The notes under the pieces were generated by a model that was not told where the DNA came from, ran no database searches, and saw only the letters and a list, made by a program, of their open reading frames with translations. A DNA stretch of 64,000 nucleotides from Salibacterium aidingense DSM 18341 (lineage in GTDB: Bacteria > Bacillota > Bacilli > Bacillales > Marinococcaceae), in the NCBI RefSeq assembly GCF_000429685.1, contig NZ_AUCI01000009.1:62001-126000 (forward strand). Direction: 5' to 3'. Positions 1 to 64,000 of the stretch are shown one piece after another. The position numbers and the translations under genes are program-made. Positions within the stretch are counted from its first letter, which is position 1; each line of letters starts with the position of its first letter.

Positions 1-1403
1 ATGCTGTCATGAGTAAACACGTAGTTAACAGGCAGTTCCATGATTGATGCCATACGAATTGCCGGACGAAGATAATCGGAAAAAACGAAAAAAGTGCCGG
101 CGAAGGCTTTTAAACCTCCATGGAGAGCAATACCGTTCAGCGCGGCGGCCATGGCAAATTCGCGGACGCCAAACCAGACGTTTTTCCCGTCATAATCCGG
201 GGGACCGAAGTCATTGGTATCATTAATATGAGTTTTATTCGATCCGCCGAGATCTGCCGATCCGCCGAAAAATTCAGGGACGCTGCGGGCAATTTCCTGA
301 ATCATCTCCCCGGATGTCGCTCTGGTAGCTTTTGGTTTATCCTCTTCATGATATACGGGGAGGGAAGCATCCCAGTCTTCCGGCAGTTCCCCGCGGAGGG
401 CCTGTTTGAACTGTGCCCCTTTCCCGGGATATTTCTCTTCATACTCTCTGAGCCGGCTCTGCCATTTCTCATGCTGTTCTTTTCCCGGCCTGGCAATCAT
501 ATCCTGAAAACGGGAATAGACTTGGTCCGGGACAAAGAAAGGTTCTTCAAATGGCCAGCCGTAGGCTTCTTTGGCGAGTTTCACTTCTTCCTCTCCCAGT
601 GCTGCCCCGTGGGCGGCCGCGCTACCTGATTTATTTGGCGCACCGAAGCCGATGACAGTTTTCACTTCAATAAACGAGGGTTTGTCTGTAACAGACTGCG
701 CTTCTTTTATGGCTTTTTCCACAGCCTCCATATCTTCCCCGTCTTCTATATACTGAACATGCCAGCCGTAGGCTTCGAAACGTTTGGCCGGATTTTCAGA
801 AAAAGAACGGTTTAATTCCCCGTCCAAGGAAATATCATTGGAGTCATACAGCAGGATCATTTTATTAAGCTGCAGATGACCGGCGAGCGAAGCAGCTTCT
901 GCGCTGACACCTTCCATTAAATCCCCGTCCCCGCATATCGCATAGGTATAATGGTCGATTAATTCGTCATCCTTTTCATTGTAAATGGAAGCAAGTTTAC
1001 GTTCTGCCATCGCCATTCCAACGGCCATGGCAACTCCCTGGCCAAGCGGTCCGGTGGTGGCATCGACTCCCGGGGTGTCAGCAGATTCTGGATGTCCCGG
1101 TGTTTTACTTCCCCAGCTGCGGAACTGCTTAATGTCTTCCAGGCTGACGTCATAGCCGCTTAAATGAAGCAGACTGTATAAAAGCATGGAGCCATGACCG
1201 GCGGAAAGGACAAAACGGTCCCGGTCGATCCATTCCGGATCATCCGGGTTGGTTTTGAAGAACCGGCTCCATAGGGTATAAGCCATCGGAGCCGCTCCCA
1301 TCGGCATGCCCGGGTGACCGGATTGGGCATTTTCTACTGCATCCATGGCTAATGTTCGAATCGTTTGTACGGCTAGTTTGTCTTCTTCTGTAAAATGTGA
1401 CAC
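1..1403 (-). CDS. tkt: Transketolase, 3' end outside window
   Basis: Thiamine-diphosphate enzyme that moves two-carbon ketol units between sugar phosphates in the non-oxidative pentose phosphate pathway, in the cytoplasm. Translating the minus strand from a GTG at 1403 gives about 467 residues with no stop before the left edge, out of about 665 usual. Visible family signs are SGHPGMPMG near residue 28, TTGPLGQG near 110, the cofactor motif GDGDLMEG near 155, and [19 protein letters not shown] in the pyrimidine-binding domain. The GTG start is supported by an AAGGAGGA ribosome site at 1411-1418, seven bases upstream. It lies 34 bases downstream of the phosphofructokinase-like gene and is probably cotranscribed with it. 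Family assignment is secure; only the C-terminus is unseen. Confidence 0.96.
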
Positions 1404-1437
1404 GTAAAAGTCCTCCTTCATGTATGATAAAGCATTT

Positions 1438-2271
1438 TCAGGCGGTGACGTGAAACCATTCCACCTGGTTTGAGGAAGGGAGGGAAGAACTCCTCCACTC
1501 ATTAGCCTTTTGGGCTGCCCGGACCATTAACAGCCGGTCCTTGGCTGTAAAATTCGGACCGAGACACTGGGCACTGTCAACGGTTACGACATTTACATTA
1601 AGGTCCATGTATTCCGGCAGGTGCTTCTGTACTTCTGCGATATTTATCGATTCCTCTGTAGCTGCCAAAGCAAACGTATGTCCTTCCTGGTAATGTTTTT
1701 CCAATGACTGTCTGAACCGCTGGACCGTGTGTTGATCGGCTTGATTTAATTCAAATCCTCCGGTGGATAAGGCAACCTCTTTTGTTAAATGGATAGATGC
1801 TCCTTCCGGAAGTTGAAGGAAAAACAGTCTCGGCTTTCCGTATTTCATAGAATCCGCGGTGTCCGCCACACTTAAGGTATAATTTACAATTTCATTCAGG
1901 GCCGTATCATAACCGATAGATTCTGACTGATGAACCCTTGGATAAAGGATTGATACCGGCATAATAAACACCGGCTGTTTTATTCCTGATAAAAACTGCT
2001 GCAGATCTTCTTCTGTCTTCAGCGGATCCGTTAAGAGCAGGATCATATCTGCCTGCTTCTGCAGGGTCTCCTTTAATTTCATCTGTTCGACTTGTAAGGA
2101 GGAAAATGGCGCAGTATGAGCAAAACGTTCCGGCTCAAACGGCTGCCATTCTGCTTGAAGCCGGCCGGGAACTACCATATTCCAGGCAGAGCCTGCCGCG
2201 TCCAGTTGATTCGAAAAAAAGTATAAAAATGATTGAGGCAAGGCACTCATATTAACAACAGCAGCTCTCAT
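1438..2271 (-). CDS. Phosphofructokinase-like pseudoenzyme
   Basis: 277 residues. Ungapped blocks align to ATP-dependent 6-phosphofructokinase: SIGYDTALN (residues 118-126) matches the family IGFDTALN, and [14 protein letters not shown]...DR (about 226-246) matches the strand and loop that normally read TVLGHIQRGG..P..DR. The active-site segments are lost: the N-terminal GGD-PGMN loop reads MSALPQSF, the ATP-binding GGDGS position reads TDPLK, and the catalytic TIDND segment reads SILYP (107-111). It should therefore not be an active kinase. ATG at 2271 is preferred over 2301 because it has GGTGAG just upstream and lines up with the PFK N-terminus. It precedes transketolase, so a regulatory or scaffolding role in sugar-phosphate metabolism is possible; that is inference. 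Confidence 0.7.
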
Positions 2272-2605
2272 ATATCTCACCATTCCTGAAATAAATTTCA
2301 TATAAACATGAACATTTTTTCAATGTTTATTATAATGGATAATGAAAAGATTGACAATTGCAACTTGCGAAAAAGTCAGAAAAGGAACAGACCCCAGGAG
2401 ATTTGGGGACTGAAACTTGGGATAAGCAGATATTTCCCTGTATAAAAAAAGAACTGGTAGAAAACCGTTAAATAATAAAATTCCCGAACGACTTTTATCA
2501 ATCGTCCGGGAATTTATAACAGGAACCACAATATATTCGAGTTTTTTAATACGCTATCGCTGTTAGAAACGTTTATGATTTTCCTTTGTGGCATGGCGTT
2601 CCTTA
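2272..2605. other. Intergenic region between PFK-like gene and rpsN
   Basis: About 330 bases with no credible gene on either strand. It holds the terminator of the S14 gene and AT-rich sequence that probably carries the promoter of the PFK-like/transketolase unit (a TATAAT-like TATTATAATGG lies near 2328-2338 on the plus strand). Confidence 0.5.
2478..2515 (-). terminator. Intrinsic terminator of rpsN
   Basis: Arms 2478-2491 and 2502-2515 pair over 14 bp with one G-T wobble around a 10-base loop. Read on the minus strand the hairpin is followed by a T-rich tract. It lies about 90 bases after the S14 stop codon. Confidence 0.75.
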
Positions 2606-2875
2606 TTACCAGCTGGATTTTTTTATGCCGGGGAGCTGGCCTTTATGGGCAAGTTCCCGGAACGCAATACGGGAAAGGTTGAATTTGCGCATATATCCAT
2701 GCGGCCGTCCTGTCAAACCGCAGCGATTGTTTTGACGAGTCGGGGAAGAATCCCTGGGCAGTTTCCGCAGGGCTTCATAATCGCCGTTTGCTTTTAATTC
2801 ACGACGGCGTTCGGCATATCTGTTCACCATTTCCTGGCGTTTCTTTTCCTTTGCCACTTTTGCTACTGTAGCCAT
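2606..2875 (-). CDS. rpsN: 30S ribosomal protein S14, zinc-free paralog
   Basis: 89 residues, the length of the alternative S14 form (RpsN2/YhzA of Bacillus). The signature [20 protein letters not shown] (about 50-69) and the C-terminal IKKSSW are typical. Only one cysteine is present, so the CxxC zinc knuckles of the housekeeping S14 are absent. In Bacillus this paralog replaces the zinc-containing S14 on ribosomes during zinc starvation and is repressed by Zur. A near-perfect Zur palindrome lies about 42-60 bases upstream of the start, which fits. The ribosome site is GGAGGC, just ahead of the ATG at 2875. The housekeeping copy should lie elsewhere in the genome. Confidence 0.95.
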
Positions 2876-2916
2876 GGCAATAGCCTCCTTTCTATTAGAA
2901 ATGAAAATTTTATATT

Positions 2917-2935
2917 AATCGTAATAATTACGATT
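2917..2935. promoter_or_regulatory. Zur box upstream of rpsN
   Basis: AATCGTAATAATTACGATT is a perfect palindrome around its central base and matches the Bacillus Zur operator pattern. It sits in the promoter region of the zinc-free S14 gene. It could also influence the divergent iron operon, although that start is over 200 bases away. Confidence 0.88.
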
Positions 2936-3021
2936 TAGTTTCTTATCTAGTGTATCATGGGAAAGCGGCTGTAGTAAACCCGATTACTGAAAAGCTGTTC
3001 ATTTTTAAACATGGAATGAAG

Positions 3022-3071
3022 TTAACAATAATAAACGAATAATGCACAATTGATATTGATAATCTTTATCA
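3022..3071 (+). promoter_or_regulatory. Promoter and Fur box of iron uptake operon
   Basis: TGATAATCTTTATCA (3057-3071) is a 7-1-7 Fur box with one mismatched pair. A candidate sigma-A promoter is TTAACA (3022-3027), 17 bases, CACAAT (3045-3050). Transcription would then begin inside the Fur box, the usual arrangement for iron repression. The Fur box is the firmer part; the -10 is weak. Confidence 0.75.
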
Positions 3072-3099
3072 ATTAATGCGTTAAGGAGAGGAATTATCA

Positions 3100-3147
3100 A
3101 TGATCGTTACAGTGTGCAGTCGCTCCGGACGATGTAACCAGAAATAA
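3100..3147 (+). CDS. 15-residue leader peptide candidate
   Basis: ATG at 3100 is followed by MIVTVCSRSGRCNQK and a stop at 3145-3147. A ribosome site AAGGAGAGG lies about ten bases upstream. The mini-ORF is between the Fur box and the binding-protein gene and ends 19 bases before its start, so it would be translated on the same mRNA. It has two Cys and two Arg in 15 residues. No leader peptide of this sequence is known to me. It could be an attenuation or translational-coupling leader, or a chance ORF with a good ribosome site. Confidence 0.4.
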   Translation: MIVTVCSRSGRCNQK

Positions 3148-3166
3148 AATGACAGGGGGAATACAT

Positions 3167-4159
3167 ATGAAAAGAGGTTTGATGATTGTTAGTCTGTTAA
3201 TGATTCCGCTGTTAGGGGGATGCGGCGGTAATAGTAATGATACAGACAATGAAAACAGCGGTCAAAATACAGATAACCGCACCGTTACAATAGAAGATGC
3301 CGAAGGGGAGCAAACCATTGAAGGGACTCCTGAAAAAGTGGTAGCGCTGGAGTGGTATAATGCAGAACAATTACTTTCGTTAGGAATCCAGCCTGCAGGG
3401 GTACCAAATATACAAGGATTTAATCAATGGATGAATATTGAACAACAGTTAGCGGATGATGTGGAAGATGTAGGTACCCGGGCAGAGCCGAACCTGGAAG
3501 CTATCTCTCGTTTAGATCCTGATTTGATTATTGCTGCTGAATTCAGGCATGAACAAATCATCGCCCGCTTAAAGGAGATCGCTCCGGTTGTCACATTTGC
3601 TCCGTATAGGGAAGAGAATTCTAAAAATCTGTATAACGAGCTGATGGGAGAATTCCAAACCATAGCTGAAGTTACGGATAAGGAACAGGAAGCGGAAGAA
3701 GCCCTTGCAGACCTTAGCGATTTCTATGATGAACAAAAGCAGCGTATTACTAATGCGGGGTTGGATGATGCGAGGTATATTGCAGCTATGACGTTTTCCT
3801 CCCAAAATTCACCGGTTTTACGGTTGTATACGGACAATTCTTATCCGGTCCAGGTTATGAAAAAACTGGGTCTGGAGAATGCGTATCAAACGGATGAATT
3901 ACCGAATTATGGATTTAGTGAAGGAGGAGTAGAGCCGCTTCAAAATTTTCAGGAAGAAGATCTTCAGTTTCTAGCTATTGTTCAAGAAGATGATAATATT
4001 TTTGAAAATCAGTTAAAAGGAAATCCAGTATGGGAGGATTTAAGTTTTGTGCGAGAGGGAAATACGCACTATCTGCCGGGGGACACTCCTGTCATCGGCG
4101 GGGTGTCAACGGCCAAAGCATTAGCCGAAGAGATCGCGGATACGATGGTCGAAGAGTGA
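3167..4159 (+). CDS. Iron-siderophore ABC transporter binding lipoprotein
   Basis: 330 residues. A lipoprotein signal peptide ends in the lipobox LLGGC (Cys19), followed by an Asn/Asp-rich linker and a class III periplasmic-binding fold. The segments TVTIEDAEGEQTIEGTPEKV, VALEWYNAEQLLSLGIQP and DVGTRAEPNLEAISRLDPDL are typical of FecB/YfmC-type ferric-citrate or hydroxamate binding proteins. It should capture Fe(III)-siderophore at the outer face of the membrane and deliver it to the permease encoded next. ATG at 3167 is chosen because GGGGGA precedes it and the signal peptide begins there; an ATG at 3149 in frame lacks both. A Fur box upstream predicts induction by iron limitation. The exact siderophore cannot be told. 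Confidence 0.9.
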   Translation: MKRGLMIVSLLMIPLLGGCGGNSNDTDNENSGQNTDNRTVTIEDAEGEQTIEGTPEKVVALEWYNAEQLLSLGIQPAGVPNIQGFNQWMNIEQQLADDVEDVGTRAEPNLEAISRLDPDLIIAAEFRHEQIIARLKEIAPVVTFAPYREENSKNLYNELMGEFQTIAEVTDKEQEAEEALADLSDFYDEQKQRITNAGLDDARYIAAMTFSSQNSPVLRLYTDNSYPVQVMKKLGLENAYQTDELPNYGFSEGGVEPLQNFQEEDLQFLAIVQEDDNIFENQLKGNPVWEDLSFVREGNTHYLPGDTPVIGGVSTAKALAEEIADTMVEE

Positions 4160-4163
4160 TCAT

Positions 4164-6187
4164 ATGAAGCTATCATTTAAAAAGACACTGCTCGCGGTTC
4201 TTACTTTTGGGGGCGGAACCGCGCTTTTGTTCGTTTTGACATTTATACATATAAATCAGGGAAGTGTTTCTATACCCGCTTCTCTGGTGGTGGAGGCTGT
4301 GGTGAACCCGCAGGACACCATTGCCCACCACACGGTTCGAGTGCTGCGCATGCCCCGCGCAGTGAGGGAATTATGGCAGGAGGAGCACTTGCTGTGGCGG
4401 GAGTGGTGCTGCAGACCGTTACGAAGAATCCATTAGCTTCTGCAAGCACGTTAGGAATTCATTCCGGAACCTACTTCGCTGTAGTGGCAAGTACCGTTTT
4501 TCTACCCGCCGCGTTGTTTGATAATGCGCTGTTTGTGGCATTTTTGGGGGGCCTTGGTACGTTTTTCATTGTGTTTGTTTTATCGGGGGGGAATAACGCG
4601 ACACCTGTCCGGATGGTATTAGCCGGGATGATCGTCACCCTGCTGTTTTCCTCTTTAACCAATGTCCTGCAGATTTTTTATGAGACAGAAACAGCCGGTT
4701 TATTCCTGTGGGGGGCTGGTACCCTAGTCCAGAATGACTGGAGCGGGGTGCGTTTTTCGATTCCTTTTGTTTTGATCAGCCTTGCTGTTATTTTAGTTAT
4801 GTCTTTTAAACTGGATACACTGGGATTAGGGGACGATGTTGCCGCTGGTCTAGGGCAGAACATTCAAGCTGTAAAATTTTTTTCGATCATTGCAGCGGTT
4901 ATGCTGACTTCCGTAACGGTCAGTGTGGTTGGCCCAATTGGGTTTGTGGGGCTGATTGCACCGCACATTATAAAACTTCTCGGTTATCGAAAACATATCC
5001 TGATTGTGATCGCTTCTTTCATTTGGGGCGGCAATGTTCTGTTATTTGCTGATATTCTAGCGAGAATTATTGATCCTTCCTTTTCGGAACTGCCTGTAGG
5101 TGCTATCAGCGCTCTTATCGGTTCCCCGTGGCTGATTTGGCTGGTATTACGCATGCATCGGAAACAGTATGGAAAACAGGATTCTTCTGTTATGGCAGGG
5201 CGGCCCGCCGGGAAAGTTTCATTAAGGGTGCTCTTACCCGTATTGACCGGCCTTATTGCGGTGATGTTTTTTGTCAGTCTGGCATCAGGCAATTACGGGT
5301 TTGAGCCCATTACCTTTTTTCAAACGATTTTTGGAAATTCCAATGAGTTTGAGAAAAATTTAATCGTCGACTTTCGATTTTCACGGGCGCTCCTTGCTCT
5401 GCTCGCCGGGATGATTCTAGCCGCAAGCGGTTTGGTTTTTCAAGGCGTCCTTCGAAACCCGCTGGCGGATCCCTCGGTCATCGGGATAACCTCCGGTGGC
5501 GGGGCAGGGGCATTATTAACAATGTATGTTTTTGGAGTATCAGGAATATGGATACCGATAGGAGCCATGGCTGGATCGATTCTATTTTTTTTCCTAGTGA
5601 TGCTGTTTGCCGTCCGGGCTGGATTTCAACCTGCCATATTAGCGCTGCTTGGGATCGGGGTATCTGCCTTTGGCTCAGCAGTTATTCAAGTTTTAGTCGT
5701 CCAGGCGGACATTACTGTGACGTCCGCTTTAACGTGGTTATCAGGCACCACATATGCCAAAGGCTGGTCTGAAATCACGACCTATTTGATTTGGCCGATT
5801 GCGGTTGTTTTCCCGTTTCTTTTTATGCGGATAAGTATTAGTGATACCTTATCCCTGGGAGACGATACGGCTAAAGGACTTGGGATGAAAGTGATGGCGG
5901 CAAGGTTCCAACTCGCATTTTCTGCTGCTGTTTTAGCCGCGTTTTGTGTTGCAGCTGTCGGTTCCATTGGGTTTATCGGTTTAATTGCACCACATGCTGC
6001 ACGGCTTTTAGCAGGCCCGTCCAACCAGCGGCTGCTGCCCGTCAGTATTTTAATTGGAGGACTTCTGCTGCTTGCAGCTGACACTCTTAGTCGAACCTTA
6101 TTGGCGCCAAATGAGATACCTTCGGGAACGATCGTTGCGATTATCGGTGCCCCGTATTTTTTATGGCTGATGAAAAAGAACGCCTAA
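4164..6187 (+). pseudogene. Fused FecCD iron-siderophore permease, frameshifted
   Basis: The reading frame starts at ATG 4164 (RVLRMPRAVR), then continues in another frame from about 4370 (IMAGGALAVAGVVLQTVTKN, then ASTLGIHSG). Restoring one base in the GGG run at 4366-4368 would join them into a protein of about 674 residues. The protein has two tandem FecCD domains: each carries a P-R-..-G motif, a GPIGFVGLIAPH or GSIGFIGLIAPH block, and about ten membrane segments. This is the FhuB-like fusion layout, whereas many Bacillus systems use two separate permeases. It follows the binding protein by four bases. No ATPase follows, so the partner must be elsewhere. The lost base may be real decay or a sequence error; the remaining 604 codons show no other damage. 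Confidence 0.85.
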
Positions 6188-6242
6188 AACAAATCGTGCA
6201 TCAATCCTTAAAAAACACGCTGCCTTCCTATGCCCTCTCATT

Positions 6243-6288
6243 ATTTCGATTTTCGAAATTGATAGATAGGTAGTCTTTATGCTATCCT
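6243..6288 (+). promoter_or_regulatory. Promoter with palindrome upstream of AbrB-family gene
   Basis: A 7-3-7 palindrome, ATTTCGATTTTCGAAAT (6243-6259), abuts a candidate sigma-A promoter: TTGATA (6259-6264), 18 bases, TATCCT (6283-6288). The palindrome could be a regulator site. No regulator is named from it. Confidence 0.4.
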
Positions 6289-6330
6289 ATAAAGGAACCA
6301 TTTGAACGTTGGAAAAGAGATGAATAGAGA

Positions 6331-7407
6331 ATGAGAGAAATCGTCCGTCGCCTGATGCCTTATGGGGAAACCATCGTTGTTGCTGTTGTTGCGGGCTTGA
6401 TTTTTAATGTATTAAAAATCCCCTTGCCCTGGATGCTTGGCCCTATGACGGGGCTTATTTTATGGAGAGGGGGCACGGGTCGTTCCCCGCGCTGGCCTGT
6501 TCAGGGGAAAAATCTTGGTTTGGTATTTATTGGGTACATGATCGGGGTTTCGGTGACCACGAGTACCCTGATTCAGATTGGACAGCAGCTGCATTTTATC
6601 GCACTGGCTACGATTCTGACCATTTCTGTCAGTATTTTAATAGGCAGCCTGGTGTTCAAAAAAATGGGGATGAAATGGGCGGATGTTGTTTTTGGAAGCA
6701 TTCCGGGAGGGCTGTCCCAGGTAGCGGCTCTTAGTGAAGAAGTGAACCAGGTAGACGCGACCAAGGTGCTTTTTATGCAGATGATACGTATTATTACTGT
6801 TATATTTGTCGTCCCTTTTTTAGTCGTTCATCAAGTAGCATTGACCAATGGTGCTTCGGCTTCTTCAGCGTATAACCCTTTCTTCTCCTGGCTTTCTTTT
6901 TCCCATCTTGCAGTCCTGCTTCTTTGCGGTATCGTCGCTTTTTTTATCAATAAAACAGGATTTCCAGTTGCCTTTTTAACGGGGCCTCTGCTTACCGTGG
7001 CGGCCGTCAACATTCTGTTTGGCACCACAGCAGAACTGCCTTCCTTATTGACAGTGGCGGCCCAGGTGCTGCTGGGTACTCATTTTGGCCTGCAGATGGA
7101 TCCCGGTTTAATCAAAAGGTCCAAATGGATCGGTGTCTGCACCTTTATGTGCAGTCTGGTATTGATTGTAGCGTCGCTGGGACTTTCGTATTTCTTAACA
7201 AGTGTGACGACAATGAACTTGGCGACTGCTTTTTTGAGTACAGCTCCGGGCGGTCTGGCAGAAATGACAGTAACGGGAAGCGGAGTCGGGGCCGATCTGG
7301 CGATGATTAGCGGGTATCAGCTGTTCCGCATACTGTTTATCCTGTTTCTTGCCCTGCCGTTTATAAAGTGGTGGTTTGTGAAACACGAACAGATAGAAGG
7401 ATATTAA
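6331..7407 (+). CDS. AbrB-family integral membrane protein
   Basis: 358 residues, almost entirely hydrophobic, about ten membrane segments in two homologous halves. The halves carry the family signatures FGSIPGGLSQVAALSEE (about 114-130) and LSTAPGGLAEMTVTGSGVG (about 303-321), typical of Pfam AbrB membrane proteins, which are often mislabelled ammonia monooxygenase. The transport substrate of this family is not established. ATG at 6331 follows an AAGAGATGA-like ribosome site. Its stop codon TAA overlaps, on the opposite strand, the stop of the iron-exporter permease. Confidence 0.85.
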   Translation: MREIVRRLMPYGETIVVAVVAGLIFNVLKIPLPWMLGPMTGLILWRGGTGRSPRWPVQGKNLGLVFIGYMIGVSVTTSTLIQIGQQLHFIALATILTISVSILIGSLVFKKMGMKWADVVFGSIPGGLSQVAALSEEVNQVDATKVLFMQMIRIITVIFVVPFLVVHQVALTNGASASSAYNPFFSWLSFSHLAVLLLCGIVAFFINKTGFPVAFLTGPLLTVAAVNILFGTTAELPSLLTVAAQVLLGTHFGLQMDPGLIKRSKWIGVCTFMCSLVLIVASLGLSYFLTSVTTMNLATAFLSTAPGGLAEMTVTGSGVGADLAMISGYQLFRILFILFLALPFIKWWFVKHEQIEGY

Positions 7408-7416
7408 ATCTGTTCG
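7386..7416. terminator. Hairpin across convergent stop codons
   Basis: CGAACAGAT (7386-7394) pairs perfectly with ATCTGTTCG (7408-7416) around a 13-base loop that contains the TTAA shared by the two convergent stop codons. A T-run (CTTTTTTC) lies ten bases farther on the plus strand. It probably serves as a bidirectional terminator. Confidence 0.45.
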
Positions 7417-8192
7417 TTCAGCTGGCTTTTTTCATTGAAAAAAACTTTGTATCCGTTTTGGACGAACAAAATCACAGTCAGAGCGACCGCTCCGGCCACG
7501 CCGAGAAGGATTGCAATCTGATATTCGATGGCGGTTACAGGGTTCACTCCCGCTAATATCTGCCCGGTCATCATGCCGGGCAGAAATACAATCCCGGTTC
7601 CCACCATGCTATTGATGGTTGGCAGGATGGCATTGTCAAAAGCCTGATTCACAATTTTCCGGCTGGCTTCCTTTGGCGAAGCTCCAAGCATCAGGGCCCC
7701 TTCCACACGCTGGCGCTGATCCTTCATCCCCTCTGTCAGGGTTTGCACACCGAGTGTCACGCCGGTCATCGAATTGCCGATAATCATGCCGGCGATGGGG
7801 ATGAAATACCGCGGTTCATACCAGGGGGAAAATTGAATAACGACAAAATTGAAATAGATCAAACTGGACAATGTCCCGACGGCCATGGAGACAGCAATGA
7901 TCTGTTTCATTTTTTTATCAAGGCCGCTGCTTACCCGCCGGTATATGTTCCAGATTGCAAACGTCACCATGACCAGAACAACAAGGATGGTCCATCCAGG
8001 ATGAGGATTTTCAAACAGATAAATTAAAATATAGCCGACGAGCAGGAGCTGTATGGTCATACGAAGTGTGGAAACAAGGATTTCTTTATTTCTTGGAATC
8101 TTCCTGATTTTAACGATGAGGAGTAAAAGAAGAATGAATACATAAGCGGCGGCAAGCTGCCAGATCGTTAAATCAATAATATTTTCATTCAT
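7404..8192 (-). CDS. fetB: FetB-type iron export ABC permease
   Basis: 262 residues of the UPF0014 family, about seven membrane segments. Signatures are TLRMTIQLLLVGYIL (about 42-56), IAGMIIGNSMTG (about 127-138), EGALMLGASPKEA (about 158-170) and GIVFLPGMMTGQILAG (about 195-210). FetB works with FetA; the E. coli pair has been linked to iron export and resistance to oxidative stress. The ATG at 8192 is preferred over one at 8198 because AAGGAGGG is then about eight bases away. It overlaps the end of the ATPase gene by eight bases, so translation is coupled. Confidence 0.9.
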   Translation of the reverse strand: MNENIIDLTIWQLAAAYVFILLLLLIVKIRKIPRNKEILVSTLRMTIQLLLVGYILIYLFENPHPGWTILVVLVMVTFAIWNIYRRVSSGLDKKMKQIIAVSMAVGTLSSLIYFNFVVIQFSPWYEPRYFIPIAGMIIGNSMTGVTLGVQTLTEGMKDQRQRVEGALMLGASPKEASRKIVNQAFDNAILPTINSMVGTGIVFLPGMMTGQILAGVNPVTAIEYQIAILLGVAGAVALTVILFVQNGYKVFFNEKSQLNEQI

Positions 8193-8826
8193 TGTCATTC
8201 CCTCCTTGCATGGAAAACGGCGTGATATCAAGGATGGTATCAGCAAATTCATCTGCGATGGCACGGGAGTGAGTAACAAATATGACGGTTTTTTCCTGAT
8301 GGCCGGCATAGGAAATGAATGCTTCCATGACGTCATGCTCCAACTCGTCATCAAGCGCGGAGGTAGGTTCGTCTAAAAGAAAAACCGTTGGATCCAGCAG
8401 CGTAATTCTGGCCAGCGCAAGCCGCTGCTGCTCCCCGCCGGATAATTTTTCGGCATGGTCTTCGAGATCTTTGTCGAGATAATAACGATGCAGCGCTTCT
8501 TTCATCTCGTTTTCGGAGGGAAGGGGTTTGCCGGCAAAACCCATTCCTGCTTCCAGGTTATCGCGGACTGTATCTCCGAAAAGCACGGGGTTTTGGGAAA
8601 GCATAGCAACCTCCCGCCGCAGTTCTACGGCGTTTCTGTCCTGAACCGGAGAGCCTTGATATAAGATTTCCCCTTTTGTAGGGGAGAGCAGATGGTTCAT
8701 CAGCTTTAACAGCGTGGACTTTCCCGTGCCGCTTTCTCCGATTAATGCGGTGATTGTTTTTTCCTCAATATGAAGATCTTCCACATACAAAATGTCTTTA
8801 TAGGAAATGTGCTGAAATGTGAACAT
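8185..8826 (-). CDS. fetA: FetA-type iron export ABC ATPase
   Basis: 213 residues with a complete ATPase cassette: Walker A GESGTGKST (about 30-38), Q-loop MLSQNP, signature LSGGEQQRLALAR, Walker B VFLLDEPTSALD and switch His in VTHS. The short single domain and its pairing with a UPF0014 permease identify the FetA/YbbL type. It would drive metal efflux through FetB. ATG at 8826 has AAAGGAGGAACT immediately upstream; a longer in-frame start at 8883 would lie in the promoter. Confidence 0.9.
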   Translation of the reverse strand: MFTFQHISYKDILYVEDLHIEEKTITALIGESGTGKSTLLKLMNHLLSPTKGEILYQGSPVQDRNAVELRREVAMLSQNPVLFGDTVRDNLEAGMGFAGKPLPSENEMKEALHRYYLDKDLEDHAEKLSGGEQQRLALARITLLDPTVFLLDEPTSALDDELEHDVMEAFISYAGHQEKTVIFVTHSRAIADEFADTILDITPFSMQGGNDNE

Positions 8827-8854
8827 AGTTCCTCCTTTTTCCGATGCCGTTTCT

Positions 8855-8883
8855 ATAGTATCGCCAAATTTCTTATAATACAA
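8855..8883 (-). promoter_or_regulatory. Sigma-A promoter of fetAB
   Basis: On the minus strand TTGTAT (8883-8878), a 17-base spacer and TACTAT (8860-8855) fit the -35/-10 pattern. It lies 29 bases before the fetA start and argues against longer starts. No Fur box is evident. Confidence 0.6.
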
Positions 8884-9035
8884 TAATTGTCTTTGCCATA
8901 CAATTTATGGAAAAGGTGGTCACCGCTGGTTAGAAAAACGCATGGTGCGCTCCAGGCGGCAGCGGTGCACACGGAGGTTTAAGGTATAAAAAAGAAAGGG
9001 TAAGGAGTGGCAGTAAGGAAGAAAGGTGGATGGAT

Positions 9036-9314
9036 ATGGCTGAAATTAAAATCGAGGAGAATAGGATGTATGTAGAGAAAGAAGGCCGGCAGGCGGGGGA
9101 AATGACATTCTACCACGACAACGACAGCAACATCGTTATCGATCATACAGAGGTAGCTGAGGATTGGAGCGGCCAGGGAATAGGGAAAGAGCTCATTGCC
9201 AATATCGTAGAAAAAGCCAGAGCAGAGAATAAACAAATTATTCCAAAATGTTCGTATGCAGAAAAACAGTTAAAGAAGCATCAAGAGTATCATGACGTCC
9301 TCGTGACCGTCTGA
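9036..9314 (+). CDS. YjdJ-type small GNAT acetyltransferase
   Basis: 92 residues, the size of the minimal GNAT_YjdJ family. The acetyl-CoA loop appears as WSGQGIGKELIANIVEKAR (about 46-64), followed by IPKCSYAEKQLKKHQEY near the C-terminus, both characteristic. The acceptor substrate of the family is unknown. ATG at 9036 is preferred to ATG 9030 because AAAGGTGG then has normal spacing. It is a single gene with a terminator overlapping its stop codon. Confidence 0.85.
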   Translation: MAEIKIEENRMYVEKEGRQAGEMTFYHDNDSNIVIDHTEVAEDWSGQGIGKELIANIVEKARAENKQIIPKCSYAEKQLKKHQEYHDVLVTV

Positions 9315-9339
9315 ACCCACCAGGTTCAGGCGGTTTTTT
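9307..9339 (+). terminator. Intrinsic terminator of GNAT gene
   Basis: CCGTCTGAAC (9307-9316) pairs with GTTCAGGCGG (9324-9333), one wobble, followed by six T. The left arm includes the last codons and the stop. Confidence 0.88.
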
Positions 9340-9756
9340 CGTACAGGATAGAACATAAAGATAAGTAGAGGACACAAATAGGAAAGGAAGCTGATGTACT
9401 GTTCTCCAAACAGTTTTGGCGGACAGTAGAGCCAACAAACTGGAGGGCGGCGGTTTCCAACGGGAAATGGAGGGCGCTATCCAGGGCAAAGCTCGTGCTG
9501 CTGTCCTCCCTCCCCCGGTTGACCCCATTAGAGGTAAAAGATGTTTTTTTACTGATCTCAAAATTTAGTGCGTGTAATAGGAAGCTTTCCCGTGTCCTAC
9601 ACGTTGGAAGTTTTTTGATAAAATGCGGGACGTTCTCTTTGTGTTTCCTTTCGAGCCGCACCACTCATATATTTTATTCGTCGTTACTGCTTCATTGGGG
9701 AATAAAACCTTGAATTCAATTACGTTTCGTAGTACTCCCTGTTTAAAAGGTTCCTG
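9340..9756. other. Intergenic region, no gene seen
   Basis: About 417 bases with only overlapping out-of-frame reading frames lacking ribosome sites. It contains the 12-mer ACTGTTCTCCAA near 9398, which recurs near 10694 on the other side of the NERD gene. Confidence 0.4.
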
Positions 9757-10473
9757 CTAACTACACTTTTGGCACATCAGCGTTTTATCTTGTAATTGTA
9801 ATAAGGAAGAACAAGTTGGACAAAAAATTCCTTTTTGTAATTGTTCAAAAGTATAGGAAGGGAGCAGAGTATAAGGGGATGATTCAATGACTAATGTTTT
9901 CAGTCTTTCTGCAAGCTGCCGCTGCGTTTTAGACAACGGACGATTCCTGGACTGCCATTTTGATAAGTAACGTTTGATTTGGGAAGCAAAAATAATAGGG
10001 AGGTCAGGGGTAGCATAATAGAGGAAGAAATTTGGATGGGGAAAAACAAGATAAGGCTTCATGGGAAAATGCAATCGATGTTCTTGAAACAGCTGACGCA
10101 GCATTGATTCACTTTTTTTCAGCTGAAGAAGTGGATTTTTTATTTCATCTCCAGCCATTTTGTACCATTCGTCTCCATCTCTGTAATCATCTCCTTCATA
10201 ATTTTTTACTTCAAATAAATATAGTGTATCGGGAGTTAGAAGCAGCGTGTCGATTTGGAAGTGGGTATGATTGGTTTCGAAGAGCAGATCGCATAAAATA
10301 ATAGTTTTTTCCTCAGGCAATGTTTTTAACCATTCATCATAATATGTCTCTCCTTCTAACCCTTTTTCCAGGTTCCTGTAATGCTGCCGGCTTTTAGCTA
10401 GGATCGACGTACGCGAGGTTAACGACCGTAAACATAGGAGTTCGTGGGAGGGAAAACGGGGTTTTAGAAACAT
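9757..10473 (-). CDS. NERD-domain protein with C-terminal zinc ribbon
   Basis: 238 residues. The NERD (nuclease-related) domain spans about 37-150 with the restriction-endonuclease-like core QIDTLLLTPDTLYLFEVKNY: Asp, then a Glu-x-Lys, as in the PD-(D/E)xK fold. A C-terminal pair CPTC and CQKC (about 220-237) can form a zinc ribbon. Such proteins are common in Bacillaceae and are thought to act on nucleic acids, but the role is unproven. ATG at 10473 follows GGTGGTGAG. It stands alone between gene-free stretches, which may indicate past insertion. Confidence 0.8.
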   Translation of the reverse strand: MFLKPRFPSHELLCLRSLTSRTSILAKSRQHYRNLEKGLEGETYYDEWLKTLPEEKTIILCDLLFETNHTHFQIDTLLLTPDTLYLFEVKNYEGDDYRDGDEWYKMAGDEIKNPLLQLKKSESMLRQLFQEHRLHFPMKPYLVFPHPNFFLYYATPDLPIIFASQIKRYLSKWQSRNRPLSKTQRQLAERLKTLVIESSPYTLLPSYTFEQLQKGIFCPTCSSLLQLQDKTLMCQKCS

Positions 10474-10965
10474 GTCTCACCACCATTCTTTTCAATATAA
10501 AATATATACTATACGAAGATATAGCAGAAAGCAAGCTTTAAAAAGAAGCTGGTTTAAGTATATAGAGATTCATTTCAACTCCCTAAGTCTGGCATTGGTG
10601 GAGGACGTTAACCAATTATTCTCAATATTTATAGTTCTCCATCCTGCTTTTGATCCCGTTTTTGATCCCATTAGTATGAAAAGAAGTTTAAGAACTGTTC
10701 TCCAATTGATATTGGGGAACGCCAACGTCGAGAATGAGATGCATATAGTCTCCCAACCCGACATGGAGACCTTTATAAAAAAGTAATTCCCTTGTAGTGT
10801 TCTCTAATTCAGAAGGAAGGGCTTCTGCAGGCCATGCGCTGATATCCTTTGAAAAAGAAAAAGTACGGCGTTTCGACCAGAGAAGGGAAGCGTTTGTCTG
10901 GAGCCAACACGATCTGCATAAAAAAGGATGGAGCTTGGTTACCTTTTCAAGCTCCATCTCCTCCA
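10474..10965. other. Intergenic region, no gene seen
   Basis: About 490 bases between the NERD and mhqD genes. It carries the mhqD terminator (10927-10958) and a second copy of ACTGTTCTCCAA. Open frames here have no ribosome sites or family resemblance. Confidence 0.4.
10927..10958 (-). terminator. Terminator of the mhq operon
   Basis: GATGGAGCTTG (10927-10937) pairs perfectly with CAAGCTCCATC (10948-10958). On the minus strand the hairpin is followed by CCTTTTTATG. It lies eight bases after the mhqD stop. Confidence 0.85.
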
Positions 10966-11571
10966 TTATTTCAAATGTGTTTCATAATAAGCGGCAGCCC
11001 CCTGGACTTCTTCAATGGTGAGCTGGTGGCCGCTGTGTTCCCACTGGATGTGGACGTGGGCGCCGGCTTCTTCGAGCAGCCGGGAAAGGTCTTCGGTTTC
11101 TTCCGGGGCGCAGATCGGGTCATTGGCCCCGGCTCCAATGAATACGTGCTGTCCCTCCAGCTTCGGAAGGTCGATTCCTTTACGGGGTACCATTGGATGG
11201 TGGAGCAAAGCTCCCTTCAAGGAATTTTCATAATGGAACAGCAGACTGCCGGCGATATTGGCGCCATTGGAATAGCCTACGGCTACGATGTTGTTACGGT
11301 CAAAACCATACTGTTCCGCACTTTCATCAAGAAACGTATTCAACTCTTTCGTGCGGTACAGGAGATCTTCTTCGTCAAACACTCCTTCGGCAAGTCGCTT
11401 GAAAAAACGGGGCATTCCGTTTTCAGAAACATTGCCGCGCACGCTTAATACGGAAGCCTCCTCATCGATTAATTTAGCAACCTCGAGAAGGTCTTCTTCT
11501 GTGCCGCCGGTTCCGTGAAGTAATAATAAGATGGGGGCCCCGGCTTTTCCTTCCCGGAATATATGCTTCAT
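10966..11571 (-). CDS. mhqD: Carboxylesterase/hydrolase MhqD
   Basis: 201 residues, alpha/beta hydrolase of the phospholipase/carboxylesterase family. Landmarks are the oxyanion segment LLLHGTGG (about 16-23), the nucleophile elbow GYSNG (about 97-101, Ser99), Asp in GANDPIC and His in HSGHQL. Blocks such as SVRGNVSENGMPRFFKRLAE and FDRNNIVAVGYSNGANIA are those of B. subtilis MhqD, part of the defence against methylhydroquinone, catechol and diamide. It is the last gene of the mhqR-mhqO-mhqD unit. Confidence 0.92.
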   Translation of the reverse strand: MKHIFREGKAGAPILLLLHGTGGTEEDLLEVAKLIDEEASVLSVRGNVSENGMPRFFKRLAEGVFDEEDLLYRTKELNTFLDESAEQYGFDRNNIVAVGYSNGANIAGSLLFHYENSLKGALLHHPMVPRKGIDLPKLEGQHVFIGAGANDPICAPEETEDLSRLLEEAGAHVHIQWEHSGHQLTIEEVQGAAAYYETHLK

Positions 11572-11645
11572 GTTATGGTCCTCCTTGTTATAGGATAAGA
11601 AAGTTTAAAAGGTTGGCGTATTCAGGCCGGCGCCTGGCGCTTTTC

Positions 11646-12623
11646 TTATACGCCTGGTTTATAATCAAGCGGGTTCAGTTTGGCTTCAATTTCTTCGCGG
11701 TGCGGCTCGAGATAAGGGGGGAGCGCCAGGGATTCTCCTAAATGTTCAAGGGTCTCATCCCCGTCAAATCCAGGACCATCGGTGGCAATTTCAAATAAAA
11801 TCCCGTTGGGTTCCCGGAAGTAAAGAGAACGGAAATAATAACGCTCCACGAATCCTGAATTTGGAAGACCGGCCTGGTTGATGTGATCGATCCATTGATG
11901 GAGTTCATCAAGGTTCTCCACGCGGAACGCCACATGGTGGACGCCGCCGCGTCCCTGCCGCTCAAAAGGAAGGTCCGGACGTTCCTCAAGGTGGATTTCA
12001 GCACCGCTGCCTCCCTCTCCTGTTTCATAGACGACAATATCAGGCTGTCCTTGTTCAGGAGAAGCATAACTGCTTTTTTGTCGGAAGCCCATCACTTCGG
12101 TTAATACGTGGGCGGTCGGTTCTGCCTTTCGTACGGTGAGCTTTATTGGCCCGAGTCCGGTGATCCCATGCTCCTGCGGAATAGGTGCCCGTTCCCAGGG
12201 GACTCCGCCCGGGACACCTTGATTCGTTTCATCGGAAACAAAAATCAGGCGCTGTCCTTCAAAATCTTGAAAAGCGAGCGTATTTCTTCCCCCACGGCCC
12301 TTGATGTCTTCGTGTTCGACCCCTTTTTCCTCGAGGCGCTCTTTCCAGAACTGCAGGGCTTTATCGTCCGGCACCCGCAGTGAGGTGGCGGAAATGCTGC
12401 TTGCGCCCGGTTGATTCGGGGCAGCCATTGGAATTTCGAAAAATGTTAATTCCGTGCCGGGATTTCCCCGCTCGTCTCCGTAAAATAGGTGGTACACGGA
12501 GGTGTCATCCTGATTTACGGTTTTTTTCACAAGACGCATGCCCAGTGTGTTTGTATAAAAATTAAGGTTTTCTCTGGCGTTAGCAGTGATAGCTGATAGA
12601 TGATGAATGCCTTTTAATGTCAT
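11646..12623 (-). CDS. mhqO: Ring-cleaving dioxygenase MhqO
   Basis: 325 residues with two vicinal-oxygen-chelate modules: GIHHLSAI at residue 5 and GGVHHVAFRVEN near 225, with a late Glu in GILFEIATD, supplying the metal ligands. It would open catechol- or hydroquinone-type rings using oxygen. The start ATG overlaps the mhqR stop as ATGA, so the two are translationally coupled. The gap to mhqD is 74 bases. Assignment to MhqO rests on sequence blocks plus the mhqR and mhqD neighbours. Confidence 0.92.
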   Translation of the reverse strand: MTLKGIHHLSAITANARENLNFYTNTLGMRLVKKTVNQDDTSVYHLFYGDERGNPGTELTFFEIPMAAPNQPGASSISATSLRVPDDKALQFWKERLEEKGVEHEDIKGRGGRNTLAFQDFEGQRLIFVSDETNQGVPGGVPWERAPIPQEHGITGLGPIKLTVRKAEPTAHVLTEVMGFRQKSSYASPEQGQPDIVVYETGEGGSGAEIHLEERPDLPFERQGRGGVHHVAFRVENLDELHQWIDHINQAGLPNSGFVERYYFRSLYFREPNGILFEIATDGPGFDGDETLEHLGESLALPPYLEPHREEIEAKLNPLDYKPGV

Positions 12624-13090
12624 CGTTTTCCCTCCATATCTTCATTGTGATGCTGCAGTTTGCGAAGCAGCTCCAGCAGCTGTTTCTGTTCCTCCTTGCA
12701 AAGTCCCTGGAATTGAGAAGCTTGAAATTGTTCTTGATGGGGGACCACTTCCCGAAAGATTTCTCTGCCTGAACTGGTTAAGGTTAACACTTTTTTACGC
12801 CATTCCTGTTCCCGTCTAATCCAGCCCAGTTGTTCCATCTTTCCGAGGACCTGGGTGACGTTGCCTTTCGTTACAAACAGTTTTTCAGCCAGCTCGTTTT
12901 GGGTTAATGGTTCATGAGCACCGATCTGGACCAGCACATCAAATTGTGTGACCGTAAGTCCCCATTCTTTTAAATGAGCATTGGAGCGGCGGAGACTCTG
13001 GTTATAAAAACGGGAGAGCCGAAACCAGAGAAGCAGGGCCAGCCGCTCTTCCTGTTTGGAAGAAGGGGAGGTTTTCTCTATATCTGCCAT
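12620..13090 (-). CDS. mhqR: MarR-family repressor MhqR
   Basis: 156 residues with a winged helix-turn-helix: LTVTQFDVLVQIGAHEPLTQ (about 45-64) and LAEKLFVTKGNVTQVLGKME, the recognition helix. In B. subtilis MhqR represses azoreductase and ring-cleavage genes and is released by quinones. Here it heads its own operon, and a perfect 11-bp inverted repeat lies about 30 bases upstream, so autoregulation is likely. ATG 13090 has GGGAGGAC ahead of it. Confidence 0.9.
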   Translation of the reverse strand: MADIEKTSPSSKQEERLALLLWFRLSRFYNQSLRRSNAHLKEWGLTVTQFDVLVQIGAHEPLTQNELAEKLFVTKGNVTQVLGKMEQLGWIRREQEWRKKVLTLTSSGREIFREVVPHQEQFQASQFQGLCKEEQKQLLELLRKLQHHNEDMEGKR

Positions 13091-13120
13091 GTTTGTCCTC
13101 CCTTCTGCTTTTCTATTCCC

Positions 13121-13146
13121 TTATCAGTTTATACCTAAACTGATAA
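13121..13146. promoter_or_regulatory. MhqR operator candidate
   Basis: TTATCAGTTTA and TAAACTGATAA are perfect 11-base arms around TACC. On the minus strand the right part of the palindrome contains TATAAA, a likely -10, with TTGTTC upstream as -35. A repressor bound here would block polymerase. The sequence differs from the B. subtilis MhqR box. Confidence 0.75.
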
Positions 13147-13154
13147 AAGAACAA

Positions 13155-13184
13155 ATCATATGCTTATCGTAATAAACATATGAT
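13155..13184. repeat. Inverted repeat downstream of hemAT
   Basis: ATCATATG (13155-13162) and CATATGAT (13177-13184) are perfect 8-base arms. It lies between the hemAT stop and the mhqR promoter, so it may be a second operator or a weak terminator; no strong T-run follows. Confidence 0.4.
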
Positions 13185-13195
13185 AAGAGCCGGGA

Positions 13196-14503
13196 TCACA
13201 CATTGGTAAAACGATTGGTGGACTCTTTCAGGCGGTGCGAAGAAGACGCTGCTTCACTGGAAGCCTGATCAATTTCTTTCACCGACGTTAATAATTTTTC
13301 GAGTTCTTTTTCTATATTATCGTTTTGATCTTTCGTTTTATACATCGCCTGCTGAATTTCATTGAAATGTTCATCTGTATTAGAAAGGCTGCCTGCTCCT
13401 CTGTCTACCAGCTCCACGATACTGTCCACGGCCGCGGTGACTTTGGTGCTTTGTTCCTTGGTATTTTCAATCAGTTCGGCAATTCTCGCAGTAGAAGATT
13501 TGGTTTGAGACGACAATTTTCGAATTTCTCCGGCAACCACTGCAAATCCTTTTCCGTGTTCTCCGGCGCGCGTGGCTTCAATAGAGGCATTTAGCGCAAG
13601 CAGGTTGGTCTGTTCCGATACTTTGTCAACCAGTTCGATGACTTCATTCATCTGTGCGGCAATGTCATTCAGTTTGCCAACGTGTTCTGATATATTGCCT
13701 ACACTGCTGCTTACATCGTTTATATCGGTATGAAGTGACTGCAGTTGTTCTTTTCCTGCATCGGAGCGCTGCTGGGATTGGACCGCAAGTTCGGTTCCTT
13801 CTTTTGCCATTTCCATCGTACCGGCTGCCTGTTCGTTTAGTTGTTTCACGGCCTCACTTGTCCGGCCGGATAGTCCCGCCAATTCATCAGCGGTAGAGCG
13901 CACATTTTGAGTCAGCTTTCTTTCTGCTTCGGCATGCTGTCCCCGTATCCGATCATGTTCTTTTTCGTACTCTTCCAGAACAATCTGCTGCTCTATACTA
14001 ATCAGTTTGCTTGTGGCCCGCATGGCTTCAACTAAATCCAGGCGGTTTTCGATTTGGTGTTCGAAGGTTTGTATTAATGATAGATATAATTTCTCAAAAG
14101 CCGCCATATACCATTTCGTCTGCAGGCCTACCCGAACATGGGCATAGGCGATTTGTCTTCTTTTTTCCAAAAAAGTCTCATTTATGTATCCTGAGAACAT
14201 CTCTTTAATATGCTGCTCAAACGTTTGCTTCAGCCGTTCTACACTGCTGTATTCTTTAATAATAGAAAGCAGTCCGGGCTGGGCTGTTACCGCCTCATAA
14301 AACTCATCTGTAATCTGCTTGATCGATTCGTAAACCATAGGTTCCAGCGTTTTAATGGTATGGAGGTCCTTTTCAGATAAAGATATTAAATCAGCCTGTT
14401 TTTCCAGTTCCTCATACCCTTTCAAGTCTAAGGAGCAGTCTTTCTCATCTGGTGTAATTGTCGCAGCCTGTTCTCGTTTTGAAAATGGGAGTCCAAGTTT
14501 CAT
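13196..14503 (-). CDS. hemAT: Heme-based aerotaxis transducer HemAT
   Basis: 435 residues. The N-terminal globin-coupled sensor (about 30-185) contains [17 protein letters not shown] with proximal heme ligand His122, equivalent to His123 of B. subtilis HemAT. A linker helix follows, then the methyl-accepting signalling domain whose hairpin tip is [20 protein letters not shown] (about 291-310) and [14 protein letters not shown]. There are no membrane segments, so it is a soluble oxygen sensor that signals to CheA through CheW. Start ATG 14503 has AAAAGGGGA upstream at rather long spacing. A sigma-D promoter upstream agrees with a chemotaxis gene. Confidence 0.95.
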
Positions 14504-14557
14504 CGGTGCATCCGTCCCCTTTTAATGTAAGCATTTAACATAAAACTGTTACTTATT

Positions 14558-14584
14558 ATTTCGGCAGAAAGTAGTAATAGTTTA
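14558..14584 (-). promoter_or_regulatory. Sigma-D promoter of hemAT
   Basis: Minus strand TAAA (14584-14581), exactly 15 bases, then GCCGAAAT (14565-14558). The Bacillus sigma-D consensus is TAAA-N15-GCCGATAT, so there is one mismatch. Confidence 0.85.
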
Positions 14585-14592
14585 AAACCGTC

Positions 14593-14621
14593 TTAAAGTT
14601 TTATGAAATATCAAGTACAAT
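14593..14621 (+). promoter_or_regulatory. Sigma-A promoter of EamA transporter
   Basis: TTAAAG (14593-14598), 17-base spacer, TACAAT (14616-14621). It makes the upstream in-frame ATG at 14603 an unlikely start and supports ATG 14657. Confidence 0.6.
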
Positions 14622-14656
14622 GGAGAAGGTTTTTTAAAAGAAAGGTGTTCTTTTCA

Positions 14657-15529
14657 ATGAAACCATATCTCTTTCTGCTTATTACTGCAGTCATTTTTTC
14701 GGGAAATATTTTAGTAGGAAAGGCTATCAATGAGCTGCCGCCCTACACGATTGCTTTCTTTCGGGTGTTCATTGCTTGTATCGTGGTACTTCCACTGGGA
14801 TGGAAAGAAGTAAAACAGCATCGGCAGACGTTTCGAAAGGAATGGAAGGCTGTATTGGCTCTTGGTTTGACCGGAGTTGCGTTTTTTAATTCTTTCATTT
14901 ATGCGTCGCTCCAGTTCACAAGTTCCACGAACGTAGCTATAATGGAGGCCTCCATCCCCGTATTCACGATTTTGTTCAGTATGCTGTTTTTACGGGAATC
15001 TCTCGGGAGGGTGCAGTGGATAGGGGTTATTCTGTCCCTTTGTGGAGCCGTATGGGTAATAACCGAAGGCTCATGGGAGCTCATCCGTACTCTCGGATTT
15101 AATAGTGGAGACATAATTATGCTGGCCGCGGTCGCCACCTGGGTCGCTTATTCGATTCTAGTGAAATTTCATATGATGAAATTTCCGGTGTATGGGAGCC
15201 TTCTCGTGATGCTGGGCATCGCAAATGTTGTCCTGCTGCCGATCGCACTTCTGGAATGGGGCCTTGGAGGGTTTCCAGATATTTTTCAACCAGGACATAT
15301 GGCAGGTTTATTATATTTAGGTATTTTTCCATCCCTGCTTGCCTTGATTTTATGGAATAAAGGCGTGGAAGAAATAGGCCCTTCCCAGGCCTCTGTATTT
15401 TTAAATCTCCTTCCTGTGTTTGTCATTATAGGTTCTCTTCTATTTTTGGGGGAGAAAATCACCATCGTGCAGGTGCTTGGTGCCGTTATCGTGATCAGCG
15501 GGGTATTCTTAACGACAAAAGCTGATTAA
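14657..15529 (+). CDS. EamA/DMT-family metabolite exporter
   Basis: 290 residues with ten predicted membrane segments in two EamA repeats: the first from SGNILVGKAINELPPYTIAF through LFLRESLGRVQWIGV, the second from NSGDIIMLAAVATWVAYSIL through LFLGEKITIVQVLGAVIVI. The repeated GE/RE-.. -QW/Q.GA pattern is typical of drug/metabolite transporters of the YdcZ/RhaT type. Substrate unknown. It is monocistronic with its own promoter, diverging from hemAT. Confidence 0.88.
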   Translation: MKPYLFLLITAVIFSGNILVGKAINELPPYTIAFFRVFIACIVVLPLGWKEVKQHRQTFRKEWKAVLALGLTGVAFFNSFIYASLQFTSSTNVAIMEASIPVFTILFSMLFLRESLGRVQWIGVILSLCGAVWVITEGSWELIRTLGFNSGDIIMLAAVATWVAYSILVKFHMMKFPVYGSLLVMLGIANVVLLPIALLEWGLGGFPDIFQPGHMAGLLYLGIFPSLLALILWNKGVEEIGPSQASVFLNLLPVFVIIGSLLFLGEKITIVQVLGAVIVISGVFLTTKAD

Positions 15530-16060
15530 ATTCCTAACAATGGAGGAGTCCCATACGGATGCGGATGGGTATTCTGCCATTTAACAGTATAAATGTTCGT
15601 TAAGGGGCCTCGCCTATAATGTCCGCTCTTAACATACATCCCCTGCAGAGCATACGATAAACCAAAAGATTGCAAGCCTTATGAATGCAACTACCAGCCT
15701 AGTATTTCTCTTTAAATAGATTGAATATTACGAATGTAGAGGGAAAAACAATACAAAAGACGGAGAAAAAATTCTATAATAGACTGAATATTCAGACATA
15801 AAAAGGGTTAATAAGCGTTGCGATACTATTATTACAATAAACGCTGCCCAAATAATTGGGCAATAAAAGTACAAACCGATTAATAACTATCGTTCTAGTT
15901 CGTAGAGATCACTACCAAGATCGTGGGTAAATGATATGGATGATTTTGTAACTATTTGACTAATAGAAAGAAATATAGGAAACTTTTGGTTTTTTTGTAA
16001 CTGTGATAAAAATATATCTAGACGAGATTCCTCGATAGTCTTTAAAAGGATAACGAATTT
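15530..16060. other. Intergenic region ahead of Tad locus
   Basis: About 530 AT-rich bases with no gene. Contents: a TATAAT (15775-15780) followed at once by the palindrome CTGAATATTCAG (15784-15795), and a short hairpin GCCCAA/TTGGGC (15846-15861). The Tad operon promoter should be in the last 300 bases, but I cannot fix a convincing -35/-10 pair. A small RNA driven from 15775 is possible. Confidence 0.4.
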
Positions 16061-16399
16061 ATGATTATCAATACGACGACATCTGAAACGATCCCTTTAT
16101 CCATTCATTGGGCGGAAACTAGAAGACAGAGGATTGCGGGACTGATGGGAAAAAAATCATTTTCACATGCCGCTCTTGTGCTTCCGGACTGCGAGCAGAT
16201 ACATACAGCTTTTATGCGTTTTCCGATCGATGTATTTTTTATAAACCGGGAGGGGCACGTGTTGGATTTAGAAAAGAACCTCAAACCATGGCGGGTCAGT
16301 AAAAAAGTCAAGCAAACGAGTTTTATTTTGGAAACAGCTGCTGGAGTAACAGAGCCTGGTAGCATTAGGCCGGGAGACCATATTGTGATACAGGAGTGA
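16061..16399 (+). CDS. DUF192 family protein
   Basis: 112 residues covering the whole DUF192 domain: RIAGLMGKKSF (about 24-34), HTAFMRFPIDVFFIN (about 48-62), LKPWRVS and the final SIRPGDHIVI. The family has a small beta fold and no settled function, but members are often found beside secretion or pilus genes. It has no signal peptide here. It is six bases from the next membrane-protein gene and appears to open the transcript leading into the Tad genes. The ribosome site AAAGGATAA is 10-11 bases from the ATG, a long spacing. Confidence 0.82.
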   Translation: MIINTTTSETIPLSIHWAETRRQRIAGLMGKKSFSHAALVLPDCEQIHTAFMRFPIDVFFINREGHVLDLEKNLKPWRVSKKVKQTSFILETAAGVTEPGSIRPGDHIVIQE

Positions 16400-16405
16400 G
16401 GGGAA

Positions 16406-17050
16406 ATGCAGACCTATGCCGAACGATCCGCTATTCATCTATCTCCACTAGGGAGAACAGCTGCAAAACCTCTGTTGTTTCTGGTACCGCTGTTTTTTTT
16501 CTTTCATCTTGCTATGCTGTGGGGGCAAAAAGTCGTTGCCGGGCAATTTCCAATATGGGCCCAAGTCAGTGAATTACTTGCTATGCTGGCTTCGATAGGA
16601 CTCAGCATGTTTGGCTGTTTCGTACTGGCAGCGTATTACTATGAGGCCGAGCAAAAACAGCCGGTGAAAGCAATAAAAAACCAAGGCAGAGCTTTTTTAT
16701 TAACGACAGTCATTTATCTCAGCCTGACGGCTCTTGGATTTTTGTTGTTTGTGGTCCCCGGGATTTTAATTGGACTGTTTGGGATATTTTATCCATTTGT
16801 TCTTCTTGAGCATAATAAAAAAGGTCTGGAGGCTGTGAAAACAAGTGCCCGGGTGGTTAAGTCGTGTTTTTTTAAGGTTGTGCTCTGCTATATCATGTTT
16901 TTTTTATTATTCATTGCGGTCGGGACGCTTTTTGTCATTCTTTGGCCGGAGTACAGTATGGCGGGAGAAGCAGCGGCGGGAGCGCTTGTTCTTCCAATAG
17001 AGGCATTTTTTTATTACAGCCTTTACCGGAAATCATCTTTTAACTCATAG
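16406..17050 (+). CDS. Polytopic membrane protein in Tad locus
   Basis: 214 residues with about five to six membrane segments. The block FVVPGILIGLFGIFYPFVLLEHNKKGLEAVKTSARVV (about 116-152) resembles the YciC/DUF975-like group, in which a hydrophobic hairpin precedes a helix with A-x-x-x-S. Function unknown. GAGGGGAA precedes the ATG. The next gene encodes a protein with the same kind of block, so the two may form a heteromer. Confidence 0.65.
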   Translation: MQTYAERSAIHLSPLGRTAAKPLLFLVPLFFFFHLAMLWGQKVVAGQFPIWAQVSELLAMLASIGLSMFGCFVLAAYYYEAEQKQPVKAIKNQGRAFLLTTVIYLSLTALGFLLFVVPGILIGLFGIFYPFVLLEHNKKGLEAVKTSARVVKSCFFKVVLCYIMFFLLFIAVGTLFVILWPEYSMAGEAAAGALVLPIEAFFYYSLYRKSSFNS

Positions 17051-17065
17051 AAAGCGGTGGATTTC

Positions 17066-17818
17066 ATGTACATCAAGCAGAACCATATCCAGCCCCAGTC
17101 TCTGTCGGATATCGTCAATCAAGGAATTGGTCTGGTATTGACTCTTTTTTCAAAAATGGTTTTTGTTCCTATCATTACAGCACTACCGTATTTCACTGCA
17201 ATTGCTTATTTGCGGTTTAACTTTCAGGAGGAGCTGCCATGGCTTGGGGCTGCGGTGGCCAGTGCAGGCAGTGCCGCTTATGTTTGGCTCTTGGTAAGCT
17301 TCCCTTTTATCGTTCTATTTAGTGAAAAGGGAACCTCCTGGTCTGTCAGTCAAAAACTGGCGTTGAAAAAATGGGGAAAAAAGGTCCCGCTTCTTGCAAT
17401 AGGATTTATTTTATACTCGATTTTACTTGCAGCTGGCGGAATTTTGTTTCTCCTTCCGGGTGTGCTTGTATTTCTGCTTTTTATGTTATTTCCTTTTATT
17501 TCTATTTTTGAAAATAAATCTGTTTGGCAGGCTTTTAAACGCAGCGCGTTTTTGATGAGGGGGGCTTTATTCCGCGGAGGATGTCTGGCTGCTTTAATGC
17601 TGGGAGTTCAAATCATTCTGCATACCTCTATTCTCAGTTTGTTCGCGGCAGACGAATTTTGGGTGCTGGGACTGTCGGCAGCGTTGACTCATGCTGTTAT
17701 TGTTCCTTTCCAGTCTGTCGTGCTGGCTATCTTTTATTTTAGTGTAAGGGCGGAAAAAGAAGCATTTGATTACAAAGTATTTCAATCCTATGCATTTCGA
17801 TATGACATGGCACAGTAA
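17066..17818 (+). CDS. Polytopic membrane protein in Tad locus, second
   Basis: 250 residues with about six membrane segments. The segment LLPGVLVFLLFMLFPFISIFENKSVWQAFKRSAFLM (about 133-168) matches the arrangement seen in the preceding gene product, so the two are distant relatives. Function unknown; a role in membrane assembly of the pilus machine is only inferred from position. ATG 17066 with AAAGCGGTGG five bases upstream is preferred to a GTG at 17057 that overlaps that ribosome site. Confidence 0.65.
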   Translation: MYIKQNHIQPQSLSDIVNQGIGLVLTLFSKMVFVPIITALPYFTAIAYLRFNFQEELPWLGAAVASAGSAAYVWLLVSFPFIVLFSEKGTSWSVSQKLALKKWGKKVPLLAIGFILYSILLAAGGILFLLPGVLVFLLFMLFPFISIFENKSVWQAFKRSAFLMRGALFRGGCLAALMLGVQIILHTSILSLFAADEFWVLGLSAALTHAVIVPFQSVVLAIFYFSVRAEKEAFDYKVFQSYAFRYDMAQ

Positions 17819-17836
17819 GAACGAGGAGGCGCTGAC

Positions 17837-18563
17837 ATGGCAGCAAAAATCAGCATACGTTTCATTATCATCATAGCGGGATCTTTAGCAATAGCGTTTC
17901 TCGTTTATCAGTACTTACAAAGTTTAGAAGAAACCAGCATCGTGTTTGTAGCTTCTTCCACGATAGAAGCAAATACAGAAATTAGTACGGAAGATGTCGA
18001 AGCTGTGGAAGTAGATGCTCAATCTGCTGACATTCTTGCCGCGGACGGTATTCAATCTGCAGAAGAAGTGACAGGCGGGTTTGCTTTAGAAGAGATAGAA
18101 TCTGGGGAGGTTTTAACCCTGGATGAAGATACGATTGTTTTTCCGGAGGACAGGCAGCTGTATTTAACCGCTGCCGGAGAAACCGATTTGTCTGCTTTTA
18201 TTCCAATGGATAAACGAGTGATTACTGTAGCCCTGGAACCGGACGCAGCCGTCAACAATGTGCTGGAAAAAGGAGACTGGGTGGATGTTATTTACCAGCC
18301 AGGAGGAGGACGATACCACGTATTCTGAAATGATATTGCAGCAGGTTGATGTATTTCAGGCGGAAGAAATAGAGGCAGGAGCAAATGGAGGCGGCAAGGC
18401 AGGAATGGTCCAGCACGTATCACTGCTTCTCTCGCCGCAGGATGCCGTTACTCTGACTAATGCCAGACAGCAGGGAGAGATTGACTTAATGATGAATCCA
18501 TGGAACGGGGAACAGACAGAGGTTTCACCAGTCAGTCTGACTCCCCAGGGGGAGAGTGAATAA
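17837..18563 (+). pseudogene. cpaB: CpaB/RcpC-type pilus assembly protein, frameshifted
   Basis: The first frame gives an N-terminal membrane anchor (about 8-27) and an SAF-like domain (SSTIEANTEISTEDVEAVEV, then GGFALEEIESGEVL), and stops at 18328. The continuation, from EDDTTYSEMILQQVDVFQAEE through the RcpC-like VSLLLSPQDAVTLTNARQQGEI, is in the next frame and ends at 18563. Removing one G near 18301-18303 gives an unbroken protein of 241 residues. RcpC/CpaB proteins are periplasmic or cell-wall-side partners of Tad pilus assembly. The gene is followed two bases later by cpaE. Whether the extra base is biological or an error cannot be judged here. Confidence 0.8.
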
Positions 18564-18565
18564 CC

Positions 18566-19831
18566 ATGACAGCAGAACAAAAAACTCCGGTTTCATCGAG
18601 CATGACAGTTGTTCCCTGCGGACTCGACCCAACTTTCCTGCAGGCTTTACATAAACATATAGAAAAACATCTGCCCTTTGTAGAACTTGCCCCTGTTTAC
18701 GATTCAGTAGAAACTCTTCCGGCCGCTGTTGATGACGTGGAAGCAGATGTTGCCCTTCTTTCCCTGGACCAACTCAAAAATGCAGCCAAGGATCAGGAGG
18801 AGCTTATCGAAGCAGGCTTCAAGAAAATTATACTCGTGACAAAAGGACTTGATCCTTTTCGTTCTCGTATCCCGCTGAAAGAACCTTATGTTGAAATGAT
18901 GTACGAGCGGACTCCGATGCGGATTATAGCCGAACGAATGGTCACTTTTGAATCCAGTACTTCTCCAAGACTGTACACCAATGTTCACCCTGAAAACGAA
19001 AAACGGGAAACAGGCAGAAATATTCTTTTTTATTCAGCAAAAGGCGGGATAGGCAAGACCACGGTTTGTTTAAACACGGCAGCTCAACTGGCGCAAAAGG
19101 GGTATAACATCCTTGTGGTCGATTTTGCTACGTTTGGTTCGATTGGGCTTCAGCTTCAGCTTCCCCGTCAGGACCGTGGGTTATCTGACATTATTGGTGC
19201 TTTGGAACAGCCGACCATCGGTACAGAGGAACTGAACCAGACTATTCGATCTGCTGTTACTTCCGTGGATGTGCACGGCCATTCGATGGATATATTAACG
19301 GCTGGTTCCGCCATGAAAATGACGTCGCTGGATTTGAAAAAAACGGATGCGATTTTGGAAGGAATCCAGGACAGCTCGTATGATTTTATTCTTATGGATA
19401 CCTCCTCCGATTTGACGGAGAAAAATATAGCGCTGATGAGTTTTTCGACAGATATTATGTTTTTAACGACAACGGATCTGGCTGCGAACTGGGCCCTTCT
19501 TGCTGCACTGGATTTAGTAGATACCCTGAATCAGCCGATGCAGAATCGTTATTTGCTCCTGAACCACTATCAGGATGCTTTAGGCTTTCCGGTACCAGAG
19601 CTTGAATCGATATTGTCCATGAGCATTTCGGTAGTGATACCGGATAAGTATGAACAAATTCAAGGGTACGCCAACCGCGGTATTCTGATTGCCGAAAAGT
19701 CGAACCTGAAACTGAATCGATATTACCGACAGGTGGCTCATCTGATTTCCCCGGTATTTACGGCGAAAGAACTTGGAGAGCGCAGCATGAAGCGGCGTCA
19801 GAAAAAGAAGAAGGGAGCGGCACAGGTATGA
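18566..19831 (+). CDS. cpaE: TadZ/CpaE-type ATPase of pilus localisation
   Basis: 421 residues. N-terminal domain (about 14-125) resembles an atypical receiver without phosphorylation site; C-terminal MinD/ParA-like ATPase has the deviant Walker A SAKGGIGKTT (157-166), VVDFATFGSIGL as the A' motif and YDFILMDTSSD as Walker B. TadZ proteins mark the site of Tad machine assembly at the membrane and bind the secretion ATPase. The basic C-terminus RRQKKKKG may contact membrane. ATG 18566 has GGGGGAG nine bases upstream. It overlaps cpaF by four bases. Confidence 0.88.
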   Translation: MTAEQKTPVSSSMTVVPCGLDPTFLQALHKHIEKHLPFVELAPVYDSVETLPAAVDDVEADVALLSLDQLKNAAKDQEELIEAGFKKIILVTKGLDPFRSRIPLKEPYVEMMYERTPMRIIAERMVTFESSTSPRLYTNVHPENEKRETGRNILFYSAKGGIGKTTVCLNTAAQLAQKGYNILVVDFATFGSIGLQLQLPRQDRGLSDIIGALEQPTIGTEELNQTIRSAVTSVDVHGHSMDILTAGSAMKMTSLDLKKTDAILEGIQDSSYDFILMDTSSDLTEKNIALMSFSTDIMFLTTTDLAANWALLAALDLVDTLNQPMQNRYLLLNHYQDALGFPVPELESILSMSISVVIPDKYEQIQGYANRGILIAEKSNLKLNRYYRQVAHLISPVFTAKELGERSMKRRQKKKKGAAQV

Positions 19832-21204
19832 GCATTGAGGAGGCGATCAAACAGAAGCAGTATCAGGAGGACAGAGAAGAGGCCTCCGAGCAGTATAAAG
19901 AAGAACGCCTGCATGAGCTCAAGCAGACGATTCGGGAAAAGCTGATGAAAGAAAATAACCAAAACAACCGCCTGCTTCTTGAGCCTGAAAGGCTGTCTGC
20001 GTCGATTTGGTCAAATCTCGAAAAAGAAACTGATCATGCGTTTAGGGATCTGCTGTTGTCAAATTACGAAAAAAGAACTGTGGCGGAGGATATTCAGCAG
20101 CAGCTCGTCGGTTTTGGGGTGATTGATCCATTAATTAAACGAAGCGATATCACCGAAATTATGGTGAATGGGACGGAAGAAATTTTCATTGAGAAACAGG
20201 GAGTATTGGAGCGTGCCATTGATGAAGACGGTCATGAGATTTCCTTCACCAGCGAGCAGGAGGTCCTGAATATCATTGAAAAGATCGTTGCCCCGATTAA
20301 CCGGAAGGTAGATGAAAGTGATCCGATTGTGGATGCGAGACTCCCGGACGGCTCCCGTGTCAACATTGTAATTCGGCCCATTTCACTAGACGGCCCTATT
20401 ATCACGATTCGAAAATTTCCGGAACGTCCTTATTCGATGGAGGAGCTTGTTTCTTTCGGGGCCTTGGATGAAGAAACGTCAGCGTTTCTGGAACAACTGG
20501 TCCGGGCGAAATATAACATTGTCATTTCAGGTGGCACGGGTTCAGGGAAAACGACTTTCCTCAACGCACTCAGTGCTTCGATTCCCAATCGGGAACGGAT
20601 TATTACGGTAGAAGATTCCGCCGAACTGAAGCTGAACCAGATCGATAACCTTGTACGGCTGGAAACGAGGCCTCCAAATATTGAAGAAAAAGGGGAGGTA
20701 TCCATGAGAGACCTCGTGCGGACAGCGCTGCGGATGCGTCCGGATCGGATTGTGGTCGGGGAAGTCCGTGGCGGAGAAGCATTGGACATGCTCCAGGCCA
20801 TGAATACAGGGCATGATGGTTCGTTAACGACCGGACACGCGAATTCGGCGGATGACATGCTTTCCAGACTTGAAACGATGGTCCTGATGTCTGGACTTGA
20901 ACTTCCTATACCAGCGATACGCAGACAGATTGCTTCTTCTGTGGAACTTATCGTCCAGTTGGGGCGGCTCCGTGATGGATCAAGAAAAGTCCTGCAGCTC
21001 ACAGAAATAAAGCAGCTGGAAAACAATGAAATCCAGACAACCGATATCTTGAAGTGGGAAACGGACCCGAAACGGAGCACCAGAGAAAAATTAGAAGGAG
21101 CCCTGCAGCCGACCGGCGAGGAAATGACGCAGACGGAAAAGTGGGAAGGCGCCGGATTCAGCACCTTTCGAATTAAAAATTCCCCGATGGTGAGGGGACA
21201 ATGA
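19828..21204 (+). CDS. cpaF: Tad pilus secretion ATPase TadA/CpaF
   Basis: 458 residues. N-terminal charged helices (1-90), then the type II/IV secretion ATPase core: Walker A GGTGSGKTT (235-243), Asp box around TVEDSAELKL, Walker B RMRPDRIVVGEVRGGEALDM and His box TGHDGSLTTGHANS. It powers assembly of the Flp pilus from the cytoplasmic face, working on TadB/TadC. Start ATG overlaps the cpaE stop (ATGA), and its own stop overlaps tadB, so three genes are translationally coupled. Confidence 0.95.
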   Translation: MSIEEAIKQKQYQEDREEASEQYKEERLHELKQTIREKLMKENNQNNRLLLEPERLSASIWSNLEKETDHAFRDLLLSNYEKRTVAEDIQQQLVGFGVIDPLIKRSDITEIMVNGTEEIFIEKQGVLERAIDEDGHEISFTSEQEVLNIIEKIVAPINRKVDESDPIVDARLPDGSRVNIVIRPISLDGPIITIRKFPERPYSMEELVSFGALDEETSAFLEQLVRAKYNIVISGGTGSGKTTFLNALSASIPNRERIITVEDSAELKLNQIDNLVRLETRPPNIEEKGEVSMRDLVRTALRMRPDRIVVGEVRGGEALDMLQAMNTGHDGSLTTGHANSADDMLSRLETMVLMSGLELPIPAIRRQIASSVELIVQLGRLRDGSRKVLQLTEIKQLENNEIQTTDILKWETDPKRSTREKLEGALQPTGEEMTQTEKWEGAGFSTFRIKNSPMVRGQ

Positions 21205-22115
21205 TGAATGCTTTTCTTTTACTGCTGTTCGTATTTTTATCAGCACTTGCCGTACTTACTGCTTTTCTGGATCTACTCACATTATTTGCAAAAAAGAGAC
21301 TGCCTTATCAGAAAGGGGTCAGAAAACGCTGGAAGGAAGCGGGGGTCTACCGGGAGACGGTGGAAAAGAGAAAACGGCAGAAAACCAATAAGACATTGGA
21401 TCAGGCCGATGTATTTGTCTTTTTGCTGGGAGCTTTTGCATTGTTTTGTATTGGTCTTGTGTTTTTTCGAACGACAGTTCTTGCTGTGCTTTTCAGCCTG
21501 CTGGCCCTTTATTTTCCTAAATATCGAAGGGGACGGCTGGAGCGGAAAAAAACACAGCTTTTTCTGCAGCAATTCCGGAGTGCGATGGGATCTATCGCCA
21601 GCTCTATCCGTGCCGGGGCCTCCCTGCAGATTGCTTTAAAGAGGTGCGAGGATGATTTGAAAAAAGAACTTATCGCCCACAAATCACAGCCGGTATTAGA
21701 GGAAATGAATGAAATAAATCATGATATTCAGTTCGGTATGTCGGTGGATGAAGCTCTCCGTCAGTTTAAAGAAAAAATGCAGCTGGAAGACGTAACACAA
21801 TTCGTGGATTCCTTACTGGCCGTCCGTTCCAAGGGCGGCAATATTACTCAGGTTATTCAGAATACATCCGAACGGATATCGGACAAGATAATGGTCCAGC
21901 AGGAAATACAGGTAGCTACGGCTCAAAAACGAATGGAAGCAAATATACTCAGTATTTTTCCGGTCGTTATCGTGTTACTCATTATGGTGGTGAGTCCAGA
22001 TTATCTGCAGCCGATGTACGAGTCGGCGGCCGGTACGTTCATGCTGTTCATCGGCGCGTTACTGCTTCTGGCCAATTTCTTTATCGGCAAAAAGGTAACA
22101 AACATTGACTTGTAG
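21201..22115 (+). CDS. tadB: Tad pilus inner platform protein TadB
   Basis: 304 residues. Membrane segments near the N-terminus (about 2-24), at 75-110, and two at the C-terminus surround a cytoplasmic T2SSF domain with FRSAMGSIASSIRAGASLQIAL (about 128-149) and LAVRSKGGNITQVIQNTSERI. Platform subunit that couples the TadA ATPase to pilin extraction. An in-frame ATG at 21204 is an equally possible start. Confidence 0.9.
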   Translation: MMNAFLLLLFVFLSALAVLTAFLDLLTLFAKKRLPYQKGVRKRWKEAGVYRETVEKRKRQKTNKTLDQADVFVFLLGAFALFCIGLVFFRTTVLAVLFSLLALYFPKYRRGRLERKKTQLFLQQFRSAMGSIASSIRAGASLQIALKRCEDDLKKELIAHKSQPVLEEMNEINHDIQFGMSVDEALRQFKEKMQLEDVTQFVDSLLAVRSKGGNITQVIQNTSERISDKIMVQQEIQVATAQKRMEANILSIFPVVIVLLIMVVSPDYLQPMYESAAGTFMLFIGALLLLANFFIGKKVTNIDL

Positions 22116-22125
22116 GTGATGAAAA

Positions 22126-23013
22126 ATGGAATTGGTTATTTCTGTGCTTGTTTTCCTTGTGCTTTCCCTCATTTTCTTTCCGGCAGCTTCCCTGCGTGCG
22201 ATACTGCTCCGCAAAAAACTGATGAAGGCCGCGCCGGAAGAAAAAGTCCAGCGGAAAGGAATCCTGGAACGATTTACTCCGCTTGTACAAAGCATGAGGC
22301 TTGCCTTGAACATCCGCCTTACTCACCAAAAAAAAGCCTGGCTCCAGTCAAAGCTGAACCGGGCAGGCTACCAGGACAGGATGTCCGTCGATCATTTTGT
22401 TACGTTCAAAGTGCTGTCTGCTGCAACGGGTGCTGTTTATTTTCTGTTTCTCGGAGCAGTTAGCGGAAATGCTACCATGCTTTTCCTGGCCGCAGCTGCC
22501 CTGCCGCTCGGATACAAAATACCAGATGTATGGCTCTCCGGAAGAATAAAGGCCAGACAGGAAAAAATAAGGCGGGAGCTTCCCTATGTTCTGAACGCCA
22601 TTTCTATCCTGGCCGATGCAGGAACGAATTTATTCCCCGCCATTCAGGAGGTTGCGGAGAAACAAAAGGGCGAGTTTTCAAAGGAGCTGACGCAGGTGAT
22701 CCGGGATGTCAACATGGGAATTTCTCAAGGCAAGGCCTTGGAAGAAGTGGGGTATCGCTGCCAGGTCGATGAAGTGAGCAGGTTTGTTTCGGCTATCACC
22801 CAGAACCTTGAAAGAGGCAGCGCCGGAATAACCGAAACACTGAGACTACAGGCAGCAGAGGTGTGGGAACGCAGGAAAAAACACGCGCAGCAGCTGGGGG
22901 AACAGGCATCTATGAAACTATTTCTTCCCCTGGTGCTGCTGGCGCTGCCTGCCATGATGATTTTCATGATAGGCCCTGTCGTTCTAAGTCTGCTTGACTT
23001 TTTTCAGAGTTGA
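22126..23013 (+). CDS. tadC: Tad pilus inner platform protein TadC
   Basis: 295 residues with the same layout as TadB: N-terminal membrane segment, central pair at about 95-130, T2SSF domain RRELPYVLNAISILADAGTN (about 147-166) with AITQNLERGSAGITETLRLQA, and a final hydrophobic hairpin. TadB and TadC are usually encoded next to each other and form the platform together. AGGTGATGAAAA precedes the ATG. Confidence 0.9.
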   Translation: MELVISVLVFLVLSLIFFPAASLRAILLRKKLMKAAPEEKVQRKGILERFTPLVQSMRLALNIRLTHQKKAWLQSKLNRAGYQDRMSVDHFVTFKVLSAATGAVYFLFLGAVSGNATMLFLAAAALPLGYKIPDVWLSGRIKARQEKIRRELPYVLNAISILADAGTNLFPAIQEVAEKQKGEFSKELTQVIRDVNMGISQGKALEEVGYRCQVDEVSRFVSAITQNLERGSAGITETLRLQAAEVWERRKKHAQQLGEQASMKLFLPLVLLALPAMMIFMIGPVVLSLLDFFQS

Positions 23014-23056
23014 CAGACCAGCCCAGGTAATCAAGAAAAGGGGGGAGGAAAAAGAC

Positions 23057-24871
23057 ATGAAACAGTTACGCACAAGCCTGGCTTTATTTCTCGCTGTTTT
23101 TCTGGTTATCCAGCCGGCAGCCGGTTCTGCTTCACTCCTGCTGCTTTCGGCATCAGCAGAAGAGGGGGAGGAAGAAAAAGACTCTCCTGTCCCGAAAATC
23201 GATCGGGCAGATGAGTCCGCCAGCCGGGAAGATGGCGGCGGTAATGACCTGCCCGATCCGGGATCCGGCGGGGGAAATGAAGACGGCGGAAATCCCGGCG
23301 GATCGGATGGTCACCCGGGCAGCGGTGAGAACAATCCAGGCGGGGACGGCACCTCCGGGAGTTCCGGCGAAGATCCGGGCAGCGAAGGAAGCAGTTCCGG
23401 AAACGGAGATTCTAATGAAAAAGACGATGGTTCTGCATCATCCGGGGAAGAAGATCCTGGAGCAGATGGTTCCGGAGGAGATGGTACACAAGGGGAAGAC
23501 GGAGATGATGGCCAAACAGGGGAAGAGGGAACAAAGGACAACGAAGAAACCAATAGAAATCCCGGTGGTTCTGTCACACGCGGGGAGAATGAACAGTTAA
23601 AAGATATATTAAGGGATATCAAAAACAGTGACGAAGCACTCGGAAGTTTGAGCAATATTCTTGATGGAGACGCGAAAGGAAAAAATCTTACAGCGATTGC
23701 CCTCGCCTTAGCCGGATCAGCGGACAAGGATAACGATGGCTATACGAAGACTATCAACACGATACAAGATAGTTTATCTGCCAGACAGTATCAGAAATTA
23801 GTTAATGAATTTGGATTAGAGGAAAACTTGTCTCAAAGAAACTATTTAACAAAACAAATAAAAATAATTCAAGATGATGATTTGAGAGAAAATTTTATTA
23901 ATAAAATTAATAATTTTGAAAGAGAATCTCGTTCAGGGAGGATTCACGCGGGTCTCTTTAACGGTATACTGGATAAACCGGTAAACATGGCTAAGAATGG
24001 TTTTCAAACTGTAACAAATGGAGCTTTAAACAGTCTGGACAGGCACATGGAAGCGTTTGGTATGATGGTTGATAATGTATCGGAACGATTCCAAACGATG
24101 GCCGACGCGGGAGCAGCCAAGGCTGAAAAGTCTTTGAAACATGCAGACATGAAAAGGGGAGCAGCGAAAGGAAATACATGGAAGAATATGAAGACTGTTG
24201 CAGCAGAATGGACGAATAAGGGAATGGCACAGGTGTTACCAGCAGTAAGCAATGGCTTTTCCCGGATGAGCCAGTTTGGGGAGACTGTTGCTAATTCCAA
24301 TGCCGGCAAAGCTGTTGGAGATTTGCTGAAAAGTGGACAACAGGCAGCGGGCAATGCTTGGAACAGTGCCACGAATGTCGTCAACAAGGCAATGGATTCG
24401 AAAATTGGTAAAGGGATACGAAACATAGCATCTTCTCCGGTAGGTAAGATGGCAGGAGGGGCTTTGAGCGGATTATCTCTTTATGATGGATACAACAAAG
24501 TCACGTCTGGTGATGGCTGGCAGGACACTGTTGGTGGATATGCTGACATCGCCAGCGGCGGACTTGGCCTGGCTGCTGTAGCCGCAACAACTGTATTTGC
24601 CGGTACAGCCGCGGCGGCAGCCGCACCTATTCTTGCTACGGGGGCTGCTGTAGCCGGAGTTGTTTCTCTAGGGATTACCTACGGACCAAAACTTGTTAAT
24701 ACCTGGAACAATTCCAAAGTTGGAAAAAGCGTTAATAAGTTTGCTAAAAATACATGGAATACGGCAAAGGATGCTGCAGGAAACGCGGCCTCTGCTGCTA
24801 AAGACGCAGTCAAGAATGTAGGAGACAGCATTACTTCCGGTATTTCCAGTTTATTTGGAGGAAGCAGCTAG
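23057..24871 (+). CDS. Secreted low-complexity protein of Tad locus
   Basis: 604 residues, function not recognised. A Sec signal peptide (1-34) is followed by an acidic Gly/Ser/Asp/Pro-rich stretch to about residue 180, a mostly helical polar middle (about 185-440), and a C-terminal part with ASGGLGLAAVAATTVFAG and TAAAAAAPILATGAAVAG hydrophobic segments (about 500-545), then an Ala/Lys-rich helix ending DSITSGISSLFG. That C-terminal style resembles the scaffold of Firmicute LXG/WXG-type exported toxins, but no toxin domain or LXG motif is visible. Start ATG 23057 follows GGGGGGAGG; an in-frame upstream start lies inside tadC. Could be a pilus tip or surface adhesin exported or anchored by the Tad system; that is inference from position. 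Confidence 0.7.
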   Translation: MKQLRTSLALFLAVFLVIQPAAGSASLLLLSASAEEGEEEKDSPVPKIDRADESASREDGGGNDLPDPGSGGGNEDGGNPGGSDGHPGSGENNPGGDGTSGSSGEDPGSEGSSSGNGDSNEKDDGSASSGEEDPGADGSGGDGTQGEDGDDGQTGEEGTKDNEETNRNPGGSVTRGENEQLKDILRDIKNSDEALGSLSNILDGDAKGKNLTAIALALAGSADKDNDGYTKTINTIQDSLSARQYQKLVNEFGLEENLSQRNYLTKQIKIIQDDDLRENFINKINNFERESRSGRIHAGLFNGILDKPVNMAKNGFQTVTNGALNSLDRHMEAFGMMVDNVSERFQTMADAGAAKAEKSLKHADMKRGAAKGNTWKNMKTVAAEWTNKGMAQVLPAVSNGFSRMSQFGETVANSNAGKAVGDLLKSGQQAAGNAWNSATNVVNKAMDSKIGKGIRNIASSPVGKMAGGALSGLSLYDGYNKVTSGDGWQDTVGGYADIASGGLGLAAVAATTVFAGTAAAAAAPILATGAAVAGVVSLGITYGPKLVNTWNNSKVGKSVNKFAKNTWNTAKDAAGNAASAAKDAVKNVGDSITSGISSLFGGSS

Positions 24872-24873
24872 AG

Positions 24874-25587
24874 ATGAGGAGAAAAAGATCTTTTCTGATC
24901 TTCCTCCTGATGGCCATCAATATCATAACAGGATGCAGTTCCAATGCTGCATCTTCCCCCCAACATGGGGGCCAGGGGGAAATGAGTCAGCAGAATATGG
25001 ATGAAAAATGGCTTCACCGCATGGAACAAAGAGGTATGACCGAAGCACTGGCTTCGGCAGAGGCAGAAGAGGAATCAAAAGAACATGCTTCGGAGGAAGT
25101 AGATAAGGCATCCATTCGAGCAGAAGGGCAGGCTCTCATTGAAGAAAGCAACTGGAAAGCCACGACTTTGAACATTACAGAAAAAGACCATAAAGAATTT
25201 GAAGAGCAGACACTGACATATTTCGAAGAAGACATGCTGGAACGATATCCACCCGTACAGAAGGATACCATCGACATGCTGGCGACAATGATGACAGAAG
25301 ACGGCGAAGATTTAGTTGTCACGGGTGTGATCCGCAATGGGTATGAAGATAAGGCATTCGAACGAGACGAATTGGAAAATGGTACGATTACACTGAGAAA
25401 TGGAACGATGAACAGACTCGCAGGTTCTCCATTTGATCCATACTTGTCCAAATCAGTACTGCAGCCGGGAGAGGCCCTACCTTTCAGACATCGTTTCAAA
25501 GAAGAAAAGATTCGGATTAAAGGTTTTGATTATGATGCTTACGGTTATTACCTGCACTATACTTTAAAAAAGGAGGAAGAAAAGTGA
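24874..25587 (+). CDS. Lipoprotein with SLAP-like domain
   Basis: 237 residues. Signal peptide with lipobox ITGC (Cys21). The C-terminal third has the order VVTGVIRNGYED, NGTITLRNGTMNR, VLQPGEALPF..RF, which resembles SLAP domains of Firmicute surface proteins (a short beta module with the I-R-N-G motif). The middle is acidic and helical. It begins three bases after the secreted 604-residue protein and overlaps the pilin gene, so it may be a cell-envelope partner of one of them. The SLAP match is from memory of motif order and is tentative. Confidence 0.65.
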   Translation: MRRKRSFLIFLLMAINIITGCSSNAASSPQHGGQGEMSQQNMDEKWLHRMEQRGMTEALASAEAEEESKEHASEEVDKASIRAEGQALIEESNWKATTLNITEKDHKEFEEQTLTYFEEDMLERYPPVQKDTIDMLATMMTEDGEDLVVTGVIRNGYEDKAFERDELENGTITLRNGTMNRLAGSPFDPYLSKSVLQPGEALPFRHRFKEEKIRIKGFDYDAYGYYLHYTLKKEEEK

Positions 25588-25757
25588 AAAATTTGATGAA
25601 AAGGTTCTGGAAGGAAGAGGATGGACAGGCATTAAGTGAATATGGTGTCATACTTGGCATCATTCTTGTTGGTGTCATTGGTGCGATTACCGCATTAAGT
25701 GATCAAATCCTATCTGTGTTCGAGAGTATTACCGACTCCCTGAATATAGGTGGATAA
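25584..25757 (+). CDS. flp: Flp-type pilin (57 residues)
   Basis: Major pilin candidate of the Tad pilus. The product starts VKNLMKRFWKEEDG and continues QALSEYGVILGIILVG: a short basic leader, Gly at the prepilin cleavage point, Glu five residues later and the Flp Glu-Tyr pair, then one hydrophobic helix. The GTG at 25584 overlaps the preceding stop (GTGA) and has AGGAGGAAG six bases upstream; an ATG at 25596 would also keep the cleavage site. The prepilin peptidase gene follows 27 bases later. Only one Flp gene is seen in the window. Confidence 0.92.
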   Translation: MKNLMKRFWKEEDGQALSEYGVILGIILVGVIGAITALSDQILSVFESITDSLNIGG

Positions 25758-25784
25758 GAAAATGACAGGAAAGGGGATACAATT

Positions 25785-26261
25785 TTGATAGTGATATTAC
25801 TCATAGCTGTTCTATTAATCTCTTCAGCTTATACAGACATAAAACAGAATCGTATCCCCAACTATTTTATAGTCATGATCCTAATTTTCAGTATGCTCTA
25901 TTTATTAGTAAACAACCCTGCTGAATGGTGGAGTTATGCCCTTAGTATGGCTGCTACACTCGTGCTTTTTTTTCTGCTCTGGGTCATCGGATTTTTGGGT
26001 GCAGGGGATGCCAAACTGGCAGCTGCTGCCGCCCTCACTTTATCTTTTCCTGATACATACTGGTTTTGGATCTTATCCATTGGAGGCGGCGTGTTGTTTT
26101 CAATCCTCCAAATGCTACGTTATAACGGCCCACGGGCTATCATAGATATTCTTTGGAGATGGTGGCTTAGTATCATGTATAAAACCGATAAACGGGAGAG
26201 TTCGGTCACTTTTCCCTTTGCCCCGGTCATAGCTCTGACCTGGATGGTGATCGTATGGTAA
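25785..26261 (+). CDS. tadV: Prepilin peptidase TadV/CpaA
   Basis: 158 residues, A24 aspartic peptidase. Catalytic Asp18 in YTDIKQNRIPN and Asp75 in GAGDAKL are both present, with about five membrane segments. It should cleave Flp, TadE and the TadG-like protein after the Gly. The start is TTG at 25785, supported by AAAGGGGATA upstream and by the position of the first membrane segment; no ATG fits. It overlaps tadE by seven bases. Confidence 0.92.
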   Translation: MIVILLIAVLLISSAYTDIKQNRIPNYFIVMILIFSMLYLLVNNPAEWWSYALSMAATLVLFFLLWVIGFLGAGDAKLAAAAALTLSFPDTYWFWILSIGGGVLFSILQMLRYNGPRAIIDILWRWWLSIMYKTDKRESSVTFPFAPVIALTWMVIVW

Positions 26262-26668
26262 AACAAATAAAAAAACTAGTTCATAATGAACGAGGGCAGG
26301 CTTTATCTGAATTCGCCGTCGTGATGCCGGTGCTGATTATGTTTATTGTAGGAGGACTTCTGCTTGGGACAGTGGCTTACAACCAAATGATTGTAGTCGC
26401 AGCAGCGAATCAGGGGGCCCGCACCGGGGCAGCTGTTATTGCAGAGGAAGGCAGTTCGACCTTCGATGCAGCCGATCGAGCCCGGCAAACGGCAGAAAAC
26501 ACGCTCTCCTTTGCAGCAGGCGGAAATTGTGGGAATGTGAACCCAGCCAGGAGCGGTGATGACTTTGTTGTTGAAGTGCACTGCGATTATAATGTACCGC
26601 TTTCGTTTCTTTCAAACGGCGGCTCGTTTCAATTAACCCATGAATCGGAATACCGTATCTTTGATTAA
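26255..26668 (+). CDS. tadE: TadE-family pseudopilin
   Basis: 137 residues. A processing site NERG then QALSEFAVVMPVLIMF (about 12-30) gives Gly followed by Glu at +5, as in type IV prepilins and TadE. The extracytoplasmic part contains Cys pairs (GNCGN and VHCDY) that might form a disulfide. Minor pilin of the Tad pilus. Confidence 0.9.
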   Translation: MVKQIKKLVHNERGQALSEFAVVMPVLIMFIVGGLLLGTVAYNQMIVVAAANQGARTGAAVIAEEGSSTFDAADRARQTAENTLSFAAGGNCGNVNPARSGDDFVVEVHCDYNVPLSFLSNGGSFQLTHESEYRIFD

Positions 26669-26682
26669 GGGGACTCTCAATC

Positions 26683-27099
26683 ATGAAAGATGTATTAAAA
26701 AGGGAAGAAGGTTTTGTGGCACCGTTTGTTGCTCTCATGATCCCCGTATTCATCGCGCTATGCGGTCTGCTTGTGGACGGAGGGTTATTGGCGGCTAATC
26801 ACATTAAACTTTCAGGAGCGGTGGATGCAGCGGCTCATGGGGCTCTCGACTCATATGATGAGACAGCTTGGGAAGAAGACGATGAAATTGAATTACAGGC
26901 GTCCGAAGCCAGGAATCTTGCTGTTCACTACCTTCATGAGAATCATCCGGAAGCCCGTATAGATTTATTTCAATCCGATTCTCATTCTGTTTATGTCGAG
27001 GCATCTGCTCCTTCCCCTTTGTTTTTTATGAAAATAGCAGGTTTTAATGAAGTGTCTATTGAGGCCTCTGCCGGAGCAACGCTTGGGGAAGGAGAGTAG
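26683..27099 (+). CDS. Short TadG-like pseudopilin
   Basis: 138 residues. N-terminal EEGFVAPFVALMIPVFIALCGLLVDGG (about 8-34) is the TadE/TadG-type hydrophobic start with the V-D-G pair; the next block AANHIKLSGAVDAAAHGAL matches TadG-like proteins. Full TadG proteins are several hundred residues with a von Willebrand A domain; this one lacks that part. Fifteen bases after tadE, in the same transcript. Confidence 0.8.
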   Translation: MKDVLKREEGFVAPFVALMIPVFIALCGLLVDGGLLAANHIKLSGAVDAAAHGALDSYDETAWEEDDEIELQASEARNLAVHYLHENHPEARIDLFQSDSHSVYVEASAPSPLFFMKIAGFNEVSIEASAGATLGEGE

Positions 27100-27102
27100 G
27101 AA

Positions 27103-27558
27103 ATGGCTTTCAAACGTTTTATCGGTTTGCTTATGGATATAATAATTTGGTTTTTTATCTTTTTTTATCCGATGATCTGGCTGATGGATATGCTTATTCC
27201 AACCCGCGTCGTCTCTTTGCTCCTTGTCCATGGAATGGTCCTGCTTCTTCTTACGGTTGCCGCCTATCAACGAGGTGGACAAACGTGGGGACAAAAAATA
27301 GTTGCAGTCGAAATAAAAACAATGAGCCATGAGGTTCCATCGTTTTTCAGGCTTTTGGCCCACTTTTTATCGGCCTATCTTCTTTACTTATATTCTTTCG
27401 GACTGCTCTATATCGTAAGTGTTATCGTTCAACAGATAAGAAAAGATAAACGAATGCTGCATGACTTAATCTCCGGGACAAAACTGGATGTTTCCCAAAC
27501 GGCAGAGATAAACACTCCACAAATTGGAGAAGGGGAAGGTAAGAATGAACAAATATAG
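27103..27558 (+). CDS. RDD-family membrane protein
   Basis: 151 residues, three to four membrane segments with RDD landmarks: FKRFIGLLMDIIIW (Arg and Asp of the family name) near residue 3, GQTWGQKIVAVEI near 56 and RKDKRMLHDLISGTKL near 112. Function of RDD proteins is usually transport-related or unknown. Three bases after the TadG-like gene; overlaps the following lipoprotein gene. Confidence 0.8.
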   Translation: MAFKRFIGLLMDIIIWFFIFFYPMIWLMDMLIPTRVVSLLLVHGMVLLLLTVAAYQRGGQTWGQKIVAVEIKTMSHEVPSFFRLLAHFLSAYLLYLYSFGLLYIVSVIVQQIRKDKRMLHDLISGTKLDVSQTAEINTPQIGEGEGKNEQI

Positions 27559-28054
27559 TATAATACTAATAACAATACTCCTTCTTCTGTTGGCCGCATG
27601 CGGGAATAACGCTGCCGAAGAAGCAGAAGAAGTGAGAGACCAAGCGTTAAATGAAGAATTCTGGCAGACCTATGATTATTTCATGACGGTGCAGACGTTG
27701 AATGCCGGACAGATTGAGTATTATTATCCACAAGTGATGGAAGGGCTGAATAAGCAAATAACAACGTTGAACGAATTAGATATTCAGACAGAAGACGTCG
27801 CTGAAATAAGAAATAGTTTTGTACAGGGGTTTGAGGCGATGCAGAGGGCGTATGAACCATTGGAAGGGGAATATGAAGCCATGTACAATGATACTCTGAG
27901 CACTGACTTGGAAGAAAATTATTCTGCGGAAATAGAAAAAAGTAACGAACAGATGACTAATGCTCTTGCAGGGTTAATGGAATATTTTGAATTTGAAGAA
28001 GGGGAAGAAGAAGAGATTATGCGAGAACTAGAACCTTGGATGACAGAACAATAA
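27545..28054 (+). CDS. Acidic lipoprotein, unknown function
   Basis: 169 residues. Signal peptide with lipobox LLAAC near residue 18, then a highly acidic, wholly helical mature part (EEAEEVRDQALNEEFWQTYD onward) with no recognised family. ATG 27545 is chosen because GGGGAAGGTAAG lies just before it and the signal peptide begins there. It would sit at the outer face of the membrane. Probable accessory factor of the Tad unit. Confidence 0.7.
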   Translation: MNKYSIILITILLLLLAACGNNAAEEAEEVRDQALNEEFWQTYDYFMTVQTLNAGQIEYYYPQVMEGLNKQITTLNELDIQTEDVAEIRNSFVQGFEAMQRAYEPLEGEYEAMYNDTLSTDLEENYSAEIEKSNEQMTNALAGLMEYFEFEEGEEEEIMRELEPWMTEQ

Positions 28055-28072
28055 TTGGAGGCTGACGAATAG

Positions 28073-29542
28073 ATGAAACCGGTCCATATGACAAAAAAGC
28101 TGACAAAAGCGCAGAAAAAGGCCTACAAACCTCACGCTTTGCCGGAATTCCCCATATATCGGACGTTTCCCATCGAGAAGGATGGCAGGTATTTTTATCT
28201 CGTAGGTCAGGTAAGTCTCGATGAAGAAGACCATTTTATGCAGTGGATGGTCCTGGATGACGAAGGAACTAGGGTGGATAAAACAACGGCAAGACCGATT
28301 CATGAAATTTACACGACGTGGCAGTGGGCGAGAAACCTATCGGATAGCTTAATTCCTTTGTTGGAAGAGCGAGAACAGCTGCATCCGGATCCGGAAGCAT
28401 TGGAACAGTTGATCCGACGGACCGCTGAACAGTTGAAACAGAGGCATAATGAGGATAATCCGGAAGAGATGCTGAAGTTTATAACGCTGTTCAGAAATAA
28501 GACGATCCGCGAACATGAAATTCTGGCGTTTCTTTATGAGTTAAAGGAAGTTGTTCAGAGAACGGAATCGGAAGGATCCTTGTCCGAGCAGAACGCAACA
28601 CGAATTCTAGAACTGTGGGAAGAACTTCAAGAAGAATATCAACCATGGATTCAACAAATATTTCATATCGAGTCAACAACTATTCAACAATTGGGAATAC
28701 AACTAAGAAATAAAAATAAAACAGTCGAAGAAAAGTATGCACGCTCCTTTTATCTGGAAAGAAATTATGTGCGATCAACAGCTTCTTCTCTTTCTTCTCT
28801 TTACGGTCGTTTTGATGGAGACTGGAACCACCTGCTGAAATGGCATTTTGAAGAGACCCGGATAGATCCCGAAAATCCAAAACCTCCCATTTCTTTCAAG
28901 GGTAAATATAAACCATATCCCGTCTTGAAAAAAATCTATCAGGCGATGGTTTATGCCATCATTCCTCTGGAAGCTTTAATATTTTTAGGGACATGGAATA
29001 TCGGTGTTTTAATTACAATCGGTGTACAACTGTTGGTCTTCGTTCCTGTTATTCGTATGTATTGGATGGGCGCAACTTTGCATCTCATTTTCCAGTGGAA
29101 AGAAATTATCGCGGATAAAAGCATGGTGATCGCGAGTTTCGAAGCCGATAATACGGGATCGGCCTCCGCGTTTAAAACCGGAGCAATCCTGGCTGCCGTC
29201 ATTGGCGGCATCATGTACGCTTTTTCGAGAGAATGGCCGCTGCTGCTTGGCTTTTTGATCGTCGCAGCCCTGTTGTATGGCTACGGGGAACTCTCCGCAC
29301 GCACATCGTTGTCCCGGACCAAAGTGGACTTTCACGAAGCCTGGATCAAAATCGGACCGAACGAGGTATGGAGTCATCAGATCCGGGATCTGTTGTGGGA
29401 AGGCGAGAGGACGCTGAAGATCGATCAGGGCAAAGACAAAGCGGCGTTTTGGATTCAGTTCAAACCAGAAGACAAGGAGGCTGCTGCCGCAGCGCTGGAA
29501 AAGTGGTGCGAGAAAAACGGTCAAACTGTGAACAGTGCATAA
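28073..29542 (+). CDS. Membrane protein with variable middle, copy 1
   Basis: 489 residues, family not recognised. N-terminal region (1-75) starts KLTKAQKKAYKPHALPEF; a helical charged middle (about 95-260) follows; then FKGKYKPYPVL, two membrane hairpins (about 285-330 and 365-405) and a C-terminal globular part, VDFHEAWIKIGPNEVWSHQ, which could be a PH-like fold. It lies 18 bases after the lipoprotein gene and 24 bases before a paralog. The two proteins match closely at both ends and only weakly in the middle. RBS GGAGG, eleven bases upstream. Confidence 0.75.
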   Translation: MKPVHMTKKLTKAQKKAYKPHALPEFPIYRTFPIEKDGRYFYLVGQVSLDEEDHFMQWMVLDDEGTRVDKTTARPIHEIYTTWQWARNLSDSLIPLLEEREQLHPDPEALEQLIRRTAEQLKQRHNEDNPEEMLKFITLFRNKTIREHEILAFLYELKEVVQRTESEGSLSEQNATRILELWEELQEEYQPWIQQIFHIESTTIQQLGIQLRNKNKTVEEKYARSFYLERNYVRSTASSLSSLYGRFDGDWNHLLKWHFEETRIDPENPKPPISFKGKYKPYPVLKKIYQAMVYAIIPLEALIFLGTWNIGVLITIGVQLLVFVPVIRMYWMGATLHLIFQWKEIIADKSMVIASFEADNTGSASAFKTGAILAAVIGGIMYAFSREWPLLLGFLIVAALLYGYGELSARTSLSRTKVDFHEAWIKIGPNEVWSHQIRDLLWEGERTLKIDQGKDKAAFWIQFKPEDKEAAAAALEKWCEKNGQTVNSA

Positions 29543-29566
29543 TCGTCCATAAAGGGAAGGATATTC

Positions 29567-31033
29567 ATGAAACCGGTTCATGTGAGAAAGAAGCTGACAA
29601 AAGCCCAGAAGAAAGTCTATATACCTCATGCTCTTCCGAAATTCCCCATTTATCGGACGTTTCCGATCGAAAAAGATAGAGAGTACTATTTTATCGTTGG
29701 TCAAGTTTCTACGGATGAGTATGAACATTTCATGCAGTGGATGGTATTGGATGAACAGGGGAATGTGCAGGAGGAAGATACCGCGAAATCTGTTTATGAG
29801 GCTTATACTCATTGGCTATGGGCAAAAAAACTGCCTGATTCTTTGTCTTCTTTTCTGGAAAAACGAAAGGATATGGATCCGGACTCGGAACGAATGGAAC
29901 AGCTGATTGAACGGGTTGCTAAAGAGGCTAAGAATGTTTATAGCGATGAAATATCTTTAGACATTTTTTCTTTCATCTCTGTCTTGAAAGATAAACCAGC
30001 TTATGAAGAGCAAATTATAGAGTATCATTCTGCTATAAAGGAGCTCGTTCAACAGATAGAGTCGGAGCAACGTTTATCAGAGATGAAAGGCTGTCAAATT
30101 ATAGACTTGTGGGAATCTTTTATAAAAGAATATAATCCCTGGCTTCTGAAATTATTTCATTTTAATGAACATGTAGTTCTTGATACATGGCTTGAAAGAG
30201 AAAAAAACTTTCAAGAAGAAGCAGACTATATTTCTAATATTATTTTAGAACGTAATTGTATGAACTCCACAGCATTAACTATTTCCTATCTTTCTGATTA
30301 TTTTGATGGCGACTGGGAAAATTTATTGGAGTGGCATTTTGAAAAGACCCGAGTAGACCCCGAAAACCCAAACCCCCCTATCTCCTTTAAGGGCAAATAT
30401 AAACCGTATCCTGTTCTGAACTGGATCTACAAGGCATTTATCTATGCCATCCTTCCTTTGGAAGCTCTTTTGTTTTTAGGGACGTGGAATACCGGGATTC
30501 TGGTTACGATCGGCGTTCAGTTGCTGGTATTCATTCCTATTATCCGAACCTATCGGGTGGGGGCAACTTTGCATCTCATTTTCCAGTGGAAAGAAATTAT
30601 CGCGGATAAAAGCATGGTGATCGCGAGTTTCGAAGCCGATAATACGGGATCGGCCTCCGCGTTTAAAACCGGAGCAATCCTGGCTGCCGTCATTGGCGGC
30701 ATCATGTACGCTTTTTCGAGGGAATGGCCGCTGCTGCTTGGCTTTTTGATCGTAGCTGTTCTGTTGTATGGCTATGGGGAACTCTCCGCACGCACATCGT
30801 TGCCCCGGACCAAAGTGGACTTTCACGAAGCCTGGATCAAAATCGGGGCGAACGAGGTATGGAGTCATCAGATAAGAGGTCTTTCCTGGGAAGAGGAGCG
30901 GACATTAAAAATTGATCAGGGCAAAGACAAAGCGGCGTTTTGGATTCGGTTCAAACCAGAAGACAAGGAGGCTGCTGCCGCAACGCTGGAAAAGTGGTGC
31001 GAGAAAAACAACCGCTCCGTTTCCGGTTTATAA
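29567..31033 (+). CDS. Membrane protein with variable middle, copy 2
   Basis: 488 residues, tandem paralog of the preceding gene. The N-terminal 75 residues and everything after residue about 265 are strongly conserved; residues about 95-260 are only about 30 percent identical and are encoded by more AT-rich DNA. DNA from 30563 to 30753 matches copy 1 (29072-29262) with one mismatch, which points to recent gene conversion. RBS AAGGGAAGG. It is the last gene before a strong terminator. Confidence 0.75.
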   Translation: MKPVHVRKKLTKAQKKVYIPHALPKFPIYRTFPIEKDREYYFIVGQVSTDEYEHFMQWMVLDEQGNVQEEDTAKSVYEAYTHWLWAKKLPDSLSSFLEKRKDMDPDSERMEQLIERVAKEAKNVYSDEISLDIFSFISVLKDKPAYEEQIIEYHSAIKELVQQIESEQRLSEMKGCQIIDLWESFIKEYNPWLLKLFHFNEHVVLDTWLEREKNFQEEADYISNIILERNCMNSTALTISYLSDYFDGDWENLLEWHFEKTRVDPENPNPPISFKGKYKPYPVLNWIYKAFIYAILPLEALLFLGTWNTGILVTIGVQLLVFIPIIRTYRVGATLHLIFQWKEIIADKSMVIASFEADNTGSASAFKTGAILAAVIGGIMYAFSREWPLLLGFLIVAVLLYGYGELSARTSLPRTKVDFHEAWIKIGANEVWSHQIRGLSWEEERTLKIDQGKDKAAFWIRFKPEDKEAAAATLEKWCEKNNRSVSGL

Positions 31034-31073
31034 GAAATAGACGAGTCTGGGACAAAACATTATCATGGACAAA

Positions 31074-31112
31074 AAATCCGAACGATTTTTTCCATAAATC
31101 GTTCGGATTTTT
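31074..31112 (+). terminator. Terminator of the Tad locus
   Basis: AAATCCGAACGATTT (31074-31088) pairs perfectly with AAATCGTTCGGATTT (31096-31110), followed by further T. Bidirectional in form. Confidence 0.9.
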
Positions 31113-31132
31113 GTGTATTGTTCTATCGCTGC

Positions 31133-31243
31133 GTCAAAATAGGTCGCTTTCCGCGGGCACGGCTCGAGCCTCCTCGGAAGAAAGCCACTTCCTGCGGGGT
31201 CTCGAGACTCGTGCTTTTCCCGCAGGAGTCGACCTATTTTGAC
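31133..31243. repeat. Bacillaceae-type intergenic hairpin repeat
   Basis: Outer arms GTCAAAATAGGTCG (31133-31146) and CGACCTATTTTGAC (31230-31243) are perfect complements. Inside, CTTTCCGCGGGCACGGCTCG is mirrored by CGTGCTTTTCCCGCAGG with partial pairing. The core is the kind found in many copies in halophilic and alkaliphilic Bacillaceae. A degenerate relative occurs at 33151-33296. Confidence 0.75.
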
Positions 31244-31358
31244 TCCGCTGAATGGACGTTCTTGTTATATAAACCCGATGTCCGTTTTACCAATTTTTCT
31301 TTCGTTTGGCCCAACCACCTTCTCTATTCAGCCGAGGCCGGCCACGGAGACTCCAGAT

Positions 31359-31391
31359 TCACTTGGTAATGCGATCTTCTTTACCAAGTGA
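31359..31391. repeat. Perfect 11-bp hairpin
   Basis: TCACTTGGTAA and TTACCAAGTGA around an 11-base loop (31370-31380). No T-run on either side, so not an ordinary terminator. Confidence 0.6.
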
Positions 31392-31494
31392 GCTGAAGCC
31401 GTCCCCATGGAAAATTGTTTTGTTCGGGTTTTCGGCCATTTCCTATCCTTCTGTCCCGGCCTCGTTTTTACATGCTGCCTATTCACGTAAATAA

Positions 31495-32364
31495 TCAGGA
31501 AGAAATAAACTCCCCGCCGTTAATATGAACGGCCTGTCCGGTCATGTAAGAAGATTCATCTGACGCTAGAAACACATAAGCTCCGGCGTGTTCAGAAGGC
31601 TGCCCGGGACGTCCCATCGGGCTGTTCGTTCCGAACTGGGCCACTTGATCCGCAGAGAACGTCGATGGAATGAGCGGTGTCCATACCGGTCCGGGGGCTA
31701 CCATATTAATCCGTATCCCTTTCTGCGCAAGCGGCTGTGCCAAACTACGTGTGAACGAAACAATCGCTCCTTTTGCCGCAGAATAATCAATAAGCTGCGG
31801 ATGACCGCGGTAGGCGTTGATAGACGTGGTATTGATGATGGAGCTGCCTTCTTTCAGAAAAGGGATCGCTGCTTTCGTTAAATGAAAATACGAGAAAAAA
31901 TTAGTCTGAAAGGTTTCTTCCAACTGCTCGGTCGACACTTCGGAAATGTCATTACGGACATACTGGACGGCTGCATTGTTCACGACGATATCGAGTGCGC
32001 CCAATGTCGTTACCGTTTGCTGGACGGCATCTTTGCAGAAAGATTCCTGTTTTACATCACCTGGAAGAAGCAGGCATTGAACGCCCTCAGCTTCTACCAG
32101 CTGTTTGGTTTCTTCGGCATCACTGTGTTCATTGTAGTACACAATCGTGACATTGGCCCCTTCTTTCGCATAGACCATCGAAACGGCACGGCCGATGCCG
32201 CTGTCCCCGCCGGTTACAAGCGCGGTTTTGCCGGTGAGTTTACCGCTTCCTTTATATTCTTTCGGCTGCACTGGAAGAGGATTCATCTGTGATTCGATAC
32301 CGGGCTGGGAAGGCTGGGTCTGCGCCGGCTGCCCGTTTGTCTGTTGTTGTCTTGGATCTATCAT
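31495..32364 (-). CDS. SDR oxidoreductase, YdaD/YhxC-like stress type
   Basis: 289 residues. A Gln/Pro-rich N-terminal extension (1-45) precedes a classical short-chain dehydrogenase: TGGDSGIGRAV (TGxxxGIG cofactor loop), NNAAVQ, Ser in INTTSINAY, and the catalytic Tyr-x-x-x-Lys as YSAAK, ending INGGEF. The extension is typical of the YdaD/YhxC/YhdF group of general-stress proteins in Bacillus. Substrate unknown. ATG 32364 has AAGGAGGATAACA upstream; a longer reading from 32385 would cover that site. A sigma-B-like promoter precedes it. Confidence 0.88.
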   Translation of the reverse strand: MIDPRQQQTNGQPAQTQPSQPGIESQMNPLPVQPKEYKGSGKLTGKTALVTGGDSGIGRAVSMVYAKEGANVTIVYYNEHSDAEETKQLVEAEGVQCLLLPGDVKQESFCKDAVQQTVTTLGALDIVVNNAAVQYVRNDISEVSTEQLEETFQTNFFSYFHLTKAAIPFLKEGSSIINTTSINAYRGHPQLIDYSAAKGAIVSFTRSLAQPLAQKGIRINMVAPGPVWTPLIPSTFSADQVAQFGTNSPMGRPGQPSEHAGAYVFLASDESSYMTGQAVHINGGEFISS

Positions 32365-32402
32365 TGTTATCCTCCTTCTTTCCATTCAAATCATTGCTAT
32401 CC

Positions 32403-32428
32403 TTATCCTTCCACAATAAAAGCTAAAC
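32403..32428 (-). promoter_or_regulatory. Sigma-B-like promoter of SDR gene
   Basis: Minus strand GTTTAG (32428-32423), 14 bases, GGATAA (32408-32403). The sigma-B pattern is GTTTAA-N12-15-GGGTAT, so three bases differ in total. Plausible given the protein family. Confidence 0.5.
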
Positions 32429-32471
32429 AAATCAATGAATTTCTTATAAAATGAAAGCGGGAGGCGTTGAA

Positions 32472-32828
32472 ATGAAATTAACCTTGAAACATGTCCAGAT
32501 TAATGTATCGGATCTGGAACGAGCCGTGAAGTGGTATGAAAAGATGCTGGATTTTAAAGCCAGCTCGATGTGGCCGCCGGAAAAACCGGAATATGCTGAT
32601 TTTGAGACAGGAGGCCAGGTTACCTTTGCATTGGCAAAAGGCACGCCGTATCCATCCGGCGCCCGTTGTAACTTTTATGTAGAAGATGTGGAGCTTTGCT
32701 GGAAAAAACTGAAAGATCGGGCCGTTATTTTAGAATCGTTACATAATACCCCATACGGGCTGCGCCGCTTCAGTATTAAAGATCCGGACGGAAATGAATT
32801 GGGCTTTGTACAGGACGATTCGTTGTAA
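32472..32828 (+). CDS. VOC-family (glyoxalase-like) protein
   Basis: 118 residues, one vicinal-oxygen-chelate unit: KHVQINVSDLERAVKWYEKM (about 5-24), FYVEDVELCWKKLK (about 65-78), FSIKDPDGNELGFVQ (about 99-113) with the late Glu ligand. Metal ligands look incomplete (the first His is in KHVQI, the last Glu in NELGF). Substrate unknown. ATG 32472 has GGGAGG seven bases upstream, better than the upstream in-frame ATG at 32451. Confidence 0.82.
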   Translation: MKLTLKHVQINVSDLERAVKWYEKMLDFKASSMWPPEKPEYADFETGGQVTFALAKGTPYPSGARCNFYVEDVELCWKKLKDRAVILESLHNTPYGLRRFSIKDPDGNELGFVQDDSL

Positions 32829-33150
32829 TAACCTCTGCTGGAACAGAGTTTGGTTCTTTTGCTGCGGCCGTTTTTGGGATCTTTGGATGTGTACATATCA
32901 TTAATGGGTCGGAGACATCGGCTTCTATCACAGGAGGTACCGCATCCCCCCCCGTTTCGAGATACAGGTCTGGATATAATCACAATCAGGAAGTGTTTGG
33001 TACGAGGAGCTGTTTTAAATGTGACAGCTCCTTTCTCTATGCTTTGGCAAACTACCCATGGACAGTAGCGGAAGGCGGCTGAAAAAGTATAAAAAAGGTA
33101 TATGTACTGTTTATTTTTAACGTTTGTTGAATAAAAAAAAGACGGGTCCC

Positions 33151-33296
33151 TGCGAAGACTCGCTTTCCGCGGGCATGCCCCTCCAGTACTACCATCTGCA
33201 AGAAGCGAATCAACAAATATTGGTGTCTAATCACAGAGGAGCAACTCATTCCTGCTGGAGTTTCGCCTGCACCGGCAGCTCATTTAATTCTTCGCA
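33151..33296. repeat. Degenerate copy of the hairpin repeat
   Basis: CGCTTTCCGCGGGCA (33161-33175) is identical to the core of the repeat at 31133-31243, and GCGAAG near 33153 is mirrored by CTTCGC near 33290. Inner arms are decayed. Confidence 0.5.
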
Positions 33297-33419
33297 TCTT
33301 GCTACTTTGAATGGTCATTGGATACCACCCCTTTTTTAGGCTTGAATATAATTTTTATGTTACATAATTTCACACCCGGCCTGACTCGTAAGTCCTCAAG
33401 CTTTTATTCATTAATTTCT

Positions 33420-33428
33420 TGATATAAT
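33420..33428 (+). promoter_or_regulatory. Extended -10 promoter of catabolic operon
   Basis: TGATATAAT is a perfect extended -10 (TGnTATAAT). The -35 is poor. A transcript from about 33435 would have a leader of about 160 bases. Confidence 0.55.
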
Positions 33429-33458
33429 AGGGAGTTTTTGAATCAAGGAGTTATTGTT

Positions 33459-33473
33459 ATGAAGATTATCTAA
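33459..33473 (+). CDS. Four-codon mini-ORF MKII in leader
   Basis: ATG AAG ATT ATC then TAA, preceded by CAAGGAGTTATTGTT, a good ribosome site at normal spacing. Too short to be a functional protein; could be a regulatory upstream ORF on the leader of the catabolic operon, or chance. Confidence 0.3.
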   Translation: MKII

Positions 33474-33531
33474 CAAAAAATTTTAATATTCTAACAATTA
33501 AACGGCTATCTTTTAGTGAAAATACACAATG

Positions 33532-33569
33532 ACTCTAATGGATATTTGACCTTATCATATCCATAGAGT
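33532..33569 (+). promoter_or_regulatory. Leader hairpin or operator
   Basis: ACTCTAATGGATAT (33532-33545) and ATATCCATAGAGT (33557-33569) pair over 13 bp with one bulged base. It ends about 10 bases before the ribosome site of the first oxidase gene, so it may be an operator or a translation-control hairpin. No T-run follows. Confidence 0.55.
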
Positions 33570-33596
33570 TCTCATGAATAAGAGGAGGAGTAATAA

Positions 33597-34931
33597 ATGA
33601 GCGCTTTACCAGCTAAACGTTTCACCGAAGTGATGGAGGAGGGGGAGTTTTTTCAGAAAAAGGATATGGTAGGGAAATTATCCAAGGATTATTACTGGTA
33701 TTCCCCGGTTCTAGCAGAAGAATTGAAAGAAAAAAGCGCTGATTTTGTGATACGTCCGAAATCCATCGCTTCTTTAAAAGCCGGCTTAACCGCTGCTGTG
33801 AAAGAAAAACTGCCAGTGACGATCCGGGGGGCTGGAACCGGCAATTATGGACAGGCAGTCCCGCTGCATGGCGGACTCTTGGTGGATATGAGCGAACTGA
33901 ACCGGATGATGGAAGTAGGAGAAGGGTTTGTCCGGGTGCAGGCGGGGATGAAAATCCGTGAACTGGAACGGAAGTTAGTCCCGACAAATCAGGAATTGAC
34001 GATTTACCCGTCCACCTTTGCTAAAGCTACGATGGGAGGATTCATTGCAGGTGGTTCTGGTGGAATTGGTTCGATCACATGGGGCAACCTGTGGGACGGA
34101 AATGTGCTGGAAGCCACGGTGCTGACAATGGAAGAGGAAGTAAGAGAACTCAACGTAACTGGGGAGGAGCTGAAGAACTATATTCACAGTTACGGCGTAA
34201 ACGGTATTCTCGTAGATGTGACCATCCCGGTGAAACCAAAAACCTCCTGGTCCCAGTATATTCTGAATTTTTCAGATTTTTTTCAAGCGATGAGCTTTGC
34301 CAGAGAGTTGTCAGAATCCCCTGGGAAAAAAAGACTGGTAACGGTATTTGAGAGGGAGATCGGAGATTTCTTTTTACCCCTTCGAAATGAATTGAAAGAC
34401 TGTGGTGATCTCGTATTTATAGAAATAGCGGAAGAAAGTGAAAAAGATATGCTGGAGCTGGCGCAGCAATACGGGGGAATATTTATTTATCAAAAGGAGG
34501 CAGAATTATACCGGAAAGGGATGGGTATCTCTGACTTCACCTGGAATCATACGACATTGTGGGCGATGAAAACAGATCCTGCCTGGACTTATTTACAGAA
34601 TTTTTTCTCTCTTGAAAATGTTGAGTCGCAAATAAAGACTGTTAAGGAGAAATACGGTGGGGAAGTGCTGCTTCATTTTGAATGGATTATGGATAAAGGC
34701 CGGCTTGTGCCGGCTGCTCTGCCTCTTATTAAATTTACTTCAAAGAAAAGACTATATGAAATTATTACATTTTTAAATGATATTGGGGCTGGGACAAATG
34801 ACCCTCATACGTATTTACTCGGTGCCGGCGGATGGGACCTGCAGCTGCAGGCTATCGTTGAGAAGAAAAAGGAAAATGATCCACATGGTTTATTAAATCA
34901 AGGGAAAATTCCGAATTTTGAGACCGTTTAA
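33597..34931 (+). CDS. FAD-linked oxidase/dehydrogenase, first
   Basis: 444 residues, vanillyl-alcohol-oxidase/GlcD-type FAD_binding_4 domain. The flavin-binding loop is TIRGAGTGNYGQAVPLHGGLLVDMSELN (about 75-102), followed by STFAKATMGGFIAGGSGGIGS (about 141-161). The C-terminal substrate domain resembles no characterised subfamily that I can name. The operon carries a second, similar oxidase at 36913. Strong ribosome site GAGGAGG eight bases from the ATG. First gene of a seven-gene unit. Confidence 0.85.
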   Translation: MSALPAKRFTEVMEEGEFFQKKDMVGKLSKDYYWYSPVLAEELKEKSADFVIRPKSIASLKAGLTAAVKEKLPVTIRGAGTGNYGQAVPLHGGLLVDMSELNRMMEVGEGFVRVQAGMKIRELERKLVPTNQELTIYPSTFAKATMGGFIAGGSGGIGSITWGNLWDGNVLEATVLTMEEEVRELNVTGEELKNYIHSYGVNGILVDVTIPVKPKTSWSQYILNFSDFFQAMSFARELSESPGKKRLVTVFEREIGDFFLPLRNELKDCGDLVFIEIAEESEKDMLELAQQYGGIFIYQKEAELYRKGMGISDFTWNHTTLWAMKTDPAWTYLQNFFSLENVESQIKTVKEKYGGEVLLHFEWIMDKGRLVPAALPLIKFTSKKRLYEIITFLNDIGAGTNDPHTYLLGAGGWDLQLQAIVEKKKENDPHGLLNQGKIPNFETV

Positions 34932-34959
34932 TCTCATTTCTGAAAGGAGCATGTTTCTG

Positions 34960-36045
34960 ATGACATCTATTAAAGAAAACCTGCGACAGACTATTTTTCT
35001 TTTTTTCCTCGGTGTACCTCTTCTCTTATTGGTTTCCGCCTGTACCGATTCGTCCTCAGAAGATACATCGGGCGGCGGAGAGGCCATGGGAGAAGCAAGC
35101 GGAGAGGAAGAAGAAACCAACGAAGCAGAAGTAGAAGATGAATCGGAGGGCGCTGAGGAGTTAGTAGAAACAAAGCAAATCACGAGCTGGTTCCCGCAGG
35201 TAGAGAATGCTGGACAGTATTACGCTGCGATGGAAGGTTTTTATGAAGAAGAAGGACTGGATATGACAGTGGAACCCGGCGGTCCAGAAGTATCTTCTGT
35301 TCAAATAGTAGCTTCAGGACAGGCAGAGTACGGAATGGCTCAGGCGGATCAGATGTTAAGCGCGGTGAACGACGGTATTCCGCTGGTAGCGATATTTACC
35401 AATTTCCAGACTACGCCGCAGGGGATTATGTTCCATGAGGGCGAGCCGGTGGAAAATTTCGATGATCTGGCCGACGGCTATGACATTTATACCGCTCCGG
35501 GCGCCGGCTATTGGGAATACCTTGTGGAAACAACCGACATTGAGCAGGAACAGAATATGGTTTATAACGGCAGCAATTCGGAATTTATGTCGAATGAAAA
35601 AGCAGCCTCCCAGATGTATGTCACTTCCGAACCGTTTTATCTGGAGCAGGAGGGGGTGGAAACCGATTATTTAACGATTGCAGAATCCGGCTATTCCCCT
35701 TATGGAGATGTATTATTTACCACGCAGGAGCATCTTGAAGAAAATCCGGAAGAAGTCCAGGCATTTGTGAACGCTGTGACGAAAGGATGGGAAGCGTTCA
35801 AGGAGGAACCAGCACCTCTCTATTCCTATCTCATGGGGCTGCAGGATGGATTGAGTGAGGAACAGATGGCCTATGCCACAGAAGAAATGCAGGAACTTGT
35901 GTACGGCGGGGATGCAGAAGTTAACGGAGTAGGATATATGAGCGAGCAAAGATGGCAGACGTTAATTGATCAAATGACAGACCTCGGGCTGATAGAAGAA
36001 GGGATGGCACCGGAGGATATTTACACAACGGAATTTTTACAATAA
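34960..36045 (+). CDS. NMT1/THI5-like substrate-binding lipoprotein
   Basis: 361 residues. Signal peptide with lipobox VSAC near residue 28, an acidic linker of about 50 residues, then an NMT1/ThiY/SsuA-like binding domain: SWFPQVENAGQYYAAMEGFYEEEGLDM, VASGQAEYGMAQADQML, PGAGYWEYL. Proteins of this type bind pyrimidines, riboflavin, sulfonates or similar small nitrogen compounds for ABC import. No permease or ATPase gene is in the operon, so it must use components encoded elsewhere. ATG 34960 is chosen since AAAGGAG is then ten bases away. Confidence 0.85.
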   Translation: MTSIKENLRQTIFLFFLGVPLLLLVSACTDSSSEDTSGGGEAMGEASGEEEETNEAEVEDESEGAEELVETKQITSWFPQVENAGQYYAAMEGFYEEEGLDMTVEPGGPEVSSVQIVASGQAEYGMAQADQMLSAVNDGIPLVAIFTNFQTTPQGIMFHEGEPVENFDDLADGYDIYTAPGAGYWEYLVETTDIEQEQNMVYNGSNSEFMSNEKAASQMYVTSEPFYLEQEGVETDYLTIAESGYSPYGDVLFTTQEHLEENPEEVQAFVNAVTKGWEAFKEEPAPLYSYLMGLQDGLSEEQMAYATEEMQELVYGGDAEVNGVGYMSEQRWQTLIDQMTDLGLIEEGMAPEDIYTTEFLQ

Positions 36046-36061
36046 GTTTGGAGGGATCTTC

Positions 36062-36895
36062 GTGAATAGACAGTGGACGGGAAAGGCGTGGCAGACATTG
36101 TTTCTGCCGCGTCTTTCTACCAAAGAAGTGGAAGAATTGGACAAAGGAAAGGGGGCGGTGGTGCTCCCGGTAGGAGCTGTGGAACAGCATGGGGATCATC
36201 TTCCGATCTACACCGATACGCTGATTGCAGAAGGAGTGGTTACGGAAGCATTTGAACATCTGTCCTTGCAGGACAACGTATGGCTCCTCCCTCCGCTGCC
36301 GTTTGGAAAGAGTACGGAGCACCAGAATCACCCTGGTACCGTTACGCTTACTTCGGAAACACTGCAGAACGTTGTAATGGATATCGCAGAGAGTATTCAG
36401 CGTAGCGGTTTCCGCAGGCTCGTTCTCTTTAATGCTCATGGAGGAAATTCCGATTTGTTAAACATGATGGCCCGGGAAATACGCATTAAAACCGGTTTGA
36501 TGGTGTTCCGTGCCAACGCTATGGATGGCAGGCCGGAGATTGAACATAATCTTTCAGAAAAGGAAAAAAGGTATGGGATTCATGGAGGAGATGTGGAAAC
36601 TTCCCTTGTATTAGCGCTGGAAGAGGAATGGGTTAATATGACACGTGCTTCCAATGAATGCTACAGCCCTTTTTTCGAAAATGAAGTAAGAATCGATATT
36701 AAAGGCGGCCCCTCCGTGGCGTGGATAGCTGATGATGTGAGCGAAAGCGGAACCTCTGGGTGCGCCGGGGAGGCATCCAAAGAAAGAGGAGAAACATTTC
36801 TACCGGTACTGGGTGAGTATTTTGCAAAAACACTGCAGGTCATTGCGGCGTTTGAAATGAAAGCCCTGAAAGGCACTATGTCACAGACAAAATAA
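36062..36895 (+). CDS. Creatininase-family amidohydrolase
   Basis: 277 residues. Metal ligands of the family are visible: VGAVEQHGDHLPIYTDT (about 39-55, Glu, His, Asp), NAHGGNSD (about 126-133) and HGGDVETS (about 176-183). Family members hydrolyse creatinine, or deformylate formamidopyrimidines in flavin metabolism (ArfB), or process peptides (MftE). Together with two deaminase-like genes it points to opening of a nitrogen heterocycle. GTG start with GGAGGGATC seven bases upstream. Confidence 0.87.
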   Translation: MNRQWTGKAWQTLFLPRLSTKEVEELDKGKGAVVLPVGAVEQHGDHLPIYTDTLIAEGVVTEAFEHLSLQDNVWLLPPLPFGKSTEHQNHPGTVTLTSETLQNVVMDIAESIQRSGFRRLVLFNAHGGNSDLLNMMAREIRIKTGLMVFRANAMDGRPEIEHNLSEKEKRYGIHGGDVETSLVLALEEEWVNMTRASNECYSPFFENEVRIDIKGGPSVAWIADDVSESGTSGCAGEASKERGETFLPVLGEYFAKTLQVIAAFEMKALKGTMSQTK

Positions 36896-36912
36896 GAAAG
36901 GGGAGGGTCCGA

Positions 36913-38274
36913 ATGACAAACTCTTGGGTAAAACGGCTTGAGGAACAATTTGGATCGGACGTGATTAAATGGCAGCCATCTCTTCTCAAGAAGATGTCTC
37001 GTGATTTTTTCTGGTACTCCCCTGTGTTGAAAGAAAAATTATCCTCTCATTATGCCGAATGCGTGGCACGGCCACGGGGTGAAATGGAGCTGAGGGGGCT
37101 GCTTTCCTTTGCTGCAAAAGAACGAATACCGATCAGCACGAGGGGAGGAGGTACAGGTAACTACGGCCAGATTGTCCCGCTTAACGGCGGTATCATGATA
37201 GATACAACGAAATTAAACAGCATTCTTGAAATAAAAGAAGGAACAGGCCGGTTTCAGGCTGGGGTGAAAATGGGGCAGCTGGAACGAAAACTCGCAGGGA
37301 CCGGCCAGGAACTTCGTTTTTTCCCGAGTACGTATCAGCAATCGACGCTGGCTGGGTTCATCGCCGGCGGGACAGGCGGTATTGGTTCGATTAATTATGG
37401 AACGCTTTGGGATGAAGGAAATGTTCTGGAATTGACGGTTCTTACAATGGAAGAACAGCCAAAACGTTTAACGATTAATGGAGAAGAGTTGAAGCGGTAC
37501 ATCCATAACTACGGGCTTTCCGGCATTATGGTAGAAGTGGTGCTGTCTTTGGCTCCAAAGAGTGAGTGGGAAAATCTCTGTTTTCAATTTAACACAGACA
37601 GGCAGGCTTATATTTTCGCCGAAATAGCTGCCTTGGATTCAGATATTCATAAACGGCTGATTTCTGTTTGTGAAGCAGGGTTGGCGCAAGTATTTTCTCC
37701 GTTAAAAGAGATAATCGAACCTGGGAAAGCCACGGTTTTCGTAATGGCGGCGCCGGACAGCTGCAAACTTTTAACAGAGCTGGCCGATGAGTTAGGGGGA
37801 GATGATATAGAAGCATTTGGAGCATTTCTCTATAAGAAAAAACAGGACCTCAGTCATTTTACCTGGAATCACGTTACGCTTTGGTGGCTGAAGGATCATC
37901 CAGGCGACACCTATGTCCAGGCACGCTTTTCACCTGATCGATATCTACGGCAGATAGAATTATTAAAAAAACAGTTTCCGGGGGAACTTCTCGTTCATCT
38001 GGAGTGGATCAAAGCCGGAGGCATTATTGTTCCGACGTCACAGACTGTGATTCGGTATCAGAATGAAAGGCGATTACATGAAATCATGGATGCTTTCGAA
38101 GAAGCAGGGGTCAGGGTCAGTAATCCACATACGTATGTTTTGGAAGAAGGCGGAAAGGACGACTGCGTGGAAATGATTTTGGAAGCCAAGCGGGAAAATG
38201 ATCCATACCACCTTCTTAATCCGGGGAAGACCAACCGGATGCGCGCGGGAACAACTGCTGGAAAAGAGGAATAA
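36913..38274 (+). CDS. FAD-linked oxidase/dehydrogenase, second
   Basis: 453 residues, paralog of the oxidase at 33597 along the whole length: STRGGGTGNYGQIVPLNGGIMIDTTKLN as flavin loop, STYQQSTLAGFIAGGTGGIGS, and the shared C-terminal NPHTYVLEEGG..D...M...KRENDP. The two may act as separate steps or as a heteromeric enzyme. AAAGGGGAGG eight bases ahead of the ATG. Confidence 0.85.
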   Translation: MTNSWVKRLEEQFGSDVIKWQPSLLKKMSRDFFWYSPVLKEKLSSHYAECVARPRGEMELRGLLSFAAKERIPISTRGGGTGNYGQIVPLNGGIMIDTTKLNSILEIKEGTGRFQAGVKMGQLERKLAGTGQELRFFPSTYQQSTLAGFIAGGTGGIGSINYGTLWDEGNVLELTVLTMEEQPKRLTINGEELKRYIHNYGLSGIMVEVVLSLAPKSEWENLCFQFNTDRQAYIFAEIAALDSDIHKRLISVCEAGLAQVFSPLKEIIEPGKATVFVMAAPDSCKLLTELADELGGDDIEAFGAFLYKKKQDLSHFTWNHVTLWWLKDHPGDTYVQARFSPDRYLRQIELLKKQFPGELLVHLEWIKAGGIIVPTSQTVIRYQNERRLHEIMDAFEEAGVRVSNPHTYVLEEGGKDDCVEMILEAKRENDPYHLLNPGKTNRMRAGTTAGKEE

Positions 38275-38276
38275 TT

Positions 38277-39545
38277 ATGCTGGATTTGTGCCTTAATAAT
38301 GTAAGATTAGAAGGCGAAGTAAAACAAATTGGTATCAAAGACGAGTGCATTCAGTACATCGGCCCGGAAAAACAGGAAGCCCACTCTGTCATAGAAGCGG
38401 GTGGTGCCTGGCTCCTCCCGCCTTTTGTCGAATCGCATATTCATTTAGATACCGCATGGACGTATGGCTCCCCCTATATCAATCATTCCGGCCAATTGCT
38501 GGAAGGCATTGAAGTCTGGGGGAGATATAAAAAGGAAAAATTGTCGGAAGAGGAAGTCCGTGCCCGTGCTCTGCAGGTTATTCAGCATATGGCCGCACAG
38601 GGAATTCTCTACATGCGGACAATGGTGGATGTGTCCGACCCGGAGCTTGTGGCGTTGAAAGTCTTGATAGAGGTGAAAAAACAGGTGACTCCTTATGTGG
38701 AACTGCAGATTATTGCTTTTCCTCAGCTTGGTCTCGCTCCTCCTGGAAATGGAGCAGCTCAGCTGAAACGAGCTCTGGCCCTCGGAGCCGACGGAGTGAG
38801 TGCAGTACCTCACCTTGAAAATACAAGAGAAAAAGGCGTAGAATCCCTGGAGACCTGTTTCGGAATTGGTGTGGAGCATCAGACTTTCGTTCATATTTTT
38901 TGTGATGAAACGGATGATCCTGAGTCCCGATTTCTCGAAGTTGCAGCTGACCTTGCCGTGGATTCAGGACTGTATCATAAGGTGGCGGTCAGTCATGCTA
39001 ATGCCATGGCTTATTATAATGAGGCCTATGTAAAAAAACTACTTCCACGTCTTGCCGCTTCTGCTGTTCATGTGGTTACCTGCCCTTTAATAAATAGTGC
39101 GATGCAGGGCCGTTTTGACAGATTTCCAAAAGGAAGAGGGATTACAAGAGTAAAAGAATTACTCGAATATGGTATTTCTGTATCTTGTGCCCATGATGAT
39201 TTTCAGAGCCCTTTTTATCCGCTTGGGGATGGCTCCCTGCTGACAGCGGGACATATGCTGGCTCATCTGGCCCATATGACAGGCAGTGAGGACTTTCCGG
39301 TCATTATGAATATGCTGACTACTTATCCAGCGGATCTTATGGGAATAAACTCCTATGAAATTCGGGAAGGTGGGGCAGCCAATCTTATACTCCTTCCTGC
39401 TTTAGATGCCCGGGATGCACTGCGCAGACAGCCGGTGCCGCAACTGGTAATTTCTAATGGAACCGTTCTGGCAGAAACCCCAGCACAGAAAACCTCTATT
39501 TATTCCGAGATCTTTTCAACTTTGGAAGAAAGGAGACGCTTATGA
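38277..39545 (+). CDS. CodA-like amidohydrolase, first
   Basis: 422 residues, metal-dependent amidohydrolase of the cytosine-deaminase group. Ligands: ESHIHLDTAWTYG (about 44-56, His-x-His), HIFCDETDDPESRF (about 206-219), VSHANAMAYYNE (about 239-250) and the catalytic Asp in CAHDDFQSPFYPLGDG (about 304-319), closely following E. coli CodA blocks. Substrate may be cytosine, creatinine or another imino-heterocycle. Two bases after the oxidase stop; overlaps the next gene by four bases. Confidence 0.87.
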   Translation: MLDLCLNNVRLEGEVKQIGIKDECIQYIGPEKQEAHSVIEAGGAWLLPPFVESHIHLDTAWTYGSPYINHSGQLLEGIEVWGRYKKEKLSEEEVRARALQVIQHMAAQGILYMRTMVDVSDPELVALKVLIEVKKQVTPYVELQIIAFPQLGLAPPGNGAAQLKRALALGADGVSAVPHLENTREKGVESLETCFGIGVEHQTFVHIFCDETDDPESRFLEVAADLAVDSGLYHKVAVSHANAMAYYNEAYVKKLLPRLAASAVHVVTCPLINSAMQGRFDRFPKGRGITRVKELLEYGISVSCAHDDFQSPFYPLGDGSLLTAGHMLAHLAHMTGSEDFPVIMNMLTTYPADLMGINSYEIREGGAANLILLPALDARDALRRQPVPQLVISNGTVLAETPAQKTSIYSEIFSTLEERRRL

Positions 39546-40855
39546 AACTATGGAATGTAAAGATACCGATATATGATAAGGATGCCTTTTTTGAACTAGA
39601 GATAGAGAACGGGATGGTAGTCTCTCTTGATCGGCACCACGAGAAAATATCCGGTTATCACGTTTTTTCATTTTCTGAAAAGCTGGAGAAAGACGGAGAA
39701 TGGGATGCAAAAGGCCGTATTGTTCTTCCGGGGCTTGCCGATGCCCACATGCACCTCGATAAGTCTCATTCCCTATATGCGGTAGGGAACGAAAGCGGGA
39801 CCTTAGAAGAAGCGATTGAAAATTACAGTACCTATTCCCCCAACTTCACCGATGCTGATGTAAAAGCCCGCATTAAAAAAACGGCCTTTGCCGCATTGAA
39901 GCATGGAACAACTGCGATCCGCACTCATATCGACTTTAATACCAAACTGGACCGGGCCGCAAATTTCCGCGGCGTCCGCATGGTCCTGGAAGCAAAAAAA
40001 GAATTGTCTGAGCTCATTGATATACAGGTGTTTCCAATGCTTCCCTATTTCCAGTACGGGGAAAAAGATAGAACACGAATCGAGGAAATGCTTGCACTCG
40101 GAGTCGATGGTATCGGCGGCGCTCCTCATCTCAGCGAGGTTCCGCATGAAACCATTGACGAGATCTTTCGATATGCTGGGGAATACGATCTGCCAATTGA
40201 CCTGCATACCGATGAAAGTGATGATCCCAGAGTGGATACCATTCTTTACGTCGCTGAAAAAACAATTCAGACTAACTATCAGGGGCGGGTGACGGTAGAT
40301 CATCTCTGCTCGCTTGCAGCCATGGAAAAAAACAAAGCCATTCGGGTTATTCAAAAAATGAAGGAAGCGGAACTTATGGCGATTACGCTTCCTGCAGCCA
40401 ACATGTATCTGCAGGGCAGAGATGACGAAGGACTGGTACGACGGGGGACGACCCGTATTGGGGAGATCAGGGACTACGGCATCCCACTGGCAGCTGCTTC
40501 AGACAATGTCTGCGATCCGTTCCATCCATTCGGGAGGGCGGACCTCCTTCAGATCGCCCAGTTAACAGGCTATACCGGTCATATGGGAGGACGGGAAGAC
40601 CTACCGGAGCTAGTGAAAATGATTACGACCATTCCAAAACAGATTATGGGGATTTCCGGCAAAGGGCTGAGTATTGGGGAAGAGGCCACATTTGTTATGT
40701 TTGATGCTCAAACACTGGAAGAGCTATTTGCTGAACTGCCTCAGACACGTGCTGTATTTGGAAAGGGACGCTGGTTATCAAGAGTCTGGCAGGAAGAGCG
40801 GATAGCAGTGGAAGGAGAATATGTGTATGGCGAACGTGCTCATCCTTTATTATAG
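39542..40855 (+). CDS. CodA-like amidohydrolase, second
   Basis: 437 residues, same superfamily but diverged: DAHMHLDKSHSLYAV (about 63-77) has the His-x-His-Leu-Asp-Lys form seen in CodA/AtzC relatives, then DLHTDESDDPRVDT, VDHLCSLAA, and Asp in AASDNVCDPFHPFGRAD. Start ATGA overlaps the preceding stop, so both are made together. The presence of two suggests two successive hydrolytic steps. Confidence 0.87.
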   Translation: MKLWNVKIPIYDKDAFFELEIENGMVVSLDRHHEKISGYHVFSFSEKLEKDGEWDAKGRIVLPGLADAHMHLDKSHSLYAVGNESGTLEEAIENYSTYSPNFTDADVKARIKKTAFAALKHGTTAIRTHIDFNTKLDRAANFRGVRMVLEAKKELSELIDIQVFPMLPYFQYGEKDRTRIEEMLALGVDGIGGAPHLSEVPHETIDEIFRYAGEYDLPIDLHTDESDDPRVDTILYVAEKTIQTNYQGRVTVDHLCSLAAMEKNKAIRVIQKMKEAELMAITLPAANMYLQGRDDEGLVRRGTTRIGEIRDYGIPLAAASDNVCDPFHPFGRADLLQIAQLTGYTGHMGGREDLPELVKMITTIPKQIMGISGKGLSIGEEATFVMFDAQTLEELFAELPQTRAVFGKGRWLSRVWQEERIAVEGEYVYGERAHPLL

Positions 40856-41531
40856 CGGATTTGGTCATATCCGGACGATGGCCGAAGTAGTTGCGGCCGG
40901 AGCTGCCCAGGTAAAAGGAACTAAGGCAGAGATTGCGAAAATTCCGGAATTTGAGGATGAAACTCTCCGTGTTGTAAACCAATCCTACCATCAACAGGAA
41001 GGTCTCTCGAACCATTTTCGATTAACAAAGCGGAAGGAAGACTTTGAAGCAAGTCAAAGAGCGCAGGAGCATATACCAACAGCCGCCATGCATCAATTAC
41101 GGGAAGCAGATGGGATCATTTGGGGGTTCCCTACCTACCTGGGTTCCATGCCGGCCCAGGTTAAGTCTTTTCTCGATCATGCTGGACAGTTCTGCAGTAC
41201 AGGAGAACTGGAAGGGAAACCAACCGCTCTGTTCACTAGTGCCGGTTCCATACACGGGGGTCATGAAGCGGCCCTGCTTGGTTCCCTCGTCCCCCTCCTC
41301 CATCTTGGTATGATTTATATGGGTCTTCCTTATACCGAAAACCCGGAATATTTAACAGCTAACCCGGTAGGCGGTTCCCCCTATGGCGCTTCTACGCTGG
41401 CTGGTCCAGACAGTTCTCGTGTGCCTGCGGAGGATGAATTAACCATGGCGTCCCGCCTCGGAAAAAGAGTGGCACGTGTCGCCTGGTCTTTTGAACAATC
41501 AAAACCGTTCGGGCAGCATTCGGACATTTAA
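40827..41531 (+). CDS. WrbA-like FMN-dependent flavoprotein
   Basis: 234 residues. Flavodoxin fold with phosphate loop YYSGFGHIRTMAEVV (about 8-22), WGFPTYLGSMPAQVKSFLDH (about 90-109) and LFTSAGSIHGGHEAAL. WrbA/ArsH-type enzymes pass electrons from NAD(P)H to quinones; here it might reoxidise or re-reduce the operon's flavoenzymes. ATG 40827 has AAGGAG nine bases upstream; it overlaps the end of the deaminase gene by 29 bases. Last gene of the operon. Confidence 0.87.
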   Translation: MANVLILYYSGFGHIRTMAEVVAAGAAQVKGTKAEIAKIPEFEDETLRVVNQSYHQQEGLSNHFRLTKRKEDFEASQRAQEHIPTAAMHQLREADGIIWGFPTYLGSMPAQVKSFLDHAGQFCSTGELEGKPTALFTSAGSIHGGHEAALLGSLVPLLHLGMIYMGLPYTENPEYLTANPVGGSPYGASTLAGPDSSRVPAEDELTMASRLGKRVARVAWSFEQSKPFGQHSDI

Positions 41532-41698
41532 TCCTCTATTGGTCTCAAAATCAGTGTTTTAACGGAAGTTAGGGACATTTAATGCCTTATTTGCTGGATA
41601 ACAGTAAAATAACAAGGTGAAATGCAGGAATAACGGAATAAATGTCCGCCCACCTCTCGATTTAATAGGTTTTGTCACAGATAGCGGAATAAATGTCC
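41522..41698. repeat. Four-unit inverted repeat array
   Basis: Four relatives of the 19-mer GGACATTTATTCCGCTATT: plus orientation at 41522-41540 and 41573-41591, minus orientation at 41629-41647 and 41680-41698. The first begins inside the last codons of the WrbA-like gene. Pairing of the two halves would make long stem-loops. Confidence 0.7.
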
Positions 41699-41711
41699 CA
41701 AACCTAAAGGG

Positions 41712-41753
41712 TAAACAACGTGGAAACCCATTACGAGGTTTCCACGTTGTTTA
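41712..41753 (-). terminator. Terminator embedded in end of acyl-CoA dehydrogenase gene
   Basis: Perfect 17-bp arms 41712-41728 and 41737-41753 around an 8-base loop. The stop codon of the minus-strand gene lies in the loop, and one arm encodes its last residues. It may also stop the convergent catabolic operon. Confidence 0.75.
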
Positions 41754-42891
41754 AGATTTCGGAGGCGAGCTGCATGATGGTCATGTCGTCCATCGGCGGG
41801 TTGTGAAGGCCGGCGCGGACATCGCGGTAATACCGCTGCAGCGGGTTTTTCTGTGAAAGACTGCGTGCTCCTGCGATCCGCATCGCGGTATCAACGATGG
41901 AAAGGGCGTTATTTACGATGCTGTATTTCACCGCTCCGAGTTCAGGCTTCATCGTCTGCCGCTCTTCATACCCGGACTGATCCCACTTAGCAGCCACACT
42001 GGTTAGAAAATGTTTGTTCTGCTTAGAGAGGAGCTCCATCTCCCCGATTTTCTGGCGCACGTTGGGGAGCTCGGAAATCGTTCCGTTTATGCTGTTTGGC
42101 GAATACTCCTTTGCAAATGAAACAGCATACTCCTTGGCCGCTTCGGCAATCCCCGAATAACAGGCAGGAATGTGCAGTAGCCATCCTGCGGCTGGTTTCT
42201 CCCCAGGTGTTAAATAGGCAACAAGCTGATCTTCCGGTACTTTTACTTTATCCAGCACAAGATCATGACTGCCGGTGCCGCGCATGGCAATCGAATCCCA
42301 TGTTTCCTCAATGGACAGCCCGGGGCTTTCCCGTGGGATTAAAAAGTTTGCCACACTCTCGTCTTTTTCAAGGGTGGCACTGACGACAAAGTAATCCAAT
42401 ACAGGAGCCATCGTCGTAAACGTCTTCCGGCCCGTGACCTCCCATTGCCCATTATTTAATATCGCTGTTGTTTCCGGTTTCCCTCCCCGGGTCGGACTGC
42501 CTGTAGCCGGTTCGGTTGCGGTGTTGTTCAACAAGACCCCATCTTCAAGAACTTCTTTACAGAAAGAAGCATAAATCTCCTCCGGCCAGCTCTCTTGTTC
42601 ACCGAGATTTTGAACGATTCCCATATGCCATCCGATCGATAAGGCGGTGGAACCGTCCGCTTTGCCGATGATTTCCTGGGCTTTCACCAGCTCCAGCAGG
42701 GAAATGTCCTTCCCGCCAAAACGTTTCGGAACGGTTAGCGCTGTATATCCAATGTCTTTTAAAGTTTCTATATTCTCCACCGGGAAAGAGGCCTCTTCGT
42801 CATGGAGAGCGGCTCTTTGCTTAAAAGGCTGGACGTCCTTTTCCAAAACTTTCAGGCGTTCGTTCATGGCTGGTTGTTTCCATAATTCCAT
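41731..42891 (-). CDS. Acyl-CoA dehydrogenase family protein
   Basis: 386 residues, similar to B. subtilis YdbM. Domains in order: N-terminal helices with YTALTVPKRFGGKDISLLEL (about 48-67), the beta domain with NNTATEPATGSPTRGG (about 138-153) and GRKTFTTMAP, and C-terminal helices ending RYYRDVRAGLHNPPMDDMTI. It should be an FAD flavoprotein oxidising an acyl-CoA or related thioester, or a flavin-dependent monooxygenase of the same fold. ATG 42891 follows AGGAGGAGG; an in-frame ATG at 42918 lacks a site. Confidence 0.85.
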   Translation of the reverse strand: MELWKQPAMNERLKVLEKDVQPFKQRAALHDEEASFPVENIETLKDIGYTALTVPKRFGGKDISLLELVKAQEIIGKADGSTALSIGWHMGIVQNLGEQESWPEEIYASFCKEVLEDGVLLNNTATEPATGSPTRGGKPETTAILNNGQWEVTGRKTFTTMAPVLDYFVVSATLEKDESVANFLIPRESPGLSIEETWDSIAMRGTGSHDLVLDKVKVPEDQLVAYLTPGEKPAAGWLLHIPACYSGIAEAAKEYAVSFAKEYSPNSINGTISELPNVRQKIGEMELLSKQNKHFLTSVAAKWDQSGYEERQTMKPELGAVKYSIVNNALSIVDTAMRIAGARSLSQKNPLQRYYRDVRAGLHNPPMDDMTIMQLASEILNNVETS

Positions 42892-43069
42892 TGTATTATT
42901 CCTCCTCCTGCTGACCATGTATTATTCTATACCATAGGAGAAGGATACGTCATTCGACACCTGTTCATTCCTGGAGCACTTCTTCTAATTCTTCCCATTG
43001 CCTCAATGAATAAGTACATTGTAGGGGCATACGACATTGACCGCTGACGTCTTAATGATTCGCTGCCAT

Positions 43070-43561
43070 CTATGTCTCCTTAACATACCACCGTCTAAGT
43101 AGATTTATATTCGCTTGGTGATAACGGCTGTGGTCGGCTATATGCCATATCCCCCAGCGAATGGTCGCTTGTTTTTCGTTATCGTGGCCGAAGGCAGTCG
43201 CTCTTTCTAAATCAGCATCTCTAAGTTGTGTACAAGTTTCTTTTAACATTTTAATAATTTCTTCATAATCGGAAACAAGAGAACCTAAAGACTTGTTTTT
43301 AATCATAGGTAGCCTGCCTTCTGCATCTAACGCAGGTCCATATTTCTCTTCTAAAGAAGGAGGAAGTGATTCTCCTTTTATTCTATATACCCACTTTAAA
43401 TCGACGTAAGAGAGGTGGTTTATTAGCTGAGCGGTACTATTAAAATTGTTGTTAGGACCTTTGTACTCGACTTCCTCTAGGGACATCCCTTCTGTAATCG
43501 ATTTTAGCCGCTGGTTATTTTCTTTTACAGCGGAATACAATAATCCCACTGTTGGAGTCAT
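43070..43561 (-). CDS. DinB-family protein
   Basis: 163 residues, four-helix bundle of the DinB/YfiT type. The metal triad is recognisable: His in INHLSYVDLKW (about 47-57) and the pair in HIADHSRYHQANINLLRR (about 140-157). Members include thiol transferases and damage-inducible proteins; this one cannot be placed more closely. Monocistronic. Confidence 0.83.
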   Translation of the reverse strand: MTPTVGLLYSAVKENNQRLKSITEGMSLEEVEYKGPNNNFNSTAQLINHLSYVDLKWVYRIKGESLPPSLEEKYGPALDAEGRLPMIKNKSLGSLVSDYEEIIKMLKETCTQLRDADLERATAFGHDNEKQATIRWGIWHIADHSRYHQANINLLRRWYVKET

Positions 43562-43681
43562 ATTATCCTCACCGGGTAAATCAAAAAGGTTTCCTCCCTT
43601 TTAAAAAAATTGTTTCCTTACGTAATAATACGCTGCATGAAACGAAGGTAGATGGTGATCATTCAGGCAGATAGTTTTGAG

Positions 43682-44203
43682 TCATTCGAAGGAACGCGCT
43701 GTTTCTTCCTCTTCTTCGATCTGCTGTTCCACCTCCGCACAGTCCTCTTCAACTCCGGTGTGTATATTCATTGTTTGATAGGTAATCAATGCTGTGAGAA
43801 ATAACAAGAAGGCCGAATAAAATAATCTCTTATTCACTTTCTTTTTATCCCATTTTTTTAAATGAAACAGGACGGGAATGAAAGCAATGTAAAAGCTGTA
43901 AAAACTTGAAGCCATCCCCATAAAGGCCGATTTATAATTGGAAATGCTGATGGCTGCCATTGATGAGACGTCTCTCAAATTCTCTGATGCCTCTTCTTCT
44001 ATGACCAAAGTTTCTTTATTTTTCCATCCCCGTTCCAGAAAGATTGTTCCTCCTTCCGTGTGCTCTACATTGTACCCCGTAGGATACCAGCCTTCATTAA
44101 TGAAATAAACGATGAGAATGATGCCTCCAAAAGCTAAAAGGGAGGAGACAGTGTTGAGCAGGATACTTATCAGCGAGGCTTTTTGTTTTCCTTGTTCCGC
44201 CAT
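43682..44203 (-). CDS. Small membrane protein, unknown
   Basis: 173 residues, no recognised family. Three hydrophobic segments (about 15-35, 93-113 and 125-143) with an extracytoplasmic loop between the first two, and an acidic C-terminal tail EQQIEEEEET. The start ATG overlaps the stop of the methyltransferase gene by one base (TAATG), so it is translationally coupled to it. Confidence 0.6.
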   Translation of the reverse strand: MAEQGKQKASLISILLNTVSSLLAFGGIILIVYFINEGWYPTGYNVEHTEGGTIFLERGWKNKETLVIEEEASENLRDVSSMAAISISNYKSAFMGMASSFYSFYIAFIPVLFHLKKWDKKKVNKRLFYSAFLLFLTALITYQTMNIHTGVEEDCAEVEQQIEEEEETARSFE

Positions 44204-44967
44204 TATTCAACACTGGCTTCCCATTTCTGCAGGATTTGATAAAAAAGCTCCCGGCTGACCCTTTGTTCTCCGTGATCCGTATCATGTACGAGGTAAACCG
44301 GTCCTTCTGCTGAGTTTTTCACAGACACAGAATGAATCGATGATTCGTGTTCCTTTCCCTTTTTGCAGACGGCGATGCCAAGGGGATAATGCAGTCCTTC
44401 CCGCTTTGGTTCAATCGTGACCCCGCGCTGATAATAAAAGGAGGTGGCAGGGTAATCCAGAAACAAATCCCGGAATTCTTCTTCGGTGATCTGATGATAA
44501 TGAAAAGGGGAGCTGCTCGGATTCCCCCGCCCCTGTCCAAATGGGGTGGAAAGAACAAGGGTACCGCCGGGACGGAGAAGGCTCAGAATATTTTTCAGGA
44601 ATACTTGATCATCCGGCACGTGTTCGATCGTTTCAAACGAGAGAATGGTATCAAATGTGCCGAGTTCCTTCTTGATGTCCGGATCAAGGGCATCCGCGGC
44701 CTGGAAGGAAAGGAGCGGATGATAGTAGTGCTTTTTGGCATATCGTATCGTTTCCGGATCGACATCCACTCCGAGAACCTCCGTGATTTCTTTTTTCTTC
44801 TTCTTGGCTGTAATCTGGGAGCCGTAGCCGGTCCCAGCGGCAATGTCGAGCACCCGCCCTTTGACGTAGGGAAGCGCAAACGTATAGCGAGCCAAATGCT
44901 CCAGCAGCAGCCCGTTTTCCGGTTTCATTTCCTTTGGGATAATACGCTCTCCTGTATCTTCAAGCAT
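44203..44967 (-). CDS. SAM-dependent methyltransferase
   Basis: 254 residues with a class I Rossmann core: VLDIAAGTGYGS (about 39-50), VDVDPETI (about 67-74), AADALD and FDTILSFETIEHVPD (about 97-111), then LLRPGGTLVLSTP. The N-terminal GERIIPKEM is common in Methyltransf_11 proteins acting on sugars or small molecules. The start is uncertain: ATG 44967 (MLEDTGERIIP) has a GGTG site, but ATG 45003 or 45063 would add up to 32 residues lacking similarity to the fold. Divergent from helD. Confidence 0.78.
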   Translation of the reverse strand: MLEDTGERIIPKEMKPENGLLLEHLARYTFALPYVKGRVLDIAAGTGYGSQITAKKKKKEITEVLGVDVDPETIRYAKKHYYHPLLSFQAADALDPDIKKELGTFDTILSFETIEHVPDDQVFLKNILSLLRPGGTLVLSTPFGQGRGNPSSSPFHYHQITEEEFRDLFLDYPATSFYYQRGVTIEPKREGLHYPLGIAVCKKGKEHESSIHSVSVKNSAEGPVYLVHDTDHGEQRVSRELFYQILQKWEASVE

Positions 44968-45089
44968 GTGCTTCACCGCTTTACATATTTTTACGGTTTC
45001 CATTGTATCAGAAAAAAACGGGCAGGTGATGAGGACGGCAGGATTATGATATGATTTTCTCATGATTGTCTAATAGAAAGGGGTTCTTG

Positions 45090-47369
45090 ATGGCAGAGCA
45101 GAAAATAACCGAGTTTGAACAAGAAAAACAGCATTTAGAAGAAACAAAGCAGTACCTGGAAAAGGTACTGGAAAAAGCCTCGAAGGATCAGCAGGCATTT
45201 CAGGGCAATATTAAACACGCAATGGAGGAACTGGACCATCTCGACAGCTCTTTGAGCTACGTTAATATCCTGGCCAACGCGAACCTGCTGGATATGGCCG
45301 ATAAAAGTTTCCGGAACCTTGTAAATATCCGCGAAAAACCGTATTTCGCCCGGATTGATTTCACCCCGGATCCCACTAGTACCAAAGAAGAGCTGTACAT
45401 CGGAAAAGCTTCCCTGTACACGGAAGATACGCACGAACCCGTCATTGTCGACTGGCGCTCGCCGGTTGCCAACTTGTACTATGAAGGACAAATTGGCGAA
45501 GCTGCCTACGTGGCCCATGGCGAGGAATATACGGGAGAACTTTCTCTCAAGCGGCAGTATACGATTGAAAAAGGGCAGCTTCAGGACATGCGGGACATCG
45601 ATGTCACGGCCAGAGACGAAATGCTGCAGGAAGCGTTAACGACTAACGCCGACAAACGCCTGAAAGATATCGTTTCAACCATCCAGGCAGAACAGAATCG
45701 GATTATCCGGGCGGATATGAATAAACCGGTGATTGTGCAGGGCGTTGCCGGCAGTGGAAAAACGACGATTGCGATGCACCGGATTGCGTATTTTATCTAT
45801 ACTTACGCTGACACGTTTAATCCCGATGACATGATGATTCTTGCTCCGAACCACCTGTTTCTCGATTACATTTCCGATGTACTGCCGGAGCTTGGGGTCG
45901 ATGATGTGAAGCAGACAACGTTTACAGACTTTTTTCTGGAAGCGATCGGAAAAAAGCATACCTTTACGTCGTACGATGAAAAACTGCTGAGCTTGGTCGA
46001 GCACACTGATACCGATACAACGGAGATGGAGTGGATCTCCGGCTGGAAAGGTTCGCTCGAATTCAAGGATCTGCTTCAACGCTTTGCCAAAGATGTGGAA
46101 GCAGACCTTGTGCCGAACGAGGACTTGATGCTCGAACGGTTCGTTTTATTTTCCGGGAAACGGCAGCAGGAGCTGTTTGAAGACCAATACGCGTACATGC
46201 CCCCGTATCAGCGCCTTGATAAAATTAAAGACGTGATTAAAAAAAATACAAAAACACGGAAACAGGAAATTTTTGAGCAGGTGGAAGAGGTCTACGATAA
46301 CAAGATTGAAAAGTACCGTCACGGCATCAAGGATCCGGAAGAGCGGCGGCAGAAAGTCGTGGAAGTCTTTGATCGGAAAGAAGCTCATATGGAAGAATTG
46401 AAAAATCTTGCAAAGACCACCGTTTCCGATTACACCAAGCAGTTCAGCAAAAAGAAAGTGCAGGATTATTATAAAGAACTCATGAAAGATCCAGACAAGC
46501 TTCAAAAATACAGTACTGGATCACTGACGCGGGACCAGGCGGAAAAGTTGGCGGCGTACCATGAAAAATTGCTAAAAGGGAATAAACTTGAATTTGAGGA
46601 TACTGCGCCGCTTTTATACTTGAAGCATCTCCTCTATGGGGTCAAGCTGCCGCAGAAAATCAAGAATGTCGTCATCGATGAAGTACAGGATTACAGCATT
46701 TTTCAATTATATATGCTGCGGCATGTTCTCGATACAGAACTGTTTACCATTCTCGGTGACTTATCGCAGGGTATCCATAGTTACCGGAGTATTCAGGATT
46801 GGGAGCAGGTGCTGGATCACATTTTTCCAAAAGCCACGTACACTGAGCTGGAACAAAGCTATCGGACTACAAAAGAGATTATGGAAAAAGCGAATCAGGT
46901 GATTGACTTCAGCGGTAATAAAGAACTGCCAAAGGCAAAACCAGTGGTCCGGCGGGGCGAAGAACCGTTATTTCATCCGTATGAATCGAGGAACGAGCTG
47001 GCAGATGGGATCAACCAAACCATTGAGGCCTGGAAAAAAGATGACGTGTTATCGATGGCTGTTATTACGAAAACAGCAGAAGAAGCAAAAACGGTGCAGA
47101 AATTACTGGAGAAAGAAACAGCTATCCCGCTGCAAATGCTGAAGGAAGACGAAGCACTAGATCCAGAAAAAGTCCAGATCCTGCCGTCGTATTTATCGAA
47201 AGGCCTGGAATTTGACGGCGTTATGCTTGTCACCAAAGACGAACGGTTTGACCCAGCCAATGAACTCGATATTAAACTGCTGTATGTCGCTATGACAAGA
47301 GCCCTTCACCATCTTGACATTTTCACCCGGAGTCGATATAACGAAGACATCCTGGAACGAATTAGGTAG
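45090..47369 (+). CDS. helD: RNA-polymerase-associated helicase HelD
   Basis: 759 residues, close to the 774 of B. subtilis HelD. A long antiparallel coiled coil at the N-terminus (about 1-60) is followed by a superfamily I motor: Walker A GVAGSGKTTIAMHR (218-231), Walker B VVIDEVQDYS (about 528-537), LGDLSQGIHSYRS, and motif VI LYVAMTRALHHLD. HelD enters the RNA polymerase channels to dislodge DNA and nucleic acid from stalled enzyme. ATG 45090 has AGAAAGGGG upstream. Confidence 0.92.
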   Translation: MAEQKITEFEQEKQHLEETKQYLEKVLEKASKDQQAFQGNIKHAMEELDHLDSSLSYVNILANANLLDMADKSFRNLVNIREKPYFARIDFTPDPTSTKEELYIGKASLYTEDTHEPVIVDWRSPVANLYYEGQIGEAAYVAHGEEYTGELSLKRQYTIEKGQLQDMRDIDVTARDEMLQEALTTNADKRLKDIVSTIQAEQNRIIRADMNKPVIVQGVAGSGKTTIAMHRIAYFIYTYADTFNPDDMMILAPNHLFLDYISDVLPELGVDDVKQTTFTDFFLEAIGKKHTFTSYDEKLLSLVEHTDTDTTEMEWISGWKGSLEFKDLLQRFAKDVEADLVPNEDLMLERFVLFSGKRQQELFEDQYAYMPPYQRLDKIKDVIKKNTKTRKQEIFEQVEEVYDNKIEKYRHGIKDPEERRQKVVEVFDRKEAHMEELKNLAKTTVSDYTKQFSKKKVQDYYKELMKDPDKLQKYSTGSLTRDQAEKLAAYHEKLLKGNKLEFEDTAPLLYLKHLLYGVKLPQKIKNVVIDEVQDYSIFQLYMLRHVLDTELFTILGDLSQGIHSYRSIQDWEQVLDHIFPKATYTELEQSYRTTKEIMEKANQVIDFSGNKELPKAKPVVRRGEEPLFHPYESRNELADGINQTIEAWKKDDVLSMAVITKTAEEAKTVQKLLEKETAIPLQMLKEDEALDPEKVQILPSYLSKGLEFDGVMLVTKDERFDPANELDIKLLYVAMTRALHHLDIFTRSRYNEDILERIR

Positions 47370-47957
47370 GTGTGGAAAGGCGGGTTTTCTATCTGGAAAA
47401 GGATCCTTTTAATAGCTGGGATGACTGCAGCAGGTATTTACATGGCTTTGGCCTTTCTGTTTCATTCGGAAGACGAACGCTGGTTTGTGCTGGATGGAGA
47501 GGCCTATACGACCTCGGATATAGAAAATGTCATGACCTCCGGTACCATGGAAGTAAATAAGGGAACGGCCCGGCATTTCTTATACAGAGAGCTTGTATTG
47601 AAAGAAGCAGGGGCTGTTGATCAGCAGGAAGTAGAAGATAAAGTAGAGCAGGCCAAGGATTTACATCAAAAAATGATGAAACACAACGACGAACTAAAAA
47701 CCCACATGGAAGAGGCGGCGGAGCAGGAAGGTATGGCTGCAGCTGAATACATGAATACGATTTGGGAAGAGGAAACAAGGAAAAATGTGATCACCAGTCA
47801 GTATATCGCGGAGCATGTAACACATGACGTTGAATTGGTTCCAAATGATAATTCTAAGGAAGAAGAGCACTATAACCAAGTGCTTCAGGACCATCAAAAC
47901 GCGATGTTTGAGAAATACGACAGCCAGATCCAGGATGTAAAGGGAATAACAAAGTAA
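47370..47957 (+). CDS. Membrane-anchored helical protein, unknown
   Basis: 195 residues. One N-terminal membrane anchor (about 9-31) and an extracytoplasmic, charged, helical remainder with GEAYTTSDIENVM and RHFLYRELVLKEAGAVDQQE. The latter recalls the N-terminal helices of SurA/PrsA-like chaperones, without a parvulin domain. GTG start directly after the helD stop suggests coupling; an ATG at residue 18 would remove part of the anchor. It is followed by a terminator. Confidence 0.6.
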   Translation: MWKGGFSIWKRILLIAGMTAAGIYMALAFLFHSEDERWFVLDGEAYTTSDIENVMTSGTMEVNKGTARHFLYRELVLKEAGAVDQQEVEDKVEQAKDLHQKMMKHNDELKTHMEEAAEQEGMAAAEYMNTIWEEETRKNVITSQYIAEHVTHDVELVPNDNSKEEEHYNQVLQDHQNAMFEKYDSQIQDVKGITK

Positions 47958-47978
47958 CAAATAAGTCCTTCCAGCAAG

Positions 47979-48020
47979 ATGGAGGTTGGGGTAGATGCCC
48001 TAATCTCCATTTTTATTTTT
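47979..48020 (+). terminator. Terminator after helD unit
   Basis: Arms 47979-47991 and 47998-48010 pair over 13 bp with two wobbles, followed by TTTTATTTTT. Confidence 0.8.
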
Positions 48021-48176
48021 GATAAAAAAATTAAATTTTTTTAAAACGTTTAAAACAAGGGAGGAAGCGTTATCATTAGTTTCTTCATAACATAAGACTA
48101 TTTTCTTATAAGCAAATTTTAGTTACAATAATCCCCATGAAAAAATAAGCCTTTTTACTTATGGGGGGGGTAGTAG

Positions 48177-50270
48177 ATGTATAAAGGTAGGACACTTCGT
48201 AAAAAGATGCTGGCCATTTTCATCCCGCTCGTATTACTATCGGGAGCTGCGGTTTCCGCGGTTTCGTATTTTGCAGCCAAAGATGATCTGGAAACAGCAC
48301 TGGAGGAAAACATGACAGCAACCAGTGCCGAACTCACGGAAGCGACAGAACGCAGGTTTGTGGGACATGAACGGATAGGGGACAATTTATCTGCTTTGCT
48401 GACAAGCCAGGGAACCAGCATGGAAAAACAAGAGATGGCAGAAGTGCTGGAACATATGATTTGGAATAATGAGGACACGCTGGGGGCGGGGATTTGGTAT
48501 GAGCCGTACGCCTATGAGGAAGAAACGGAATTTACTGGCCCTTACGTATATAAAGACGGAGAAGAAGCGGTATATACGGAAGCATACGAAGAACCGGATT
48601 ATGATTATCCAAGTTGGGAATGGTATGAAGTCGGAATGAACTCGGAGGGGGATGCGGTGTGGACAGAACCGTATGATGATGAAGAAACTGGCATTACCAT
48701 GCTGACGACTTCGGTCCCTTTTATGAACGAGGCCGGGGAGCCGATGGGAGTGGTTACAGCGGACATAGACTTAACAACCCTGCAGGAGCATATTGGTTCC
48801 GCTAATATGAACGGAGCTGGTTATGCGTTTCTGACGGACAATGATGGGCAGTACATTGCGCACCCTGAACGGGATAAAGTAATGTCGGCTAACGCAATGG
48901 ATGAAAAAGAATTTGGGGAAGCCTTTGCAACAAATGAGGAAGAAATACAGACCATACAATATAACGGCGAGGGGCATCTCGTCTATCAACAGACGCTTCC
49001 AACCACCGGGTGGACATTGTCTCTTGCTGTACCGGAAAGGGAATTGTACGCCCCGCTGAATCAGCTGCTGACTCAATTGATTATTTACACGATTATAGTT
49101 GCAGGGCTCGGTTCTGTTATTATTTTCATTTTCTCCGGTCGGTTGACTCGTCATTTGAATACATTGAAAGTAAAGATGGGGCAGGTGAGTGATGGCGATT
49201 TGACTGTAAATACCGCAATTGCCTCCAACGATGAAATGGGCATACTTGGACGTCAGTTTAATAAAATGATCAGGGATATGAATGAGCTGCTGACTTCAAT
49301 GAGAACTACCGTATTTCAGCTGCGGGAGTCCTCAGAACAGATGAGTGCAACCTCGGAAGAAACAACGGCCTCCAGCCAGGATATTAATAAAGCCATTCAG
49401 GAGGTGGCTGAAACGGCGGCTTCCATGGCAGAGCAGACGGAAGAAACCGATGGGGCGGCGAACGAGTTAGCGGCCTCTATTGACAATATTACGGACCGGG
49501 TGGGAGCGATGACAGAGCTGAGTAAAAAGCAGGAGACAGACCATAATGATGGACTGGCGCGGATGACTTCCCTGCAAACCGCATCTGAATCGGCTTCCGC
49601 TCAAACCGATAAAGCAAGCACGACCGTGAATGACTTGTCGGAGCATGTCCAAAGTATTGAATCTGTTATTGGAAATATTGAAGAAATTTCGGAACAGACG
49701 AACCTGCTCGCGTTAAACGCGAGCATCGAAGCAGCGAGAGCCGGGGAACACGGCAAAGGTTTTGCCGTGGTGGCAGGAGAAGTTCGAAAGTTATCAGAGC
49801 AGACGAGCGATATGACCAGCCAGATTAAAGAACGAATAGCTTCTGTTAAGCAGGAGTCTGAGGAAGCTGTCACCTCGATGAAAGAGGTTCAGGCTTCCAA
49901 TGACAACCAGAAGCAGGCAGTAACAGCGACAAAAGATATTTTTGAACGGTTGACCGAGGCAGCCAAAGAAATGGCAGAAGCGATGCATGCTATTTCCGGC
50001 GATGTTACGAATATGAACGAGAAGAAAGAGAACATCATTGCTAAACTGGACAATATTAATGCGAGTATCGAGCAGGCTGCCTCGGCAAGTGAAGAAATCA
50101 GTGCATCCACCGATGAACAGGTTCAGGCGCTGCAGGGTGTCGCGGAAACCGCGGAGCAGTTACACGAGATGAGTGAAGAAGCGGATCAGAAAGTAAGAGC
50201 CTTTCACATTCAAGAACAGCAGGAGATACAAGAAGAAGACACGGATACAAAAAACGAAGACGACTATTAA
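48177..50270 (+). CDS. Methyl-accepting chemotaxis protein, dCache sensor
   Basis: 697 residues. Membrane segment at about 13-33, an extracellular Cache-type sensor (about 35-300) with [18 protein letters not shown] and [21 protein letters not shown], second membrane segment at about 302-322, HAMP (323-376), and signalling domain with tip [27 protein letters not shown] (about 502-528). The sensor should read a small extracellular ligand such as an amino acid or organic acid. The sensor is unusually acidic, as expected in a salt-adapted cell. The ribosome site is a run of eight G, with a possible hairpin that could mask it. Confidence 0.93.
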
Positions 50271-50280
50271 TCAACACAGT

Positions 50281-50326
50281 AATGGAAGACAGTATCAGCA
50301 GTATATGCTGAATTGTCTTCCATTTT
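50281..50326 (+). repeat. 46-bp hairpin direct repeat, left copy
   Basis: ATGGAAGACA pairs with TGTCTTCCAT and an inner CAGCA with TGCTG, followed by TTT: it looks like the terminator of the chemoreceptor gene. The same 46 bases recur at 61376-61421 in the same orientation with one mismatch. Confidence 0.85.
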
Positions 50327-50373
50327 CATCAACCAAGTGAACTCTTGTTTTAATGATAAACATGATGAAATAT

Positions 50374-50441
50374 AGCTCCACCTTGTTCCTGGACTATTTT
50401 TATCGTGAGAAAGCATGAACTTTCTATTATAAGGTGGAGCT
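50374..50441. terminator. Hairpin between chemoreceptor and small Gly-rich gene
   Basis: AGCTCCACCTT (50374-50384) and AAGGTGGAGCT (50431-50441) are perfect 11-base arms with a 46-base loop; TTTTT follows on the plus strand. It lies just past the stop of the minus-strand gene. Confidence 0.5.
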
Positions 50442-50447
50442 TTTTCG

Positions 50448-50849
50448 TTACCAATAACGAGGGCCAGGGTAAATGTAGTATGACGGCCTTGTATAGGGGC
50501 GGCGTCCAATTGTGCGGGATTGCCCTTGACCGCCTCCTATTCCTGGAAATCCCGGCATTCCACCTCCATTGCCTTGCCCTGGAAAAGGGAACCCGGGCAT
50601 CATGCCATCTTGACCGTTGCCATTCCCATTGCCGCCATCCTCCTCCTCTTCTTGTCCTTGAGGTGGTACTGACTGACCGGGTCCTAGAGGGATGGGAAAG
50701 CATACAACGGAGAGTTCTTCATCCTCTGAGGTGGTTATTGTTCCTTCCATTCCTCCTTCGAATTCTACCTGATCCTCCGTAATACAGATATAGCCTTCCT
50801 GCTGACGCGGGCCCCAATATGGGGAGTGGTAAGGATTGTAGTAATACAT
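50448..50849 (-). CDS. Gly/Pro/Tyr-rich small protein, possibly spore-surface
   Basis: 133 residues. N-terminus MYYYNPYHSPYWGPR, a central compact region (about 18-58), an acidic patch QEEEED, then Gly-Asn-Met-Pro-Phe repeats and a Tyr/Arg-rich end RPSYYIYPGPRYW. Composition resembles spore coat or inner-coat proteins of Bacillaceae, but there is no family match I can name. AAGGAGGCGA before the ATG shows it is a real gene. It has no signal peptide or membrane segment. Confidence 0.65.
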   Translation of the reverse strand: MYYYNPYHSPYWGPRQQEGYICITEDQVEFEGGMEGTITTSEDEELSVVCFPIPLGPGQSVPPQGQEEEEDGGNGNGNGQDGMMPGFPFPGQGNGGGMPGFPGIGGGQGQSRTIGRRPYTRPSYYIYPGPRYW

Positions 50850-51177
50850 AAATCATTCGCCTCCTTGAAATACATTCTCATCCTATTCATTTAATTAAGT
50901 TTGGGCACCAACATCTACAAATTAGCTTTAACTGTCTTCCTTAGGGAATTTACTAGATAATCTGTTCTAAGCTGTATCCTTCCGTGTCAGATAGAATACT
51001 AGTTTACGATCTATACGAAAGACATTACAATAAAAGTATCAGAAATTTTAAAATTCATTCATGGGCTGTAACATTTTCTGAAAGGAGCATTAAAAAATAC
51101 GTATACCTGGTTTTTGAAAGGCAGGAAGGTTGCTGATTCTCAAAAAGACTAGGCATCACCTTAAGGGAGAGATTGTT
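50850..51177. other. Divergent intergenic region
   Basis: About 330 AT-rich bases between the Gly-rich gene and the response regulator. It must hold both promoters; no confident -35/-10 pair or operator was identified. Confidence 0.4.
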
Positions 51178-52710
51178 ATGAGCGGTCTGTGCAAGGTTGT
51201 AGTTGTGGATGATGAAATGTTGATCAGGCAAGGGGTGATCAATTATATTGATTGGGAAAAGGTAGGCTTTCAAATGGTTGGGGAGGCTTCAAATGGGAAT
51301 GAAGCCCTTCAGTTAATCGATGAATTACGTCCTCACCTTGTCATTACGGATGTAGTGATGCCTGGGATGGATGGGATCGAGTTAGTGCGGGTGGTGAAAG
51401 AACAGTATCCAGATATTGAGATTGTGGTGTTAAGCAGCTTTGAAAATTTTGAGTATGTCCGTTCAACGTTTCAGTGTGGGGCGGCTGATTATATTCTAAA
51501 ACCGAAGTTGAATGGAGACGAATTAATTAAGAAGCTGCGAAAGGTGATGCCTGAGTCCAGACGGGCGGAGGAAGTGATTCAGAGTGCCCCTTCGATAGAA
51601 GTAGTTTTACAAAAGTGCCTGATTGGCTCCTCGTTAACGATCAGCGAGGAGAAACTGCTTGAAGATTTTTCGTATAGTCATTACAGTCTGATCGCTGGCT
51701 GCGGCAGGGGGAGTAAAAAGGAATTTTTTAAGGAAGTAAGTGGTTTGTTCGAGGAGCAGCTCTTTGCCTGTGAAACTTTTTTTATCCCTGTTAATGAAAG
51801 CGATATCAATACAGTGTTGGTTAATTTTAACGGGGAGGAACAGCTCCAGTCTGTGAAGCAATGTGTAACCCGGATGGCTGAGGCTGACCGGGAGTGCCGG
51901 ACCATTTGGTTAATGAGTGTTCCATTTTCGTCGATTCTAGAACTGAAAACTATTTATGAGGATCATTTATTAAACATGAAGGATTATTTATTTTATCTAA
52001 CGGAGGAGCAGGTTTTAATCTATGATGATTTGCCTGAGGTACCTGAAGTCGGGAAGCCTTTTGACTTAGGGAGGTTTCTAGGACTCTTTAAACAGAAAAA
52101 GTTCGAGTTTGCGATTACTTCTTTAACGGAGCATGTTGACGTCCTTATGCGTCAATATACGAAAGATATCTTTGAATTTAAGTCATGGCTTGAGAACATT
52201 ATGTTCAATGTCATTGTTCTGCTGGACAATATGAATTACGATGTTCACGAGCTTGAGACGATGAAATATAAGTATTTCTCGGAAATTAATGAAGCATCTC
52301 ATGCGAAAAAAGCAGTGGCTGTCTTTCATACTTTCGTTGATGAGGTAAGACGTATTGTGCAGGTCGAAGACAATAAAAACTGCCCGCCTGATCTGAAGCG
52401 GCTGCTGCAATTTATTGAGAATCATTATGCTGAACCGCTTTCGCTGACGACCTTATCTGAATCATTCCACTTCAACCCCTCGTATCTATCCAGTTATTTC
52501 AGCACTCATCTGAACATCGGTTTCAGCGATTATTTAAATCAAGTGAGAATTGTCAAAGCGAAGCAGATTCTTGAGACTAGCTCTGTCTCGGTCAGCATGG
52601 TTAGTGAAATGGTCGGTTACTCAGATCCGAGCTACTTCTGTAAAGTATTTAAGCAAATGGAAGGATCATCACCTGGGAGTTATCGTAAGCCTGCCCCGAT
52701 ACTGAATTGA
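51178..52710 (+). CDS. YesN-type AraC-family response regulator
   Basis: 510 residues. Receiver domain (about 5-120) with acidic pair DD at 11-12, phospho-acceptor Asp58 in VITDVVMPGMDGIE and Lys in YILKPKL. A long middle region has no clear domain. The C-terminal AraC DNA-binding pair runs from about 415: FIENHYAEPLSLTTLSESF, FNPSYLSSYFS, VSEMVGYSDPSYFCKVFKQMEG. It should activate the neighbouring sugar-uptake and lacZ genes in response to the kinase encoded next. ATG 51178 has AAGGGAGA upstream. Confidence 0.9.
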   Translation: MSGLCKVVVVDDEMLIRQGVINYIDWEKVGFQMVGEASNGNEALQLIDELRPHLVITDVVMPGMDGIELVRVVKEQYPDIEIVVLSSFENFEYVRSTFQCGAADYILKPKLNGDELIKKLRKVMPESRRAEEVIQSAPSIEVVLQKCLIGSSLTISEEKLLEDFSYSHYSLIAGCGRGSKKEFFKEVSGLFEEQLFACETFFIPVNESDINTVLVNFNGEEQLQSVKQCVTRMAEADRECRTIWLMSVPFSSILELKTIYEDHLLNMKDYLFYLTEEQVLIYDDLPEVPEVGKPFDLGRFLGLFKQKKFEFAITSLTEHVDVLMRQYTKDIFEFKSWLENIMFNVIVLLDNMNYDVHELETMKYKYFSEINEASHAKKAVAVFHTFVDEVRRIVQVEDNKNCPPDLKRLLQFIENHYAEPLSLTTLSESFHFNPSYLSSYFSTHLNIGFSDYLNQVRIVKAKQILETSSVSVSMVSEMVGYSDPSYFCKVFKQMEGSSPGSYRKPAPILN

Positions 52711-52721
52711 GGATCAGTCGA

Positions 52722-54542
52722 ATGAAAAAATTACTGAACATTCTTCAATATAATAATTTATTTATTAAAATGTTTCTCGTCATGGTTATTAGTATTATTT
52801 CTGTTTCTCTTCTGATTACCTTTAGTACGATTCGGATGTCGAACAATCTGTTTATGGATACGTTCAGCATTACAAATACGAAGGTACTTAACCAGATTAA
52901 GCAGCAGTTCGAACAGTTCAGCTACTCAGTTGTAGTTACTTCAATGGACGTAGAAAATAACGCTACGATTAAGCGAATGTTAACGGAAGAGTATGTGAGC
53001 TCGATAGATGCGTCTACTTCCTTTTATTCCATTAAAAAGCAGATGGAAAAACTGTACTCCGACCGCCCGAATGAAGCGAACATGATCATCCTCGGAGAAA
53101 ATGAGCGGCTGTTTAATATGAAATATGTAAATTGGTCGGTTTCGGGAGATGACTTAATGGACCATCGGATCACAAAAAACACAAAAGAGAACCCCAATCA
53201 GATTCTTTATCAATTTGTTGATGGTGGTGAGATTACGAATAGCAGCGCGATGGTAGTAGCGACAAAGGCGCTTACAGAGAGATCTACAAATCACATTTAT
53301 GGATATTTGTATATCCCGATTCGTGAGCTGGATCTAAGAGGATTCTATGACGACTACACGAGTCATGGAAACAGCGTGATGTTAGTGAATGGCAGCGGGA
53401 AAATCATCTCGAGTGACGATGAGGAATTAATCGGTCAGGATTCGCCTGATCTCCTTAAACTTGCGGAAGAAACCGAAGAACAAAGTCTGGAGTATCAGGA
53501 AGCCAACGTTTTTGGAAAAGACCAGCTGGTGTTGACCTCGGCTTTACCGGCGCTCGATTTGTATATCGTCAATCTCGTGGATCAGGAGCTCGTCATTCAT
53601 AACCTTGTAAATACTAAAGAGATTGTCTTAATCAGTACAGTGATTGTGCTGCTGGCCTTAGTCGTCGTATTTATTATCTCCAGGAGGGTAACGAATTCAA
53701 TCAGCCGACTCGTTAAACAGATTTCCAACATGGCCAAATATGATTTCAGTAAACCCGTGAAAGTGAACGGGGGCTATGAGGCGAGAAAGATCGCGAATGC
53801 CTTTAACTATATGCTTAATGAATTACAGGAGCATGTTGACGTACTGATGAAATCGCAGCGGAAGCAACGCAAATCGGAGCTTGAGGCCCTGCAGCATCAG
53901 ATTAATCCGCATTTTCTATATAACACATTAACTTCTGTGAAACTACTTGTGAAGGATGGGAAAAATGAGGCCGCTTTTGAGACGATTGATGCGTTAATCC
54001 CGCTTCTTCAGAATGCGTTAGGAAATGTGGACGAGACAATTACAGTAGAGCAGGAAGTAGAGAATATTAAGAGCTATGTATTGATCAACCAAACGAGATA
54101 TGGAGATCGTATTAAAGTAAATTCGCTCATCTCTCCCGATTGTCTTCATTTTCATTTGCCGAAGCTTGTTATTCAGCCATTCATTGAAAACGCCTTTTTC
54201 CACGCTTTTACGGATAAAAAGCAGGGCTTTATTCAAATCATGATTGCGCAGCGAAACGATAAACTTGTGTGTGAAGTGATTGACACGGGAGATGGCATGA
54301 GAATTGACAGGATCGAAAGCAAAGAAGGGAAGAGGCAGCTGTTCAGCGGGATTGGCGTCCGTAATGTTCACGAGCGAATTCAATTATTGTTTGGGGAGGA
54401 GTATGGGGTGGAAATATCGAGTGAACGGAAGAAAGGAACCGAAGTAAAAATTATTCTTCCTCTGTTGGATGGAGATTCTAAAGATAATACCAAATCTAAA
54501 AATAGTACCAAAAGTCAATATCTCGACGAAGGAAACTTCTAA
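52722..54542 (+). CDS. YesM-type sensor histidine kinase
   Basis: 606 residues. Two membrane segments (about 16-38 and 305-325) enclose a large extracellular Cache-like sensor; a HAMP follows (326-378), then the His_kinase domain with HQINPHFLYNTLTSVKLL (phospho-His in the first position) and HATPase blocks IQPFIENAFFHAF, DTGDGM and GIGVRNVHERIQLLFG. This class usually senses extracellular saccharides together with an ABC binding protein. ATG 52722 has TGAGGATC upstream; the gene begins 11 bases after the response regulator stop. Confidence 0.9.
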   Translation: MKKLLNILQYNNLFIKMFLVMVISIISVSLLITFSTIRMSNNLFMDTFSITNTKVLNQIKQQFEQFSYSVVVTSMDVENNATIKRMLTEEYVSSIDASTSFYSIKKQMEKLYSDRPNEANMIILGENERLFNMKYVNWSVSGDDLMDHRITKNTKENPNQILYQFVDGGEITNSSAMVVATKALTERSTNHIYGYLYIPIRELDLRGFYDDYTSHGNSVMLVNGSGKIISSDDEELIGQDSPDLLKLAEETEEQSLEYQEANVFGKDQLVLTSALPALDLYIVNLVDQELVIHNLVNTKEIVLISTVIVLLALVVVFIISRRVTNSISRLVKQISNMAKYDFSKPVKVNGGYEARKIANAFNYMLNELQEHVDVLMKSQRKQRKSELEALQHQINPHFLYNTLTSVKLLVKDGKNEAAFETIDALIPLLQNALGNVDETITVEQEVENIKSYVLINQTRYGDRIKVNSLISPDCLHFHLPKLVIQPFIENAFFHAFTDKKQGFIQIMIAQRNDKLVCEVIDTGDGMRIDRIESKEGKRQLFSGIGVRNVHERIQLLFGEEYGVEISSERKKGTEVKIILPLLDGDSKDNTKSKNSTKSQYLDEGNF

Positions 54543-54562
54543 AAATAATTAAATAATTTTCT

Positions 54563-54590
54563 AAAGATCGTTCTAACGGTCTTTTTTTTT
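54563..54590 (+). terminator. Terminator after histidine kinase
   Basis: AAAGATCGTT pairs with AACGGTCTTT, one wobble, followed by a run of nine T in total. It separates the regulatory genes from the transporter operon. Confidence 0.88.
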
Positions 54591-54616
54591 CGATGATATG
54601 CTTTAATTAAGCGTTA

Positions 54617-54630
54617 TGGCAGCGCTTACA
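54617..54630 (+). promoter_or_regulatory. CcpA cre-like site before sugar operon
   Basis: TGGCAGCGCTTACA matches the catabolite-response consensus TGWAARCGYTWNCW at 12 of 14 positions. It lies just before the ribosome site of the binding-protein gene, where CcpA would block transcription in good carbon supply. Confidence 0.55.
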
Positions 54631-54648
54631 AAAGAGGGGGTATACGTT

Positions 54649-55953
54649 ATGAAGGAGTTTCAATGGAAGAAGAGCCGGCTGTTTGCTTTTGCTTTACTAA
54701 CGCTTATCGTTTTGGCAGCTTGTTCTTCTGATGAAGAGAGCGGAGCTTCAGGGGAGGGAGATCCAGAGGAGGACCCGGATACAATTACAGCCTGGGCGTG
54801 GGATCCGAACTTTAACATTGCGGCACTTGAGATTGCTGAGGAATCTTACGACGAAGATATTGACTTTGAAATCATTGAAAATGCACAGGATGATATTGTT
54901 TCGAAATTAAATACAGGTCTCAGCTCCGGTACGATGAAGGGGATGCCGAACATTGTATTAATCGAAGACCAGCGGGCGCAAAGCTTCCTTCAGTCTTACC
55001 CGGATGCGTTTTTCCCGATTGATGATTACATTAATCCGGACGACTTTGCTGCGTACAAGCTGGCCCCGACAAGTCTAGACGATAAGCAGTATGGGCTTCC
55101 GTTTGACACCGGGGTGACAGGCTTGTTCTTCCGTACAGACTACCTGGAGGAAGCGGGCTACTCGATGGAAGACTTAACGGATATTACATGGGAGGAATAT
55201 ATCGAAATTGGAAGAGACGTAAATGAAACGACAGGGAAGGATATGATTTCCCTTGATCCAAATGATTTAGGGATCCTTCGTGTCATGATTCAAAGTGCAG
55301 GCGAATGGTACGTTGATGAAGACGGAACAACGGTCAATATTGAAGGGAATGAACCGTTAAGAAAAGCGTTTGAAAATTATAAAGCGATGATGGAAGCTGA
55401 TTTCGTTAAAGCCAATTCTGATTGGAGTCAATTTATCTCGGCCTTTAACAGCGGCGATGTGGCAACTGTTCCAAGCGGGAACTGGATTGGTGCCAGTATC
55501 GAGGCTGAAGAATCCCAAGCAGGAGACTGGGCTGTAGCGCCGATTCCCAGGCTGGATATGGAAGGTGCGGTAAACGCATCGAACCAGGGCGGAAGTTCTT
55601 TCTACGTATTAAACATACCTGGAAAGGAAAAGGCAGCTGAGTTTCTTGGTAAAACATTTGGCGAAAATGAAGAGTTCTATCAGGAGCTTGTAAATGATGT
55701 TGGGGCTCTTGGCACGTACACACCAGCCTCTGACGGAGAAGCGTACCAGGCAGGAAATGACTTCTTTGGCGGTCAGTCTCTTATTTCCGATTTCTCTACA
55801 TGGGTGGAAGATATTCCGAGTGTAAACTATGGCATGCATACGTATTCGATTGAAGATATTTTAGCAGCTGAAATGCAGAACTATTTAAAAGGAAAGAGTC
55901 TGGATGACGCATTAGCTGATGCGCAGGCGCAGGCGGAAGCTCAATTGAAGTAA
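54649..55953 (+). CDS. Sugar ABC transporter binding lipoprotein
   Basis: 434 residues. Lipobox VLAAC (Cys at about residue 25), acidic linker, then a family 1 solute-binding fold: NIVLIEDQRAQSFLQSYPDAF, YGLPFDTGVTGLFFRTDYLE (about 152-171), WTE-like GNWIGASIEAE, and C-terminal helices. With two MalFG-type permeases and LacZ downstream, the likely ligand is lactose or another beta-galactoside. ATG 54649 is preferred to 54616 since GAGGGGG is then about eight bases away and the signal peptide begins there. Confidence 0.9.
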   Translation: MKEFQWKKSRLFAFALLTLIVLAACSSDEESGASGEGDPEEDPDTITAWAWDPNFNIAALEIAEESYDEDIDFEIIENAQDDIVSKLNTGLSSGTMKGMPNIVLIEDQRAQSFLQSYPDAFFPIDDYINPDDFAAYKLAPTSLDDKQYGLPFDTGVTGLFFRTDYLEEAGYSMEDLTDITWEEYIEIGRDVNETTGKDMISLDPNDLGILRVMIQSAGEWYVDEDGTTVNIEGNEPLRKAFENYKAMMEADFVKANSDWSQFISAFNSGDVATVPSGNWIGASIEAEESQAGDWAVAPIPRLDMEGAVNASNQGGSSFYVLNIPGKEKAAEFLGKTFGENEEFYQELVNDVGALGTYTPASDGEAYQAGNDFFGGQSLISDFSTWVEDIPSVNYGMHTYSIEDILAAEMQNYLKGKSLDDALADAQAQAEAQLK

Positions 55954-56004
55954 CTTCAACCCAATATTAAATTACAGGTTAAATTGGGAAGCGATTCGTT
56001 TCAT

Positions 56005-56048
56005 AAGGGATTCTGCGAAAGATTGCTTGGACTTTCAAAGAATCCCTT
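56005..56048 (+). terminator. Attenuating hairpin between binding protein and permeases
   Basis: AAGGGATTCT pairs perfectly with AGAATCCCTT, with inner GAAAG/CTTTC, followed by a short pyrimidine run. Such hairpins often make the binding protein more abundant than the permeases. Confidence 0.65.
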
Positions 56049-56092
56049 TCTTTCAAACCTGGCTTGTCATGGCGTAAGGAGGAGTACAAAAC

Positions 56093-57022
56093 ATGAGTAA
56101 AGCGATAGACAAGGCAAGTGCCCCCTATACCGGCAGCAGCAAAAAATCAGCCGGTCCCGGGTTTAAAAAGAATTACATGGGATGGCTGTTTATCCTGCTA
56201 GCTGTGGTGGGCATTGGGTTATTTTATTTCTATCCAATGCTCAGAGCCCTGCTGCTTTCCTTTCAGTCAGGAATGGGGTCGAACCTCGAATATGCTGGTT
56301 TAGATAACTATATACGTCTATTCAGTGATCCTACCTTTATCGCGGCCTTGACGAATACATTTATTTATCTGCTCGTTCAAGTTCCCGTAATGATTATTTT
56401 GGCCTTATTCTTTTCTGTACTGCTGAATGATGCAACGTTGAAATTTAAAGGATTCTTCCGGACGGCGATCTTTCTGCCGTGTGTAACCTCGCTTGTAGCC
56501 TACGCGGTTATTTTTAAATATTTATTCGGCGTTGATGGTTTAATTAATCAGTTTCTGCTTGAGCTGTCATTGATATCTGAGCCGCTCAACTGGCTGTCTG
56601 ATCCAGTCCTGGCCAAAATTACGATTATTGCCGCAATTACGTGGCGATGGACAGGCTACAACATGATTTTCTATTTATCTGCCCTACAGAATATCGATCG
56701 TTCGATGTATGAAGCGTCCAAGATTGATGGAGCGACATCTTTTCAGCGATTTTTCTATATTACTGTACCTATGCTGAAGCCGATTATCTTATTTACTTCA
56801 ATTATTTCCACGATCGGCACGCTGCAGATCTTTGATGAGATTATGAATATTACAAATGGCGGGCCGGGAAATGCAACGCTGTCGATTTCGATGTACATTT
56901 ATAACCTTTCGTTTGAATACAGTCCGGATTTCGGCTATGCCGCTACGGTATCATATGTCATTGTTATTTTAATCGTCATATTATCGCTGATTCAGTTTAA
57001 AGTGGCAGGTGATGATAAATGA
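56093..57022 (+). CDS. Sugar ABC transporter permease, MalF/LacF type
   Basis: 309 residues, six membrane segments. EAA loop YEASKIDGATSFQRFFYITVPMLKP (about 204-228) contacts the ATPase. ITNGGPGNATLSISMYIY near 260 is typical of the CUT1 family. Overlaps the second permease by four bases. No ATPase gene is in the cluster, so a shared MsmX-type ATPase is expected to energise it. Confidence 0.92.
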   Translation: MSKAIDKASAPYTGSSKKSAGPGFKKNYMGWLFILLAVVGIGLFYFYPMLRALLLSFQSGMGSNLEYAGLDNYIRLFSDPTFIAALTNTFIYLLVQVPVMIILALFFSVLLNDATLKFKGFFRTAIFLPCVTSLVAYAVIFKYLFGVDGLINQFLLELSLISEPLNWLSDPVLAKITIIAAITWRWTGYNMIFYLSALQNIDRSMYEASKIDGATSFQRFFYITVPMLKPIILFTSIISTIGTLQIFDEIMNITNGGPGNATLSISMYIYNLSFEYSPDFGYAATVSYVIVILIVILSLIQFKVAGDDK

Positions 57023-57846
57023 GAAAGTTAAAAAGAATCGGAGTGTATATCTTTTTAAGTATTGCTTCGCTGGTATCTATTTTTCCATTCTTATGGATGA
57101 TTGTCAGCATGACCAACAAATCCGTCGATGTAACGCAGGGCCGGCTGCTGCCGGGATCGTATTTGTTTGAAAATCTAACAGTTCTGTTTGATTCAGTTAA
57201 TATGGTGACAGCATTAGTCAATTCGACCATTATTGCTCTAATCACTACCTTTTTAACGCTATTGATCGGGTCTCTTGCCGGCTATGGGTTTGAAATATAC
57301 CGGACACCGGGCAAGGATCGTATCTTTAATATTCTTCTGTTGTCGATGATGATTCCGTTCGCCGCTATTATGATTCCTCTCTATCGTATGTTTGGTGGCG
57401 TCTCTGGAACTATTCCCTTCTTAGGGATTGATACGCTGGCTGCGGCCATTCTGCCTACGGTGATCACGGCGTTTTTTATTTTTTTCTTCCGTCAGAATAC
57501 GAAGATGTTTGCGAAGGAATTGGTAGAAGCGGGCAGGATTGACGGCTTAAGTGAACTGGGGATCTTTTTCCGTGTGTACCTGCCGACGATGAAGACAACG
57601 TATGCAGCTGCAGCGATTATTGCTTTCATGAACAGCTGGAACAACTATTTATGGCCGCTGGTCGTGCTGCAGTCTCCTGAAAATCAAACGATTCCATTAT
57701 TAATCTCGAATCTTGGAGCTGGGTATTCCCCTGATTATGGAGTTATCATGACGGCTATTGTTATCGCGACGCTGCCAACGGCACTGGTGTTCTTCATCAT
57801 GCAGAGACATTTCGTAGAGGGCATGATGGGATCGATGAAAGGATAA
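57019..57846 (+). CDS. Sugar ABC transporter permease, MalG/LacG type
   Basis: 275 residues, six membrane segments. EAA loop LVEAGRIDGLSELGIFFRVYLPTMKT (about 170-195), then MNSWNNYLWPLVVL and the final FVEGMMGSMKG, all CUT1 landmarks. The start ATG overlaps the stop of the first permease (ATGA), so the pair is made in equal amounts. Confidence 0.92.
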   Translation: MRKLKRIGVYIFLSIASLVSIFPFLWMIVSMTNKSVDVTQGRLLPGSYLFENLTVLFDSVNMVTALVNSTIIALITTFLTLLIGSLAGYGFEIYRTPGKDRIFNILLLSMMIPFAAIMIPLYRMFGGVSGTIPFLGIDTLAAAILPTVITAFFIFFFRQNTKMFAKELVEAGRIDGLSELGIFFRVYLPTMKTTYAAAAIIAFMNSWNNYLWPLVVLQSPENQTIPLLISNLGAGYSPDYGVIMTAIVIATLPTALVFFIMQRHFVEGMMGSMKG

Positions 57847-60969
<3,123 letters not shown>

Positions 60970-60984
60970 TCCGGTAGATACCTG

Positions 60985-61290
60985 CATCGAGACTACCTGT
61001 TCTTTTGCTGAGGCCTTAGCTTTCTACAAGGACGACTTTTACAGAGCTCTTATTGAAGAAGTTAGGATTAGAAAAATGATACCGGGTCGCATGGAGTATC
61101 GGCTCAGCAGAGGACGGACGGTGAGTATGACTATATCTTCCTGACGAACTTTGGAGAAGAACAACAGACCATAAAGGTTCAGAGTGGCGATTTTATTCAT
61201 TTGATGAAAGGGATACCGGCACGCGGAAACGTTAACTTGGCTCCTGGTGGTCTTTCGATTATAAAAAAAGCCTCTGTTAATAATCACTAA
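60985..61290 (+). pseudogene. GH42 beta-galactosidase 3' remnant
   Basis: Translations in shifting frames give AEALAFYKDDFYRALIEEVR and then EYDYIFLTNFGEEQQTIKV, IHLMKGIPARG and LAPGGLSIIKK before a TAA at 61288-61290. These follow the order of the GH42 C-terminal region (a last catalytic-domain helix and the small beta domain with NF-EE and LAP-G motifs). The reading frame is broken near 61075 and there is no start, so it is a decayed end of a gene. Confidence 0.6.
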
Positions 61291-61299
61291 CCGAGGAAG

Positions 61300-61375
61300 G
61301 ATAACTTTCATATTCCCGTCTGGGCGATATCGAGCAATTCATCCGGCTTTCCCAGGAGCTGGGATTATCAACAGA
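61300..61375 (+). pseudogene. Beta-galactosidase (GH35-like) fragment
   Basis: RLGDIEQFIRLSQELGLST resembles the GH35 block that normally continues into YVIVRPGPY. The match stops exactly where the 46-bp hairpin repeat begins at 61376. Only about 25 codons survive; family choice is tentative. Confidence 0.4.
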
Positions 61376-61421
61376 AATGGAAGACAGTATCAGCAGTATA
61401 TGCTGAATTCTCTTCCATTTT
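61376..61421 (+). repeat. 46-bp hairpin direct repeat, right copy
   Basis: Same 46 bases as 50281-50326, one substitution (G to C in the right arm, which opens one base pair). It abuts a truncated gene fragment on the left. Confidence 0.85.
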
Positions 61422-61501
61422 GCTGTTTTTATGACATGGCAGGGGAAGGATGATAGGATAGAAAAGAATAGGTGAAAACTAGAATGGGTGGAGAGAAAAC
61501 G

Positions 61502-61990
61502 ATGAAGATAGTAGAAGTCAATTCTTCAGAAGCAGAAACGGTCCGCCTCCTGATGCAGCGGGCCTTTAAAGAATACAATAACGACTGCCCGCCTTCGGGG
61601 GCAATGGAGGAAACGACGGATTTGATTCAAACGTCCATAGCCAGCAGGGAAGAGACAGCGGCGGTATGTTATGTGGAAGAGAGAGCAGTAGGTGTCGTGA
61701 GGGTAAGAGAAGAGGAGGATTCTTTATATTTTTTCCGGTTGTCTGTTCCTCCGGAAGAAAGAGGGCACGGGGTGGGAATGGCGCTCATCCGCTGGGCAGA
61801 AAAGAAAACAGTGCAGCTTGGAAAACAAACAGTGTATTGCAAGGTGCGGGGCTCGACACCGCAGAATGTGAAACGGTACGAGCGGCTGGGCTATCATATT
61901 TTCGATACTTATACGGTGGACAAACCAGAGTGGCCGGCGTTTAAGGTGATTTCGATGAAAAAGACTGTGCTGGTGGAGCAGCAGAGATGA
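61502..61990 (+). CDS. GNAT-family N-acetyltransferase
   Basis: 162 residues. Core strands VCYVEERAVGVVRVREEE and YFFRLSVPPEERGHGVGMAL (about 80-99) with the R/Q-x-x-G-x-G/A acetyl-CoA loop, then YERLGYHIFDTYTV. Acceptor unknown. ATG 61502 has GGTGGAGAG upstream. Overlaps yndJ by four bases (ATGA). Confidence 0.85.
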   Translation: MKIVEVNSSEAETVRLLMQRAFKEYNNDCPPSGAMEETTDLIQTSIASREETAAVCYVEERAVGVVRVREEEDSLYFFRLSVPPEERGHGVGMALIRWAEKKTVQLGKQTVYCKVRGSTPQNVKRYERLGYHIFDTYTVDKPEWPAFKVISMKKTVLVEQQR

Positions 61991-63642
61991 CGAAACGAAC
62001 TAACCTCCTCCTTGGGTTTTCCAGCTTTGGGATATGGGCCGTATTTTATCAGCCGGAAATCATAGAAGCAGCCTTGGCATTATCCTTTTTTGTCATCGTT
62101 CCGATTGTATTATCAACCGCTGTCGTTTCTCTCCCTAATTGGACAGGGCGGTATTCCGTTGTGTTTGGCTGGTGCGGGACTCTTTCCATGAACATGGAAG
62201 CACGATTTCTTCCCTTGCTTTTGGCAGGCATATGGTTCTTTTTCACTTTGATCCTCGGCTGGAGCGGCCTGCGCCGGCTGTTGGCACGCGGCATAGCTCC
62301 GTTGGAGGAAACGGCCATTGATATTGGATATCTGTACCTTCCTGTAGGAGGAAGCTGGTTTGTTCTGGCGCAGGGCGGCGCTGCCTCGCTATTGCCGTAC
62401 TCCAGCGTGATTGTTGACTTAACCGCTGTACATTTTCATTATGCAGCCTTTTTGCTGCCTGTGTTCACAGGATTATTAGGGCGTTGGCATTATTATAACG
62501 AAGGTTCCAACTCCATGGGAGGTTATCAGATCCTGACAGTTGGAGTCCTGATCGGTCCATTGTTAACAGCAGCTGCTGTAGATCAGGGACCGCCGCTTGA
62601 AGCAGTCTTGGTCGGAATCTATGTGTTTTTCCTATATTGGTTGGCGGGATGGACTATAAAGGCAGGTTTGTCCATGCCGCCCCTGGCAAAAGGGAGCCTG
62701 CTCCTTTCTTCTGCTGTTCTTATAATAACGATGACTTTATCGATTCTATACAGCGCAGGACGGGCGGCAGGCATTTCCTTTATAGGCATTTCCGGAATGA
62801 TACCATGGCACGGTGCCTGGAATGCTTTCATTTTTTCGATTTTTGCTCTTATCGGCTGGTATGCAGCCTTCCCTGCTCCCCGGGCTGTATATAATCAATT
62901 TCCCATCAGCCGGCTGCGGGGAAGAAGAAACATAGCGGAAAGGTTTACAGCTAAACATCTTCCAGAGCCGGGGGAAGGTCTGCTTACGGTATGGCAGAAC
63001 TACAAAAGAGAGGATTTTTCTCCTGAAACATTGGATCGGCTTGTTGCAGCGTTTTATACCCAGACTGCCCGGTTTGGAATGGAGGCGGATATCACCTGGG
63101 ACGTCCCGTTTCTGTCCCCGGTCTCCTCTTTTTTTACGAACAAAATGAAACAAATAAACATACCCTCTTCCGGCCCGGCGGCAATGAGCGGCACGATCTA
63201 CAGGCTCCCGGAGGAACGGGACGGCCGCCCGGAGCCGCATGTTTGGATCAGACAGAATCGTTCAACAGAAGAGCCGATTTTCACTGCTGTTTATTCGAGA
63301 CATACAAAAAAAGGAGTAACGTATTTTAACATTGCCCTGCCTCTGCCGGCCGGAGTTATGACAGGTATTCTACGTCCCGTGCACGGAAGGAAGGGAACTC
63401 TGATTTTAACAAGCCGCAAATCCCTGGATAAACGGGGGGATGAAGGAATTTATATCACTATTGGCGGATGGACATGGAAAACTCCGCTGCAGGAAGTGTT
63501 TCATGTCTGGGAAGCAGGGGGAGGACTGGAAGCCAGCCATTCCCTCATGGTTGGCCCTCTCCGTTTTCTCACGATTAAGTATCGCCTGCCATTGATTGGG
63601 GAACCGAAGCATGCCGGTGTTGAACGATTTTCAGGCGAATGA
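61987..63642 (+). CDS. yndJ: YndJ-like membrane protein
   Basis: 551 residues. About nine to ten membrane segments up to residue 300, including AVHFHYAAFLLPVFTGLLGR (about 147-166), a block characteristic of YndJ; the remaining 250 residues are soluble and begin FPISRLRGRRNIAERF. Function is unknown in B. subtilis as well. It is coupled to the GNAT gene before it, and its last 68 bases overlap the MATE gene on the other strand. Confidence 0.82.
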   Translation: MTKRTNLLLGFSSFGIWAVFYQPEIIEAALALSFFVIVPIVLSTAVVSLPNWTGRYSVVFGWCGTLSMNMEARFLPLLLAGIWFFFTLILGWSGLRRLLARGIAPLEETAIDIGYLYLPVGGSWFVLAQGGAASLLPYSSVIVDLTAVHFHYAAFLLPVFTGLLGRWHYYNEGSNSMGGYQILTVGVLIGPLLTAAAVDQGPPLEAVLVGIYVFFLYWLAGWTIKAGLSMPPLAKGSLLLSSAVLIITMTLSILYSAGRAAGISFIGISGMIPWHGAWNAFIFSIFALIGWYAAFPAPRAVYNQFPISRLRGRRNIAERFTAKHLPEPGEGLLTVWQNYKREDFSPETLDRLVAAFYTQTARFGMEADITWDVPFLSPVSSFFTNKMKQINIPSSGPAAMSGTIYRLPEERDGRPEPHVWIRQNRSTEEPIFTAVYSRHTKKGVTYFNIALPLPAGVMTGILRPVHGRKGTLILTSRKSLDKRGDEGIYITIGGWTWKTPLQEVFHVWEAGGGLEASHSLMVGPLRFLTIKYRLPLIGEPKHAGVERFSGE

Positions 63643-64000
63643 AAAAACCTGTTGCAGCAGAGGTTAAACCGACTGTAATGCCGAGCCACCACCCAAACGG
63701 CCCAAGGTTGGTATGAGCAGCCAGAAGGTATCCGGCCGGAAGCCCGAGGAGCCAATACGAAATAAATGAAGTAAGAAAGGGAACGGTCACATCTTTGTAC
63801 CCCTGCAGCACCCCCTGCAGGGTAGATTGGGCCGCGTCGGAAAATTGGTAGAAGATAGCAAAAATCAAAAACCGTTTGGCCAGGGCAACGACTTCCGGGT
63901 TATCGGTATAGATATAGCTGATCGGCTCCCGGAAAAAATAGATAAAGCAGGACGAGATCAGCATAATACACATGGCGGTGAGCACACCGATCCGTGTGTA
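63575..64000 (-). CDS. MATE-family efflux transporter, 5' end outside window
   Basis: C-terminal 141 residues of a MATE (NorM-type) antiporter: YIYTDNPEVVALAKRFLIFAIFYQFSDAAQ, LQGVLQGYKDVTVPFLTSFISYWLLGLPAGY and GPFGWWLGITVGLTSAATGFF, matching the last four membrane helices of the family. These transporters use sodium or proton gradients to expel cationic drugs. The gene enters from the right edge and ends inside the 3' end of yndJ. Confidence 0.92.
   Translation of the reverse strand, partial: YTRIGVLTAMCIMLISSCFIYFFREPISYIYTDNPEVVALAKRFLIFAIFYQFSDAAQSTLQGVLQGYKDVTVPFLTSFISYWLLGLPAGYLLAAHTNLGPFGWWLGITVGLTSAATGFFIRLKIVQHRHASVPQSMAGDT

Follow-up and report, generated by a model that had tools for sequence, protein, structure and literature searches.

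A Tad (Flp) pilus locus of Salibacterium aidingense with a large secreted protein and a putative SLAP-type lipoprotein among its companion genes

Organization of the locus

The Tad (Flp) pilus genes of Salibacterium aidingense DSM 18341 are interleaved with a set of companions, raising the question as to whether these form part of the pilus system or are chance neighbours. Within the window (the 64,000-nucleotide stretch of contig NZ_AUCI01000009.1 that was analysed), coordinates 16061–31033 constitute a 15-kb monoderm Tad (Flp) pilus locus of 18 genes, all on one strand:

15977–16012, +, upstream element; a copy remains in the S. salarium deletion scar (33/36 nt identical)
16061–16399, +, g1, DUF192 protein, 112 aa, opening the locus (PF02643, 60.3 bits)
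16406–17050, +, g2, YciC/UPF0259-like membrane protein, 214 aa (PF06790, 28.5 bits, under the cut-off of 31.4)
17057–17818, +, g3, membrane protein, 253 aa, distant relative of g2, preceding cpaB
17837–18563, +, g4, cpaB/rcpC, frameshifted near 18292–18310, SAF and RcpC halves divided between two frames
18566–19831, +, g5, cpaE/tadZ, MinD-like ATPase, 421 aa (PF13614, AAA_31, 57.7 bits)
19828–21204, +, g6, cpaF/tadA motor ATPase, 458 aa (PF00437, T2SSE, 217.7 bits)
21201–22115, +, g7, tadB platform protein, 304 aa (PF00482, T2SSF, 57.7 bits)
22126–23013, +, g8, tadC platform protein, 295 aa (PF00482, T2SSF, 54.5 bits)
23057–24871, +, g9, secreted protein, 604 aa, Sec-type signal peptide by eye, between tadC and the flp-side genes
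24874–25587, +, g10, lipoprotein with putative SLAP-type domain, 237 aa (TIGR04398, 28.6 bits, cut-off 28.5)
25584–25757, +, g11, flp major prepilin, 57 aa, GTG start (PF04964, Flp_Fap, 26.5 bits, under the cut-off of 32.2)
25785–26261, +, g12, tadV prepilin peptidase, 158 aa, TTG start (PF01478, Peptidase_A24, 58.8 bits)
26255–26668, +, g13, tadE minor pilin, 137 aa, G/QALSEF (PF07811, TadE, 40.7 bits)
26683–27099, +, g14, short tadG-like pilin, 138 aa (PF13400, Tad, 26.6 bits)
27103–27558, +, g15, RDD membrane protein, 151 aa (PF06271, 33.9 bits)
27545–28054, +, g16, helical lipoprotein, 169 aa; by alignment, homologues at the locus end in L069 (three) and L073 (one)
28073–29542, +, g17, membrane protein, 489 aa (structure model, pLDDT 73.1)
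29567–31033, +, g18, paralog of g17, 488 aa, 66% identity to g17 overall
31072–31112, +, terminator-like 17-bp hairpin after g18 (pattern match only)

Twelve of the 17 gene borders are gaps (2–43 nt) and five are overlaps, of 4 nt at g5/g6, g6/g7 and g10/g11 and of 7 nt and 14 nt at the other two. The frames and Pfam matches bear out the initial annotation in its placing of the named core Tad genes on one strand with overlaps between genes of the array, and the predicted lack of a secretin agrees with a whole-genome search using PF00263, which gave no matches (the control search matched in 6 of 14 known genomes). The locus had also been called complete, which does not hold for cpaB as sequenced, and the accessory genes were counted as eight although the accompanying list names nine.

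Core pilus genes

TadB and TadC are two T2SSF proteins in tandem, as is characteristic of Tad systems, and g11 can be read as G/QALSEY with the E5 and Y6 of short prepilins. The best NCBIfam match of the g6 CpaF is TIGR03819 (312.9 bits, under the cut-off of 373.15), and in a tree it groups with the CpaF sequences of other Tad loci. The TadG-like pilin g14 lacks the large C-terminal domain. Comparison with Salibacterium halotolerans gives dN/dS values of 0.04–0.21 for the eight core genes measured.

The cpaB gene is split into a first frame of 163 aa (17837–18328) covering RcpC positions 2–39, and an overlapping second frame of 101 aa (18258–18563) covering positions 42–113; the two halves score 25.8 and 31.7 bits respectively (cut-off 28.8). 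In alignment the gene is a net one base longer than that of S. halotolerans, and in all seven other loci of type A, the class to which this locus belongs, cpaB is a single frame of 238–242 aa. We read the split as damage or a draft error in one Tad gene and not as the mark of another kind of system, and consider a draft-assembly error and a real mutation equally likely. The remaining 17 frames are open. Because cpaB is broken as sequenced, the strain may not make a pilus.

Companion genes

The leading companions g1–g3, together with g9 and g10, occupy the same positions in S. halotolerans, in Alteribacter natronophilus and in G053, whose genome belongs to a different family. The order common to A. 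natronophilus and G053 is DUF192, g2, g3, cpaB, cpaE, cpaF, tadB, tadC, g9, g10 and flp, continuing to tadE and tadG and then to g17-like and g16-like genes; since this order recurs in another family it is not due to chance. A DUF192 gene is first in all eight type-A loci and in four of five type-B loci (the fifth stretch is too short), and no signal peptide is seen by eye in g1. A g2 counterpart is at the same place in L040, L069 and L073, and a g3 counterpart lies immediately 5’ of cpaB in 8/8 type-A loci. The RDD gene g15 is present in just two of the eight (the window and L040) and is missing from those of A. natronophilus and G053; in Geomicrobium, JMAK1 and S. salarium the type-A locus has no match to g10 or g17.

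The largest exported product of the locus is g9, encoded between tadC and flp. By eye, an acidic Gly/Ser/Asp stalk (~50–170) precedes the middle part, and hydropathy indicates a hydrophobic Gly/Ala-rich stretch (~496–543) followed by an amphipathic tail ending LFGGSS. It is variable in the middle part and conserved at its C-terminus, the reverse of the pattern in usual polymorphic toxins. It has no match in Pfam at E ≤ 1 or in PADLOC at 0.01, and only weak ones in NCBIfam (0.048) and PHROG (0.022 or worse), although non-matches exclude little. The structure model is poor (pLDDT 33.5), so that its proposed anchoring rests on hydropathy. A profile of the C-terminal part matches in 7 of 299 genomes and is at a Tad locus in six of these, including G257 and G298, genomes without prior inspection; the match in G008 adjoins flp at a contig end, and that in G253 is away from any Tad locus. 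By hhalign the likeness of g9 between type-A subgroups is weak (79% and 41%) and may be inflated by hydrophobic composition; to types C and D it is 1% and 38%.

The SLAP match of g10 is marginal, at 0.1 bit above the TIGR04398 cut-off. The 299 genomes gave three strong and 10 weak matches to g10, and each of the three strong ones lies at a Tad locus. The initial annotation had proposed a synteny survey that would count against it if the accessory genes occurred mostly without Tad genes; for the strong g10 matches and the g9 C-terminal module the reverse is found. Its suggestion of a distinct surface-appendage system of halophilic Bacillaceae therefore stands in part: synteny and linkage place the accessory genes in a distinct Tad variant. 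As a general trait of halophilic Bacillaceae it fails, as type A is rare, being carried by 6 of the 397 genomes of the order and by 3 of 135 genera. The RDD gene is sporadic and g16–g18 are separable. The companions belong to the variant and are not random neighbours.

The terminal genes g16–g18 form a tail that is separable from the pilus genes and can outlive them. The g17 model predicts an N-terminal soluble domain, a helical part, membrane helices and a putatively PH-like C-terminal domain interrupted by a membrane hairpin; residues ~343–489 align to PH-like folds with VIA-align Z scores up to 11.9 (hairpin blocks at pLDDT 52–68), but a Foldseek search gave no match with E ≤ 0.001. Genes g17 and g18 share ~300 nt near their 3’ ends at 95–100% identity, a conversion-like tract. 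In several subgroups tandem paralogs lie next to the locus, their families hardly related to one another: g17/g18 in this one, pairs in L040, L041 and L042, and triplets in both L128 and L129. Strong g16 matches are found in 4 of 299 genomes, and weak ones in 70 more.

Distribution and lateral movement

All seven type-A sequences in the CpaF tree fall into a single clade (100/100), within which S. salarium is placed beside JMAK1 and G. sediminis (98/98) and apart from its congeners; the tree program gave a warning of long branches at the outgroup. The loci of S. aidingense and S. halotolerans are at different sites in the same neighbourhood. Identity of the two at fourfold sites is 49.3% in 13 of the genes g1–g15 (1111 sites) versus 36.2% in the backbone (2189 sites), and is not raised in g1 (23.5%), g2 (23.3%) and g18 (38.5%). 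Location, gene tree and fourfold-site identity thus indicate that the type-A locus has probably moved laterally.

Two congeners have deleted the pilus genes, leaving scars, and in both deletions seen within the genus an intact g17-family gene is kept, in one with g16 as well. One of the two is S. salarium, which has another Tad locus elsewhere in its genome. The dN/dS values for g16/g17 (S. halotolerans versus G019) are 0.18–0.29 over a period that includes time prior to pilus loss; two flanking genes give 0.03–0.05.

Relationship to other Tad systems

Core genes are common to the type-B, -C and -D Tad loci of the order. Type B has DUF192 as here and no large secreted protein in the stretches viewed, whereas types C and D share with type A a large secreted protein, found near flp or tadE/tadG in three of four type-C and all five type-D loci; hydropathy shows hydrophobic stretches in those run (six of the eight). 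Where this type-A locus has the SLAP-type lipoprotein, type D has one with a von Willebrand A domain (Pfam, in the single locus L128); homologues are in L053 and L129, and the type-A locus of G. sediminis has one after flp. Von Willebrand A domains are common in adhesins.

The tad operons of other Gram-positives are alike in TadA, TadB/C, TadV, Flp, TadE, an RcpC-like protein and the lack of a secretin, and the operon descriptions name known tad genes without companions of the g9, g10 or g16–g18 type (Imam et al. 2011, PMC3244431). A DUF192 gene beside Tad genes has already been noted in Bulleidia extructa and Helcococcus ovis, where lateral acquisition was proposed; there it is next to last, with a coiled-coil gene, and here it is first, and section 2.3.3 of that account mentions neither a secreted stalk protein nor a SLAP lipoprotein (PMC12786226). 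The T7SSg/T7SSh clusters of Bacillota, as outlined in PMC11217815, also join Tad genes to extra secretion genes, but no EssC-type T7SS protein is among the 18 locus proteins scanned. The Kil Tad pilus of Myxococcus, in the part of PMC12075869 that concerns it, works alike with exchangeable surface or tip parts, but it is a diderm system whose variable parts are minor pilins, and g9 has no prepilin signal by eye. By its genes the core is a Tad/Flp pilus of known kind, and we take the companion set with the putative stalk protein and SLAP-type lipoprotein to be the variant part.

Proposed function and alternatives

The interpretation that we favour, as somewhat the more probable, is of a laterally exchanged, adhesion-type variant (type A) of the monoderm Tad/Flp pilus, with the secreted stalk protein and the lipoprotein working at the surface of the wall. 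We infer every functional step. From the known families, CpaE would position the machine, and CpaF, as motor on a platform of TadB and TadC, would extrude Flp pilin after maturation by TadV, with the filament begun by TadE and the short TadG and gated by CpaB on the outer side of the membrane. Exported by Sec, g9 would be anchored by its hydrophobic C-terminal part at the membrane or pilus base, with the acidic stalk and variable middle spanning the wall and S-layer. The lipoprotein g10 would lie beside it, the pair forming a wall-level collar or adhesin. Their place of action would be roughly that of secretin and pilotin in diderms. Genes g1–g3 may support assembly, and g16–g18 are the separable membrane and lipoprotein module.

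An ordinary Tad pilus with companions that are mostly chance travellers or general envelope functions seems rather unlikely. DUF192, RDD and YciC-like proteins often occur apart from Tad genes, and G534 has a Tad locus of another class in whose core blastp marked no companion, but the gene order conserved in a second family and the association of g9 and g10 with Tad loci argue against it. That the locus in this strain is a decaying remnant is possible, if doubtful, and is compatible with the other readings; the one-base shift in cpaB and the two Salibacterium deletions point that way, against which stand the 17 open frames, the core dN/dS values and the equal likelihood of an assembly error. 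A Tad-derived secretion machine, in which a pseudopilus pushes g9 through the wall and no long pilus is made, would suit the size and position of g9 and the short TadG, but we think it very unlikely given a canonical Flp pilin with E5/Y6 and, by eye, a Sec signal in g9 that would suffice in a monoderm.

Alternatively, g9 could be a membrane-active antibacterial protein delivered or displayed by the pilus, with g16–g18 outliving the pilus genes because they protect the producer. This is consistent with the hydrophobic Gly/Ala-rich end with amphipathic helices, the tandem paralogs that differ by locus, the g17-family gene intact in both deletions and the g16/g17 dN/dS. We nonetheless regard it as unlikely: the variability of g9 is the reverse of that expected of a polymorphic toxin, there is no convincing match to a toxin or defence family, the S. 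salarium g17 is not strictly pilus-free, and the dN/dS covers time before the loss and exceeds that of the flanking genes. Contact-dependent killing by the Myxococcus Tad pilus, as reported in part of PMC12075869, offers a precedent. It is quite improbable that type-A loci in general are mobile weapon or surface-display cassettes, combining a Tad pilus, a membrane-active g9 and protective g16–g18. Selection for protection would then account for the terminal membrane gene being kept by both deleting lineages, and, if this is true, the Tad pilus would be the basis of a contact-dependent system in a monoderm.

For the favoured wall-surface variant, g9 and g10, which recur beside Tad genes across families, are candidates for the passage of a Tad pilus through a thick wall without a secretin, and two natural deletions set the pilus genes apart from the terminal module. 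The locus is also suggestive of repeated exchange and loss of Tad loci within the group, and genus membership would therefore be no guide to the presence of a pilus.

Organization of the locus

The window (G000:C8:62001-126000, in a genome of 55 contigs and 4.42 Mb) contains, as the initial annotation described, a co-directional array at 16061-31033. The array comprises 18 genes, all on the + strand, with gaps of no more than 43 nt and five overlaps. The Tad core recognised there is supported by Pfam matches to CpaB/RcpC, CpaE, CpaF, TadB, TadC, Flp, TadV, TadE and a short TadG-like protein, families that are expected to build a Flp pilus. Nine further genes, rather than the eight first counted, are interleaved with the core and are referred to here as companions: g1 (DUF192) and the membrane protein genes g2 and g3 upstream of cpaB; g9, encoding a 604-residue secreted protein, and g10, a SLAP-type lipoprotein, upstream of flp; and g15 (RDD), g16 (a helical lipoprotein) and the membrane paralogs g17 and g18 at the 3' end. 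The absence of a secretin extends to the whole of the window's own genome, in which none was found; secretins are described as lost several times among monoderm Tad systems (PMC6668835). A terminator-like hairpin 3' of g18 is a pattern match alone, such matches being somewhat above chance in number (25 found versus 15.6 expected), and promoter-like matches are at the chance level (24 versus 24.3). No mobile-element anchor was found (0 Rfam and 0 tRNA matches), and PHROGs and PADLOC searches gave weak matches at most.

The locus was initially called complete, but as written it is not, because cpaB is split: the halves of its RcpC domain are carried by two overlapping frames, 84% and 82% identical to the corresponding parts of the Salibacterium halotolerans protein. 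The window gene is a net one base longer than that of S. halotolerans, within a short stretch near 18292-18310, and cpaB is a single frame of 238-242 aa in all seven other loci of the same type (L040, L041, L042, L043, L044, L069 and L073). The shift could equally be a real mutation or a draft error, two readings that the sequence cannot tell apart.

Distribution of the type A variant

We call the Tad variant of the window type A; types B, C and D are labels of this work for the remaining Tad loci covered in the order. The type A loci are as follows.

Window, 16061-31033, + strand: Salibacterium aidingense
L040: S. halotolerans S7 (genome G018)
L041: S. salarium DSM 16461 (genome G020)
L042: Bacillaceae JMAK1
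L043: Geomicrobium sediminis
L044: Geomicrobium sp. JCM 19038
L069: genome G053, of another family
L073: Alteribacter natronophilus

CpaF was searched for in the family (29 genomes), the order (397 genomes) and the phylum (329 genomes). At E <= 1e-140 type A is present in 6/397 genomes and 3/135 genera of the order, a threshold just missed by Geomicrobium sp. JCM 19038, in which CpaF is split (1.3e-137). The phylum sample gave two matches in 329 genomes at the same threshold, the window's own genome and G534, a member of another class; at the G534 locus, the sole match of this sample outside the order, no companion gene was marked. A scan of named genomes returned seven loci, one of them a distant match in Pseudobutyrivibrio, and because its patterns were narrow its silence elsewhere says little. 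In a tree of 23 CpaF proteins the seven type A sequences form one clade (100/100); L044 is not in the tree, as a stop interrupts its CpaF. In that locus (L044:5239-8355) the tadC frame is also short (263 aa), and these defects reflect either draft error or decay.

The window's own genome has a second, very divergent Tad-like locus (L059; G000:C11:45000-64999). It encodes a 519-aa protein resembling CpaF (27% identity), ATPases of the MinD/CpaE type, RcpC, a prepilin peptidase, a protein with an SLH domain and a secreted protein of 532 aa; L066 in genome G006 is its close counterpart. A literature search for Salibacterium together with Tad found nothing.

Companion genes across Tad loci

DUF192 is the first gene in all eight type A loci, and a g3-like membrane gene lies directly 5' of cpaB in all eight. 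DUF192 also opens four of the five type B loci, the fifth stretch ending short of that position, and a DUF192 gene adjoining Tad genes has been published for Bulleidia and Helcococcus (PMC12786226). Other titles and abstract openings listed for Tad or Bacillota mention no type A companion, which does not settle their absence from print.

The window order DUF192-g2-g3-cpaB-cpaE-cpaF-tadB-tadC-g9-g10-flp-tadE-tadG is common to Alteribacter and G053; in both, a protein 20-24% identical to g17 and lipoproteins resembling g16 lie 3' of it. G053 has tadV at the same place as Salibacterium; in A. natronophilus tblastn did not find it in the 20.9-kb locus, the flp-tadE interval of which is L073:14855-15010. 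Scripted gene calls used a simple ORF caller that takes the longest frames first; tadB in L040 and tadV in L069 are present by tblastn or ORF listing. The RDD gene is limited to the window and S. halotolerans among the type A loci.

In L041, L042, L043 and L044 blastp found neither g10 nor g17. A secreted protein of similar build adjoins flp in these loci (on another contig in G. sediminis), and proteins of other families are present at the locus, with two copies in L041 and L042 and one whole copy in L044 and in L043, where the contig ends. A single tandem-paralog family common to all subgroups is unsupported, with hhalign probabilities of no more than 29% when g17, the proteins of 294/297 aa and those of 260-275 aa are compared; we claim for the tandem paralogs of different subgroups a similar position and no more.

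Several further genes occur in these surroundings. Upstream of DUF192, G053 encodes a second g17-family protein of 750 aa on the other strand (L069:1378-3630); Alteribacter has one of 838 aa in the corresponding position, which matches g18 weakly (2.7e-4). Three 260-275-aa paralogs follow the secreted protein in each of L128:13922-18196 (G257) and L129:14569-18836 (G298), and the two of these that were scanned match no Pfam family; these Tad loci also carry two related lipoproteins, one of which (in L128) has a VWA domain. In G. sediminis, flp is followed by a protein of 492 aa (L130:2962-4440, reversed stretch) that is 33% identical to the type D VWA-type lipoprotein, and 492-aa proteins at the same place in JMAK1 and JCM 19038 have a similar start.

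Linkage of the companions to Tad genes

Profiles of g9 (C-terminus), g10, g16 and g17 were searched against 299 genomes of the order. The g9 profile supports the proposed association: six of the seven genomes matched by its C-terminus (E <= 0.001) have the match at a Tad locus or beside flp. The strong matches (G000, G018 and G053) and the weaker ones in G257 and G298 (1.8e-8) are all in Tad loci, and the weakest, in G008 (9.5e-4), is at a contig end adjoining flp; around the match in G253 (2.9e-4) no Tad gene was marked in 20 kb. The g10 profile matches 13 genomes, three strongly (E <= 1.1e-119) and all at Tad loci; of the ten weak matches (6.8e-7 to 9.5e-4, one of them in G206, L135), nine cover the lipoprotein start. 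For g17 there are matches in six genomes, with eight strong matches in five of them, six beside Tad genes, and a weak match (2.9e-4) in the sixth; G211 (L134) has a weak g17 match. The g16 profile matches 74 genomes at E <= 0.001, mostly noise, the strong matches being limited to G000, G018, G019 and G053 (three copies).

Deletions and the g16-g18 tail

No Tad-type CpaF was found in G019, of the same genus, where the best match is at 3.8e-14. The G019 DNA follows that of S. halotolerans at 87% identity to a point 82 nt inside DUF192 and takes up again 30 nt before g16. This deletion, 11.4 kb by the coordinates of S. halotolerans, spares the start of DUF192 as well as g16 and g17, whose frames are open. 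S. salarium has a scar where the window carries its locus, with orthologues of window genes w14603 and w31495 on either side (L058:11301-11950, minus strand). The scar retains a copy of the locus upstream region (33/36 nt) and a short stretch matching flp, at 80% over 15 residues and weakly by DNA alone (E 0.11). It also has the g16 end, followed by an open g17-family gene; one DNA match spans the two (E 2e-23). Two deletions have therefore kept a terminal membrane gene. S. salarium keeps this gene yet is not without a Tad locus: its other one, on another contig, groups with JMAK1 and Geomicrobium. The dN/dS ratios of G019 against S. halotolerans, 0.18 (g16) and 0.24-0.29 (g17), cover in part the time before the loss in G019; they exceed those of two flanking genes (0.03-0.05).

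We reject the reading of g16-g18 as strict pilus parts because g16 and g17 in G019, and the g17-family gene in S. salarium, outlast the adjoining pilus genes; that of unrelated neighbours also fails, as G053 and A. natronophilus have homologues at their Tad loci. Within the window, g17 and g18 share a tract of ~300 nt (about 29073-29372 and 30567-30866) that is 95-100% identical, the rest being 47-84% per 100 nt, and recent gene conversion between them is likely.

Probable lateral movement

The locus lies between the w14603 and w31495 orthologues in the window and between those of w7404 and w10966, two other window genes, in S. halotolerans. Fourfold-site identity between the two is 49.3% for 13 of g1-g15 (1111 sites; cpaB and flp left out, g9 compared by its C-terminus) versus 36.2% in the backbone (2189 sites from 17 comparisons, in which one gene enters as two stretches). 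In the tail it is 57.5% for g16, 65.5% for g17 and 38.5% for g18. The different sites, the raised fourfold identity and the CpaF gene tree together point to lateral exchange of the type A cassette. For g1 and g2 alone the identity is about 23%, and these genes may therefore have a history separate from the rest.

Possible roles of the companions

By eye and hydropathy, g9 begins with a signal peptide and an acidic stalk of low complexity; its middle is variable, and its C-terminus is hydrophobic and conserved. Its predicted structure is of too low confidence for use (pLDDT 33.5). The g10 gene encodes a lipoprotein that matches SLAP marginally. A VWA domain is present in the type D lipoprotein of L128, which has homologues in L053 and L129 and, in G. 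sediminis, after flp. In the g17 model (pLDDT 73.1) a soluble domain at the N-terminus precedes helices and membrane helices, and a putative PH-like domain at the C-terminus is interrupted by a membrane hairpin, a build that may resemble that of YcxB-like proteins; Foldseek gave no hit at E <= 0.001, and VIA-align covered the PH-like part only.

An effector-immunity arrangement, with g9 as a membrane-active effector and g16-g18 protecting the producer, would account for the retention of g17 after the deletions; we consider it improbable. The build of g9, the SLAP-type lipoprotein g10 and the VWA domain of the type D lipoprotein lead us to favour a wall-level role for the companions, in which g9 and g10 would form a stalk, collar or adhesin at the surface or wall of the cell.
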